Assembly (NCBI RefSeq): GCF_041146795.1
Contig: NC_135184.1
Span: 5,593,467-5,657,466 of the forward strand
Direction: 5' to 3'
Source of the DNA: Maylandia zebra
Taxonomy: Eukaryota > Chordata > Actinopteri > Cichliformes > Cichlidae
DNA length: 64,000 bases
The position numbers were made by a program, and so were the translations under genes. Every line of letters begins with the position of its first letter. The stretch's first letter is position 1. The notes beneath the pieces were generated by a model. The model was not told the origin of the DNA. It saw only the letters and a program-made list of their open reading frames with translations, and did not search any database. This document shows, in pieces, positions 1 to 64,000 of this stretch.

Positions 1-171
1 TTTACATGTACATGGGCACTGTGTGTGTGTCACAGAGGAATTGCTCCGGGGCTCCCAGTACATTCTTTGTTTATACTCAAACAAGCTTTCACAGCAATAG
101 GTGTGGCATGTATGGAACTGATAACAACTCCTTAAAAGGAGGGACCGTTAGCTTATCTGTTGAAACAGAAA

Positions 172-1414
172 AAAGGCGTTTAACGGTCATAGCACATATT
201 TTCTGCACACAATGTCTCACTTCCCTTTCCTGCAGTTGTACAACTCATAAGCTCTTCTTCCTTTAAATGAAGCTACAAAATAAACATAACACAAAACTCA
301 AAATCTCCCAACACAGCTTGAACTAGTTAAAGAAGATGCTGCCTATCCTGACATTTACATGAAAAGTCAAAACTACTATTTAAGCACAATGACGACAGAC
401 TCTAGGAAGACAATCCTGTAAAACATGGAAATATGAAGCATCTCTGATGGCTCAACACAGTAAGAAGAAGGGATGGAAATGATGTATAACTAGTTGAATA
501 CTGGAATCAGTGTTTTAAGCTGTGATGTAATAAACTAGTGCTGGGAAAATGAAAAAGAAAGAAGACAAATGTTTCCCTTTTGTGTTTTCCTGATTATGTG
601 TCAGATATTTAAAAAAAACAACAACTATCTATCATGTACAAACTCTTAACAGGAATAAACCTGAAACCAATTGTTCTGCTGGGGAAGTTTTGTAAGTGGT
701 ACGAAGTTTAAAAAAACAACATTCACCTGAGGGAGGCTCCCAGGAGCTCAGGTCTGACTGGTTTCAGTGACCAGAAACTGGAATGTACGGTGAGCAAACT
801 GTGTTAAAATGCAGTGACTGATAAAAGACGGATGAGCACCATCACCATCACAATTAGTTGATCAGTATTCTCAATAATATAACAAAAGGCTTTCTTACAG
901 ACTGTATTATAATACAAATACAAACCACACATGGATTATTGCATGGTCCTGAAGCCAGCAGCGCCCTTGGTCATGAGATTGGTTTTAAATGTTTGCTGTA
1001 TTATTGTTTTTAAATCATTGGAGTATACAGATTTTAAAAGTGTTTTATGATTACAATAGTTCGTAAAGTAGCAGAAGTATTCACACATCACAGTGACGGA
1101 GGTTAAAGGTTAATTATCAACCTTCTGTGGAGGAAATAAGGTGCTTGTTGTGCATTACGTTCAACATTTTCCTAATGTACCTTCAAACAGCTAATACCGC
1201 TTGAGCATTCCTGTCTGTGCCTAATGTCGAGTCATAGTCATGTAGTTTCTCTTTTCAAGTTCTTCTTGATGAAAATCACACTTTAACCTTTGACTTTCAT
1301 AAATGATGTGACAGACTTAACACCATGTTAAGTCTATTTGGCAAATTCTGATCAATTATGAAGGATTATCCAGAATATTCTGACCGGCTACCTTTGATAA
1401 CGCAGAAACAGAAC
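172..1414. other. Segment missing from the right duplicon copy; no gene seen
   Basis: A nine-base direct repeat, gaaacagaa, lies at 162-170 and 1405-1413. The right copy has a single gaaacagaa (54029-54037) and then continues with the sequence found here after 1414. This is the footprint of a deletion between short direct repeats in the right copy, about 1.24 kb. The segment is AT-rich with no convincing coding frame, terminal inverted repeats or RNA gene. Confidence 0.75.
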
Positions 1415-3858
1415 TCTTGAGTTGTGGTATCAGGATGCTCAGCCCACAGATATTGAACTTCACATACCCCATCTGCCTCCATTTGGGACTGCAATGGCCT
1501 TAAAAGCCCTACACATATCTTCCCTACTTAAGTGCAGCCTTTTTTCTAATGGAATTACAATATCGGCATCTGGTCTCTGACTTCTCATCAATTGTGTGGG
1601 CGTCCTTTAGAGGACATTTCATCGGAATAAAGGCAAATACGGTGGTGCCTTTATCTGCAGAAATATGTGGCCTGTAGCCAGTGGGTGGGGCACCACATGC
1701 TCGCTCTCACTGTTAGATTGGATAGAAAAGTCTGCAGCAGGAAAAGCGAATATTAATGACGTTTCTGAGTGTTTCGATTCCATCAAGAACAAAAACAAAT
1801 CTTAGCTAACCAACACTCACTGGGTTTTAGTGGATTACTTTATTTCACAGAAATATTACAGAAACAGTTTCTTTGGTACAATAATCCAGCTGTGCAGAAA
1901 TCAGGGAGTCGGGAAGAAGCAGCTCATTAAATTCTGTGCTTGTTTAAGACTGAAGCACATATTATATCATCATAATACCAGAGCTGAACTGGATGACTCA
2001 TTCCTCATTAAATTACTTCAGATGTTATTTAAAAAATATATATATTTTATGGAAGTAAAGCTGCTTGTGCTGCCACCTAAACCAATCATAACGTGGCCTC
2101 AAATGTTAAAGTAACCTTATGAGCAGAAACTGATATAAGAGACTATCAGTTATGGAGACAAAGATAAAGGCAAAAAAAACCTGTATTAAATTAAATAAGC
2201 AAACTGATATGAATGAACCTTACATTTAGATAATACAAATCATCAGCAAGAATAATAAAAAACAAGCAAAAACAAATAATAAAACAAACCTCAGCTAACG
2301 TGGAAGCTACACTGCAAGGTGGTCTGTTTAATAAATAAAATGTGACAGGTCACATACAGGACCATTAACATCTCTGTAAACAGAACTCAGCTCCCACAAA
2401 GCTCCAAATGAAGAAAAACTGCATCTGCATGCAGAGAACTGTTTGTGGAGACATCCAGCATATCGACGCACAGTGAGTGAATGATGAAGAACAAACCATA
2501 ACGAGGGGCAGGGCTACTACACTGCATTGTGTCCATCAGGTAAAAAAAGAAAAGAAATCTGTTGGCTAATCTACACCATATCAATAACAGCTTCCTTAAG
2601 GTTTTAAAATGCACTGCAGCTGCATTTTAAAACATATCTACAAGCAATGCCAAAGAAACACACAGGTATGAGTACAGAGGTACTATGAAGGTAGCTCACT
2701 TCTTACTGGAGTATATCACCATAGTGACTTAAACTGTAGAGCAAACCTGCTTCAGAGCAGGTTGTGTTTGAGATTACGGATCAACAAGTATGAAATCACC
2801 ACTTAGCTACCAATCAGTTCTCTGGAAAACTGCTTTACAACAAGTACCTGAAAGATCCCTTTGGACTGCTGTGCCATGGATAGTGGGAGGATCTTTCCAT
2901 TGATGAGCATCAGTAGTCTAATCAGTTTAGATTCTTAAATTCAACTTCATTCTTTGACTTTTCCCATTTGTCTGCAGAACAATTTCACAACATTTTGAAT
3001 TCCTCTATAAACATTAATCTCGTTTTTTCTTTTGTCTGCAACGCTTGTCCCTAGCATGTCCTCGTCCATGACAGCATTTAATCTTATCTGAGCAATTCCT
3101 CTTGGTCTCCTGTATCACTGCTCATCATTCGACATGCTTTTCCCAGTATATCCACGGCCATTTTTGTATTTATGCTTGTATTTTCTCCCAGACTGGTAAA
3201 CATCAACAGAGCTCAGCAAAAGAACTTTTAGTTCCTATTTGAACTTTATTAATACAAGTGTTTAACCTTTTCATGTTTATAGTTTTATCTTTCTTTGTAA
3301 AGTCAGCTGTTCTGCTGCTCTGTATGTGATTGGTCAGATGCCCCCAACGCCACCCCTTTCATGTAAACAGGCTAGTAGCTAAAATGGGAAACCCTGATTT
3401 ACCTTATAGAGTTGATAACTAGCGTCATGTGATCACTTAGTCTGATTGACAATGTTGGGATAAGTTAATCAAGATAACAGAAATATTTCTTGAGTATGAT
3501 GAACAATGAATTTAACTCCTAAATGTGACTTCCTAACACAGAATGTGATGACGTCATACGCTTTGTACTTTGATGTGTGGTGATTGGAAGTGTCTGTGTG
3601 GTGCAGCCTGGACAGACCAGACCAGCTGCACCACACAGACACTTCAAACCTCACCCGAGGACAAAAAGCACAAGAACAACAAGAAAAAAAGAAAGAAAAC
3701 AAACCTTAGAAACATGCAGGGTTACAGGAGAAGCCAGCCGTGCAGAGTCTGAATTTAACTCCTATTTATGACTTCCTACCAAAGAATGATGATGGGAGAA
3801 TTTCGATTTATTTATTACACATTAGTTTTATGGGTCTGTTCCACTTAAGGTCAGATTG
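1415..3858. other. Noncoding part of left duplicon; 2142-3074 missing from right copy
   Basis: No supported gene was found. Bases 1415-2141 and 3075-3858 are shared with the right copy, while about 2142-3074 (some 930 bases) are absent there, with only about two bases of microhomology at the junction. A 94-codon frame at 1830-2114 is kept in the other copy only because the DNA is nearly identical, and it resembles no family I know. Confidence 0.6.
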
Positions 3859-4140
3859 CCCATATGGAAAAGAAATAGTAAAAACTTATATGTGATTACT
3901 CATGAAAGTGGCCACTTTCATGAGTAAATCATATAAGGCTTACATGATTTACTCATGAAAGTGGCCACTTTCTCATTACTTTCATACATTGTTTTAGTAA
4001 GTATCCAAAACATACAAGTTTCATTATATAATTTTTCAAGGGATCTTATATCTGTTTTCACTCTTGTATGCTTTTCATACAAGTTTCACACAAGACAGAT
4101 ACAAACTTTATAAGATTTATATATATCTTTTCCATATGGG
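3859..4140. mobile_element. 282-bp MITE, 15-bp TIRs, empty site in the other copy
   Basis: The ends are perfect 15-base inverted repeats (CCCATATGGAAAAGA and its complement). The right duplicon reads straight through the unoccupied site around 55546-55547, so both ends are defined. The flanking duplication is only two bases (TG at 3857-3858 and 4141-4142). Inside, a near-perfect palindrome at about 3896-3927 is centred on GTGGCCAC, and half of it recurs at about 3951-3971. There is no coding capacity. The superfamily is unclear, as neither the TIR nor a TG duplication fits hAT, piggyBac or Tc1 rules. Confidence 0.85.
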
Positions 4141-5219
4141 TGGTGTCTATGAACCAAAATGAGTTTCACACCAAGACTAAACTCGTGTCATGGTTTGCAT
4201 TATGCAGTGGCTACAGTGGTGACACTTATTAGACTCTGAAGTCTGTGCACCAGTTTTTCAGGGTCCTATAGGTGCAATTGTTGCGACCACTGTAAATGTG
4301 ACACCATCACAGAAAAATTGTATCAAATCAGAAGAAGAAAGAGAACTCTAATATGATGGCTGCACACCAGCTGGATCATTATAACAACATCACATCACAT
4401 GAGTAACTTCAACATGACGAGACTTCAAGGACTCCAACAATGTTCATACAGTGAGGATAAATAATGTTTTTTTTATTATTTATTATAAAAAGGACACAAT
4501 ATAGATATATAAAATGCAGCCAGAACTCCAATAACTAACATGTCCATTAATTTGACACGTTGATTTATATATAATTTCTTTTTCTCTCTTAGCTTTTCAG
4601 CTCCACATTTTTGCCATTTCTTCCACACTCAACTCTTTTCTACAAGCTGAGCACACAGTGAAGGTAGGGGAGGGCTGGTGGCATTAAGAGATTTGATTGG
4701 GCAATCTAGGGGCCAGTTAGTTCTTTCCTTTGGTGAAAGTTGGGCTCTTCAATTCAGCATGGTACAACTCCAAAGATTCTGCAACATCAAACCCTCTGTC
4801 TGCTAATATTACATCCAGTTACAAGATGAGCTTCCCGACCCCCTGAACTACAGATGCCCTACATGACTGTTAGGACAACTTATGTATTGCAAGTATGCAG
4901 TACTAAGAATAACTTGATGTTTCTGACTTTGCATTATGAATTGTTTACCCACTGACAAACATTTCAAGTTCTACTAAATTAAAAGACAATTTGTGGTAAC
5001 CTGATTAGGATTCAAAAAGAATAATTAACAACACTTCTTGTAATGGTGTTAAAATCAGCCCAGCTTTTATTTTCATATGCAAAAAGTAAAAGAAAATCAG
5101 CCAACATACTGGACACATAATTGTCAATTATACTGTCACCATTGTTACTGGTATTGAAAGCTTATTGATAATTTGTCCAAGTAAGGAATGCCCTCTCACA
5201 AATGTCATGTGACAACCTC
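4141..5219. other. Noncoding 5' flank of the coiled-coil gene
   Basis: This is shared with the right copy at about 55548-56624 with only scattered substitutions. It is AT-rich and has no supported gene, RNA or transposon ends. It leads into the promoter of the coiled-coil gene. Confidence 0.5.
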
Positions 5220-5308
5220 ATTGGCTTACGGAACTGTGATGTCACACACATTTAGAATCTTACCACCACTGTGATCCTTCGATCCTTTGATCCTAAAACC
5301 TATAAATA
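5220..5308 (+). promoter_or_regulatory. TATA-type promoter of the coiled-coil gene
   Basis: An inverted CCAAT box (ATTGG, 5220-5224), a CRE/AP-1-like TGATGTCA (5237-5244) and a strong TATAAATA (5301-5308) are spaced as in a focused polymerase II promoter. This predicts a start of transcription near 5330-5340, a short distance before the first ATG. The same elements are present in the right copy, with its TATA at 56706-56713. The motifs are seen directly; promoter activity is inferred. Confidence 0.7.
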
Positions 5309-5351
5309 GGGGTGAGACGCAAGAACTTTTAGTCCGTTATTCGCAGCATTT

Positions 5352-7037
5352 ATGTTTGCAGCATTCAAACGAACGTTCGCCAGAGAAGCCCTTTTTGGAT
5401 CCTTTTCAGAGTCACTGTTAACAGATTCCAACATGTCTCCAAGAAAGCAGAAAAAAAGAGAAAACGTAAAGCCCAGCGCTCCTCTTTGCAATCGAGAAGA
5501 CGATACGCAACTGCAGAAGATGTGCTTGGAAGAAATGCATGAGGAAAATCTCATGAACAATCACAATACGCGACACCCGCCCCAGCCAGAGTACACCAAT
5601 TACATCTGGGAAAGTTTTTTTAAACAACGAACGGAGATTATCTTACTGAGAGAGCACTGTGAGAGAAGGACCGCTGAAGCAGATAAACTGTTCAGACAGC
5701 TTCTCGATAAGGAAGATATTATAAAGGAGAAAGAAATGGAACTCCTAGACATGCGGGGAAGGATCTTTGAGCTCCAAGCAAAGCTTAATAAAGTACAAGA
5801 AAAACCAACAGAAGAAATCCTCCAACAGAAGAAAAACGAGAAAGAGAGGGAAAAAAAGATTCAGGAGCTGCAAGTAAAGCTGGATGAAGCTCTGCAAAAA
5901 AATCAAGAACTCCTCCAAGAGAAGAAACAACTGGTCATAAAACTCCAAGGCACTGAGATAAATGAAAAAGTGCTGAAAGGAAGGGTTGAGTTTCTTCGAA
6001 AGAAAGCGCAACAGACCATGAAAAAGGAAGATATGGATTGCAAGCTTCAGGACAGCGAGAAACACAAGGAAGCCTTGCAAATAAAGCTTGAAGAAGCTCT
6101 GCAAAAAAATCAAGAACTCCTCCAAGAAAAAGAACAAATGGACATAAAGCAGCGCAAACTGCAAGGCATGGAGGGAAAGTACAAAGGGCTTCAGGCAAAG
6201 CTTGATAAAACACTGAACAAAAATAAAGAGTTGCTTCAAGAAAAAAAGCAACTAGAAATTAAACAGAAAGAAACGGACTCCAAGCTTGAAGGCGTGGAGG
6301 AAAAATACACCGCGCTGAAAATAAAGCTTGATAAAACAGTGCAAAGAAATAAGGATTTCCTACAAGACAAAGAACAATGGGAAATAAAGCAGAAAGAAGA
6401 TAAACAAATTCTCCAGGACTTTGAGAGGAAAAACCAACAACTGCAAGACTGTTATAACCAACTGAACTCCAAAACAACTGAGCTGGAGGGGGAAAAGAAA
6501 AAAGTGCAAAAACAATGCTCAGAGATGCAGAGTAAGCTCAGTGACATGCTGAGAAAAAACACAGAACTGGAGAAACTTTCCAACAATTTGAAGTGCAAAA
6601 ACACTGAGGTGCAGATGTTAAAGCAGCAAGTAGAGAAAACAAACAAAGACCTGCAGTGTACACTTCAAGAACTCGAGAGAAGTCAGCAGCTACAAGACGC
6701 ACACAACAAATTACAACACAGTTATACAGAGATGCACGAGGCAAAGCTTATGCAGGAGGCCAAATGTAAAGAACTGAAAGAAAGGCTGGAAGAAAAACAA
6801 GCCAAATTAGAAGAAGTGGAGACAACATGCAGGAAACTTGAGAAGGAAAACACACAAACAATTGATGAGTTACGAACCCTCATCCTAGAGAAAAGAGTGC
6901 TCGTGGAAAAGATCACGGAAAAGAAGAAAAAACGCTTCCGCTTCTTCTGGAGAAAGAGCACTCCTGCTTTTTCTACTTTTTCTACTTTTCCTTCTGCTGA
7001 TGTCACCCCGTCTTCCTCCTCCACCGTTGCATCGTAA
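5352..7037 (+). CDS. Intronless coiled-coil protein, 561 aa
   Basis: The frame encodes a basic N-terminus (SPRKQKKREN), a short globular stretch to about residue 95 (EYTNYIWESFFKQRTEI), then almost continuous Lys/Glu/Gln/Leu-rich coiled coil to about residue 530, and a basic aromatic tail (KKKKRFRFFWRK) followed by a Ser/Thr-rich end. Within the coil a unit of about 40 residues recurs roughly four times, with the core KLDEALQKNQELLQEKKQ. Two starts are possible: 5352 (weak context) and 5433 (A at -3), which would begin MSPRKQ and may be the real one. A TATA box lies upstream and AATAAA downstream, so it looks like a complete single-exon gene. I do not recognise the family; generic similarity to trichohyalin- or golgin-type coils says little. 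An interrupted duplicate lies at 56757. Confidence 0.8.
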   Translation: MFAAFKRTFAREALFGSFSESLLTDSNMSPRKQKKRENVKPSAPLCNREDDTQLQKMCLEEMHEENLMNNHNTRHPPQPEYTNYIWESFFKQRTEIILLREHCERRTAEADKLFRQLLDKEDIIKEKEMELLDMRGRIFELQAKLNKVQEKPTEEILQQKKNEKEREKKIQELQVKLDEALQKNQELLQEKKQLVIKLQGTEINEKVLKGRVEFLRKKAQQTMKKEDMDCKLQDSEKHKEALQIKLEEALQKNQELLQEKEQMDIKQRKLQGMEGKYKGLQAKLDKTLNKNKELLQEKKQLEIKQKETDSKLEGVEEKYTALKIKLDKTVQRNKDFLQDKEQWEIKQKEDKQILQDFERKNQQLQDCYNQLNSKTTELEGEKKKVQKQCSEMQSKLSDMLRKNTELEKLSNNLKCKNTEVQMLKQQVEKTNKDLQCTLQELERSQQLQDAHNKLQHSYTEMHEAKLMQEAKCKELKERLEEKQAKLEEVETTCRKLEKENTQTIDELRTLILEKRVLVEKITEKKKKRFRFFWRKSTPAFSTFSTFPSADVTPSSSSTVAS

Positions 7038-7345
7038 TTTTCACCTTAACTCCTAACACCTGCCCCATCTCCCCCCCCCTCTCTCTTTCACCCTCACCCC
7101 CCAACCAGTCCCGACAGTTGACTGGCCCCTCTAGAGCCTGGTTCTGTCATAGGTTTCTTCCTTTAAAGGGAGTTGTTCCTATCCACTGTCGCACCCAGTG
7201 CTTGCTCAGAGGGCATAGTTGGGGTTCTCTCTCCTCTCTTTCCTCCTTTCTATCCCTTTCCTTTACCCTCTTCTTTAACCCCCACCCCTCCCCCTTTTCT
7301 ATTCCCCCGCTTTTCTATTTCCTTAATAATTTAATAATAAACACA
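7038..7345 (+). terminator. 3' UTR and polyadenylation signal of the coiled-coil gene
   Basis: A pyrimidine-rich 3' UTR ends with AATAAA at 7336-7341. The stretch at about 7110-7215 resembles the widespread teleost retroelement tail containing 'ggtttcttcct', 'aaagggag' and 'cactgtcgc' followed by 'tgcttgctca'. The UTR has therefore probably absorbed part of an old non-LTR retroelement end. The signal is seen directly; the origin of the UTR segment is from memory of fish repeats. Confidence 0.6.
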
Positions 7346-7502
7346 ATTGGCTACATTTTAAATGTGTCTGATCAACGTCTTCATTCAAGAATGAATTGTC
7401 TTTCTCACGGAGTCATGTGTATTTTGTGTTTTCCTCGGGCTGGTGATCCCCGCGGTCGTTCAGCCCCGGAGTCCAGAGTTTTAGTGTTTTAATCACATTT
7501 AG

Positions 7503-9584
7503 TGTTACATTTTAGATCACCACAATAGGATATCCATAATTTAGGATTCAGGCATTTGTTTTAGTTCAATATCGTAATCATTCTATGACTGAGTAGTTTA
7601 CAGAAGCTTCAGTCTGCACCAATAACTTCTGTTGGAGCTATTTGTTCTTATTTTTTTATTATTTTGAAATTAGTTTGTTGTTAGTTTACTTATATTTTGG
7701 GGTTTATTTACAAGTTTATTTGTAGGTTAATATTTGTTTCAATGTTTGGTTTCTTTGATGTTACCTTGTTAAATTAGTCAGTAAAAGCTGTAGGGCCATT
7801 TTGTTTCTATAAATAAAGAGACTGGTATAGGACCAGCATGCACTGGGGTGAGCCTATGGTTTTTTACTAGAGCAGGAGAAGCAGCAGGACGTAACTAAAA
7901 ATGGATCTTGTTATTGCTTGCCAAACTGGATAAAATAAACCATAAGAACGCAACTTTAAAGTTTGGACAGTGGACTTCTTTTGCCTGCGTACGAAATATT
8001 ATCTCAGTGCAGCAGTGGCTTGTGGACTTTTAATTGTGGGATGTTTGGTTTGTCAAACAAAAGGAATTGCCACTACAAAAAGTAAAAAACCTGCCCGTGG
8101 ACAAAGGAATAATCCTTCATTAATGGATATGTTGGATATATGGATTTCAAGGATCACCGTCGAAGTCGAATAAAAGTTACTGGATCGTCTGTAAGTACTC
8201 CAGACGGATTTGATGTTGAAGCCTGGATCAACATGTCACTCGTTCATCAAAGCTGGTGAGTGACAATATTGTTTAAGCCGTAAAGGAAAACGGTGAAGCT
8301 ATTGGAGTTTAAAGACATTATTTCACTACAAAGACTGATGAACTGAGTTTTGATGTACTAAATTTGTGCATAATAGGATCACTAATTGAAACATGCCAAC
8401 GCCCTCCGTGGAAATGTTTGTTCGGTGCAATCATGTTTGCGCTTTATGCTATGGATTCTCAGTGTGCTGTGCATCTTTATAATGTTTGAAATAATCCAAG
8501 AGGACAATAAAAATGTCGGATATTAAGAGTAAACAAGAGAGTAAACAAGAGGATGACACTCAGATGCAAGCAGAGAAAAGAAGCATCAAATTTACGCCAA
8601 AAGGTTTGGATTTGTATATAAAGACATGCCAAGAAAAACGGAGTTCAATGTGTAAGCAAGCATCTAAGTACATGGGGAAAATTTCTGCTTTAATGACCTC
8701 ACATGAGAAGGTTAAGGAAGTGTCTTCTGAATTTGGGAAGTTTATTAAATGCTATCAAGATGCAAACGCTTTGCAAGAATCCTTTTTAAGTTTGCCACTG
8801 CCAGAAGATGAAGTGAAAAGGCAAAGCGCACATTTTCAGTCTAAGGTGACAGCATTCTCTGTTTTTACGGACAAAGTAAAGGTTTGTTTGCAGGAAGCAG
8901 GCGAGCCGTATACTGAACAAAGCAATACTGCTCTTAATGATCAAGCTGTTGAAAGTTTGGATGAAATAAATCCTGAAGACAGTGTCTCTAATATCTCAAG
9001 TGTAAAGCCACCTTCGAAAACATTGTCACAGCAAAGTCGAATTTCATCAACATCTTCCGCACGCATTAAAGCTGCGGCTGACAAGGCAGCGCTCATGGAG
9101 AGACTCGCTGCATTAAAGAAAAACATTCTATTGAAGCGCAAGAGGAAAAACTGAGAAAAGAAAAGGAGAAATTATCCTTGGAAACAGAGTTGGCAGCAAC
9201 TAAGGCAAAGCTTCGTGTCTTAAAAATAAACTCAGTTTGTAGCTCTGAGCGTTCTGATGGAATGAACTCTTATTTTGAAAGAGGGCACGTACAAGAAGCG
9301 CCTTGTGCTGATACATTTGTTCCGGCAGAAAGAGATTACTCTGGTACAAATTCTACATCTGAATCACAAGTAATCGTACCTCAAAACTCAATCAACTGGA
9401 AGCAGAACAAATTCCACTGTTCTGCATAGTTGTTTGTTTTGTTCACACAGCAATCATTTACTAGAGAATTGTAAGCAGTTTAAAGCTAAAATTCATCGGG
9501 ATAAGCTGACTTTTATCAAGGAAAGGGGAATTTGTTTTGGTTGTTTAAAAGTTGGTCACATAAGCAAAGACTGTAGGAGTCATT
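7503..9584 (+). mobile_element. BEL/Pao LTR retroelement fossil, 5' part only
   Basis: This is an old fragment in + orientation. An LTR-like and leader region at about 7503-8500 has a TATA-like element (7806 region) and AATAAA (near 7934). It is followed by a gag-like region at 8513 to about 9580. Gag is recognised by the Ala/Lys/Glu-rich segment (residues like KAALMERLAALKK) typical of Pao gag and by a downstream zinc-knuckle with the CFGCLKVGHISKDC pattern. No protease, reverse transcriptase or 3' LTR follows. The element is broken, with a few interruptions as well as loss of its 3' part. It stops exactly where the TRIM duplicon begins. The left boundary is approximate. Confidence 0.7.
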
Positions 9585-10514
9585 TGAGACACAGCAGCTG
9601 AGCAAATGATCATTTCATGCTGAAGACATCCTCAGACAGATTTAAACACATACATAAACACAGCCTGGTGCCAATAACACAGCTAATGACACTGCTGTAT
9701 CACTGGCTTTACTGATTAAAGACCATATCTGAAGGAAATCTTTGAACACAACAGAAAGTGACCTTTTAAACCTGCGACACTGATGCTGCATTCAAGGACC
9801 ATTAAAAACATTTGAAAGGACTTAAGAACATGAAGAAAATGTGACTTGTTTCTCTGTAATGAAGCTGTTTTAGTGAAGAAAGTTGAAAGGTCACAGAGCG
9901 ACTGCTGAATCTTCTGCTCTAAACATGAACTCTGAACTTTGTGATGCTTCAGGAGGAAAACTGCTTCAGTTATTCTCTCAGATTAGTTTCATATTTTCTG
10001 CATCAGATTTGAGTGAGATCCTGCAATGAAGACAGAAGAAAAGACTTTGTTCAAAGTTTGATTTATAGTCAAACCTTCCAGTTTATTCACACAATAAAAC
10101 ATCAACACAATATATGAATTCATTCATTAAAATCACAGTTTTTCCTCATTTCTTTGATGATTTTGACAAAAACAAACACAAACACACACACATGGTCTGC
10201 CATACTCATAAAGAGAAATGTCGACATTGTTCAATACAAATATTCCAGAAACATTTAGAGGATAGAGAAGTTTACATTTTCATGTGGAGAAATATTTTAG
10301 TAAATCAAAATGATGATGAGCAGTGATAGCCTCCATAAACAGTCACAGGAAAGATCTCCTTTAAAAACTCAGAAACATCAAGAGAACAACTAGAAGATGT
10401 GGAGGTACCACCCATAATGTTTGACTGACAGCTGATCTCTGTGCAGAAATGATGGAGAGAAAATAAAATGAAACTAAAACACAGATTTAAACCCACAATA
10501 TGAAAGACTTCAGT
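9585..10514 (-). terminator. 3' UTR and downstream flank of TRIM gene A
   Basis: On the minus strand AATAAA (tttatt on + at 10082-10087) lies about 430 bases past the stop codon and is conserved in all four TRIM copies. This predicts a 3' UTR of about 430-450 nt. The remainder, down to 9585, is shared noncoding flank. Short frames on the opposite strand here are present in every copy but look like chance frames in conserved UTR. Confidence 0.65.
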
Positions 10515-12194
10515 CTATTTCACTTTAATCAACTCAGCTGTGGCTCCACAATCATCATCATAATCGTAGTAAAACGTCAGTCCAGCATAGAGCGGCTGAG
10601 TGAATGTGGTCTGGACTCTGTGGAGGAGAGTCATGGTTTCAGAGACGCTGTAGAAGGACAAAATACCTGCTCTGTGATCCAGGTACACTCCTACTCTGGA
10701 GGAACGAGGACCTGAGACAGGAGTTTGGATGTTGTTGTACCAAAATGTATAACTGTTGTTGTCACAATGTAATGACCAAGATTTGTCATTACGTCCAAAT
10801 CCACATTCACTCCCACTCCCTGCTCTGCTGATATTCTTGTATGCGACTGCTACATAAGCTCCTCTCCCTCTCCACTCCACCTCCCAGTAACAACGTCCAG
10901 TCAGACTCTCTCTACTCAGGACCTGAGACCAGTTAGTGAATCTGTCTGGATGATCAGAATAAGACTGTTGTTGATTCATTAATGTTGCTTTTCTGTTCCC
11001 CTCTGATAATAACAGACATTTGTATGCTGTGTTTGGATCCAGTGTGATTTCACATGAATATTTTAAGAATTCAGCTCTGGTCTTTGGCTCTGGTGGATCT
11101 GACAGTAAAACATCCACTTCAGTGACTGTCAGTGAGATGTTTGTCCATTCCTCTCTCAGAATGTCCTGTAGTTTATCTCTGACCTCTGACACAGCTGCTG
11201 CCACATCCTCAAAGTAGCTCAGAGGACGGATATTGATGCTGGATGAGTCTGTAGACTCACTGAGTGCTGACAGTGAGGGGTAGTTGTGTAGAAACTGGAT
11301 GTGATCCTCTGTGTGTGAGAGCTGCTTCAGCTCAGCATCTTTCCTCTTCAGCTCAGTGATCTCCTGCTCCAGCTTCTCCTGAAGCTCTTTGACTCGACTC
11401 ACTTCAGTTTCCTGCTGGGATCTGATCTGCTGCTTCACATCAGAGCTTCTTTTCTGGATGAGATGGATCAGCTCAGTGAAGATCTTCTCACTGTGCTCCA
11501 CTGTTTGATCAGCAGACTGATTGATGGCCTCCACCTCCTGTTGAAGCAGCTTCACATCTTTCTCTCTGTCCTGGATTCTCTGCTGGATGTTTTGTCGACT
11601 CACCTCCAGCTCTCTCTGCCTCTCAGTCCTTTCTGCTGCAGCTGAGACTGTGTCGTGGCCTTTATGTTCATCCACAGAGCAGAGATAACAGATACTCTGC
11701 TGATCAGTACGGCAGAACATCTTCATCACCTCATCATGACGAGAGCAGATGTTCTCCTGGAGCTTCTTGGAGGGCTCCACCAGCTTGTGTTTCTTTAATG
11801 GAGCCACATCATAATGAGGCTGAAGGTGTTTCTCACAGTAAGAGACCAGACAGAATAAACAGGACTTGAATGCTTTCATTTTTCTTCCAGTGCAGAAATC
11901 ACAGGCCACATCTTCAGGTCCAGCATAGCAGTGATCAGCAGGAGCAGCTTGGAGTCCAGTCTTCTTCAGCTCCTCCACTAAATCTGCTAACATGGTGTTT
12001 TTCTCCAGGACAGGCCTCGCTGTGAAAGTCCTCCGGCACTGAGGGCAGCTGTAGATTTTCTTCTTTTCCTCTTCATCCCAGAAGCTTTTAATACAGTTCA
12101 TGCAGTAGCTGTGTCCACAGGGAATAGTCACCGGATCCTTCAGTAGATCCAAACAGACTGAACAGCAGAATTTTGTTTGATCCATTTGATTCAT
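10515..12194 (-). CDS. TRIM E3 ubiquitin ligase, copy A (RING/B-box/CC/PRY-SPRY)
   Basis: This is a 559-residue single-exon TRIM protein. The RING ligands are Cys11, Cys14, Cys26, His28, Cys31, Cys34, Cys50 and Cys53 (C3HC4). B-box 1 lies at about 98-127 and B-box 2 at about 150-180 (CSRHDEV...CRTDQQ...CYLC..DEHKGH). A coiled coil spans about 185-310, and PRY-SPRY runs from about LDPNTA (residue 385) to the end with WEVEW near 440. The architecture and residues such as KKTGLQAAPADHC match the large teleost finTRIM / TRIM25-like / TRIM16-like group. Members are ubiquitin ligases, and several are interferon-induced antiviral effectors. Variable SPRY positions here read NWS after DRFT, with an Asp/Tyr-rich insertion before the C-terminus. 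All zinc ligands are intact and there is no frame damage. The orthologue cannot be fixed from sequence alone. Confidence 0.93.
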   Translation of the reverse strand: MNQMDQTKFCCSVCLDLLKDPVTIPCGHSYCMNCIKSFWDEEEKKKIYSCPQCRRTFTARPVLEKNTMLADLVEELKKTGLQAAPADHCYAGPEDVACDFCTGRKMKAFKSCLFCLVSYCEKHLQPHYDVAPLKKHKLVEPSKKLQENICSRHDEVMKMFCRTDQQSICYLCSVDEHKGHDTVSAAAERTERQRELEVSRQNIQQRIQDREKDVKLLQQEVEAINQSADQTVEHSEKIFTELIHLIQKRSSDVKQQIRSQQETEVSRVKELQEKLEQEITELKRKDAELKQLSHTEDHIQFLHNYPSLSALSESTDSSSINIRPLSYFEDVAAAVSEVRDKLQDILREEWTNISLTVTEVDVLLSDPPEPKTRAEFLKYSCEITLDPNTAYKCLLLSEGNRKATLMNQQQSYSDHPDRFTNWSQVLSRESLTGRCYWEVEWRGRGAYVAVAYKNISRAGSGSECGFGRNDKSWSLHCDNNSYTFWYNNIQTPVSGPRSSRVGVYLDHRAGILSFYSVSETMTLLHRVQTTFTQPLYAGLTFYYDYDDDCGATAELIKVK

Positions 12195-12233
12195 GTGCTG
12201 TGCCGTTTCACCGTCTCTCAGTGACTGTCAGAC

Positions 12234-12247
12234 AGTTTCACTTCCTC
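12234..12247 (-). promoter_or_regulatory. ISRE / ETS-IRF composite-like site upstream of TRIM A
   Basis: On + it reads AGTTTCACTTCCTC, one base off the ISRE core AGTTTCNNTTTC. On the gene strand it contains GGAAGTGAAA, an exact match to the ETS-IRF composite pattern GGAANNGAAA. It lies about 40-55 bases upstream of the ATG. It is identical in copies B and D and altered in C. Interferon control is plausible for this family but is inferred. Confidence 0.5.
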
Positions 12248-14815
12248 TGAACAGAAACAACCTCTCTGCTCTGAAGGGAAACAGATCTCTGCTCTTGTTC
12301 ACCTCCTACAGGAAATGAGGCTCACCAGCAACTGCATTTACACCATGTTGTTTAGACCCATCCTGATACAGACACATCTGTGAAGGGAGGCGCTAAAGAA
12401 ATATTCTTACAGAGCGACCAAGAGCCAATCACATGATGCAGGGTGTGGTATGTTTGGTTACAACATGCAGTAACAAGTCTGACCCAGTTAAAGTTTAACA
12501 ATTCATTTCTTCATGGTGCAAATATATAGTAGACTCAGGAGTTTAACTCAGTTTTCTTGGCCTTTGTTTATCGTTTCATTTGAAATCTTAATGGGTAAAG
12601 ATCATCATAATTACATATGAAATTATATGTGCAAATTATATGTTCCATTACACTATTAACAGCACAGATTATACAGCAAACATCAGATTCATGGATGGAG
12701 CCAGAGGCTAAATGACTGTTCAGTCCTCTTTAGGAAACGATCTTCATATGACGACAAACACGACAACAATCAGCTGTCAAACTGTACAAGAAGTTCACAG
12801 TAATGTAAAAGAAGTTATATCACTTTATTTTTAAATGTACGCACTCAGGGTCAGGACTGAAGACACTGATCGAGAAAATACTCTAAATATAAATATTCAC
12901 CTAAACATTCAAAATTATTCAATTGCATGAAAAGAAATATGAACTCTCTACAATACTGGCTTCTGATTGGTTGAAAAAGCAGGTGCTGAACTTCAGAAGA
13001 GCTAAACCTGCAAAACTGTGTAAACCCAGAGTGGATGCTACCCTCTGACCTTTCAGAAGTACGATCTTTTTATGAAGACACAGAGGCAGAGTTATTATTC
13101 ATCACTTTAAAGATGATATTCGTTATCTGTTCTTCACTCGTTGTCTAGTAAAGTCCAGAGAATGAGACACATGATTTCAAAACATGCAGCTGCATGTTAG
13201 AGATCACAGAGTTCTTCAGTCTTATGAGAACTCATGGAGACTAAATGTCAGACACATCAACAGTAAATGTCGTTCCTCCCCCCGTCAGTTTGTGTCCTCC
13301 ACACTTGTTTACACAAACATCTGAGGTTTGAACAGTGTGCAAAACCACATGTTACAAAGCTGCTGAGCTACTGAATACTGGAATATTTCATTCAATATCA
13401 CCATCTGACCAAAGGACAAACACAGAGAGGATTAGAGCGCCAAACTTTGTTTCAAACTGTTTCAGATTTTAGAGGCAAAAAGCAGAATTTCTACCTGGAC
13501 AAAGAAATCAAAGCAGGAGCAAAACAAGCTTTTTACATTTATTCAAAGGCATTATGTGAATGTACTCTGAGCCACAGCCTCCTAAAGTAAAGACATTTGA
13601 TCATCTAAACCAGACAGAGTCATGTTTTCAGCAGTGTCTGTATCCTCCATATAGACCATGCCATGGTCCACCTAGGGTGACCAGGTGTCTGACCTTATGT
13701 GGGACTACACAGCGCTCAGTCCTTGTTTGCCTGTGCCACACACACATTGAGCCAATGTCCAGTTTTTTTATTGACTCTAGTTTCTGTCGATCGGTAGGCC
13801 CACAAAAAACCCCTGTACAGGAAGTAGATTTCATCTCTCTGATAAAAGGAGTTCTAATCCCTGATCCTATGAGTCTGACCCAGTAGATGATATTGATATG
13901 ATCATATTTATGCCTTTGTTGTTTCACAAAGGGTTAAAAACATTCACAGGTTGGACTGTGGTTCTCCTTTTAACGTCTCTGCTGGAATTTTAACTGTGAA
14001 CCTCTTAGATCCAAACTTCTGAACTGCTCATCTCACAGAGGACAAAAGGGAAGAACCCCGAATCTCTTCTTCACCTCACTTTTATACCTGCTCACCCTTT
14101 CTCCCCCCTTCCCTCACTGGACGTCACATCTTCACACTTGGGCCAATCAGGTTGTTGACATTTGATCATCTGATGTGCACCCACACCTCATCTCTCTCTC
14201 TCTCTCTGACTCACAAGATTTAACACAAAGTTTAAACTTTAAAATCACTTCATTACATTTTCTTTGTTATTCTTAACACAGAAAATTCACATTCAAAAAC
14301 TTAACACAGAATAAAACAGAGTAGCCAGTAGTGGGACATGGTTCCAGCAACTCTGATGGTGACGGCCCGTTTGAAGCTGAAGCTCCGGCACGTGTGTCAA
14401 AAAATCAACACACTGCTTCAGAAACGCTGTGCTGAGGCTTGGTTTGACTGAACAGAGTCACGTGATCAATGACGACTGAAGCTTCATTCAGCACGTCACT
14501 GCTTCAGTACCTGATTCAATGATTTATAAGGAATTGAACCATTGGTGGGATTTGTGCCGTGTTTTGGTGATTTTGTGAGAGCGAATCAGTGTGTGACATA
14601 ATTATAGACATGGAGCCAGGAAGAGAGGACGCTCTGCCTGTTCCTCAATAAAAACCAGTTCATCAGCATTTCTGCTCCCAGGTCTAAAATGTACATAAGA
14701 AATATGATGTACACATAATTATAATGATATAACTTATAGTATATTATATATAAACGTACCAGTCTGCTGGTTAATTACATAATCAGGTGGAGGCAGTGAC
14801 CTCACAACCTCCTAT
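12248..14815. other. Spacer between TRIM A and the Rex1-like LINE
   Basis: No supported gene. Bases from 12732 on are repeated at 25596-27664 in unit 2. The site aggaaacgatcttca at 12732-12746 is the uninterrupted target of the L1-like insertion found in unit 2. A short TC repeat lies at about 14190-14208. A stretch near 13670 (agggtgaccaggtgtc) resembles the end of a known type of fish hAT element, but I cannot define both ends. Confidence 0.6.
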
Positions 14816-16800
14816 AAGCTTTAAGTTAAGGTTACTTTATTTATACCCACAGGTAAATTTGCTTTACAGAACAATGATAGCATTTGGCCTCCCTTCACAA
14901 ACACACACACCTAATGAAACCTGACAAAACACATATTTAGTAATTAAACAAAGTGAATCAAATCAAAAACAATTCTTCTTGAGTTCAGTGACAGCAGCAG
15001 GGACAAAGCTGTTTTTATAATGCTTTGTCCTGCATCTTGGAACTAGAAACCTCCGTCCTGAAGAAAGAAGCTAAATCCACCCCGTAGAGGATGGGAACCA
15101 TTTTTAAGGATTGATTAAGCATCTGTGGTACCTGTTTAGAGTACAGGGAGTCTAAACAGGCCTGTGACTCATCTATCAGACGACTGGACCATCTCACTCA
15201 CTAATTCAGTCAATTTTTCTCTGTGACAGAGGTCTGACTGAACCATGGCACCAAACAAAAAGATAAAACAGACTCAATAAAAGAACAAGAAAACAAAGTT
15301 AAAATCTTTCGCTCAATGTGGAAATGAGCAAGTTTCCTGAGGCAGTAAAGGCACTGGTGACCCTTTTTACAGACCGATTTGCAATAAAAGTTCAGTTTTT
15401 CATTGATTATGGTCCCAAGATATTTATATGATTGCACTTGCTCTATTTTCTGACCTTTAATTAAAGTGACTCTGTGCCCATTTAGTTGTTTCCTAAAATC
15501 AATAACCCTATCTTTTGTTTTAGATATGTTCAATTGGAGATAAGACTCCTCCCACCACTGAACAAACTAATCAATGATTGGACTATGGTGAGTTTCACCC
15601 TCTTTCAGTAAGCTGACAATAACAAAGTCATCTGTAAATTTAATGATGGCCCTGTTTTCATATCTGCTCTGACATGTGTTTGTAAAGAGAATGAATAATA
15701 AGGGCGATAAGAGACCCTGGAGGAGAAGCTGTGGAGGAGAACACTGGGTCAGACAGAACCCCATTTATTCTCACTCTTTGTGACCTGTCAGTTAACTCAT
15801 TCACTGCCAGCCATGAGTCAACGTATGCTTTCAATTGACGTCTATAGACGTCAATGGCAGTGAATGAGTTAAAAGATCTAAAATCCAGCAAACCAGGTTT
15901 TTCCTGATTTCAAACTCTTCTAAAAGTCTTTTCATTAAAATATGGGGCTGTATTGTATTAAAAGCTGAAGAAAAATCAATGAAAAGAAGTCTTGCAAAAG
16001 TCCCTTTACTCTCTACATGTTTAAGAATCAGATTTAGTCCAAAGCGCGTCCTGCACTCCTCTGTTGGGCCTGTACGCAAATTGCATTGGATCCAGCTGAT
16101 ATTCAATCTCTTCCATAATCACATTTCTGATGATGTTTTCAAAGACTTTCATGACAACTCAGGTGAGGCAACAGGCCTGAAGTCATTCAGGACGTTTGGA
16201 CGACTAGATTTAGGGACATGAACGACGACAGCTTCCTTCCAAAGCGAGGGCACATTTTGTATTTGAAAGAATTTATTGAAAATAAGCTGAAATTTAGGAC
16301 TGAGCTCTTTAGCACAAGATTTAATTAGGCGGCACTAATGTTATCAGGGCCCTGGCTCTTGTTCACATTAACTGTATGAAAGGCCTTTTGGACATCGCTG
16401 AGTTCAGTGATGAAGTGTTGAGTAACTTTCAGTTTCTGTTTCAGTTCAGAAGAACTAAAACGAGCATCAAGCATATTCAAATCTCTGTCTGACTTAAAAC
16501 CGTCTACAATGATCTGACTGCTGCTCTGGGGATTTTGAAACCCTGATATGGTTTTCATACAAGTCCAGGCAGACCCAAAATCTTTTGCTGCAAATTTTCT
16601 TTCAAGAAGGTTTTTGTAGATCTGTTTTGCTTTCAAGAGCTCGATTTTCAAGTCTTTGGTGACTGCCTGAAAGTCAGTAACAGCCCCCTCTTTAAAAGCC
16701 TGTCTCTTTTTCCTTAAACAGGATTTGATGCATTTGGTGACCCATGGCTTATTGTTAGGGTACACTTTAGCACGCTTAAGGGGTATAATCATGTCTTTAC
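14816..16800 (-). mobile_element. Degenerate Rex1/Babar-like (CR1 group) LINE, unit 1
   Basis: Fragments of a reverse transcriptase lie in broken frames on the minus strand: NKSQGPDNISAA (about 16330), RLLFIDFSSAFNTI (about 15960), a SPLLFILFTN and TDDFVIV palm region (about 15600-15720), and SKTKDRVIDFR...YLGTII (about 15440-15530). The 3' tail (14830-15200), with 'ttggaactagaaacctcc' on the + strand, is like Rex1 3' regions. No endonuclease domain is evident, so the element is 5'-truncated as well as frame-shifted. It is duplicated intact with its host unit at 27665-29575, so it inserted before the TRIM duplication. Confidence 0.8.
15796..15868. mobile_element. 73-bp TTAA MITE inside the LINE
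   Basis: TTAA (15792-15795) is repeated at 15869-15872. The ends are 14-base perfect inverted repeats (CTCATTCACTGCCA). The duplicate LINE in unit 2 has a single TTAA at 28645-28648, so the boundaries are certain. TTAA duplication fits piggyBac- or Kolobok-type elements. The interior has a palindrome (gacgtctatagacgtc). Confidence 0.9.
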
Positions 16801-18866
16801 AAAAACTGCATATGAGCTAACATCCACCAAAGCATCAAGACTGAATAAAAACTTCCCAATCTGTCAATTGAAAACATTCCTGCAAGGTAAGCACAGATTC
16901 TTCTGACCACATGATTGATTGATGATAACATAATTTTTTCACCCCCCAAAAATTCACGTTCAAAGCAACATATCAGCCCGATATCACACAGAACTGTCAC
17001 ATGACATCAAACACAAGCTGTCAGCTCTGCAGAGTGGGCAATCATAATGAAGCAGTTCATTATAAGCTGCAGACTCAAGCTGCTCTTCATATATTTGTCC
17101 ACCAGATGTCACCAAAGAGGACTGTGATGAAAGCTTCGAGTAATGAACCGTTTTTCATTACAAGCTTGGCCAACTGACTACAATCTACAATAAACTAATA
17201 TGGCTTTTCAATCCTCTCTTCAATCACTTGGTACCACCAGGAACCTTTAAATGGGCACTCAAGCTGCCTGGAGACTGTTTTGTCGTGCACATCAGAGAAA
17301 CCACAGGTAAGACAATCTTATCCAAAAGGTCAGTGTAACAGTATTGTTTTCCACCAGCTTAACCAAACTTCCCACACTAACTGAAATTTCTTTTCCCAGG
17401 CAAACATTAAACAGCAGCAGCTGGAAAACTGGAAAACCTAAAGCCAAATAATCAATAAGACATAACAAACTTTTGCATGAGTGAGTATTGAGAAACTGAG
17501 CAGAATTAAACCTCAGTGAAACCACATAAGTTCTGGTAACTGGCACATATTTATGTTTAATATGTTGTTTTATATTTTGATCAGTTTCAGGTGTTTGTGC
17601 GACTGTGTTAACCATCAGTAAAACCACATATAAATCACACTTCTGTGTTTAACAATTACAACACTTGATGCTGTTTTTCTGATTCAGGATTATGTGTGTG
17701 ATGAGTTGGCCACACAGTTCTTATCTTTCTGCTTCAGACACACACAAAACTGCCGAGGTTGAAGCTTCAGTCTCTTTCTACCCCAGGTCTCACCACATTT
17801 CCAAAATGTAAACTCTGAGTCTCATAAGAAATGTGGTTCAAAAAGATGTGCTGATCTATGAATGCATCCTTACTGAAAGCTAAAGATGTCCAGCAGACAA
17901 AAACAGCAGCTGAATGAACAGTTATCATGAGCGAGTGTACAAACACTATCACAGGAAATAACAGAAATAAACTGTAGTTTCCATTTATACCTGTAGTATT
18001 TTTTCAGCTCCATGTCATCTTCCAATATGTCAAAATATGATTTCATTGTATCTTAAACAAATACAAACTTCTTTCTTCCCCCCAGAGAGCCAACAGTTTA
18101 CTATCAGAACTGAGGCTGATCATTAACAGGGAGCAGCAGGTAACAAGGTCATCAGCAGTGGAGGAAAGTATGGAAGTAATACTCAGCTTCATATTTGAAG
18201 ATACTCGAGTATCTTAGCTGCAGGTCTGGAACAATGGTTTTATTTCCTTTCCCATTAAACATCTCACACAGCCCCTCATCTGTGACCCTTAGCAAACCCA
18301 CTGGATATCTACCTGCACATAAAGGAGATCAGATCAGTTCCATCTAGACCAGCTGTAACAGGAAAATGCTGCTTACACTTTGATGCATCACTTTCAGTTT
18401 GTCATATAAGACAATATATCAGATTGAGGCATTATTTTCCTGCAGTGAGTAAATCTACTTTGTACTTTACTCTTTTCTTTTAGGTAAAGGCTCTAAACAG
18501 TACTTGTACACTGTGGAAATCCCATAAGAACATCTCCTGAACTCTGAACAATAACAAAACAAAGACTAAAAGGAGGTCATGGGTGCTGATGATGATGATG
18601 ATGAGGAGGAGTAGCATGCATTTAAAAAGTGACTGATGTCCTAGAATACAACAGAACAGTGTCTCTACAAACTTATGAAAACATGACAGTCTTGCATTAG
18701 TTTGTATTCTTATGATTTCAAAAAACGAGGGAAAAATCTCCTTGAAATGCACAATTCCTTTTTGTTATTTCTTAGTGTGTGACGTATTTTATTGGCTTTA
18801 TGATTGGTGCAAACAGTTTCCTGATTCATAATGGAAATAGATTTTAGACACAGGAGGAACACGCAG
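16801..18866. other. Spacer DNA, unit 1; no gene supported
   Basis: The same sequence recurs at 29576-31644. It contains a (GAT)n-like microsatellite at about 18585-18606 that differs in length between copies. On the minus strand near 18000-18050 a small exon-like frame (MKSYFDILEDDMELKKY) ends at a GT donor in both copies, but nothing around it supports a gene. Confidence 0.5.
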
Positions 18867-18904
18867 TGATCAGCAGGAGCAGCTTGGAGTCCAGTCTTCT
18901 TCAC
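18867..18904 (-). pseudogene. 38-bp TRIM relic, unit 1
   Basis: This short segment is identical to the TRIM linker encoding KKTGLQAAPADHC between RING and B-box 1. It has no TRIM sequence on either side. The same relic is at 31645-31682. It looks like the last recognisable piece of a lost TRIM copy, or a conversion or insertion scrap. Confidence 0.7.
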
Positions 18905-20089
18905 ACTGAGGAGGGACATATATGCAGGAACAGTTGTCATAACTGTTACAACCACCAGATGGCGAAAGAGTCCCACTGCAACTTTAAGCCATGAAGGATG
19001 TGTCTTGATGTTTGTTTGTGATAAATCTGCTTTATGTGAGTCTTTTTCAGAGAGTAACAGTAATATGTCTGATTATATGTCTTTAATCAGTAAAGTCTCG
19101 CTTTGCTGGAAATAAATAAATAAATAATTGTAAACATGCAGCTGTATGTTAGAAGTCAAAGGGTCCTTAAGTCTTCTGTAAATTGACGGGGATCAAATGA
19201 AGGACACAAGTATCTGTTCTTACTCTAATAAATGCTGCTTTAATATCCAACAGACTATTTTCCTTCCTCATCAGCAGTAAACAGCTCGACTGCGTCTGTG
19301 CATTTGTGTCCTCCATACTTGTTTCCACAGACATCTCAGGCTTGATGCCACGATGCAGTGTAGAAACCTGACAACCCTCTGACTCATGTTCAAATGTTCA
19401 AGGACATTTCTCAGGATCATGTATGACCCCTTTTTGACATTTGGACTTTCATTAATAATATTTGTGTTTCTGAGTCATTTTTGTGGAGACTTCTGTCCAA
19501 CGTAGTGTCCAAATGAAGCCTGAAGCTTTTCTTCACCCTCTTGTCAGATGGTCAGCAACAAAACTCTGTTCCAACCAATGTCTGATAAGAGATGAGACAC
19601 AGCAGCTGAGCAAATGATCATTTCATGCTGAAGACATCCTCAGACAGAATTAAATACATACATAAACACAGCCTGGTGCCAATAACACAGCTAATGACAC
19701 TGCTGTATCACTGGCTTTACTGATTAAAGACCATATCTGAAGGAAATCTTTGAACACAACAGAAAGTGACCTTTTAAACCTGCGACACTGATGCTGCATT
19801 CAAGGACCATTAAAAACATTTGAAAGGACTTAAGAACATCAAGAAAATGTGACTTGTTTCTCTGTAATGAAGCGGTTTTAGTGAAGAAAGTTGAAAGGTC
19901 ACAGAGCGACTGCTGAATCTTCTGCTCTAAACATGAACTCTGAACTTTGTGATGCTTCAGGAGGAAAACTGCTTCAGTTATTCTCTCAGATTAGTTTCAT
20001 ATTTTCTGCGTCAGATTTGAGTGAGATCCTGGAATGAAGACAGAAGAAAAGACTTTGTTCAAAGTTTGATTTATAGTCAAACCTTCCAG
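18905..20089. other. Spacer and TRIM B 3' flank
   Basis: Noncoding DNA is shared with 31683-32861 and 44267-45409. From 19593 it is also shared with unit 1 (9585 on). It contains no supported gene. Confidence 0.6.
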
Positions 20090-20095
20090 TTTATT
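20090..20095 (-). terminator. Polyadenylation signal of TRIM B
   Basis: AATAAA on the minus strand, about 430 bases past the stop codon, in the same position as in the other TRIM copies. Confidence 0.6.
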
Positions 20096-20522
20096 CACAC
20101 AATAAAACATCAACACAATATATGAATTCATTCATTAAAATCACAGTTTTTCCTCATTTGTTTGATGATTTTGACAAAAACAAACACAAACACACACACA
20201 TGGTCGGCCATACTCATAAAGAGAAATGTCGACATTTTTCAAGACAAATATTCCAGAAACATTTAGAGGATAGAGAAGTTTACATTTTCATGTGGAGAAA
20301 TATTTTAGTAAATCAAAATGATGATGAGCAGTGATAGCCTCCATAAACAGTCACAGGAAAGATCTCCTTTAAAAACTCAGAAACATCAAGAGAACAACTA
20401 GAAGATGTGGAGGTACCACCCATAATGTTTGACTGACAGCTGATCTCTGTGCAGAAATGATGGAGAGAAAATAAAATGAAACTAAAACACAGATTTAAAC
20501 CCACAATATGAAAGACTTCAGT

Positions 20523-22193
20523 CTATTTCACTTTAATCAACTCAGCAGTATCTTCAAGTCCACTATAGTAAATCAACAGTCCAGCATAGAGCGGCTGAGT
20601 GAATGTGGTCTGGACTCTGTGGAGGAGAGTCATGGTTTCAGAGACGCTGTAGAAGGACAAAATACCTGCTCTGTGATTCAGGTACACTCCTACTCTGGAG
20701 GAACGAGGACCTGAGACACGAGTTTGGATGTTGTTGTACAAAAATGTAAAACTGTTGTTGTAACACTCTAATGACCAAGATTTGTCATTACGTCCAAACA
20801 AACATTCATTACCACATCCTTCTCTGCTGATATTCTTGTATGCGACTGCTACATCAACTCCTCTCCCTCTCCACTCCACCTCCCAGTAACAACGTCTAGT
20901 CAGACTCTCTCTACTCAGGACCTGCCACCTGTTAGTGAATCTGTCTGGATGATCAGAATAAGACTGTTGTTGATTCATAAATGTTACTTTTCTGTTCCCC
21001 TCTGATAATAACAGCAGTTTGTTTGCTGTGTTTGGATCCAGTGTGATTTCACATGAATATTTTAAGAATCCAGCTCTGGTCTTTGGCTCTGGTGGATCTG
21101 ACAGTAAAACATCCACTTCAGTGACTGTCAGTGAGATGTTTGTCCATTCCTCTCTCAGAATGTCCTGTAGTTTATCTCTGACCTCTGACACAGCTGCTGT
21201 CACATCCTCAAAGTAGCTCAGAGGACGGATATTGATGCTGGATGAGTCTGTAGACTCACTGAGTGCTGACAGTGAGGGGTAGTTGTGTAGAAACTGGATG
21301 TGATCCTCTGTGTGTGAGAGCTGCTTCAGCTCAGCATCTTTCCTCTTCAGCTCAGTGATCTCCTGCTCCAGCTTCTCCTGAAGCTCTTTGACTCGACTCA
21401 CTTCAGTTTCCTGCTGGGATCTGATCTGCTGCTTCACATCAGAGCTTCTTTTCTGGATGAGATGGATCAGCTCAGTGAAGATCTTCTCACTGTGCTCCAC
21501 TGTTTGATCAGCAGACTGATTGATGGCCTCCACCTCCTGTTGAAGCAGCTTCACATCTTTCTCTCTGTCCTGGATTCTCTGCTGGATGTTTTGTCGACTC
21601 ACCTCCAGCTCTCTCTGCCTCTCAGTCCTTTCTGCTGCAGCTGAGACTGTGTCGTGGCCTTTATGTTCATCCACAGAGCAGAGATAACAGATACTCTGCT
21701 GATCAGTACGGCAGAACATCTTCATCACCTCATCATGACGAGAGCAGATCTTCTCCTGGAGCTTCTTGGAGGGCTCCACCAGCTTGTGTTTCTTTAATGG
21801 AGCCACATCATAATGAGGCTGAAGGTGTTTCTCACAGTAAGATGCCAGACAGAATAAACAGGACTTGAATGCTTTCATTTTTCTTCCAGTGCAGAAATCA
21901 CAGGCCACATCTTCAGGTCCAGCATAGCAGTGATCAGCAGGAGCAGCTTGGAGTCCAGTCTTCTTCAGCTCCTCCACTAAATCTTCCACTAATAAGTTTT
22001 TCTCCAGGGCAGGCCTCGGTGTGAAAGTCCTCCGGCACTGAGGGCAGCTGTAGATTTTCTTCTTTTCCTCTTCATCCCAGAAGCTTTTAATACAGTTCAT
22101 GCAGTAGTTGTGTCCACAGGGAATAGTCACCGGATCCTTCAGTAGATCCAAACAGACTGAACAGCAGAATTTTGTTTGATCCATTTGATTCAT
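20523..22193 (-). CDS. TRIM E3 ubiquitin ligase, copy B
   Basis: This is a 556-residue intact single-exon TRIM with the same domain order and all RING and B-box zinc ligands as copy A. Differences before the SPRY are few: CGHNYC for CGHSYC in the RING, and TPRPALEKNLLVEDL for TARPVLEKNTMLADL in the linker. The SPRY differs at discrete spots: NRW after DRFT, VDVAV for AYVAV, REGCGNECL, SLECYNNSFTFLY, and a shorter C-terminal loop (LIYYSGLED). Its role is presumably the same E3 ligase fold with a different recognition surface. It lies head-to-tail with A and C, so independent promoters rather than a shared transcript are likely. Confidence 0.93.
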   Translation of the reverse strand: MNQMDQTKFCCSVCLDLLKDPVTIPCGHNYCMNCIKSFWDEEEKKKIYSCPQCRRTFTPRPALEKNLLVEDLVEELKKTGLQAAPADHCYAGPEDVACDFCTGRKMKAFKSCLFCLASYCEKHLQPHYDVAPLKKHKLVEPSKKLQEKICSRHDEVMKMFCRTDQQSICYLCSVDEHKGHDTVSAAAERTERQRELEVSRQNIQQRIQDREKDVKLLQQEVEAINQSADQTVEHSEKIFTELIHLIQKRSSDVKQQIRSQQETEVSRVKELQEKLEQEITELKRKDAELKQLSHTEDHIQFLHNYPSLSALSESTDSSSINIRPLSYFEDVTAAVSEVRDKLQDILREEWTNISLTVTEVDVLLSDPPEPKTRAGFLKYSCEITLDPNTANKLLLLSEGNRKVTFMNQQQSYSDHPDRFTNRWQVLSRESLTRRCYWEVEWRGRGVDVAVAYKNISREGCGNECLFGRNDKSWSLECYNNSFTFLYNNIQTRVSGPRSSRVGVYLNHRAGILSFYSVSETMTLLHRVQTTFTQPLYAGLLIYYSGLEDTAELIKVK

Positions 22194-22232
22194 GTGCTGT
22201 GCCGTTTCAGCGTCTCTCAGTGACTGTCAGAC

Positions 22233-22246
22233 AGTTTCACTTCCTC
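22233..22246 (-). promoter_or_regulatory. ISRE / ETS-IRF-like site upstream of TRIM B
   Basis: Same 14 bases (AGTTTCACTTCCTC on +) and same distance to the ATG as in copy A. Confidence 0.5.
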
Positions 22247-22872
22247 TGAACAGAAACAACCTCTGTGCTCTGAAGGGAAACAGATCTCTGCTCTTGTTCA
22301 CCTCCTACAGGAAATGAGGCTCACCAGCAACTGCATTTACACCATGTTGTTTAGACCCATCCTGATACAGACACATCTGTGAAGGGAGGCACTAAAGAAA
22401 TATTCTTACAGAGCGACCAAGAGCCAATCACATGATGCAGGGTGTGGTATGTTTGGTTACAACATGCAGTAACAAGTCTGACCCAGCTAAAGTTTAATAG
22501 TTTAACTTTACGTGGATGTTTGAAATTGAAGTTTTATAGGACTCTCTGTTTAATTGTTGTTTTGTTTGGAGCGATGGTTCTTTTTATTTAAATAATTGAT
22601 GATAATTTGATATATTTGATTATTTATTACTGGTGCAAACAATTCATTTCTTCATGGTGCAAATATATAGTTGACTCAGGAGTTTAACTCAGTTTTCTTG
22701 GCCTTTGTTTATCGTTTCATTTAAAATCTTAATGGGTAAAGATCATCATAATTACATATGAAATTATATGTGCAAATTATATGTTCCATTACACTTTTAA
22801 CAGCACAGATTATACAGCAAACATCAGATTCATGGATAGAGCCAGAGGCTAAATGACTGTTCAGTCCTCTTT
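22247..22872. other. TRIM B upstream flank
   Basis: No gene seen. It holds about 150 bases (22499-22649) missing from unit 1 but partly matched upstream of TRIM D, so unit 1 is the one with the deletion. Confidence 0.6.
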
Positions 22873-22887
22873 AGGAAACGATCTTCA

Positions 22888-25552
22888 GCCTCGCTCTTTC
22901 TCTACCCACCAACGTGAACCAGCGCAGCACTGGTGTACACAGAAACGAACGTCAAAACAAATTTGTCGGCCAACAAACTTTTTTCTTTTTTTCTTTTTGC
23001 AAAGCTAACTTGAGGTATTAGCTTGAAATAAAAACGGGTTCTAAATGTCTTTAATACCAGTTACAGAGTGGTGGTGTGATCCAGTTCTTTGGCACCCCGA
23101 GCCGAGTGTTTGTGTATCTTTTTCTTCCCCACACTGCAACAGCTTTAACACAGCGACAATAAACCGCTTTCTCATTACCAGTTAAGGTGAAAGGCGCAGA
23201 GGGAGGCTTCTTTTTTAAATTATTTTGCCACAGGGGTTTTAAATGATTTCCGCTGCACTTGTGGGTATTCTCCAAAACTCTGCGTGCAGGGAGGAGTATA
23301 ATACAGTTTGATACGATCACAGCTTGAACTTTCACTGACGATAGATGATGTCGACTGTACACGGTGTTTGGAAATTCCTTAGACGCCAAGTTTGTTAAGA
23401 ATTAAAAAAAAAAGATTGGCTTTGCAGACATAAAAGCCTAGAGGAACATTCCTTTAAGTGACAAACGGTGATAAAGAGCTAGCTGTCAGTGATGGCTGTC
23501 TGCTACTGTGGCCAGGTGAGGCATGAGCAGGGACTCGCGTGCATTCCTTCACATAGTTTTAACTCGGTCGTGCCTGCTTTTTTGTTTGCCCAGTGACATG
23601 TCAAAGGAGGTGAAAGCAGATCTCAGATAAAGAAAAATAACTTTATTTAATAGCTATTGTATAGACTGTTTTCAGCTGCCTTGTTTAACAAAGAGGGCGG
23701 TCGAAGAGTTGCCCGTTGTGTGCATTTTTTTATTTATTTTTTTATTTGTTTCTACCCGCATTGAAACAGCCACATGAGTAATGGGCTGCTCAACACCTCC
23801 ACAGGATTAGAGCCCACAGCATTAAGAGTTTTTTTTTCCTCCACGAGATACTGGAGGCATTGTGTTCCTGATGCTCTGACGTATTTAGCTAAACTGAATA
23901 GACTGGAGCTGACTGGCCACCCAGCAAGCCTCAGGATATTCCACTTTGTGAGCGCTTTGTCTTTTAACACATATCAGCAAACGGCACTGTGTAGCCACCG
24001 CAGTGAACTGAGCAGTGAGACTGAACAAGACCGACTTAGATTTTGGGGTTTTCTGTTCAGTTCTTCTTGTAGAAGCTTTGTACAGAATCATCACCAGGCT
24101 GCTCTCTTTAAGACAAAAGTAGATTTAGTCAAACTTTCAGAACTTTTCTCATTTAAATTCAGTTTTTTTAAGTCCTCTGGAGATTCTGCTTTAATTCCAT
24201 CAAAAGAGAGATATCTATCTATACCATATTGTGCTCTCTTTTACAGCATTATGATTACTCATCGCAGATGGCCATGGGCAAGGGAGTAGGGATAAGAAAT
24301 TTAGTTAGCTAGGGTAACACCACCTGGGTCTGGGTGCAATTCCCCCCTCCAGGGGCAAGGGTACCTAGACCCGGTTTGTAGAGTACGCTTGGGGAGTGTG
24401 ATTGTGTGTACAGCGTCTCTTTATGTCTGTCTCCACGTTGGTTGAGTGTGGAGTGAGTGCATATGAGAGCATGAGGGTGGGAATGGATGTTTGTGTCTGT
24501 GTGTGCCTGTATGTCTGTGTCTATATGTCAGGTTGGGTATCAGACGCCACCTCTCTGGGGACACCTCAGGCCCTCCAAGGTTTGGAGGCCTATCTCCACC
24601 CACCACCACTTCCCCTGCCGGTGGCGGACTCCCTCAGGTGTCGGTGTGTTGGTGGTTCTTTGTGTCTGGGGGTGGGCGTCCGGGTACACACCGGCTCACT
24701 CCTTGGCGGCCGCTTGTCGGGGCCTGGGGCCTGGGGCTCGCTCGGGCCCCTTTGGAGGTGGGGTGCCCCCGGCCTCTCGGCCTAGGGCTCGGTCACTCAG
24801 GCGCAGCTGGGGGCCGGCGGAGCTCACGGGCGCGTCACTGCAACCCCCCCTGGCTTCTGCTCCGCGGCTGCTGAGTGAGCCCTCATCTGGGACTCTCCTC
24901 AGCTCTTACTGGAACAGTGGCGCGGCTGCCCCTCTGTTGGTCTTCCATGGTCTCTTGTGTTCTGGGGTCCTCTGGATGTCTGGAGTTTTGATCTCCTCCA
25001 TACCCGCTTCACACCCTGGAGGACGGGGCTGTGGCCCCCCCACACTCCCTAGCAGATCATTACATGGAGAAACCTTTGGAATGCAAGCATGCTGATCCAC
25101 ACAGGTATGCACACATGGGTATTCACAGACGCGGACTAAAGCTTTCTTGGCTGCTGCCTCAAAGCACACTGTGCGCTGTCTATCTTGCGTGCTGCACAAT
25201 ATCGTTTATTACTTAGTAAATACTGATATCTATGACTAGCTAGTTTATTGTGATGGTGCTTTGTTTTCTCTATTATTATGTTGCTCTTTGTTGTTTGCTG
25301 TCTCCTCTGTTTGTTTGTTTGTTTGTTTTTTCTCCATACAGGTGACCCAGGAGTTTTTTTTTTTTTTTTTTTGTCTCTCTTCCCCCCCCTTCTCACCGTC
25401 TCTTCTCCCCTTGGGTTTTCTTTCTTTCTCTCCCCCTCTCTCTCTCATTCATTCCCCCTGTCCTATTTATTAAAAAAAAAAAAAAAAAAATGACAAAGGA
25501 TGAACTGAAGCTCTGCCATCACGTAATGTCGCATACTGCTGTTTCTGATGTC

Positions 25553-25595
<43 letters not shown>
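22888..25595 (+). mobile_element. L1-like retroposon with TSD and double poly(A)
   Basis: A 14-15-base target duplication, aggaaacgatcttca, flanks the insert (about 22873-22887 and 25595-25609), and unit 1 has the single empty site at 12732-12746. The insert ends in poly(A) (about 25557-25595). The GC-rich part (about 24290-25200) and following T- and C-rich stretch resemble teleost L1 3' regions as I remember them. The first 1.3 kb shows no reverse transcriptase, so the coding core is missing. An earlier A-run at 25472-25490 is followed by about 65 unique bases and then the terminal poly(A), as in a 3' transduction. Open frames inside are GC-rich chance frames. Confidence 0.8.
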
Positions 25596-25597
<2 letters not shown>

Positions 25598-27664
25598 AAA
25601 CGATCTTCATATGACGACAAACACGACAACAATCAGCTGTCAAACTGTACAAGAAGTTCACAGTAATGTAAAAGAAGTTATATCACTTTATTTTTAAACG
25701 TACGCACTCAGGGTCAGGACTGAAGACACTGATCGAGAAAATACTCTAAATATAAATATTCACCTAAACATTCAAAATTATTCAATTGCATGAAAAGAAA
25801 TATGAACTCTCTACAATACTGGCTTCTGATTGGTTGAAAAAGCAGGTGCTGAACTTCAGAAGAGCTAAAGCTGCAAAACTGTGTAAACCCAGAGTGGATG
25901 CTGCCCTCTGACCTTTCAGAAGTACGATCTTTTTATGAAGACACAGAGGCAGAGTTATTATTCATCACTTTAAAGATGATATTCGTTACATGTTCTTCAC
26001 TCGTTGTCTAGTAAAGTCCAGAGAATGAGACACATGATTTCAAAACATACAGCTGCATGTTAGAGATCACAGAGTTCTTCAGTCTTATGAGAACTCATGG
26101 AGACTAAATGTCAGACACATCAACAGTAAATGTCGTTCCTCCCCCCGTGAGTTTGTGTCCTCCAGACTTGTTTACACAAACATCTGAGGTTTGAACAGTG
26201 TGCAAAACCACATGTTACAAAGCTGCTGAGCTACTGAATACTGGAATATTTCATTCAATATCACCATCTGACCAAAGGACAAACACAGAGAGGATTAGAG
26301 CGCCAAACTTTGTTTCAAACTGTTTCAGATTTTAGAGGCAAAAAGCAGAATTTCTACCTGGACAAAGAAATCAAAGCAGGAGCAAAACAAGCTTTTTACA
26401 TTTATTCAAAGGCATTATGTGAATGTACTCTGAGCCACAGCCTCCTAAAGTAAAGACATTTGATCATCTAAACCAGACAGAGTCATGTTTTCAGCAGTGT
26501 CTGTATCCTCCATATAGACCATGCCATGGTCCACCTAGGGTGACCAGGTGTCTGACTTTATGTGAGACTACACAGCGCTCAGTCCTTGTTTGCCTGTGCC
26601 ACACACACATTGAGCCAATGTCCAGTTTTTTTATTGACTCTAGTTTCTGTCGATCGCTAGGCCCACAAAAAAACCCTGTACAGGAAGTAGATTTCATCTC
26701 TCTGATAAAAGGAGTTCTAATCCCTGATATGAGTCTGACCCAGTAGATAATATTGATATGATCATATTTATGCCTTTGTTGTTTCACAAAGGGTTAAAAA
26801 CATTCACAGGTTGGACTGTGGTTCTCCTTTTAGCGTCTCTGCTGGAATTTTAACTGTGAACCTCTTAGATCCAAACTTCTGAACTGCTCATCTCACAGAG
26901 GACAAAAGGGAAGAACCCCGAATCTCTTCTTCACCTCACTTTTATACCTGCTCACCCTTTCTCCCCCCTTCCCTCACTGGACGTCACATCTGCACACTTG
27001 GGCCAATCAGGTTGTTGACATTTGATCATCTGATGTGCACCCACACCTCATCTCTCTCTCTCTCTCTGACTTACAAGATTTAACACAAAGTTTAAACTTT
27101 AAAATCACTTCATTACATTTTCTTTGTTATTCTTAACACAGAAAATTCACATTCAAAAACTTAACACAGAATAAAACAGAGTAGCCAGTAGTGGGACATG
27201 GTTCCAGCAACTCTGATGGTGACGGCCCGTTTGAAGCTGAAGCTCCGGCACGTGTGTCAAAAAATCAACACACTGCTTCAGAAACGCTGTGCTGAGGCTT
27301 GGTTTGACTGAACAGAGTCACGTGATCAATGACGTCTGAAGCTTCATTCAGCACGTCACTGCTTCAGTACCTGATTCAATGATTTATTGAAATCATTGGT
27401 GGGATTTGTGCTGTGTTTTGGTGGTTTTGTGAGAGCGAATCAGTGTGTGACATAATTATAGACATGGAGCCAGGAAGAGAGGACGCTCTGCCTGTTCCTC
27501 AATAAAAACCAGTTCATCAGCATTTCTGCTCCCAGGTCTAAAATGTACATAAGAAATATGATGTACACATAATTATAATGATATAACTTATAGTATATTA
27601 TATATAAACGTACCAGTCTGCTGGTTAATTACATAATCAGGTGGAGGCAGTGACCTCACAACCT
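25596..27664. other. Spacer DNA, unit 2
   Basis: A near-identical repeat of 12732-14815. No gene, RNA or complete transposon is supported. A TC microsatellite lies near 27050-27068. Confidence 0.6.
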
Positions 27665-29575
27665 CCTATAAGCTTTAAGTTAAGGTTACTTTATTTATAC
27701 CCACAGGTAAATTTGCTTTACAGAACAATGATAGCATTTGGCCTCCCTTCACAAACACACACACCTAATGAAACCTGACAAAACACATATTTTAATTAAA
27801 CAAAGTGAATCAAATCAAAAACAATTCTTATTGAGTTCAGTGACAGCAGCAGGGACAAAGCTGTTTTTATAATGCTTTGTCCTGCATCTTGGAACTAGAA
27901 ACCTCCGTCCTGAAGAAAGAAGCTAAATCCACCCCGTAGAGGATGGGAACCATTTTTAAGGATTGATTAAGCCATCTGTGGTACCTGTTTAGAGTACAGG
28001 GAGTCTAAACAGGCCTGTGACTCATCTATCAGACGACTGGACCATCTCACTCACTAATTCAGTCAATTTTTCTCTGTGACAGAGGTCTGACTGAACCATG
28101 GCACCAAACAAAAAGATAAAACAGACTCAATAAAAGAACAAGAAAACAAAGTTAAAATCTTTCGCTCAATGTGGAAATGAGCAAGTTTCCTGAGGCAGTA
28201 AAGGCACTGGTGACCCTTTTTACAGACCGATTTGCAATAAAAGTTCAGTTTTTCATTGATTATGGTCCCAAGATATTTATATGATTGCACTTGCTCTATT
28301 TTCTGACCTTTAATTAAAGTGACTCTGTGCCCATTTAGTTGTTTCCTAAAATCAATAACCATATCTTTTGTTTTAGATATGTTCAATTGGAGATAAGACT
28401 CCTCCCACCACTGAACAAACTAATCAATGATTGGACCGTGGTGAGTTTCACCCTCTTTCAGTAAGCTGACAATAACAAAGTCATCTGTAAATTTAATGAT
28501 GGCCCTGTTTTCATATCTGCTCTGACACGTGTTTGTAAAGAGAATGAATAATAAGGGCGATAAGAGACCCTGGAGGAGAAGCTGTGGAGGAGAACACTGG
28601 GTCAGACAGAACCCCATTTATTCTCACTCTTTGTGACCTGTCAGTTAAAAGATCTAAAATCCAGCAAACCAGGTTTTTCCTGATTTCAAACTCTTCTAAA
28701 AGTCTTTTCATTAAAATATGGGGCTGTATTGTATTAAAATCAGAAGATAAATCAATGAAAAGAAGTCTTGCAAAAGTCCCTTTACTCTCTACATGTTTAA
28801 GAATCAGATTTAGTCCAAAGCGCGTCCTGCACTCCTCTGTTGGGCCTGTACGCAAACTGCATTGGATCCAGCTGATATTCAATCTCTTCCATAATCACAT
28901 TTCTGAGGATTTTTTCAGACTTTCATGACAACTCAGGTGAGGCAACAGGCCTGAAGTCATTCAGGACGTTTGGACGACTAGATTTAGGGACATGAACGAC
29001 GACAGCTTCCTTCCAAAGCGAGGGCACATTTTGTATTTGAAAGGATTTATTGAAAATAAGCTGAAATTTAGGACTGAGCTCTTTAGCACAAGATTTAATT
29101 AGGCGGCACTAATGTTATCAGGGCCCTGGCTCTTGTTCACATTAACTGTATGAAAGGCCTTTTGGACATCGCTGAGTTCAGTGATGAAGTGTTGAGTATC
29201 TTTCAGTTTCTGTTTCAGTTCAGAAGAACTAAAACGAGCATCAAGCATATTCAAATCTCTGTCTGACTTAAAACCGTCTACAATGATCTGACTGCTGCTC
29301 TGGGGATTTTGAAACCCTGATATGGTTTTCATACAAGTCCAGGCAGACCCAAAACGTTTTGCAGCAAATTTTCTTTCAAGAAGGTTTTTGTAGATCTGTT
29401 TTGCTTTCAAGAGCTCGATTTTCAAGTCTTTGGTGACTGCCTGAAAGTCAGGAACAGCCCCCTCTTTAAAAGCCTGTCTCTTTTTCCTTAAACAGGATTT
29501 GATGCATTTGGTGACCCATGGCTTATTGTTAGGGTACACTTTAGCACGCTTAAGGGGTATAATCATGTCTTTACA
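27665..29575 (-). mobile_element. Degenerate Rex1/Babar-like LINE, unit 2 copy
   Basis: This is the duplicate of the LINE in unit 1, with the same broken reverse transcriptase pieces (MIIPLKRAKVYPNNKPWVTK near 29560, RLLFIDLSSDFNTI near 28740, TDDFVIV near 28490, VIDFRKQLNG near 28350). It lacks the 73-bp MITE and reads through that site. Shared lesions show it was dead before duplication. Confidence 0.8.
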
Positions 29576-31644
29576 AAACCTGCATATGAGCTAACATCCA
29601 CCAAAGCATCAAGGCTGAATAAAAACTTCCCAATCTGTCAATTTAAAACATTCCTGCAAGGTAAGCACAGATTCTTCTGACCACATGATTGATTGATGAT
29701 AACATAATTTTTTCACCCCCCGAAAATTCACGTTCAAAGCAACATATCAGCCCGATATCACACAGAACTGTCACATGACATCAAACACAAGCTGTCAGCT
29801 CTGCAGAGTGGGCAATCATAATGAAGCAGTTCATTATAAGCTGCAGACTCAAGCTGCTCTTCATATATTTGTCCATCAGATGTCACCAAAGAGGACTGTG
29901 ATGAAAGCTTTGAGTAATGAACCGTTTTTCATTACAAGCTTGGCCAACTGACTACAATCTACAATAAACTAATATGGCTTTTCAATCCTCTCTTCAATCA
30001 CTTGGTACCACCAGGAACCTTTAAATGGGCACTCAAGCTGCCTGGAGACTGTTTTGTCGTGCACATCAGAGAAACCACAGGTAAGACAATCTTATCCAAA
30101 AGGTCAGTGTAACAGTATTGTTTTCCACCAGCTTAACCAAACTTCCCACACTAACTGAAATTTCTTTTCCCAGGCAAACATTAAACAGCAGCAGCTGGAA
30201 AACTGGAAAACCTAAAGCCAAATAATCAATAAGACATAACCAACTTTTGTATGAGTGAGTATTGATAAACTGAGCAGAATTAAACCTCAGTGAAACCACA
30301 TATAAGTTCTGGTAACTGGCACATATTTATGTTTAATATGTTGTTTTATATTTTGATCAGTTTCAGGTGTTTGTGCGACTGTGTTAACCATCAGTAAAAC
30401 CACATATAAATCACACTTCTGTGTTTAACAATTACAACACTTGATGCTGTTTTTCTGATTCAGGATTATGTGTGTGATGAGTTGGCCACACAGTTCTTAT
30501 CTTTCTGCTTCACACACACACAAAACTGCCGAGGTTGAAGCTTCAGTCTCTTTCTACCCCAGGTCTCACCACATTTCCAAAATGTAAACTCTGAGTCTCA
30601 TAAGAAATGTGGTTCAAAAAGATGTGCTGATCTATGAATGCATCCTTACTGAAAGCTAAAGATGTCCAGCAGACAGAAACAGCAGCTGAATGAACAGTTA
30701 TCATGAGCGAGTGTACAAACACTATCACAGGAAATAACAGAAATAAACTGTAGTTTCCATTTATACCTGTAGTATTTTTTCAGCTCCATGTCATCTTCCA
30801 ATATGTCAAAATATGATTTCATTGTATCTTAAACAAATACAAACTTCTTTCTTCCCCCCAGAGAGCCAACAGTTTACTATCAGAACTGAGGCTGATCATT
30901 AACAGGGAGCAGCAGGTAACAAGGTCATCAGCAGTGGAGGAAAGTATGGAAGTAATACTCAGCTTCATATTTGAAGATACTCGAGTATCTTAGCTGCAGG
31001 TCTGGAACAATGGTTTTATTTCCTTTCCCATTAAACATCTCACACAGCCCCTCATCTGTGACCCTTAGCAAACCCACTGGATATCTACCTGTACATAAAG
31101 GAGATCAGATCAGTTCCATCTAGACCAGCTGTAACAGGAAAATGCTGCTTACACTTTGATGCATCACTTTCAGTTTGTCATATAAGACAATATATCAGAT
31201 TGAGGCATTATTTTCCTGCAGTGAGTAAATCTACTTTGTACTTTACTCTTTTCTTTTAGGTAAAGGCTCTAAACAGTACTTGTACACTGTGGAAATCCCA
31301 TAAGAACGTCTCCTGAACTCTGAAAAATAACAAAACAAAGACTAAAAGGAGGTCATGGGTGCTGATGATGATGCTGATGATGAAGAGGAGTAGCATGCAT
31401 TTAAAAAGTGACTGATGTCCTAGAATACAACAGAACAGTGTCTCTACAAACTTATGAAAACATGACAGTCTTGCATTAGTTTGTATTCTTATGATTTCAA
31501 AAAACGAGGGAAAAATCTCCTTGAAATGCACAATTCCTTTTTGTTATTTCTTAGTGTGTGACGTATTTTATTGGCTTTATGATTGGTGCAAACAGTTTCC
31601 TGATTCATAATGGAAATAGATTTTAGACACAGGAGGAACACGCA
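29576..31644. other. Spacer DNA, unit 2; no gene supported
   Basis: Counterpart of 16801-18866 with scattered substitutions and a different (GAT)n tract at about 31362-31385. Confidence 0.55.
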
Positions 31645-31682
31645 GTGATCAGCAGGAGCAGCTTGGAGTCCAGTCTTCTTCA
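31645..31682 (-). pseudogene. 38-bp TRIM relic, unit 2
   Basis: Same isolated KKTGLQAAPADHC-coding scrap as at 18867-18904, with the same flanks, so it predates the unit duplication. Confidence 0.7.
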
Positions 31683-32861
31683 CACTGAGGAGGGACATAT
31701 ATGCAGGAACAGTTGTCATAACTGTTACAACCACCAGATGGCGAAAGAGTCCCACTGCAACTTTAAGCCATGAAGGATGTCTTGATGTTTGCTTGTGATA
31801 AATCTGCTTTATGTGAGTCTTTTTCAGAAAGTAACAGTAACATGTCTGATTATATGTCTTTAATCAGTAAAGTCTCGCTTTGCTGGAAATAAATAAATAA
31901 TTGTAAACATGCAGCTGTATGTTAGAAGTCAAAGGGTCCTTAAGTCTTCTGTAAATTGACGGGGATCAAATGAAGGACACAAGTATCTGTTCTTACTCTA
32001 ATAAATGCTGCTTTAATATCCAACAGACTATTTTCCTTCCTCATCAGCAGTAAACAGCTCAACTGCGTCTGTGCATTTGTGTCCTCCATACTTGTTTCCA
32101 CAGACATCTCAGGCTTGATGCCACGATGCAGTGTAGAAACCTGACAACCCTCTGACTCATGTTCAAATGTTCAAGGACATTTCTCAGGATCATGTATGAC
32201 CCCTTTTTGACATTTGGACTTTCATTAATAATATTTGTGTTTCTGAGTCATTTTTGTGGAGACTTCTGTCCAACGTAGTGTCCAAATGAAGCCTGAAGCT
32301 TTTCTTCACCCTCTTGTCAGATGGTCAGCAACAAAACTCTGTTCCAACCAATGTCTGATAAGAGATGAGACACAGCAGCTGAGCAAATGATCATTTCATG
32401 CTGAAGACATCCTCAGACAAAATTAAACACATACATAAACACAGCCTGGTGCCAATAACACAGCTAATGACACTGCTGTATCACTGGCTTTACTGATTAA
32501 AGACCATATCTGAAGGAAATCTTTGAACACAACAGAAAGTGACCTTTTAAACCTGCGACACTGATGCTGCATTCAAGGACCATTAAAACATTTTAAAGGA
32601 CTTAAGAACATGAAGAAAATGTGACTTGTTTCTCTGTAATGAAGCTGTTTTAGTGAAGAAAGTTGAAAGGTCACAGAGCGACTGCTGAATCTTCTGCTCT
32701 AAACATGAACTCTGAACTTTGTGATGCTTCAGGAGGAAAACTGCTTCAGTTATTCTCTCAGATTAGTTTCATATTTTCTGCATCAGATTTGAGTGAGATC
32801 CTGGAATGAAGACAGAAGAAAAGACTTTGTTCAAAGTTTGATTTATAGTCAAACCTTCCAG
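31683..32861. other. Spacer and TRIM C 3' flank
   Basis: Noncoding, shared with 18905-20089 and 44267-45409. The TRIM C polyadenylation signal follows at 32862-32867 (tttatt on +). Confidence 0.6.
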
Positions 32862-33294
32862 TTTATTCACACAATAAAACATCAACACAATATATGAAGT
32901 CATTCATTACAATCACAGTTTTTCCTCATTTCTTTGATGATTTTGACAAAAACAAACACAAACACACACACATGGTCTGCCATACTCATAAAGAGAAATG
33001 TCGACATTTTTCAAGACAAATATTCCAGAAACATTTAGAGGATAGAGAAGTTTACATTTTCATGTGGAGAAATATTTTAGTAAATCAAAATGATGATGAG
33101 CAGTGATAGCCTCCATAAACAGTCACAGGAAAGATCTCCTTTAAAAACTGAGAAACATCAAGAGAACAACTAGAAGATGTGGAGGTACCACCCATAATGT
33201 TTGACTGACAGCTGATCTCTGTGCAGAAATGATGGAGAGAAAATAAAATGAAACTAAAACACAGATTTAAACACACAATATGAAAGACTTCAGT

Positions 33295-34962
33295 CTATTT
33301 GAGCTTAATCAACTCAGCAGTGGCTCCATAATAATAAGGCAACAGTCCAGCATAGAGCGGCTGAGTGAATGTGGTCTGGACTCTGTGGAGGAGAGTCATG
33401 GTTTCAGAGACGCTGTAGAAGGACAAAATACCTGCTCTGTGATCCAGGTACACTCCTACTCTGGAGGAACGAGGACCTGAGACACGAGTTTGGATGTTGT
33501 TGTACCAAAATGTAAAACTGTTGTTGTTACAATCTAATGACCAAGATTTGTCATTATGTCCAAATTTACATTCATTACTATTCCCTGCTCTGCTGATATT
33601 CTTGTATGCGACTGCTACATAAGCTCCTCTCCCTCTCCACTCCACTTCCCAGTAGCAACGTCCAGTCAGACTCTCTCTACTCAGGACCTGACAACATCCA
33701 GTGAATCTGTCTGGATGATCAGAATAAGACTGTTGTTGATTCATAAATGTTGCTTTTCTGTTCCCCTCTGATAATAACAGCCATGTGTTTGCTGTGTTTG
33801 GATCCAGTGTGATTTCACGCGAATATTTTAAGAATCCAGCTCTGGTCTTTGGCTCTGCTGGTGGATCTGACAGTAAAACATCCACTTCAGTGACTGTCAG
33901 TGAGATGTTTGTCCATTCCTCTCTCAGAACGTCCTGTAGTTTATCTCTGACCTCTGACACAGCTGCTGTCACATCCTCAAAGTAGCTCAGAGGACGGATA
34001 TTGATGCTGGATGAGTCTGTAGACTCACTGAGTGCTGACAGTGAGGGGTAGTTGTGTAGAAACTGGATGTGATCCTCTGTGTGTGAGAGCTGCTTCAGCT
34101 CAGCATCTTTCCTCTTCAGCTCAGTGATCTCCTGCTCCAGCTTCTCCTCAAGCTCTTTGACTCGACTCACTTCAGTTTCCTGCTGGGATCTGATCTGCTG
34201 CTTCACATCAGAGCTTCTTTTCTGGATGAGATGGATCAGCTCAGTGAAGATCTTCTCACTGTGCTCCACTGTTTGATCAGCAGACTGATTGATGGCCTCC
34301 ACATCATGTTGAAGCAGCTTCACATCTTTCTCTCTGTCCTGGATTCTCTGCTGGATGTTTTGTCGACTCACCTCCAGCTCTCTCTGCCTCTCAGTCCTTT
34401 CTGCTGCAGCTGAGACTGTGTCGTGGCCTTTATGTTCATCCACAGGGCAGAGATAACAGATACTCTGCTGATCAGTACGGCAGAACATCTTCATCACCTC
34501 ATCATGACGAGAGCAGATGTTCTCCTGAAGCTTCTTGGAGGGCTCCACCAGCTTGTGTTTCTTTAATGGAGCTACTTCATAATGTGGCTGAAGGTGTTTC
34601 TCACAGTAAGATGCCAGACAGAATAAACAGGACCTGAAGGCTTTCATTTTTCTTCCAGTGCAGACATCACAGGCCACATCTTCAGGTCCAGCATAGCAGT
34701 GATCAGCAGGAGCAGCTTGGAGTCCAGTCTTCTTCAGCTCCTCCACTAAATCTGCTAACATGGTGTTTTTCATCAGGACAGGCCTCGCTGTGAAAGTCCT
34801 CCGGCACTGAGGGCAGCTGTAGATTTTCTTCTTTTCCTCTCCATCCCAGAAGCTTTTAATACAGTTCATGCAGTAGCTGTGTCCACAGGGAATAGTCACC
34901 GGATCCTTTAGTAGATCCAAACAGACTGAACAGCAGATTTTTGTTTGATCCATTTGATTCAT
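33295..34962 (-). CDS. TRIM E3 ubiquitin ligase, copy C
   Basis: This is a 555-residue intact single-exon TRIM with the same architecture and zinc ligands as A and B. Copy-specific features are FWDGEEKKK in the RING, a Ser-to-Pro change in B-box 2 (YLCPVDEH), HDVEA for QEVEA in the coiled coil, and one extra Ala before the PRY (DPPAEPK). In the SPRY it reads GCC after DRFT, AGNSNECK, SLDCNNNSFTFWY and a short C-terminal loop (LPYYYG) ending ELIKLK. The changed upstream ISRE-like site suggests its induction may differ from its sisters (inference). Confidence 0.93.
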   Translation of the reverse strand: MNQMDQTKICCSVCLDLLKDPVTIPCGHSYCMNCIKSFWDGEEKKKIYSCPQCRRTFTARPVLMKNTMLADLVEELKKTGLQAAPADHCYAGPEDVACDVCTGRKMKAFRSCLFCLASYCEKHLQPHYEVAPLKKHKLVEPSKKLQENICSRHDEVMKMFCRTDQQSICYLCPVDEHKGHDTVSAAAERTERQRELEVSRQNIQQRIQDREKDVKLLQHDVEAINQSADQTVEHSEKIFTELIHLIQKRSSDVKQQIRSQQETEVSRVKELEEKLEQEITELKRKDAELKQLSHTEDHIQFLHNYPSLSALSESTDSSSINIRPLSYFEDVTAAVSEVRDKLQDVLREEWTNISLTVTEVDVLLSDPPAEPKTRAGFLKYSREITLDPNTANTWLLLSEGNRKATFMNQQQSYSDHPDRFTGCCQVLSRESLTGRCYWEVEWRGRGAYVAVAYKNISRAGNSNECKFGHNDKSWSLDCNNNSFTFWYNNIQTRVSGPRSSRVGVYLDHRAGILSFYSVSETMTLLHRVQTTFTQPLYAGLLPYYYGATAELIKLK

Positions 34963-35001
34963 GTGCTGTGCCGTTTCAGCGTCTCTCAGTGACTGTCAGA
35001 C

Positions 35002-35015
35002 AGTTTGACTTTCTC
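35002..35015 (-). promoter_or_regulatory. Altered ISRE-like site upstream of TRIM C
   Basis: It reads AGTTTGACTTTCTC on +. Relative to the other three copies the first half-site is damaged (TTTC to TTTG) while the second becomes TTTC. The ETS-IRF pattern GGAANNGAAA is lost. Confidence 0.45.
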
Positions 35016-35160
35016 TGAACAGAAACAACCTCTGTGCTCTGAAGGGAAACAGATCTCTGCTCTTGTTCACCTCCTACAGGAAATGAGGCTCACCAGCAAC
35101 TGCATTTACACCATGTTGTTTAGACCCATCCTGATACAGACACATCTGTGAAGGGAGGCA

Positions 35161-35382
35161 ACAACAAGTCATAAGTGCTTATTTCATCAGTGCCAGGGTT
35201 TGTTATGTTTGATTTACAATATGCAGTTAAAACTGTGACCTAGCTAACCTTGTTAACTAGTAACTTAGCCTATATGAAATGGCTTGTGGCGATGATTTAA
35301 GTAAGGTAAAACTTTATTGGTATAGTACCTTTTGAGATAATAATAAAGCGCTCCATGATAACGCTGGTTACACCCTTGTGCA
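35161..35382. other. Diverged TRIM C upstream flank
   Basis: Weakly similar to the flanks of the other TRIM copies (for example 'ttatgtttg.ttacaa.atgcagt'). No gene seen. Confidence 0.45.
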
Positions 35383-35390
35383 CAGGTGTC

Positions 35391-35822
35391 AAAACTCCAG
35401 TCCTTGAGGTCCTGAAACTTTTACATGTGTCGCTGCTCCAACACACCTCAATAAAATTAGATCAAGTAGCAAGAGCCCTGACTGCATACTGAGGTGACAA
35501 TTCAGCCATTAGATTTATGTTATAGTAGCTCATGAATGAACGTGGCATGATCAAAGCATTTTTATTGTGTAAGTACATTTTTTTCCAAACACTTTCATTT
35601 ATTTAAAACTAGAAAATCCATTTTCTGAAGAAACTGCAGTGTGAATGCTGATAACTGAACGTTTTGAGTTGAAATAATTGCTGAATGTTAAGTTAAAAAT
35701 GTTGAGGTTTAGGGGTTCCCACCTCAGGATGTAGTCAAGACTCTTGCTAATGACCTACTCATTTTATTCAGGTGTGTTGCAGCAGGGACACATGTAAAAG
35801 TTTCAGGACTTTGACACCCCTG
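35391..35822. mobile_element. Non-autonomous hAT element, 432 bp
   Basis: The 8-base duplication CCCTTGTG lies at 35383-35390 and 35823-35830. The ends are inverted repeats related to CAGGGGTGTCAAA, followed by matching subterminal stretches (acttttacatgtgtc / gacacatgtaaaagt). This is a very common teleost hAT type. There is no transposase. Confidence 0.85.
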
Positions 35823-36040
35823 CCCTTGTGGATTAAACAGGATGAATTTGTTACACTCTTAACTCATCTAAACAAGGCATTTTGTAGAGGGTACAGCAGC
35901 CATGGCAGTTTTTCTTGAAACAACTAATCTCACGCGTTGACTTTTTCTCAAAATAAGCATGGGAACAACTGTCTACAATAAATCAAACATATGTTTCACT
36001 CATTATGTAAGAATTATTATACAAATGACCAGTGCCAAGT

Positions 36041-36520
36041 AGGGCTTGATCATTTTGATCGTCGACTAGTCACCGATTATTTTTGCGATTAGTTGACTGA
36101 TCAGATCATGCATCCATTGGACGCACAGCTTACTGCACTAGCATGACCCATCCTCCAAATCCGGGGAAAAGGACGACGCATTTGTCGGAGTCTTCGAAAT
36201 GGACAGCAGTCGTCGCGTCGCTGTAACGCAATCGGCCTACAAATGCGGCCTCCGAAGAATGCCGCCCCTGAATTTGGACAGAGCTACGATGCCGGAGACT
36301 GCTTCTTCTTCTTTTGCCTTTAACGGCAGCTGGCATGCTTGAACATGCATTGCTTCCATCTTCTGTTTCAGTCCGTTATTACACTCTTAAATCCTACTGC
36401 TTATTCCTGTCTTTCAGGATCTTACAAAGCTTCAAACGACGCGTCGACTATTAAATTAGTGGTTTACGATTTTGATAAACGACGTAATAATGACTAGTCG
36501 ACTAATCTTGGCAGCCCTAA
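36041..36520. mobile_element. Non-autonomous hAT-like element, 480 bp, with a nested insert
   Basis: The 8-base duplication TGCCAAGT lies at 36033-36040 and 36521-36528. Inverted ends contain AGGGCT and GTCGACTAGTCA. Its middle (about 36147-36285) has its own inverted ends resembling CTGTCCAAATTCAGGGG, so another small element sits inside it. Confidence 0.8.
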
Positions 36521-36528
36521 TGCCAAGT

Positions 36529-37774
36529 GTACTGTGGTGTAAAAAAGTCATTAACCGCATGCTTGCTTCACCTACTTAGCTTTAGTATTTTAATTTCTTA
36601 ACTGGACATCCAAAGCTTTGCTCACTGCAGCTGTATTGCGCAGTTATGTTACACCCCTGAAAGCAGAGGGGAAATTACGAGTGATTTTCAAGTGATTCTC
36701 TCATGCAGTAGTTTAATGCAATGAAAAATGAACATAAGTAATTCACATTGCGTACTGCTCAATGTCACACAGTGGAAGAAAGCGCTAATTAATAACCCAA
36801 AAATAACAATTGAGTGCTTACTATTTGTATCTGAACACGTTTCCGTACAAAATAGATAACAATAGAAACGTTTGTAGCTCCTGCCGTTAGCTTAATGGCC
36901 ATTGTGCAATTGAGGCTCAAAACCGCGGCCTACCCACTAAAAATCTATAATAAAATGTTTCTGAAGCTCACAAAATAACGAAAGACTACCTATAAAATAT
37001 CTCAACAACGTACAGAGTATAAAATATCATGTTTTGACCACCATTACCTTAAAACACGGAGGAAAGAATGACGAGGGTGATTTTGAGATGCTTCTCTTCT
37101 GCAGTAGTTTTGTAATGAGGAGAGAGCGCGCGAAAGCCCCCTGGTAGAGAAAGAAGCCATTACCAATCGATCCCAGAAAAGACTTACTAGCCGATTACTG
37201 ATGTACAGATCGCAGTTCTCTTGAATCAAATGACAACCATTAATGCAACATGAAAAATAACCAATTTAAAACAATTTCGCAGTGTATTTACATTGTTTTC
37301 AGGCTTATGAATTTGTATTAACTGAGTGCCTTTTTTTTTTTTTACTGTCAACTCTTTTAGTACAAAATCAACTTATGAATAACACCTGTATGGAGTCTTT
37401 TGGTACTGCTAAGGGGCTATAAGGGTAGTTTTCCACCCTGTCACAGTTACAGCAGCACTTTGTATCATCCACAGTCCTGAAAATTTTGGTGCATTGTTGT
37501 ATTGTTGGGTTATATTTTTAAAAAAAATTGAAAACGAAAAAACTTTTTGTTATTCGTGAATGTATTTTACTGTATTTATTACCAGTGCAAATAATTCAAT
37601 TATTCATAATGGACACTCAAGTTTACAAAAAACTTGAAGGAATTTAAAATTTAACAAATTATAGATAAAAAGATCAAAACTAGCCATTTAAATCCTGCCT
37701 CAGTTTTTGTAGCAAATCTTAAAAAGAATATTCAACATAAAAATGTAAACACATCTGCAGATATTTTCCTATAG
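36529..37774. other. Intergenic DNA; no gene supported
   Basis: AT-rich sequence with a T-run near 37330. Near 37570-37620 it weakly resembles the distal TRIM flank (compare 22620-22680). Confidence 0.45.
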
Positions 37775-38100
<326 letters not shown>

Positions 38101-39265
38101 TTTCCTTGCTGCACTATTTCACTTGTTTTCAGTGACTTTTGAACAAATAGCTGAGAGTACATTTTAATGTGCAGCCTCAGAAGGCGAACTCATGTTACAT
38201 ATGAAACAGGACATAAATAGGCATTATATCTGAAACAAATTAAAACAATGCTTTGAACACACTTCAGATCTGAAAAGGGAAAAAAACTCATGCTGGATAT
38301 CTGAGCTGATATGAACTGAGTACTATGTTAGGAACCAAAGGATTTCACATTGTATGATGGAAATGAAAACTGAATTGAACTGAATCTCCACCCAGGTCTC
38401 AAAAACATAATGTCTGGTGAGGTTTTTCAGGGGGGTTATGATTAAAATGCAACACCGCAACCTCGGGGAATTTCACCGCTATGAAATATAAAGATTGTAG
38501 TTTCAAACAAGCCAAACAAATGATAACGCAGGCTCGAATACACTACTGATGCAGACTGGTTTCAACATCAAAATACTTTTATTCAATATATTTGTTAAAA
38601 ACAAACAAACAAATACAAATAAAACAGAAGTTAAAACAAGTGGAGCATGAATCAGTATAAAGGTTGATTGTGAAGGAAAACAACCAAATATTGAGCTGGA
38701 CTTACCAGTAGCTGAGGACCATGGGGAGAAAAAAGGCACACGTACAAACCAACCACCTATATACACAAGGTGGTGTAAAACAAAAGGAATGTGGAAAACA
38801 ACCCACTGGCATGAAGGCCCCTCAGCTACTAGCTTATCCTACTTTTAAACCTCTAATAGGACACTTACCACCAGGCTCATTGCTCACAGTCATACAAGAA
38901 GAACTACTAAAATCTACTCCAAGCATTTTAAAACATCACACATGCTTTTAAAACAAAGAAAATAAAAAATACACAAGTCAAATAGTAATTTACACTCCAC
39001 AGGTGAATGATGGTTGTTATATCTGATCCTAGCACAAACACACTTTGTGCTAGAACACAATGCAGCATGGGGCCATCTGTGGCGACTGGAGCAAGTCAAA
39101 CAGACAAATAGCAGATGTAAGCAGACACCAGCAAGACACACGTGAAGAGATCCTTCGAACCCAACGACGTAGGCAAAACAGAAATATAAGAATCTGAATC
39201 AGAATTGTGTTTATTGGCCATGTATATGTGCGGTAGATGGTGACTCACAAGCACAGCAATGTAAA

Positions 39266-39266
<1 letters not shown>
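38101..39266. other. Intergenic DNA; no gene supported
   Basis: AT-rich sequence without convincing coding frames or paired transposon ends. Confidence 0.4.

Positions 39267-39320
<54 letters not shown>
39267..39320. repeat. (CA)27 microsatellite
   Basis: An uninterrupted run of 27 CA units. Confidence 0.98.
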
Positions 39321-39322
<2 letters not shown>

Positions 39323-40660
39323 AAATTAAGGATTGTACATTAACATATGTTATTGTGGAAACTGCTATCGGGACCATACTGAATTTAACCAGATAAATAT
39401 TTGATATAGTGAGAGAAAGAGAGTAAATGACAAACAGCCATTATAATTCATCATACACTGAGAGTAGCAGACAAATCAATAAAACACCTCTTCCAATTAA
39501 TCTAATAATTCATTCAGCGTCCATCTGTTTGTTTTTTATGAGCTTTGTTTGATTTGATAAGTATCTGAGGCTGAGACCACAGGACTGTGAAATCGAATAA
39601 ATATTATGCTGAACAGTCCAAAAGATTCAATAATCTTTTAATCTTTTGGAAATTTTCCCAATTCCTACTAATGAATGTTACCTTGTTTCGGGATACATAA
39701 TACCTCCCGTTATCTAAAGACACATCTGCTTACCTGTATCGTTTGCTTGTTTCTCCTTTTCTGTTTTTTTCTAAACCGAGGACCTGATGGCTTTGACCTT
39801 TTCTTGTCCATTTTTGTCCATCAGGAATTTTTCACTCCAGCATCAACACCTAATAGACCTACACCTTGTGGCCCCTAGAGACAAAGCAGCACGTACAAAC
39901 TCCAAAACATGTACAAAACACAACGGAAGTGCTCCAGGATGCCAGGGGCAATGCTGAGCTTTGTACGTGATTTGTCTCTAAGGGCCACCGTATATATTTA
40001 TATTCAAACATATATAAATAAAACCACAATCTTTTTTACATTAGTAATTCCTTTTGTGCATAATTTCATATTTTTGTTGATAAGAAATTAATTAAAGCAA
40101 CAAAACAACCTGAAGAGCGGGTTAGGAGCCAAAAGAGCCGGTTCTCTAAAAACAGCTGGAATTTCCATCACTAGCCCCGTGGTGTTCAGGTGTATAACGT
40201 GGTGTGGAGGTGTGTATGCAGCAGCACCGAGGTCCTCAGCTGATTTTAATTTCAAATATGTGTCTTGGGCGTAACTTTGTTTATGGCAGCCTGTGTGATT
40301 CATGCTGTATTCACCTTGCACGCTAAGGTGCTGGCCAATTAAAACACCAGGAAGGCCGATGAACACCCGCCAGGCTGCATGAAGTTTGATTAAAATCTGC
40401 TGCAGAACATAACTGTGAATTCTGACAGACAATTTCACATGTTAGTGTTTCAGTCACTAAAGACTGGCAGTAAATGGAAATGTCAAATGATTCATTACAA
40501 GGAGCTGCCAACTTTAGAGGTTAATCGTGACAAATCTTTTCCTTCACTCAGGTTAGCTAGTAGATTGCGGCTCAAGCAGTGAACACATGTTATCTCTATT
40601 CGGACTTCCCCAAGTGTTCTTTATTTTTTGCTCTTGCTGTTTTCTTTTAAGCAGCTTTAA
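39321..40660. other. Intergenic DNA; no gene supported
   Basis: Only short chance frames and no recognisable RNA or transposon termini. Confidence 0.4.
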
Positions 40661-40664
40661 TCTT

Positions 40665-40890
40665 GTTCCAGCTGTGGTTCAGGTGGTACAATTGGTACCA
40701 GTCACAGGGTCAGTGGATTGGTCCACAGTTTCCTCCAGTCCACATGCCAAAGTATCCTTGGACAAGACACTGAACCCCAAGTCCATCAGCGTGTGTGAAT
40801 GTTGGCTAAAGCCCTCAGGCACAGATAGAAGTGCTGCATGAACGTGTGTGACTGGGTACATGAGACATGTAGCAGAAAGTGCTGTGAGTA
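40665..40890 (+). mobile_element. tRNA-derived fish SINE fragment
   Basis: A box-A-like start (tgtggttcaggtggtaca) is followed by a body containing the phrase 'gtatccttggacaagacac' and 'tgaaccccaa', which is characteristic of a widespread teleost SINE core. Box B is degenerate and no clear target duplication was found, so it is an old copy. Confidence 0.6.
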
Positions 40891-41690
40891 GACAGGACCT
40901 ATGCAAGTACGACATCATTTACAAACAACCAACACTTTTCATTTTCACTTTTTTTCACTTTCATTGTGTTTTTATTTTGCCAGGGTGCATGCCTTATTTT
41001 CTCTCATCCAGTGTTATGTTGAATTATTCATCATTCAGTCTTACGTGGAGTTCAGGTCCAGAGATCATAATTGAGGCCAAACGCCACTTTTAAGATATAG
41101 GGTATAAAACTTTATTTTTAAATAAAAAGGGCAGTGATGCTAAACCAGCCTTTAGTTATGCTGCTATCTCCTTAAATCTGATGTTGATAGTTATTTCCCA
41201 GGCTAACTGCTGCTCAGTTCCCCAAAACAAACAACCACTGAAAAGTTAAAAATGCGCTCCAATGAAATGATCAGTTTGGCTGGACTCTCTGCTGTTGCAA
41301 TAAAGTAATAATGTCTTAACATCCATCCAGGGTTTCTGGAGATGAGAGGATTTAGAGGTTAGCAGTGAAATAGCTCGATAAAGGAGAATCCATGTTCTAG
41401 TATTTCTGAAACAAACAAACAAAAACATGGAAAACTATCTAAACTTTGTATGAAATGTAAGGAAAGTTGTGTCTGGTCATTTATTTCTTTGTTGTAAAAA
41501 TGCTTCTTGGCAACAAATCTTATGTCAGTTTACCTAATATGACATATGTAGTAGCAAATAATAAATAAATAATAACCTGTGGTATGCTTACACTTGATCT
41601 ACATGCAACTATACAAACATGTCAGGATTATTATATTGACTGCTTGATCTACTGCAGTGACAACACTGAGGCCTCAAACCTGTCACGATC
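40891..41690. other. Intergenic DNA; no gene supported
   Basis: AT-rich, no features seen. Confidence 0.4.
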
Positions 41691-41955
41691 CTGGATCATT
41701 GACCCAGCGTTTTCAGTTTTCTTGTGTTTTGATGTCATTTTGTATTATGTTTCATGTTTAAGTCGTCTTTGGTTAAGTTGATTCTCTAGTGCCGAGGTTG
41801 TCCCTGTTTAGATTTGTATTAGTTAGTATTTCCCCCCTTGTGTCTTTGCCCTCTGTGTCTCCCTCTGTGTGGCTGTGATTGTCTTGTTGTGAGTTCTTGC
41901 TTCCCTCATGTTTCCTTCTGTTCCTCTTCCTGTCATGTTATCCATGTTTCCCCAG
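41691..41955 (+). mobile_element. Possible LINE 3' tail fragment
   Basis: T/G/C-rich phrases starting 'cctgtcacgatcctgg', with repeated 'ccctctgtgtctccctctgtg' type wording, resemble the tails of L2- or RTE-like fish LINEs. No coding part or duplication is visible. Confidence 0.35.
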
Positions 41956-41956
41956 T

Positions 41957-42090
41957 CATGTTCTCTGGGGCTGTGTCCAAATTCAGGGGTATCATGCTTC
42001 GAAGGACCCGACCTACCCGGTCCACATAGGGTGGGTCCTTCGAAGGCCGAGTAGGCCGGAAGTGAGCTGCTGTGAAATTGGACAGTCTTC
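41957..42090. mobile_element. Small MITE-like element with TGTCCAAATT ends
   Basis: It begins ctgtgtccaaattcagggg and ends with the approximate complement (aaattggacag). An internal inverted pair, cgaaggaccc / gggtccttcg, is present. The same kind of end occurs inside the hAT-like element at 36041-36520. No target duplication was confirmed. Confidence 0.5.
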
Positions 42091-42312
42091 TAGCCTTCAG
42101 TAAAGTCTGCACTCACTTCTGTGTTTTTCCGGAAAGCGTGACAACTTTAAAATGGACCCAGAAATGTCGCAATGACTGAATGATTGCTGGTCATTCGTGC
42201 ACATTTACTATATTATATAAACTATGTAAACCAAATCTCTATGAAACTTATAGAAGAACATTTTCTATTTCTGTTTATTTTCTATTATTCATTTGATCCT
42301 GTAACTGATTTG

Positions 42313-43994
42313 CAGAGGTGGGACCAAGTCATTGTTTTGCAAGTCTCAAGTAAGTCTCAAGTCTTTATCCTCAAGTCTCAAGTCAAGTCTCAAGTAATGT
42401 CAGGCAAGTCAGAGTCGAGTCTCAAGTCACTGGTGTAAAAGTCCGAGTCAAGTCACAAGTCTGAAACTTTGAATTTCAAGTCCTTTCGAGTCTTTAAAAA
42501 AAAAAAAAACGAAAAAATAATGTTGCAGTTATGCTAAATGTAAATATTAGACCATGTAATTTTTTAATCTGTGTTTTTCTCAACACATGACAAAATAGTG
42601 AACTTAGAAAATATACACAAATTGTGAAATTGCACCTCTTTAAAATGCAGCTCAATTAAACTTAGCTCCAAGAATAATTTTCACCGACAGTTCTGAGATA
42701 AGCTGCATGTTATTCTTGGATGCGGTTGTAGGACCAGCTTTAAAATCGCATGACAAAAATATCATACATATTAAAAAAAACTGCATCACCAACGTAGCCT
42801 GGAAAACATTTGCTAGTTAGATGAAGTCAGCTATCTCATCGTAGCATATTTATATGCATATTTATAATTATACGGTTCTTGGAGTGAGTGCACACACTCA
42901 TGAAGTTTAGTAACTTCCGGTCACTGCAACAAGCCCAGGTACAGTTTACCGACGGATGGGTGCAGGACCTTGAAATGCACCGTGTAGAACGAAAGACCAT
43001 CGTACGTATCATAAGTTTACCAGTCTCACAAATCGTCGTCATAAATACACATTCGTTAACCGTTTATTAATAGGACCTTTGAGCTCAACGGTAATTAATT
43101 AGTAGTGGAAATAATTTCTGGTACGCGTCACAGAAATGTAGCAGTGACAATAATACTGTATGCTGTAATCATACTGGGCAATTAGTGATACAAAAAACCT
43201 GTTTTATCCTGTGAATAAAAGTATATGTTTTTGTCAATGTACCATAATAACAGAAGCGAAACGCAATATTGTGTCAGGACAATTCACTATTTATGCACAA
43301 TAAATAAAGGAGCATAGCGCGACAATTTCTGTTCAGTGCCAGACTTGCTTGTAACCTATCACTAATTATGTTATGAAAATGACGTATTAACTACTAAAAA
43401 ACACTGACCTTCGTGTAAATGCTTGGAGCAGACTAACCTGTGAGCTGGAGTGTTCTGGGACGTTATATTTGATCTTTGAATGGCTGCAATCCAGACCATC
43501 CGTCGCGTCTTTGTTACTTTGGAAACATGGCTCGAACAATTTCTCTTCAACGACGTAATCCGATAACAACCGATCTCTTTACCCGTCGGCTTCCCGTGGC
43601 TGTCATGCGACCGGCTATTGCAGTTAATAATACAACAGCTTCTTGACATTTTTGTGTTTCTTTTTATCGCTGTGTGACTGATTTCAATTGAAAGCCTGCG
43701 TGCGCTAGTACCGCTTGCCACGAGTTCCCAGAATCCTTTACGGTTCTACCCGTGAATGACGTCACATTTTCAATCTCTATATAATATGCATGTTAAATTT
43801 TATATTTGGGGTAAAATATCAAGTCTTTTCAAGTAAACCGGTTCAAGTCCAATTCAAGTCTCAAGTCATTGGTGTAAAAGTCCAAGTCAAGTCACAAGTC
43901 TTACAACATTTTTTCAAGTCAAGTCTAAAGTCATAAAATTAATGACTCGAGTCTGACTCGAGTCCAAGTCATGTGACTCGAGTCCACACCTCTG
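42313..43994. mobile_element. hAT-type element, 1682 bp, carrying a THAP exon
   Basis: The 8-base duplication CTGATTTG lies at 42305-42312 and 43995-44002. The ends are CAGAGGTGGG and CACCTCTG, with long subterminal arrays of caagtc / gacttg repeats on both sides. It contains a minus-strand frame with a THAP zinc finger (43371-43721). No full transposase is seen. Confidence 0.88.
43371..43721 (-). CDS. THAP-domain first exon inside the hAT element
   Basis: The frame contains a C2CH THAP pattern: MSRSCCIINCNSR, then TRRMVWIAAIQRSNIT with the invariant Trp, then HRLVCSKHLHEG giving the final Cys-x2-His. The likely true start is the MSRSCC methionine rather than the upstream one. Right after HLHEG the DNA reads G|GTCAGT, a good splice donor, so only the first coding exon is present as an open frame. 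THAP domains bind DNA and occur in P-type transposases and in host genes. THAP12 combines THAP with a hAT dimerisation region, so this may be the element's own N-terminus or a captured host exon. Confidence 0.65.
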   Translation of the reverse strand: MASGTSARRLSIEISHTAIKRNTKMSRSCCIINCNSRSHDSHGKPTGKEIGCYRITSLKRNCSSHVSKVTKTRRMVWIAAIQRSNITSQNTPAHRLVCSKHLHEGQCFLVVNTSFS

Positions 43995-44002
43995 CTGATT
44001 TG

Positions 44003-44266
44003 TTTGCATAGATGGCCCTGGAGTGTCCTCAGGGAGAGAGGGAATTAGGACAGGAAGCAAATCAATACAACACAACAACTCTTAGTAATTGCATTTATTA
44101 ACTTGTGTTCTTAAGGATTATCTTCTTGATATCACACATACATACTTTGTATTTTTAAGATATCCCATTTCTTTCTGGCCTGCAGGGGGTGACTTTCCCC
44201 TGCAGGCTCATCTTCTCCAGAATTGTCCTGATCACACACAACAAATAAGAGACGAGAGAAAATTGT
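44003..44266. other. Short intergenic gap before unit 4
   Basis: Under 300 bases of unique DNA; no feature seen. Confidence 0.4.
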
Positions 44267-45409
44267 ACAACCACCAGATGGCGAAAGAGTCCCACTGCAC
44301 CTTTAAGCCATGAAGGATGTGTCTTGATGTTTGCTTGTGATAAATCTGCTTTATGTGAGTCTTTTTCAGAGAGTAACAGTAATATGTCTGATTATATGTC
44401 TTTAATCAGTAAAGTCTCACTTTGCTAGAAATCAATAAATAATAAAATTGTAAACATGCAGCTGTATGTTAGAAGTCAAAGGGTCCTTAAGTTTTCTGTA
44501 AATTGACGGGGATCAAATGAAGGACACAAGTATCTGTTCTTACTCTAATAAATGCTGCTTTAATATCCAACAGACTATTTTCCTTCCTCATCAGCAGTAA
44601 ACAGCTCGACTGCGTCTGTGCATTTGTGTCCTCCATACTTGTTTCCACAGACATCTCAGGCTTGATGCCACGATGCAGTGTAGAAACCTGACAACCCTCT
44701 GACTCATGTTCAAATGTTCAAGGACATTTCTCAGGATCATGTATGACCCCTTTTTGACATTTGGACTTTCATTAATAATATTTGTGTTTCTGAGTCATTT
44801 TTGTGGAGACTTCTGTCCAACGTAGTGTCCAAATGAAGCCTGAAGCTTTTCTTCACCCTCTTGTCAGATGGTCAGCAACAAAACTCTGTTCCAACCAATG
44901 TCTGATAAGAGATGAGACACAGCAGCTGAGCAAATGATCATTTCATGCTGAAGACATCCTCAGACAGAATTAAATACATACATAAACACAGCCTGGTGCC
45001 AATAACACAGCTAATGACACTGCTGTATCACTGGCTTTACTGATTAAAGACCATATCTGAAGGAAATCTTTGAACACAACAGAAAGTGACCTTTTAAACC
45101 TGCGACACTGATGCTGCATTCAAGGACCATTAAAAACATTTGAAAGGACTTAAGAACATGAAGAAAATGTGACTTGTTTCTCTGTAATGAAGCTGTTTTA
45201 GTGAAGAAAGTTGAAAGGTCACAGAGCGACTGCTGAATCTTCTGCTCTAAACATGAACTCTGAACTTTGTGATGCTTCAGGAGGAAAACTGCTTCAGTTA
45301 TTCTCTCAGATTAGTTTCATATTTTCTGCATCAGATTTGAGTGAGATCCTGGAATGAAGACAGAAGAAAAGACTTTGTTCAAAGTTTGATTTATAGTCAA
45401 ACCTTCCAG

Positions 45410-45415
45410 TTTATT
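45410..45415 (-). terminator. Polyadenylation signal of TRIM D
   Basis: AATAAA on the minus strand, the counterpart of the signals of the other copies, but about 1.44 kb past the stop because a hAT element lies between. Confidence 0.55.
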
Positions 45416-45760
45416 CACACAATAAAACATCAACACAATATATGAATTCATTCATTAAAATCACAGTTTTTCCTCATTTGTTTGATGATTTTGACAAAAA
45501 CAAACACAAACACACACACATGGTCTGCCATACTCATAAAGAGAAATGTCGACATTTTTCAAGACAAATATTCCAGAAACATTTAGAGGATAGAGAAGTT
45601 TACATTTTCATGTGGAGAAATATTTTAGTAAATCAAAATGATGATGAGCAGTGATAGCCTCCATAAACAGTCACAGGAAAGATCTCCTTTAAAAACTCAG
45701 AAACATCAAGAGAACAACTAGAAGATGTGGAGGTACCACCCATAATGTTTGACTGACAGC

Positions 45761-46766
45761 CAGTGTTGGTCAAGTTACTTGAAAAAGGTAATCAGTAACT
45801 AATTATTGTTTACTTCCCCAAAAAAGTAATATCGTTACTTTACTGATTACTTATTTTCAAAAGTAATTAATTACTTAGTTACTTTTTAAAAACACGATTT
45901 ACAACCTGAATAGGTGATAAAGCGATAGATCTTTCAGCCCAATTCTACTTTTTCTGCATAATCCATCATACAAAATGTAATCAAATGGAAAAGTCTCTTC
46001 TTAAAACTTATTTTATCAGTTTTAATCTTTTAACTTTATGCATCAAGAAAAAATTTAATTACATGCAACATTCTCTGACTGGAAGAAATTTGTTTAATAT
46101 TTAAACCTATTTTCTGCACATTCCAGCACATAAAATGATTTTTTTTGTGTGTGTTTTTACACTCAGTCTTTCAAATAGATGCAAGTAAAACACAGCAGAA
46201 AATAAATAAAGTCAAAGACTCAGCGGTCCTGTTGCTCTATTTTCACCTGTAAAGCAGGAGTGGTGTAGGCAGAGGTTTACCTTGGTGCAGGTGTGCCGCG
46301 GTCAGTTGAAGAATCCGCGAGTTTCTCTTTGAGTTTCCCATTACGTCGTTGCGCACTCGGTGCTTGCTTGGAAGTTAAGGGGTTTTTTTTCGCAGTAAAA
46401 AGAAGTTTTCTTCCCACGCACGATGGACACTAATGTTTTTGTCACTTTTTATGGAATCAAACTCAAAGTAAGGTCAGTACTTCCACGCTTTAAACGCTGC
46501 ACGCTCATACTCTCTCCCGCACTCGATATATGATCCATTGTTGATCTGCACACAGCTGTTGTCACGAACGTCGCACTCGATTACGTCACTGTCATGAGAC
46601 ATTCTCGCAAAAAGAAAATCACGGTTTTAGTAACGCAGTAACACAGCGTTCCTACAGGAAAGTAACGGTAATCTAATTACTCTATTTGCAAAAGTAATCC
46701 CCCATTACTTGAAAAAAGTAATCGATTACTTAAGTAACACTCAGTAACGCGTTACAAGTATCTCTG
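45761..46766. mobile_element. Non-autonomous hAT element in the TRIM D 3' UTR, 1006 bp
   Basis: The 8-base duplication CTGACAGC lies at 45753-45760 and 46767-46774. The other three TRIM copies have the intact single site. The ends begin CAGTGTTGGTCAAGTTACTTG on the left and have CAGAGATACTTGTAACGCG as the complement on the right, with subterminal GTAAC/GTTAC-rich repeats. There is no transposase frame. Confidence 0.92.
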
Positions 46767-46856
46767 CTGACAGCTGATCTCTGTGCAGAAATGATGGAGA
46801 AAAAATAAAATGAAACTAAAACACAGATTTAAACCCACAATATGAAAGACTTCAGT

Positions 46857-48518
46857 CTATTTGAGCTTAATCAACTCAGCTGTGTCTCCATAATAGTAAA
46901 GCATCAGTCCAGCATAGAGCGGCTGAGTGAATGTGGTCTGGACTCTGTGGAGGAGAGTCATGGTTTCAGAGACGCTGTAGAAGGACAAAATACCTGCTCT
47001 GTGATCCAGGTACACTCCTACTCTGGAGGACTGAGGACCTGAGACACGAGTGTGGATGTTGTTGGACCAAAATGTATAACTGTTGTTGAACCACTGTAAT
47101 GCCCATGATTTGTCATTATGTCCAAATACACATTCATTCACACTCTCTGCTCTGCTGATATTCTTGTATGCGACTGCTACATAAACTCCTCTCCCTCTCC
47201 ACTCCACCTCCCAGTAACAACGTCCAGTCAGACTCTCTCTACTCAGGACCTGAAACCACCAAGTGAATCTGTCTGGATGATCAGAATAAAACTGTTGTTT
47301 CATGAAGGTTACTTTTCTGTTCCCCTCTGATAATAACAGCTGTTTGTACGCTGTGTTTGGATCCAGTGTGATTTCACATGAATATTTTAAGAATTCAGCT
47401 CTGGTCTTTGGCTCTGGTGGATCTGACAGTAAAACATCCACTTCAGTGACTGTCAGTGAGATGTTTGTCCATTCCTCTCTCAGAATGTCCTGTAGTTTAT
47501 CTCTGACCTCTGACACAGCTGCTGTCACATCCTCAAAGTAGCTCAGAGGACGGATATTGATGCTGGATGAGTCTGTAGACTCACTGAGTGCTGACAGTGA
47601 GGGGTAGTTGTGTAGAAACTGGATGTGATCCTCTGTGTGTGAGAGCTGCTTCAGCTCAGCATCTTTCCTCTTCAGCTCAGTGATCTCCTGCTCCAGCTTC
47701 TCCTGAAGCTCTTTGACTCGACTCACTTCAGTTTCCTGCTGGGATCTGATCTGCTGCTTCACATCAGAGCTTCTTTTCTGGATGAGATGGATCAGCTCAG
47801 TGAAGATCTTCTCACTGTGCTCCACTGTTTGATCAGCAGACTGATTGATGGCCTCCACCTCCTGTTGAAGCAGCTTCACATCTTTCTCTCTGTCCTGGAT
47901 TCTCTGCTGGATGTTTTGTCGACTCACCTCCAGCTCTCTCTGCCTCTCAGTCCTTTCTGCTGCAGCTGAGACTGTGTCGTGGCCTTTATGTTCATCCACA
48001 GAGCAGAGATAACAGATACTCTGCTGATCAGTACGACAGAACATCTTCATCACCTCATCATGACGAGAGCAGATGTTCTCCTGGAGCTTCTTGGAGGGCT
48101 CCACCAGCTTGTGTTTCTTGAATGGAGCCACATCATAATGAGGCTGAAGGTGTTTCTCACAGTAAGATGCCAGACAGAATAAACAGGACTTGAAGGCTTT
48201 CATTTTTCTTCCAGTGCAGACATCACAGGCCACATCTTCAGGTCCAGCATAGCAGTGATCAGCAGGAGCAGCTTGGAGTCCAGTCTTCTTCAGCTCCTCC
48301 ACTAAATCTGCTAACATGGTGTTTTTCTCCAGGACAGGCCTCGCTGTGAAAGTCCTCCGGCACTGAGGGCAGCTGTAGATTTTCTTCTTTTCCTCTTCAT
48401 CCCAGAAGCTTTTAATACAGTTCATGCAGTAGCTGTGTCCACAGGGAATAGTCACCGGATCCTTCAGTAGATCCAAACAGACTGAACAGCAGAATTTTGT
48501 TTGGTCCATTTGATTCAT
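46857..48518 (-). CDS. TRIM E3 ubiquitin ligase, copy D
   Basis: This is a 553-residue intact single-exon TRIM with the same domain order and complete zinc ligands. The front half is nearly identical to A (APFKKHK for APLKKHK). The SPRY is distinct: AYKQ before LLLSEG, MKQQFYS for MNQQQSYS with one residue fewer, WWF after DRFT, AESVNECV, ALQWFNNSYTFWS, HTRVSGPQ, and a C-terminal loop MLYYYGD. Its predicted 3' UTR contains a 1-kb hAT insertion. An ISRE/ETS-IRF-like site lies upstream as in A and B. Confidence 0.93.
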   Translation of the reverse strand: MNQMDQTKFCCSVCLDLLKDPVTIPCGHSYCMNCIKSFWDEEEKKKIYSCPQCRRTFTARPVLEKNTMLADLVEELKKTGLQAAPADHCYAGPEDVACDVCTGRKMKAFKSCLFCLASYCEKHLQPHYDVAPFKKHKLVEPSKKLQENICSRHDEVMKMFCRTDQQSICYLCSVDEHKGHDTVSAAAERTERQRELEVSRQNIQQRIQDREKDVKLLQQEVEAINQSADQTVEHSEKIFTELIHLIQKRSSDVKQQIRSQQETEVSRVKELQEKLEQEITELKRKDAELKQLSHTEDHIQFLHNYPSLSALSESTDSSSINIRPLSYFEDVTAAVSEVRDKLQDILREEWTNISLTVTEVDVLLSDPPEPKTRAEFLKYSCEITLDPNTAYKQLLLSEGNRKVTFMKQQFYSDHPDRFTWWFQVLSRESLTGRCYWEVEWRGRGVYVAVAYKNISRAESVNECVFGHNDKSWALQWFNNSYTFWSNNIHTRVSGPQSSRVGVYLDHRAGILSFYSVSETMTLLHRVQTTFTQPLYAGLMLYYYGDTAELIKLK

Positions 48519-48557
48519 GTGCTGTGCCGTTTCACCGTCTCTCAGTGACTGTCAGAC

Positions 48558-48571
48558 AGTTTCACTTCCTC
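48558..48571 (-). promoter_or_regulatory. ISRE / ETS-IRF-like site upstream of TRIM D
   Basis: AGTTTCACTTCCTC on +, identical to A and B. Confidence 0.5.
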
Positions 48572-48850
48572 TGAACAGAAACAACCTCTGTGCTCTGAAG
48601 GGAAACAGATCTCTGCTCTTGTTCACCTCCTACAGGAAATGAGGCTCACCAGCAACTGCATTTACACCATGTTGTTTAGACCCATCCTGATACAGACACA
48701 TCTGTGAAGGGAGGCACTAAAGAAATATTCTTACAGAGCGACCAAGAGCCAATCAGGTGAAGCAGGGTGTGTTATGTTTGGTTACATCATGCAGTAACAA
48801 GTCTGACCCAGTTAAAGGTTAATAGTTTATCTTTACTTGGATGTTTGAAA

Positions 48851-49397
48851 TGTGACAGTCAACACTCAGTGAGTTCATTTTATATTTCAAAAAGTTCAGC
48901 TAAGTTTAGGATGCTGTGATGAATAAAAATAAATGACACTTTATATTTTGACATTTTCTAATCTTAGTTCATTCTCACACTTACAGAATGATGCATGGGA
49001 ACAACTGACTCCACTAAATGTTCAAATGAAATTACTGTACAAGACAGGCAGCAAGCTTGATTTCTTGATTATTTTTTTAAATAGTAAAATATATGTAAAA
49101 CTATTTAAAAAACAAATACAGATAGTGTTCTAATTCTACATTCTTTAGTAATGTTTCCCGTGTACCACCATGGATTTCGAAACAATACATTAATATGTGC
49201 TTTAAATGCAGACACTCAAACATAACTCAACATTCACACTGAAGATACACAGCAGACATAAGAATCAGTTTTCATGCCCTTTATTTTTTCTTTCATATAA
49301 AATCTTTTTGGTAAAGATCATCATAATTACCTATTAACTTTCATGTACAGCTTAAATGTTTCACTATACTGTTGGCAGCAAACGACTCTTCAGTCCA
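48851..49397. other. Diverged TRIM D upstream flank
   Basis: No gene. Bases 49290-49395 recall 22695-22870, including 'ggtaaagatcatcataatta', and the likeness breaks at 'cagtcc', where repeat-like DNA begins. Confidence 0.5.
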
Positions 49398-49890
49398 AGG
49401 GCGTAGATTTGGCATTAACGGAAGGGACATGTCCCCACCAATATCCAGCGATTATTGAATTGTCCCCACCAATAATTTGAAAGAAAAACAAACCCGATAG
49501 AAAGAAAAAAACGATCTGTCAACGTCTCATTCGCCCAGCGGTGCAGAAAGAGTTAAATTACGTTCTCTACTGGAGTCCTACGTCATGTGACAAATATGGC
49601 CAATGTGATTGGAGCTCTGTTTAGTTTTAGCAGCGGCAAGCCTGCGCTGCAACTGGATGAGAGACTCACTGAAAAGGCAGCTGGTTTTATTACTCAGTGA
49701 TTTGTTGTTACAAAGATAAAAATTGTGAACAGGAAGAAGTAATGGTATTACTTCTTCCTGTTCACAAGAAGTCACCACAGCAGGTAGATGCCTTTCCTGA
49801 ACCAAACCCAATGGGATAAGCGTCTCCTTCTGGGATCTTTCACCTGGTAGGCGAACCACTGTAAACCACAATACCAACTAAACCACTTGA
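49398..49890. mobile_element. Repeat-derived stretch with a perfect hairpin and a SINE-like end
   Basis: It begins with 'aagggcgtagatttgg' and 'ggacatgtccccacc', typical of a fish repeat. It contains a perfect 19-base inverted repeat with a 3-base loop at 49725-49765. The part at about 49770-49890, on the minus strand, reads like a tRNA-derived SINE (caggaaaggcatct core). Boundaries and families are uncertain. Confidence 0.4.
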
Positions 49891-50671
49891 TAGTTTAGTT
49901 AAGAAAAAGTCTGTACAGATAAGGAACATGCATTCTTCACCAGCTTTAAACCTTTGTTCACATGTAATGCTATATTCCACACTTTGCTATCAGTTGTGTA
50001 CAAATCGGTGGCTACTCATGAGTTCCTCTGAACTTTCATACAACTGAGCTCAACAAACAATAACTGTCAGTCAGCAGAGGAAACTCATTTTTCCTCCAAA
50101 GTGATTTAGTACATCAGAAATCTACGGTGTGTTTATTTTTGTTATTCAGTTCAGTTGTGCGTCAAGCTGACTGCTGTTAATCGTACCGATCAGGCACAAA
50201 AGTAAAAGCAGATAGGAATGATACTGTCAATCCGAAAGTCCACTACAAGCTGAAAGAAACAACTCTAAATGCTGTAAAAGAACAATAAATGTTTTTCCAC
50301 AAAAAAGCAAAACCAAAGGCTCTGAGCCTGGCCTTTTAACGGCTTCACCTACTTTGGAGTTTTTTAAAAACTTCAATACTAGCGTTTTATCTTTCCTGAC
50401 TTTGTTTAACTTTACTTTTAAATAACCCTTTAATCTCTGGGAAATAATAAAATCATCTTCAGTTTTAGTTTTTTCTTGAGCAAAATACATAGAAGACAGC
50501 AGATGCATCCAATAAATTTCTCCCGAGTAGGCTGACTCAGTCAAAAAGGCTCACTGTCTGGTGATACATCTTAATCTCGTGTGGTTTTACATTGCTGTAA
50601 AAACTTTATTACTACAGATATCTAATAAAAAAACAAAACTGCTGTCACAGCCACTACAAACACAGACTTAC

Positions 50672-50887
50672 ATTGAGTTCTATGATCCAGAGCATGGTGA
50701 CGAACAAGAGGTCAAAGGTGACAAAGAGGCAGAAAGTCCTCCTCACATCCGAGATGCATTTCTTCTCTCCGATGTCGTACGGCTCCAATCTCACAGAAAC
50801 GGCCGGGGAGTTGACAGACCCCATGCCTGTTCTGACAGGGATCTGTGAGTAGCTACCGCTGCTGCTGCCTCCACGTTGGCCTTCCAT
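50672..50887 (-). CDS. stard3nl: First coding exon of a STARD3NL-like (MENTAL domain) gene
   Basis: The exon encodes 72 residues from an ATG in good context. The end, ISDVRRTFCLFVTFDLLF followed by VTMLWIIELN, is the start of the MENTAL domain (first membrane segment) of STARD3/STARD3NL. The LLFVT.LWIIELNV wording is nearer STARD3NL. It stops exactly at a consensus donor (AAT|GTAAGT, donor at 50666-50671 on +). A plausible acceptor (CAG at 50926-50928 on +) would set the exon at 50672-50925. MENTAL proteins sit in late-endosome membranes, bind cholesterol and tether to the ER. I see no later exons at lower coordinates, so it is either the start of a gene with very long introns or an isolated exon. 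The Cys in KKCISDVRR is unusual. Confidence 0.72.
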
Positions 50888-50925
50888 CGCTGGCCACCCC
50901 ACCTGGGCAGGGCTGGCCCCACCTA

Positions 50926-53039
50926 CTGGTCAATTTTAGGAAAGAGTCAGAGGTGGAAGATCATTGGAGCTGGAAGCGAGGCTGGTGTTGGTGATGTGGA
51001 GTCACTGTGTGGAGGTTAAAAGCATCACTGCATCTGTAGAAAAGAATATGAAGAAGGTAAAGAAATGGCAATCTCCTCTCAGGGAGTAAACCTCAGCGAT
51101 TTTCTAAAGCATCTAAGTCTTTGTAGACATAATAAAAATTCTGACAATCGTCTGCGTCTTTTTTTGAACAACACAGTAAAGCAGAATAAGCTCCATCAGG
51201 CTGTGGATTTAGATTGTTGAGTTAGATTTTATAACGATTTGTTCATAATACAAAGCTTTTAGAGATCTTTGGGCTTTGCAGTGCTAAGAGTGTTTATGTT
51301 TCTGGTTTCTGAGAGCAGAGCTAAAAACAAAACAAACAAAAAAAAACAAGCACAACACAAAACCACCAAAATCTAATTCAAACCACTAATCATGCACAAA
51401 ACCAACCATATATGTGCAAAGTTGTTGATGCTCTCTGTATGGTTGCCACTCAAACTCCTCACCATATCTCAAAGACTGAACCCTTCAGGAGAAACTCATT
51501 TCTGCTGCTTGCGTCTGTGATTTCTTCACTACTCAACGTTGCTGAGATCTGGAATGCAGATCGACTAGTAAATCAAAACGTTCACCTTCTGGCTCAGTTC
51601 TCCTGTCACCACCACAGTCTAGTGCAACACCTGAGGTGTCGGATGTCAACTTCAAATTGCTCTTTCTCTTATAACTGAGCTTAAATTGGACTTTTCTACT
51701 AAAAAAACCCTGTAAAAATCACTGTCACATGACCCAGAAAAAGATTTCCATTATCATCTAACTTCAATGACTTTTGGACCTCATACCATTAAACACTGTT
51801 TACACTGTCTTTGTTTTAAGGAACTGAAACCAGTTGTGCTTTTGCTTTAACTGTCAGCTGCTCTGATACACAGAAAGAAAAAGGCAGGATGGAAACGTGA
51901 TTTGTACAGTCTGGTCCCAGCAGGTTTTCTCTGGTGATGTGGTTTCACAGTCTTGTGACTTTCATGTTTTACATGAATTAGTCTTTTTGGTTCACAAAAT
52001 GCATCTATTTTAGGGCTTTAGTCAGGTTTAAATGACTGTTAATTACCTGAAAAATAAATCTGTTAAAAGAACCATTCAGTCACTTTGTAATGGGACGTAT
52101 CTTCAGCACAATCGTATGTGCTGTGCACCTGAAACTAATATCGTTCACCATTTGGCGCTTCCTTCTCACATGCCAGAGAGCTATTACAGTTACACCGCAG
52201 ATGGTGTCTAAAACAATTTAACCCTCAACTTCCTCGCAGTTGCATCATTACATTATTTCAGCATTTGCAGTTATTCCAACTGTTTTATTAATCCTTAACA
52301 TACTTTTCATTTACTTGTTCAACTTTACAAAATGCCAGTCAAAAAAAAAAAAAACCCCAGAAAGTATACGGGACATTGACTGTCATTCAAAGCTGAACTT
52401 TACCCAGTATTTTCCACATAAATCAGCTAGCACCAACATTAAAACCAATTACATTTGCCACGCTGCAATGGATCCTGGTTTGTATGTGGATGTTGTTTTC
52501 ACACAGACTGCCCTACTTAAACATTATTACAGCCAAATTACACCTCCCATATGCCAATGGCACTCCCTGACGGCTGCAGCTTCCCTTGGAAGTCTAATGC
52601 GTCAGACCGGAGCTTAATTACTCAGGAACAACAACAACAAAAAAAGATAAATCCACATATATATTAGCGTCTGAGTTGCAAGGGCCAGCAGTCAAAGCAA
52701 TTTTAAATTACATTTTATTTAAACATATGGGATCCCAGCACCACCCTCTCCCCAGCCACCTACTCCACCTCTTCCAAAGTGAAGGTGTGGTATCAGGGTG
52801 CTCAGCCCCGCCGTGAGATGTAACGTCTCCAGCACGTCCTGGGTCTGCACCAGCTTACAAAACAAAGAAACAGATTAGAGCTGGGGACCTGTCGCTGTTC
52901 TAAATGTCTTTGAGTGGTTACAATTTCCACTGCTTCAAATCTGTTAACTAACAAGTTTTCATTTAAATATGTGTATGAGACTCCAACGTATTTACAAGTA
53001 GTAACCTCCAGGTCTGAAAAATTAATCCAGAATGGAAGT
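50926..53039. other. Intergenic DNA; no gene supported
   Basis: Only short chance frames. A run of A at 52340-52352. A 22-base phrase at about 52787-52808 (gtggtatcagggtgctcagc...) recurs exactly at 54046-54067. Confidence 0.4.
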
Positions 53040-53628
53040 GCAAACAACTAACAGGAGCAGTTCCTCTGAAAGACACCAAGGCTGGTGCCAATTCCCGCAG
53101 TTAGAGCAACAAATACTGAGGCAGCAGTTTGAACAGGCTTGCCAAAGCTGGACACAGCGGAAGATTGAAAAGATGTTGCTGGTCTGATGACTGCTGTGAC
53201 ATTCAAATGGTAGGGTTAGAATTTGGTGTAAACGACATAAAAGAATGAACATCTTGCCTTGTATTAACATTTCAAGTTGCTGATAGCGGTGTGAGAGTGT
53301 GGAGAATATTTTCTAGGCATACTTTGAGCCAATTAGTACCAGCTTAGCATTGTTTAACCACCACAGCCCAGCTAATGCTGACCATGTCTATCACTTCATA
53401 ACCACACTGTACCCATTTTTTGATGGCTGCTTCCAGCTCAAATCATCTCAAACTGGTTTCTTGAACATGAAGATGAGTTCACTGTACTCCACTAGAGCAT
53501 CTTTGGGATGAGGTGGAACGGCAGATTCAAGTCAACAATTAATGAACATGACTTCATGACGCAGTTCTGTCAGCAACAGGGGTCATACCTGCTATAAACA
53601 AGGTGTACCTAACAAAGTGACCAGTAAT
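53040..53628 (+). mobile_element. Degenerate Tc1-like DNA transposon fragment
   Basis: The 3' portion reads 'gcatctttgggatgaggtgg' (compare the transposase motif EHLWDEVER) and ends 'caaggtgtacctaacaaag', a phrase familiar from a common teleost DNA transposon. The coding frame is badly decayed. No target duplication was identified. Confidence 0.5.
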
Positions 53629-53867
53629 TGCATATATGCTGTTATGATGGATGTTTATAATAAATATTAACTGAGAGAGAAAAGATACACCAAAGCTACT
53701 CTAGGGTAATAACAAAACGAGGGAAATTAACAAACTACATCTAACTGTTTTGGATTCAGAACAAATATTTTCAGCCTTTTATGAGGATTAAAATTTAATT
53801 ATGGATTTATTTTGGCAGCTTGTGAGGAGAAAACTATTAGGAGGTAAAGAAACACAGACTCAAAGAT

Positions 53868-56800
53868 TTTACATGTACATGGGCACTGTGTGTGTGTCAC
53901 AGAGGAATCGCTCCGGGGCTCCCAGTACATTCTTTATTTATACTCAAACAAGCTTTCACAGCAATAGGTGTGGCATGTATGGAACTGATAACAACTCCTT
54001 AAAAGGAGGGACCGTTAGCTTATCTGTTGAAACAGAAATCTTGAGTTGTGGTATCAGGGTGCTCAGCCCACATATATTGAACTTCACATACCCCATCTGC
54101 CTCCATTTGGGACTGCAATGGCCTTAAAAGCCCTACACATATCTTCCCTACTTAAGTGCAGCCTTTTTTCTAATGGAATTACAATATCGGCATCTGGTCT
54201 CTGACTTCTCATCAATTGTGTGGGCGTCCTTTAGAGGACATTTCATCGGAATAAAGGCAAATACGGTGGTGCCTTTATCTGCAGAAATATGTGGCCTGTA
54301 GCCAGTGGGTGGGGCACCACATGCTCGCTCTCACTGTTAGATTGGATAGAAAAGTCTGCAGCAGGACAAGCGAATATTAATGACGTTTCTGAGTGTTTCG
54401 ATTCCATCAAGAACAAAAACAAATCTTAGCTAACCAACACTCACTGGGTTTTAGTGGATTACTTTATTTCACAGAAATATTACAGAAACAGTTTCTTTGG
54501 TACAATAATCCAGCTGTGCAGAAATCAGGGAGTCGGGAAGAAGCAGCTCATTAAATTCTGTGCTTGTTTAAGACTGAAGCACATATTATATCATCATAAT
54601 ACCAGAGCTGAACTGGATGACTCATTCCTCATTAAATTACTTCAGATGTTATTTAAAAAAATATATATTTTATGGAAGTAAAGCTGCTTGTGCTGCCACC
54701 TAAACCAATTATAACGTGGCCTAAAATGTTAAAGTAACCTTATGAGCAGAATCTGATATAAGAGCATTTAATCTTATCTGAGCAATTCCTCTTGGTCTCC
54801 TGTATCACTGCTCATCATTTGACATGCTTTTCCCAGTATATCCACGGCCATTTTTGTATTTATGCTTGTATTTTCTCCCAGACTGGTAAACATCAACAGA
54901 GCTCAGCAAAAGAACTTTTAGTTCCTATTTGAACTTTATTAATACAAGTGTTTAACCTTTTCATGTTTATAGTTTTATCTTTCTTTGTAAAGTCAGCTGT
55001 TCTGCTGCTCTCTATGTGATTGGTCAGATGCCCCCAACGCCACCCCTTTCATGTAAACAGGCTAGTAGCTAAAATGGGAAACCCTGGTTTACCTCATAGA
55101 TTGATAACTAGCATCATGTGATCACTTAGTCTGATTGACAATGTTGGGATAAGTTAATCAAGATAACAGAAAGATTTCTTGAGTATGATGAACAATGAAT
55201 TTAACTCCTAAATGTGACTTCCTAACACAGAATGTGATGACGTCATACGCTTTGTACTTTGATGTGTGGTGATTGGAAGTGTCTGTGTGGTGCAGCCTGG
55301 ACAGACCAGACCAGCTGCACCACACAGACACTTCAAACCTCACCTGAGGACAAAAAGCACAAGAACAACAACAAAAAAAGAAAGAAAACAAACCTTAGAA
55401 ACATGCAGGGTTACAGGAGAAGCCAGCCGTGCAGAGTCTGAATTTAACTCCTATTTATGACTTCCTACCAAAGAATGATGATGGGAGAATTTCGATTTAT
55501 TTATTACGCATTAGTTTTATGGGTCTGTTCCACTTAAGGTCAGATTGGTGTCTATGAACCAAAATGAGTTTCACACCAAGACTAAACTCGTGTCATGGTT
55601 TGCATTATGCAGTGGTTACAGTGGTGACACTTATTAGACTCTGAAGTCTGTGCACCAGTTTTTCAGGGTCCTATAGGTGCAATTGTTGCGACCACTGTAA
55701 ATGTGACACCATCACAGAAAAATTGTATCAAATCAGAAGAAGAAAGAGAACTCTAATATGATGGCTGCACACCAGCTGGATCATTATAACAACATCACAT
55801 CACATGAGTAACTTCAACATGACGAGACTTCAAGGACTCCAACAATGTTCATACAGTGAGGATAAATAATGTTTTTTTTATTATTTATTATAAAAAGGAC
55901 ACAATATAGATATATAAAATGCAGCCAGAACTCCAATAACTAACATGTCCATTAATTTGACACGTTGATTTATATATAATTTCTTTTTCTCTCTTAGCTT
56001 TTCAGCTCCACATTTTTGCCATTTCTTCCACACTCAACTCTTTTCTACAAGCTGAGCACACAGTGAAGGTAGGGGAGGGCTGGTGGCATTAAGAGATTTG
56101 ATTGGGCAATCTAGGGGCCAGTTAGTTCTTTCCTTTGGTGAAAGTTGGGCTCTTCAATTCAGCATGGTACAACTCCAAAGATTCTGCAACATCAAACCCT
56201 CTGTCTGCTAATATTACATCCAGTTACAAGATGAGCTTCCCGACCCCCTGAACTACAGATGCCCTACATGACTGTTAGGACAACTTATGTATTGCAAGTA
56301 TGCAGTACTAAGAATAACTTGATGTTTCTGACTTTGCATTATGAATTGTTTATCCACTGACAAACATTTCAAGTTCTACTAAATTAAAAGACAATTTGTG
56401 GTAACCTGATTAGGATTCAAAAAGAATAATTAACAACACTTCTTGTAATGGTGTTAAAATCAGCCCAGCTTTTATTTTCATATGCAAAAAGTAAAAGCAA
56501 ATCAGCCAACATACTGGACACATAATTGTCAATTATACTGTCACCATTGTTACTGGTATTGAAAGCTTATTGATAATTTGTCCAAGTAAGGAATGCCCTC
56601 TCACAAATGTCATGTGACAACCTCATTGGCTTACGGAACTGTGATGTCACACACATTTAGAATCTTACCACCACTGTGATCCTTCGATCCTTTGATCCTA
56701 AAACCTATAAATAGGGGTGAGACGCAAGAACTTTTAGTCCGTTATTCGCAGCATTTATGTGTGCAGCATTCAAACGAACGTTCGCCAGAGAAGCCCTTTT

Positions 56801-58058
56801 TGGATCCTTTTCAGAGTCACTGTTAACAGATTCCAACATGTCTCCAAGAAAGCAGAAAAAAAGAGAAAACGTAAAGCCCAGCGCTCCTCTTTGCAATCGA
56901 GAAGACGATACGCAACTGCAGAAGATGTGCTTGGAAGAAATGCATGAGGAAAATCTCATGAACAATCACAATACGCGACACCCGCCCCAGCCAGAGTACA
57001 CCAATTACATCTGGGAAAGTTTTTTTAAACAACGAACGGAGATTATCTTACTGAGAGAGCACTGTGAGAGAAGGACCGCTGAAGCAGATAAACTGTTCAG
57101 ACAGCTTCTCGATAAGGAAGATATTATAAAGGAGAAAGAAATGGAACTCCTAGACATGCGGGGAAGGATCTTTGAGCTCCAAGCAAAGCTTAATAAAGTA
57201 CAAGAAAAACCAACAGAAGAAATCCTCCAACAGAAGAAAAACGAGAAAGAGAGGGAAAAAAAGATTCAGGAGCTGCAAGTAAAGCTGGATGAAGCTCTGC
57301 AAAAAAATCAAGAACTCCTCCAAGAGAAGAAACAACTGGTCATAAAACTCCAAGGCACTGAGATAAATGAAAAAGTGCTGAAAGGAAGGGTTGAGTTTCT
57401 TCGAAAGAAAGCGCAACAGACCATGAAAAAGGAAGATATGGATTGCAAGCTTCAGGACAGCGAGAAACACAAGGAAGCCTTGCAAATAAAGCTTGATGAA
57501 GCTCTGCAAAAAAATCAAGAACTCCTCCAAGAAAAAGAACAAATGGACATAAAGCAGCGCAAACTGCAAGGCATGGAGGGAAAGTACAAAGCACTGCAGG
57601 CGAAGCTTGATAAAACACTGAACAAAAATAAAGAGTTGCTTCAAGAAAAAAAGCAACTAGAAATTAAACAGAAAGAAACGGACTCCAAGCTTGAAGGCGT
57701 GGAGGAAAAATACACCGCGCTGAAAATAAAGCTTGATAAAACAGTGCAAAGAAATAAGGATTTCCTACAAGACAAAGAACAATGGGAAATAAAGCAGAAA
57801 GAAGATAAACAAATTCTCCAGGACTTTGAGAGGAAAAACCAACAACTGCAAGACTGTTATAACCAACTGAACTCCAAAACAACTGAGCTGGAGGGGGAAA
57901 AGAAAAAAGTGCAAAAACAATGCTCAGAGATGCAGAGTAAGCTCAGTGACATGCTGAGAAAAAACACAGAACTGGAGAAACTTTCCAACAATTTGAAGTG
58001 CAAAAACACTGAGGTGCAGATGTTAAAGCAGCAAGTAGAGAAAACAAACAAAGACCTG
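53868..58058 (+). repeat. Right copy of the array-flanking duplicon
   Basis: Direct-orientation counterpart of 1-6653, lacking about 172-1414, 2142-3074 and the MITE. It ends at the LTR element inserted in the coiled-coil gene. Confidence 0.93.
56706..56713 (+). promoter_or_regulatory. TATA box of the right coiled-coil gene copy
   Basis: TATAAATA with the same spacing to the ATG and the same upstream elements as in the left copy. Confidence 0.65.
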
Positions 58059-58349
58059 TGTTGCAGCTTTAAGGCAGGGATGACTCCTCGAGTTGCTTTC
58101 TCACTGTATATGTTTTATTTCACAATCCGATCAACACAAAAACATACAGCAGCTCCTCTCCGACTCCTAGCCCTTTGCTGCGGTGGAAAAAGAACCACTC
58201 CAAAACCCCTTCAAGGAACATATGTACAAAAGAGTTTTTCTAACACACCAATGGGGCGTTCAATGCCATCTTGTAAATATGAGTACCAGAACAAACAAGC
58301 AAACAAAAAAGAAGTGTGGGGTACCTTTGAACCAATGAACAAAGTATAA
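56757..58349 (+). pseudogene. Coiled-coil gene copy cut by an LTR insertion
   Basis: The first 434 codons match the left copy (for example CAAFKRTF for FAAFKRTF, and DEALQ for EEALQ in the second repeat). At 58058, after KTNKDL, the host sequence stops and the frame runs 96 codons into the LTR. The last third of the coil and the basic RFRFFWRK tail are therefore separated from the promoter. A truncated product is possible if polyadenylated in the LTR. The rest of the gene would lie beyond the right edge. Confidence 0.85.
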
Positions 58350-58799
58350 CCATTTATACTTTTTAACATAACCCGGCCCCGTCGATATGTGTATCTCTCA
58401 CACTCTCCCCCACTCGAGAAATGTCGTCCCGACATAAATGTACCCTATAATCGACAATCCATAGAGAACAATAGAATGGCATGGACTATGTACCAGGTTA
58501 CATTACACCCTTTTTTTTTTTTTTTTTAAGTTACCCAAACTACCGTGCACTGTAGTTGTGTATACTCCTGATATAATCAGTTCAGCTTTTTTTTTTTTTT
58601 GTCCACAATTCAATCTATCAAATTACCATGCTATTTGTACTCTCCTGTAAAGGCATTAACTTTGTCCACATCTCATCTGAACACTAAGCATCTTCCCTTT
58701 ACTCATACACATGTTCGGCCTGCAATCCATGTGTCACAATATTTCAATCAACATAGGTACATTTGTTACAATCTGAAATAGGGGTACCAAGTGTAAACA
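58059..58799 (-). repeat. Ty3/Gypsy 3' LTR, about 741 bp
   Basis: It begins TGTTGCAGC at the exact break in the host gene and ends TGTAAACA, i.e. the canonical TG...CA. Immediately inside lies a purine tract on the minus strand (AAAAGGGGAAGA, about 58806-58817), the expected plus-strand primer. The partner LTR is beyond the window. Confidence 0.85.
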
Positions 58800-58814
58800 T
58801 TATATCTTCCCCTT

Positions 58815-61800
58815 TTACCAAGGTCGCCAGTAACCTTGAATATTCACACATTTGGTGGCCACTATTCTTTCTTCAAGACTTGGTTGTCCAAGTTTACTAT
58901 AGGTCAAAGTCTGTGGTCTCCTCCTTTCTCTCTTTGGGTATGGACTTGGCTGGTCTGTTTCCAAAGCCTCTTCGACATCAGAGCTGCTGTCCACCTCCCC
59001 TGCCCCCACAATAGCCACATCCTCTGGTTCCCTATTGTCCATTTTCTCCTCATCAGCTTGGCTGGGGTCCCCCTGGCCATCTCCTGACATGTGAGGAAGC
59101 TCATCTGGCTCACCCCCGTCCCTTAGTGGCATAAACTCTGCCGCTGTGGGGTCCAATGTAGGTGAACACTGAGGCTCAGGATAAGGCCAGGTGAAAACCG
59201 CATCAGAAAACTCATCTGTGTCCTCCTCCTCCTCACTCCCCACTTGTGTCGGAGTCATGCATGTTTGTTTCCGTTTGTTATAATGTCTTTTCCTTGTTTT
59301 AGTACTAGTTACAGTTGCCTCCTTATCTGCTGGGAGCGGAAGAAAATCGCAAGGCAACAACATATTCCTGTGCAAAATCCTTGTCCTGCCTTTACCATTC
59401 TCTGGCTCTAACTCAAACACAGGACTGTCCTCTCCCTTTTGTCTTTTAATGATGTAGATGTTGTCTTCCCAATAGGAGCGGATTTTCCCTGGCCCACCCC
59501 TCTCCACAACATTTCTAACAAGGACACGACTCCCTATTTGAAGTGGTGGACCATGCACACTTTTGTTGTACTGCCTTTTACCTCGGTCAGCTGACTTAGC
59601 TGCATTTTTGGAGGCGACAGTGTAAGCTTCAGCCATTCTCCTTCTCCATCTGTCCACATAGTCCTGGTAGGAGCCTGAACTGTCCTCCTGCTCAATGCCA
59701 AAGAGGAGGTCAACTGGTAACCGTGGTGACCTACCAAACATTAGGAGAAAAGGAGGGTAGCCAGTGGCCTCATTAACAGTACAATTGTAGGCATGTACAA
59801 CTTTATGGAGGTGGCTTTTCCAGTCTCTTTTCTGTTCCTCTGTTAGTGTTCTTAACATCGAGAGCAAGGTCCTGTTGAATCTTTCGGTCTGCCCATTTCC
59901 TTGTGGGTGATAAGGAGTAGTGTGTGACCCTTTAACACCAGCCAGTTCTTTTAAATGGTGCAATAGTCTATTCTCAAACTCTCGCCCCAAATCGTGGTGT
60001 AGTTTTTCTGGAAAACCAAACCTGAGACAATAATCATTGAATAGTTTTTCTGCTACAGTCTTAGCTGTCTTATTTGTAGTTGCGTAGGCCTGAGCGAAGC
60101 GGGTGTAGTGGTCCATAACTACAAGTATGTATTCACACCCCCCCTTGCATTGCTCCAGGTGCAAAAAGTCAACTGAAACCAACTGAAATGGATGAGTGGT
60201 CTCTATGCTCAACATAGGTGCCCGTGCCTGTCTGTTTGGCTTCCTCTGTTTGAGACACTCACAAACATTACTGACAAAGTGTTCAATGTCTCTTTGCATC
60301 TTAGGCCAGAAGAAACGATCCCTAATTAAATTTAGGGTCCTTTCTGATCCCAAGTGGCCCATCTGTTGGTGTAGTTCTTTGAGCACTAGTGGGTGGTAAA
60401 CTGAGGGGAGAACTAGTTGTTTTTTGTGTCGAGTCTCTCTGAACATAGTTCCATCCTCTCTGATTTTCAGTTTGCTCCACTCTCTAGCCAATGCTTTAAA
60501 CTCAGTGCTCTCAGTCTTAATGTCCTGTGTGGTGGGCCTTTTGTTTTGCACTACAGACTCGTACATTTTACCTATCACGGGGTCTTGCCGCTGTGCTGCA
60601 CAGATTTCCTCTCTCGGTATTGGCTGAATCATGTCCAGCAGTTCCTCTGCTTGTGTTTGATGCTGAAGGGTGTGGAAGGAGACAGCGTTAAACATTAGAG
60701 CTTCTGTTTGCTGCACTAATATGCCCTGCTGTGAGGCTACAACCACGTCCTGGCTAACCGTCTGTGTACAGCAGTTCATATAGTCCTCAAAATCGAGGGG
60801 CATCCTGGATAAAAAATCTGCATCTGCATTTGTTTTTCCTGGCCTGTATTTTATCGTAAAGTTGAAATCTGCGAGCTCAGCCACCCAACGCTGACCTGAT
60901 GCATTCAACTTTGCTGTCGTTAACACATAGGTGAGTGGATTATTATCTGTATAAACCACAAACGATGGCGCATGCAGCAAATAATCTCTGAAGCGCTCAC
61001 AGACAGCCCATTTGAGAGCTAAAAACTCCAGTTTGCCAGCATGCATATGGTAATTTTTTTCTGGCGGCGTTAACGTTCTAGATCCATAAGCTATGACTCT
61101 TAACTTGCCATTACTGCGCTGGTAGAGCACTGCTCCTAACCCTGCTTGAGAAGCATCAGTATGAAGCACAAATGGTTGGTCTAGATCAGGGTAGCCTAGG
61201 ATCGGAGGACTGGCCAGTTTATTGACTAAGTAAGACAAAACCTGATGGTGTGACTCTGTCCATTTCACAGGGGCTGATGAAGGCAACTGTCCTTTAGCCT
61301 GTTTGTTTTTCTCCTTCCTTCTCTTGTTCTGTGTTTTTAAGTCCTGTGGGCTACTTTTAGCATTTGTTTGGGCTGCTAGCAGTTCATACAAAGGTTTGGC
61401 GATACGTGAAAAGTCCTGTATATAGGCTCTATAATAAGATAGGAAGCCCAAAATCTGTCTCACTTCCCCCACTGTACTAGGGTGTTTCTCTTTAAGTGAC
61501 ATCACGGAGGCGACTTCTGCTGGATCCATACTATGGCCATCTTTTGACACCACTCTACCCAAAAACCTGACCTTAGGCTTGAACAGTTCACATTTCTTAG
61601 CAGTAAGTTTGACCCCATGTCTCTGATACCTTTGTAGCACGGCTCTTACATGCTCAACATGGTCCTCAAAAGATTTACTGTGGACCAAATTGTCATCAAG
61701 GTACGGTAGACAGATATCATCACGCAGACCCCAAAGACACTCCTCCATGCTCCTCTGGAACTCTGCTGGGGCGGAGCTGAGTCCAAATGGGATTCTAACC

Positions 61801-63455
61801 CACTGGTATAAACCCCAGGGGGTGATGAATGCAGTGAGTGGCTGACTGTCTTCGTCTAGGAATCCTTGATGATAAGCCTTTCCCTGGTCTAGTACTGTAA
61901 ACCAGGAGCTACCAGTAAGGCTGTCCAACATGTCCTGTATCCTGGGAATAGGATGTCTGTCAGGCACCGATTTGCGATTAAGTTCTCGATAATCCACACA
62001 AAGTCTGAGGTCACCGGACTTTTTCCTAACACAGACTATCGGTGACGAATAAGGCGACTTGGATTTTGTAACCCACCCCCTATTGATCAAGTCTTGCAGG
62101 TAAGCTTTTACTTCCTGATGCAGAGGTTTAGGCACACTATTGTAAGTCTTTTGAACTGGTGTTTGGTCGTTGAGGGTGATGTGCATCCGAAGGCTAGGAA
62201 TGCAGCCTACATCATTTTCGTCTTTTGCAAAAGCTTTGCATTCCTCCCTAAGCATCATCCTCACCGCCGACTGTTGGCCACTCGTTAGATGGTCTAGAAC
62301 TACAGGGGGATCCCAAACACCACTTGTCTCACCTGTGGGGGCTAATGGGACTTCGACACCTGCATCGTCTGCTGTTTTAGTTGTTGGAGTTTCTACAGGT
62401 TTTAGGGCAGCTGGGTATATTGCTTTTACGCCCTCAATGTGCCCCAGGACCACACGCGGATCTACAGTAATATTATGGCATGTGGTATTTGTGACAGATA
62501 CTGGGACCATGGCTGAGTTGCCCCTTTTTACTTTAAACAATACTTCCTGCAAATGAAGCCCCTCAGGCAGGCTGGGGTTCAGAACAGGACAAAATAACAT
62601 TACAGTGTCCTCGTCAGCCTGTATGCGTGTGCGACAGCGAATGGTAGTAGCTTCACTAGGGCCTAAAACAACTTTACTCCGCCCTGTCTTGACTTGGATC
62701 TCTTCCGCAGCTGTTCGATGTGTCTCTATCAACTGGATAAAAGTCTTAGCAGATCCGACGTCAATACCAAAAGCACTACTCACAATATTTGCAGCACAGT
62801 CACTGTTTTTAACACCCTGTTGTTTAAGTTGCTCGTTGATGATTTCTTCTATAACATTGTATCCAATAATGGGATCCTGAGCTACATTTGGGTCACTAGA
62901 GACCAATACGGGCACTAGGAGACTCGAGCTGGTCGTCTCCACCCCCGTCAGTCTAAACTCTACAGGGACCCACCCCATAAATGGTATCTCTGTCTGATTA
63001 GCTGCGAGCCCATTTAATGGTTCTGAACCTAAGAGTTCATCTATCCCCCTGATAGTGGTGTGAGGTAAGTGCTCGACTCTCCAGTTCTCATTTATTACGG
63101 TAGCCTGTGCACCCGTGTCCCACAATGCGGTGACTGGTACATTGTCAAAGGTGCATCTCACCATTTTTCGTCTACCAATCAGCTTCACTAATTTTTGTCC
63201 TTGCTTATCTGATAGAAGGTCAGAATATCCCATGTATGACAACCACCCCTTTTTCTCTCTTTCCCTCAAATGTTGTTCAACTAGCCTCACCGCTTTACAT
63301 ACATGTTTGTGATGGTGCCAGTGTTGTCCCTGACAGGCTTTAGAACAGTAACTGACAGATGAGCAGCCTGCACACCTCTGGAGTGGGGTGCTGACCGACT
63401 CTCTCTGGTGGCAGCAACCACAGCGGCGGGACTCCTGATGTGGCGGTGGGGTCAC
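58815..63455 (-). CDS. Ty3/Gypsy pol polyprotein with N-terminal MYND finger
   Basis: About 1546 residues. A MYND-type zinc finger lies at about 12-53 (Cys12, Cys15, Cys28, Cys31, Cys37, Cys41, His49, Cys53). The aspartic protease DTGA is near 113, reverse transcriptase with YLDD near 585, and RNase H (HTDAS) near 763. The integrase has an HHCC finger near 1030 and catalytic Asp/Asp/Glu near 1095, 1157 and 1192, then a C-terminal region. The PR-RT-RH-IN order identifies Ty3/Gypsy. Pol overlaps the end of gag by a few bases in another frame, as is usual where the family uses programmed frameshifting. The MYND finger is unusual. Confidence 0.93.
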
Positions 63456-64000
63456 TGCTGGTCCCGTGGCAGTGGCCCTCTGGCGTTTCCCTGCAGCTTA
63501 AGTGGAGCTCGGCATCCTCTGGAGATGTGGCCAGGCTGGCCACACTTAAAGCAGTGGGTGCAGTTGTCTCCCTCTCCGTTGCTCTGGCAGGTCCTGCAGC
63601 CTTTCTTCCTCCAGGTACCCGCGGCAGCATCTGATGTCCTCTTTGTAGTCTGCGACTTGCCAGCGTTCAGGGAAGCAAGAACCATCTGCCTCACCTCTGC
63701 AACCTCGTTCCTCAGCTCTTTCACCAGGTCGTGCATTTCGGGTGGAGGATGATTTTTCTTGTCTTCCTTGGTGGCGGGGATCTGTGAGCTACTGCGTGGT
63801 TCATCCCTAGTATGTAGCTCATTGATTCTTGGTGGTTTTGTATTGTTCCTCTTTAACTTGTTCAGTCTTTCTGTCTCGAGATTGGCAGCTTCATTTAGTT
63901 TCTCAATCAGCATTTCATCAGTCACATCTGGGTTGTCAAGAAGGGCTTTAATCTGGAACTTTATGTTGTCATTTTGCAGCCCAGTACCCACTGATCTCAA
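63452..64000 (-). CDS. Ty3/Gypsy gag, C-terminal part
   Basis: The frame runs in from beyond the right edge. It has a charged coiled segment ([15 protein letters not shown]) and a CCHC zinc knuckle ([14 protein letters not shown]), with extra cysteines just before it. The start lies outside the window. Confidence 0.88.

Follow-up and report, generated by a model that had tools for sequence, protein, structure and literature searches.

How four neighbouring genes can be near-identical over most of their length and yet hypervariable in short stretches of a single domain is the question raised by this locus of the cichlid Maylandia zebra. An initial annotation had described four tandem TRIM genes of this kind and suggested that a binding surface is being diversified, either by selection or by conversion from a donor pool. 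Considering the whole 64,000-nucleotide stretch of DNA that was analysed (the window), we regard it as probable that the four genes, finTRIM-like (TRIM25/TRIM16-related) and without introns, form a young tandem array whose members have a common scaffold and differ in their PRY-SPRY loops through selection together with short conversion tracts.

The array and its four genes

The minus strand carries four intact intronless RING/B-box/coiled-coil/PRY-SPRY genes, arranged head to tail and spaced 10-14 kb apart:

10515..12194, minus strand: TRIM copy T1, intact single-exon ORF, 559 aa (ORF and Pfam domains)
20523..22193, minus strand: TRIM copy T2, intact single-exon ORF, 556 aa (ORF and Pfam domains)
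33295..34962, minus strand: TRIM copy T3, intact single-exon ORF, 555 aa (ORF and Pfam domains)
46857..48518, minus strand: TRIM copy T4, intact single-exon ORF, 553 aa (ORF and Pfam domains)
12732..22391, no strand: duplicated unit with T2, recurring at 25595-35160 with T3 at 97.9-98.8% identity

Each copy is one ATG-to-TAG frame of 1662-1680 bp including the stop, uninterrupted by internal stops and reading from RING to SPRY. The Pfam domains RING, B-box, TRIM_CC, PRY and SPRY score above cut-off in this order in all four proteins, as in a TRIM (RBCC) protein with PRY-SPRY; a NACHT domain, which would mark the NLR-B30.2 family, has no Pfam match at E up to 0.001 in any of them. At least T2 and T3 would stem from the duplication of a stretch of about 9.6 kb; the T4 unit contains an insertion of its own and has less flank in common with the others. 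A block adjoining the array is present twice, in pieces within 1-6653 and 53868-58058. Scanned for Rfam families (gathering threshold) and for tRNAs, the window gave no matches. The one interferon-response pattern tried matches seven times against 2.9 expected (at least seven in 4 of 100 shuffles); the nearest match upstream of a gene start is 4.2 kb away from it, which leaves the first 4 kb before each gene free of matches. Two short N-terminal peptide patterns per set, searched in viral_contigs and genome_contigs, found no relatives outside the window.

Variable SPRY spots and tests of selection

Compared in six pairs, the copies differ by 0.5-1.3% across the 3′ flank, by 1.0-2.6% across the 5′ flank and by 0.7-2.6% across the front part, against 6.3-8.8% across the SPRY. 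Amino acid-variable codons number 23 of 375 in the front and 37 of 177 gap-free codons in the SPRY (Fisher P = 6e-7), a contrast that is far from chance and bears out the description of near-identical copies with short hypervariable SPRY stretches. Since the front is no more conserved than the non-coding flanks, its similarity mostly reflects recent duplication or homogenisation; "conserved in front" is therefore supported as a description of high similarity but not as evidence of constraint, nor is the front uniform throughout (T2 codons 59-70, below). Change is confined to loops within the SPRY: codons 377-498 are amino acid-variable at 31 of 121, where a rough estimate from the flank rate would give about 5, and codons 499-540 at 1 of 42, with 0 of about 32 silent sites changed. 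The variable spots are the following:

11016..11018 in T1 (T2 21015-21017, T3 33781-33783, T4 47340-47342), minus strand: column 394 codon, C in T1 and L/W/Q in T2-T4, aligned with TRIM21 W299
10926..10934, minus strand: T1 spot after DRFT, columns 422-424, NWS = AACTGGTCT (alignment)
20925..20933, minus strand: T2 spot after DRFT, columns 422-424, NRW = AACAGGTGG (alignment)
33691..33699, minus strand: T3 spot after DRFT, columns 422-424, GCC = GGATGTTGT (alignment)
47253..47261, minus strand: T4 spot after DRFT, columns 422-424, WWF = TGGTGGTTT (alignment)
10791..10823 in T1 (T2 20790-20822, T3 33556-33588, T4 47118-47150), minus strand: spot at columns 459-469, AGSGSECGFGR in T1
10737..10775 in T1 (T2 20736-20774, T3 33502-33540, T4 47064-47102), minus strand: spot at columns 475-487, SLHCDNNSYTFWY in T1
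10542..10577 in T1 (T2 20550-20576, T3 33322-33342, T4 46884-46904), minus strand: C-terminal loop, columns 541-554, with length changes, TFYYDYDDDCGA in T1

The residues and codons quoted in the initial annotation are right throughout, from the triplets after DRFT and the AGSGS/EGCGN/AGNSN/AESVN stretch to the WS/AL..NNS segment and the C-terminal loop with its length changes; column 394, among the most variable sites, was absent from that list. The codons that bound spot 422-424 are invariant to the base.

By homology, these spots are B30.2 variable-loop positions, as had been proposed: they align with the ligand-binding loops of TRIM21, and the strongest site, column 394, falls on W299 in both the phmmer and the MAFFT alignment. 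The key IgG contacts of TRIM21 are reported as W299, D355, W381, W383, F450 and D452 (PMC6722209), and only W299 and W381 fall on variable columns. W381 corresponds to column 477 by phmmer and to column 486 by MAFFT; we prefer the former, as a matter of judgement, because it keeps the W-S/T-I/L motif aligned. D355 aligns with a gap beside variable column 448, W383 with an invariant Asn in the MAFFT alignment and a gap in the phmmer one, F450 with an invariant Tyr at column 544, and D452 with a residue present in T1 only. A SPRY model predicted from the four-row alignment (mean pLDDT 48, TM-scores of about 0.3 to the listed PDB matches) was not used for mapping; the Foldseek matches listed for it are PRY-SPRY/B30.2 structures. 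That the variable residues may share one face is thus judged by homology alone.

The per-site codon models that the initial annotation had called for favour a class with omega above 1 in the SPRY. M2a improves on M1a by 2dL 39-44 on three topologies, with omega 13-16 at 9-10% of sites on all three tree shapes; power is limited because only four sequences enter, and block changes or conversion inflate omega. Once silent rates may vary, the SPRY signal falls to 2dL 6.5 (p 0.038) with the C-terminal loop included and stands at 10.4 (p 0.0055) when that loop is left out (one topology). Column 394 has a posterior of 1.0 for omega above 1, and of 0.976 in the whole-SPRY fit with silent-rate variation. 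The front also gives a nominal M2a signal (2dL 8.3, p 0.016), which is gone without codons 59-70 or with silent-rate variation. Equal silent and replacement rates at the spots, which had been named as evidence against diversification, are in part what the counts return: inside the spots of the initial annotation pN is 0.26 and pS 0.22, a ratio of 1.19 that does not differ significantly from equality (bootstrap 0.63-2.87; about 15 silent sites), but the same pN is about four times the pS of the rest of the SPRY (0.059). Counted over the whole SPRY, pN/pS is 0.91 (0.57-1.57). Within codons 447-498, amino acid changes affect 19 of 52 codons as against 1 of about 20 silent sites (at amino acid-invariant codons). 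Silent change is itself raised in the SPRY, at 10 of about 94 sites versus 7 of about 220 in the front (P 0.012) and 22 of 1248 flank positions (P 3e-5); the last 21 codons hold 4 of the 10, and without them 6 of about 88 remain (P 0.21 versus front, 0.008 versus flank).

Mosaic pattern and competing explanations

The four copies form a mosaic. Their sites support three conflicting 2:2 splits, 6/5/5 in the SPRY and 2/2/2 in the front plus flanks. In one-tree simulations the front plus flanks gave at most 2 conflicts where 4 are needed, and in the SPRY the 10 needed arose with P 0.0005-0.003 when changes were restricted to 120 or 90 sites. The C-terminal-loop conflicts rest on a gapped alignment; without columns from 541 on the SPRY splits are 4/4/2, and at least 6 of 10 are still in conflict. 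Judging from these sites, one single tree does not fit all four copies, and exchange among them is supported. As neighbouring SPRY sites share splits no more than by chance (5 same-split neighbours versus 4.8 expected, P 0.56; 17 sites, column 376 included), long exchange tracts are not supported. Since the silent SPRY rate is raised and no one tree fits T1-T4, amino acid selection seems to act together with exchange between copies. Three further features bear on copying at the locus:

21984..22019, minus strand: T2 codons 59-70, after the RING, with 10 private base changes in 35 bp
18863..18903, minus strand: 41-bp exact TRIM coding copy (CDS 227-267) in non-TRIM DNA downstream of T2; second copy at 31642-31682 in the T3 unit
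37774..38102, minus strand: remnant of a TRIM front part, decayed through deletions, frameshifts and a stop

Random placement of T2's 12 private front changes put at most 6 into 36 bp in 20000 trials, and codons 59-70 look like a short patch imported from a diverged relative. The 41-bp exact patch in unrelated DNA suggests that short templated copying may happen here. The decayed fragment reads as T3 at codon 64, as T4 at codon 5, and as T3 and T4 at codons 100 and 108. The suggestion that a binding surface diversifies by selection or conversion is partly supported: the codon models favour selection, the raised silent rates weaken that case, and the conflicting splits support exchange among the copies; for an outside donor pool, T2 codons 59-70 are the one good candidate.

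It is possible, though we doubt it, that the loops were written mainly by short conversion patches from diverged TRIM (or NLR-B30.2) SPRY donors elsewhere, with selection acting only as a filter. Such import would account for whole-codon replacements on a 1% background (two- or three-base differences between some pair at 16 of 177 SPRY versus 5 of 375 front codons), for the foreign-looking patch in T2 and the 41-bp patch nearby, and for raised silent SPRY changes that lie close to replacement codons (a mean distance of 1.6 codons where 3.9 is expected, P 0.004; with the C-terminal loop left out, 2.0 versus 6.7, P 0.054). However, the window holds no SPRY donor sequence, the invariant codons around spot 422-424 would require very short tracts, adjacent informative sites share splits only as often as by chance, and replacement far exceeds silent change in codons 447-498. 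The same stretch, together with the lack of WRC/GYW enrichment at variable C/G positions (7 of 27 versus 45 of 191 invariant, P 0.81; codons 377-540, T1 reference), makes local hypermutation without selection, for instance cytidine deaminase-like, extremely improbable despite the tight clustering of changes.

An older SPRY, kept different in its loops by selection while conversion or unequal crossing-over recently homogenised fronts and flanks, is unlikely: homogenisation of the flanks and front is plausible, given that the two are about equally similar and also show conflicting site splits, but codons 499-540 are as uniform as the front, and the SPRY as a whole thus does not look old. Alleles of one gene wrongly placed in tandem would explain units about 98% identical and the doubled block beside the array; the insertion and reduced common flank of the T4 unit and the four different SPRY versions argue against such an assembly artefact, which we hold to be very unlikely. 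A bolder and quite unlikely idea is a germline cassette system, in which a fixed E3-ligase scaffold receives new SPRY loop sequence through very short templated patches, tens of bases long, that a dispersed donor pool supplies. If it were true, binding specificity would change more quickly than any nearby neutral site, the copies, intronless and closely spaced, would serve as acceptors, and the same copying would have left the patch at T2 codons 59-70 and the 41-bp exact patches downstream of T2 and T3 as by-products.

For the young finTRIM-like array, which we favour, the mechanism might run as follows. The RING/B-box/coiled-coil scaffold is almost unchanged across the copies and the PRY-SPRY binding loops differ; the loop changes would be driven by selection that favours a shift in ligand binding. 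Gene conversion in short tracts, from one copy to another and now and then out of more distantly related TRIM genes, would reshuffle the loops and also keep the remainder of the copies homogeneous. Each protein may then bind a different pathogen or host ligand via its SPRY loops, and the common RING may ubiquitinate the target or trigger interferon signalling, as reported for other finTRIMs; the antiviral activity of the finTRIM FTR83 is described as requiring both its RBCC and its B30.2 parts (PMC5445110).

Relation to known families and significance

The array resembles the teleost finTRIM (ftr) family, as the founding paper portrays it, in its RING/B-box/coiled-coil/B30.2 layout, near-identical N-terminal parts, one-orientation clusters, focus of positive selection on the B30.2 variable loops, TRIM25/TRIM16 kinship and coding length (PMC2657112). 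The closest mammalian relatives of finTRIMs are given there as TRIM25 and TRIM16; among proteins with solved structures, T3, the one copy searched, appears nearest to the same two (TRIM25 at 1e-65 and TRIM16 at 8.9e-38, within the best 60 of 153 PDB-chain matches). Positively selected variable-loop sites are indicated here as well by the codon models, less strongly when silent rates vary (p 0.04-0.006) and with counted pN/pS not significantly above 1. The zebrafish coding exons of 555-594, 96, 234, 154, 60 and about 545 sum to 1644-1683 (PMC2657112), a range into which the coding sequences of the array fit. Unlike the six-coding-exon zebrafish ftr genes, all four copies are single open frames, and they lie about 1% apart in flanking DNA. 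The medaka matches, however, are mostly single-exon like the array copies (47 of 55), and since the same paper counts them as fintrim homologues (PMC2657112), an intronless layout alone does not exclude membership.

Other systems share parts of this picture. In the zebrafish NLR-B30.2 family positive selection and gene conversion shape the B30.2, and its authors consider tracts smaller than the B30.2 exon that are able to recombine variants (PMC4852459), but those are NACHT/LRR receptors without a RING or E3 ligase part. Primate TRIM5alpha and TRIM22 likewise have selected hypervariable B30.2 loops, with the beta2-beta3 loop described as a hot spot (PMC2657112, PMC3137616); they belong to another TRIM lineage, and TRIM5alpha varies between primate species at one locus. 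TRIM21 has the same PRY-SPRY domain by sequence, and variable columns of the array fall on or beside several of its ligand contacts, but TRIM21 is an antibody Fc receptor.

The principle of loop diversification is already published, from B30.2 selection in finTRIMs and intronless medaka finTRIMs to conversion in NLR-B30.2 genes, and the array is a clear fresh case of what has been described in fish TRIM families. Because its duplicates are about 1% apart in neutral DNA, single amino acid and patch changes in the loops are visible one by one, a view not to be had where the paralogues compared are older, as in the zebrafish set of PMC2657112. The array is thus a good place for telling point selection from conversion.

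The TRIM array and its surroundings

The analysis covers one window with four tandem TRIM copies, T1 to T4 in coordinate order, and a decayed fragment.

12194-10515, minus strand: T1, intact single-exon TRIM gene
22193-20523, minus strand: T2, intact single-exon TRIM gene
34962-33295, minus strand: T3, intact single-exon TRIM gene
48518-46857, minus strand: T4, intact single-exon TRIM gene
37774-38102: decayed TRIM fragment

RING, B-box, TRIM coiled coil, PRY and SPRY exceed the Pfam cut-offs in all four genes. A duplicated unit of ~9.6 kb carries T2 (12732-22391) and T3 (25595-35160), and in T1 and T4 the shared sequence covers the gene and shorter flanks. Allele assembly could have affected the copy number of the array. 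Similar ORFs, one per duplicated unit (16325-16816 and 29099-29590), look by eye like LINE remnants, and ~1 kb just downstream of the T4 gene (45761-46766) is found in the T4 unit alone among the four. A 573-aa coiled-coil-like ORF (5316-7037) belongs to a block that recurs on the far side of the array, where the ORF lies at 56721-58349; the block's pieces within 1-6653 and 53868-58058 are 98.7-99.6% identical, and past ~58058 the second copy of the ORF has a different end. Neither the first copy nor a 219-aa ORF adjoining T1 (8495-9154) has a Pfam match. On the minus strand, a 1560-aa ORF (58815-63497) looks by eye like LTR-retroelement pol, and a gag-like ORF (63452-64000) lies upstream of it.

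Divergence along the copies

When T1-T4 are aligned with their common flanks, the six pairs diverge by 6.3-8.8% in the PRY-SPRY part (hereafter SPRY) vs 0.5-2.6% elsewhere, namely 0.5-1.3% in the 3′ flank, 1.0-2.6% in the 5′ flank and 0.7-2.6% in the front (codons 1-376; RING, B-box, coiled coil). Variable positions number 22/1248 in the flanks, 36/1128 in the front and 68/549 in SPRY. The initial annotation had paired a conserved front with a hypervariable SPRY; the latter is borne out, and the former is unsupported as evidence of constraint because divergence and variable-site counts in the front resemble those of the non-coding flanks. The counted pN/pS of the front, 0.66 (bootstrap 0.35-1.45), gives no sign of strong constraint. 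What stands out is SPRY, and inside that part codons 377-498 and the C-terminal loop: at 377-498, 31 of 121 codons are amino-acid-variable, with ~5 expected at the flank rate by a crude estimate, and at 499-540 a single codon of 42 has changed.

Selection and exchange

For SPRY, codon model M2a, which adds an omega>1 class, improves on M1a with a 2dL of 39-44 under all three topologies, placing 9-10% of sites in a class of omega 13-16; further fits used one topology. Allowing silent-rate variation reduces 2dL to 6.5 (p 0.038) over the whole SPRY; with the C-terminal loop also left out, it is 10.4 (p 0.0055). Codon-alignment columns 394, 422, 424, 466, 477, 479, 542, 550 and 561 have posteriors >0.9 in the standard whole-SPRY fit, and 394, 422 and 466 keep them in the stricter one. 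The front yields a 2dL of 8.3 (p 0.016), which drops to 0.4 once codons 59-70 are left out, and its gain is nil with silent-rate variation.

The per-site dN/dS check proposed with the annotation gives a divided answer: the codon models favor selection, and simple counting is without significance, both in the annotated spots (after DRFT, columns 422-424; before ECxFG, 459-469; the WS/AL..NNS segment, 475-487; the C-terminal loop), where pN is 0.26 vs pS 0.22 over ~15 silent sites, and in the whole SPRY (pN/pS 0.91). The pN of the spots is nevertheless ~4 times the pS of the remaining SPRY (0.059). Silent change, counted at amino-acid-invariant codons, affects 10 of ~94 sites in SPRY vs 7 of ~220 in the front (P 0.012) and 22 of 1248 flank positions (P 3e-5); excluding the last 21 codons leaves 6 of ~88 (P 0.21 vs front, 0.008 vs flanks). 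Because of the codon models, counted rates and raised silent change taken together, we read the SPRY pattern as amino-acid selection plus some block replacement, the latter strongest in the C-terminal loop.

Site patterns bear on exchange between the copies. The three possible 2:2 splits of four copies occur 6, 5 and 5 times in SPRY and 2, 2 and 2 times in front plus flanks. When change is simulated on a single tree (2000 runs each), conflicting sites never exceed 2 in front plus flanks, against the 4 or more required; in SPRY, the required 10 arise with P 0.0005 when all change is restricted to 120 sites and with P 0.003 for 90 sites. Neighboring sites share splits no more than by chance, and therefore exchange tracts, if any, were short. 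In T2, codons 59-70 hold 10 private changes within 35 bp, vs a maximum of 6 per 36 bp in 20000 random placements; these changes are absent from the decayed fragment (37774-38102), so the window yielded no source for the patch. At matching places in the T2 and T3 units (18863-18903 and 31642-31682), unrelated DNA contains 41 bp identical to TRIM coding sequence, possibly inserted by templated repair.

Position in the fold and resemblance to finTRIMs

Key TRIM21 contacts with antibody Fc are named as W299, D355, W381, W383, F450 and D452 (PMC6722209). Using a TRIM21 reference identical to PDB chain 9qba_A, phmmer and MAFFT agree in pairing column 394 with W299 and columns 422-424 with residues 327-329. 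W381 falls on column 477 by phmmer and 486 by MAFFT. The invariant Tyr of column 544, two residues past variable columns 541-542, matches F450, and D452 lies where the copies change in length. D355 is opposite a gap next to variable column 448, and W383 meets either an invariant Asn or a gap, depending on the alignment. The predicted SPRY model (pLDDT 48) is too poor for a direct test of variable residues on one face.

Among the closest known systems is the teleost finTRIM (ftr) family, and these finTRIM-like genes suggest that the window comes from a teleost. As described in PMC2657112, the one paper on intronless teleost TRIMs with B30.2 that our literature search returned (the wider literature may hold others), finTRIMs have near-identical RING/B-box regions, clusters sharing one orientation, B30.2 positive selection mostly in TRIM21 loops and TRIM5alpha hypervariable regions, and one B30.2 recombination breakpoint; trim16 and trim25 are their closest mammalian relatives, and 47/55 medaka hits are single-exon. 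Loop selection is also reported for the btr and trim35 families (PMC3137616), and selection with conversion for zebrafish NLR-B30.2 genes (PMC4852459). Compared with the finTRIMs, the T1-T4 array has all tested sequence features but the introns of zebrafish ftr genes.
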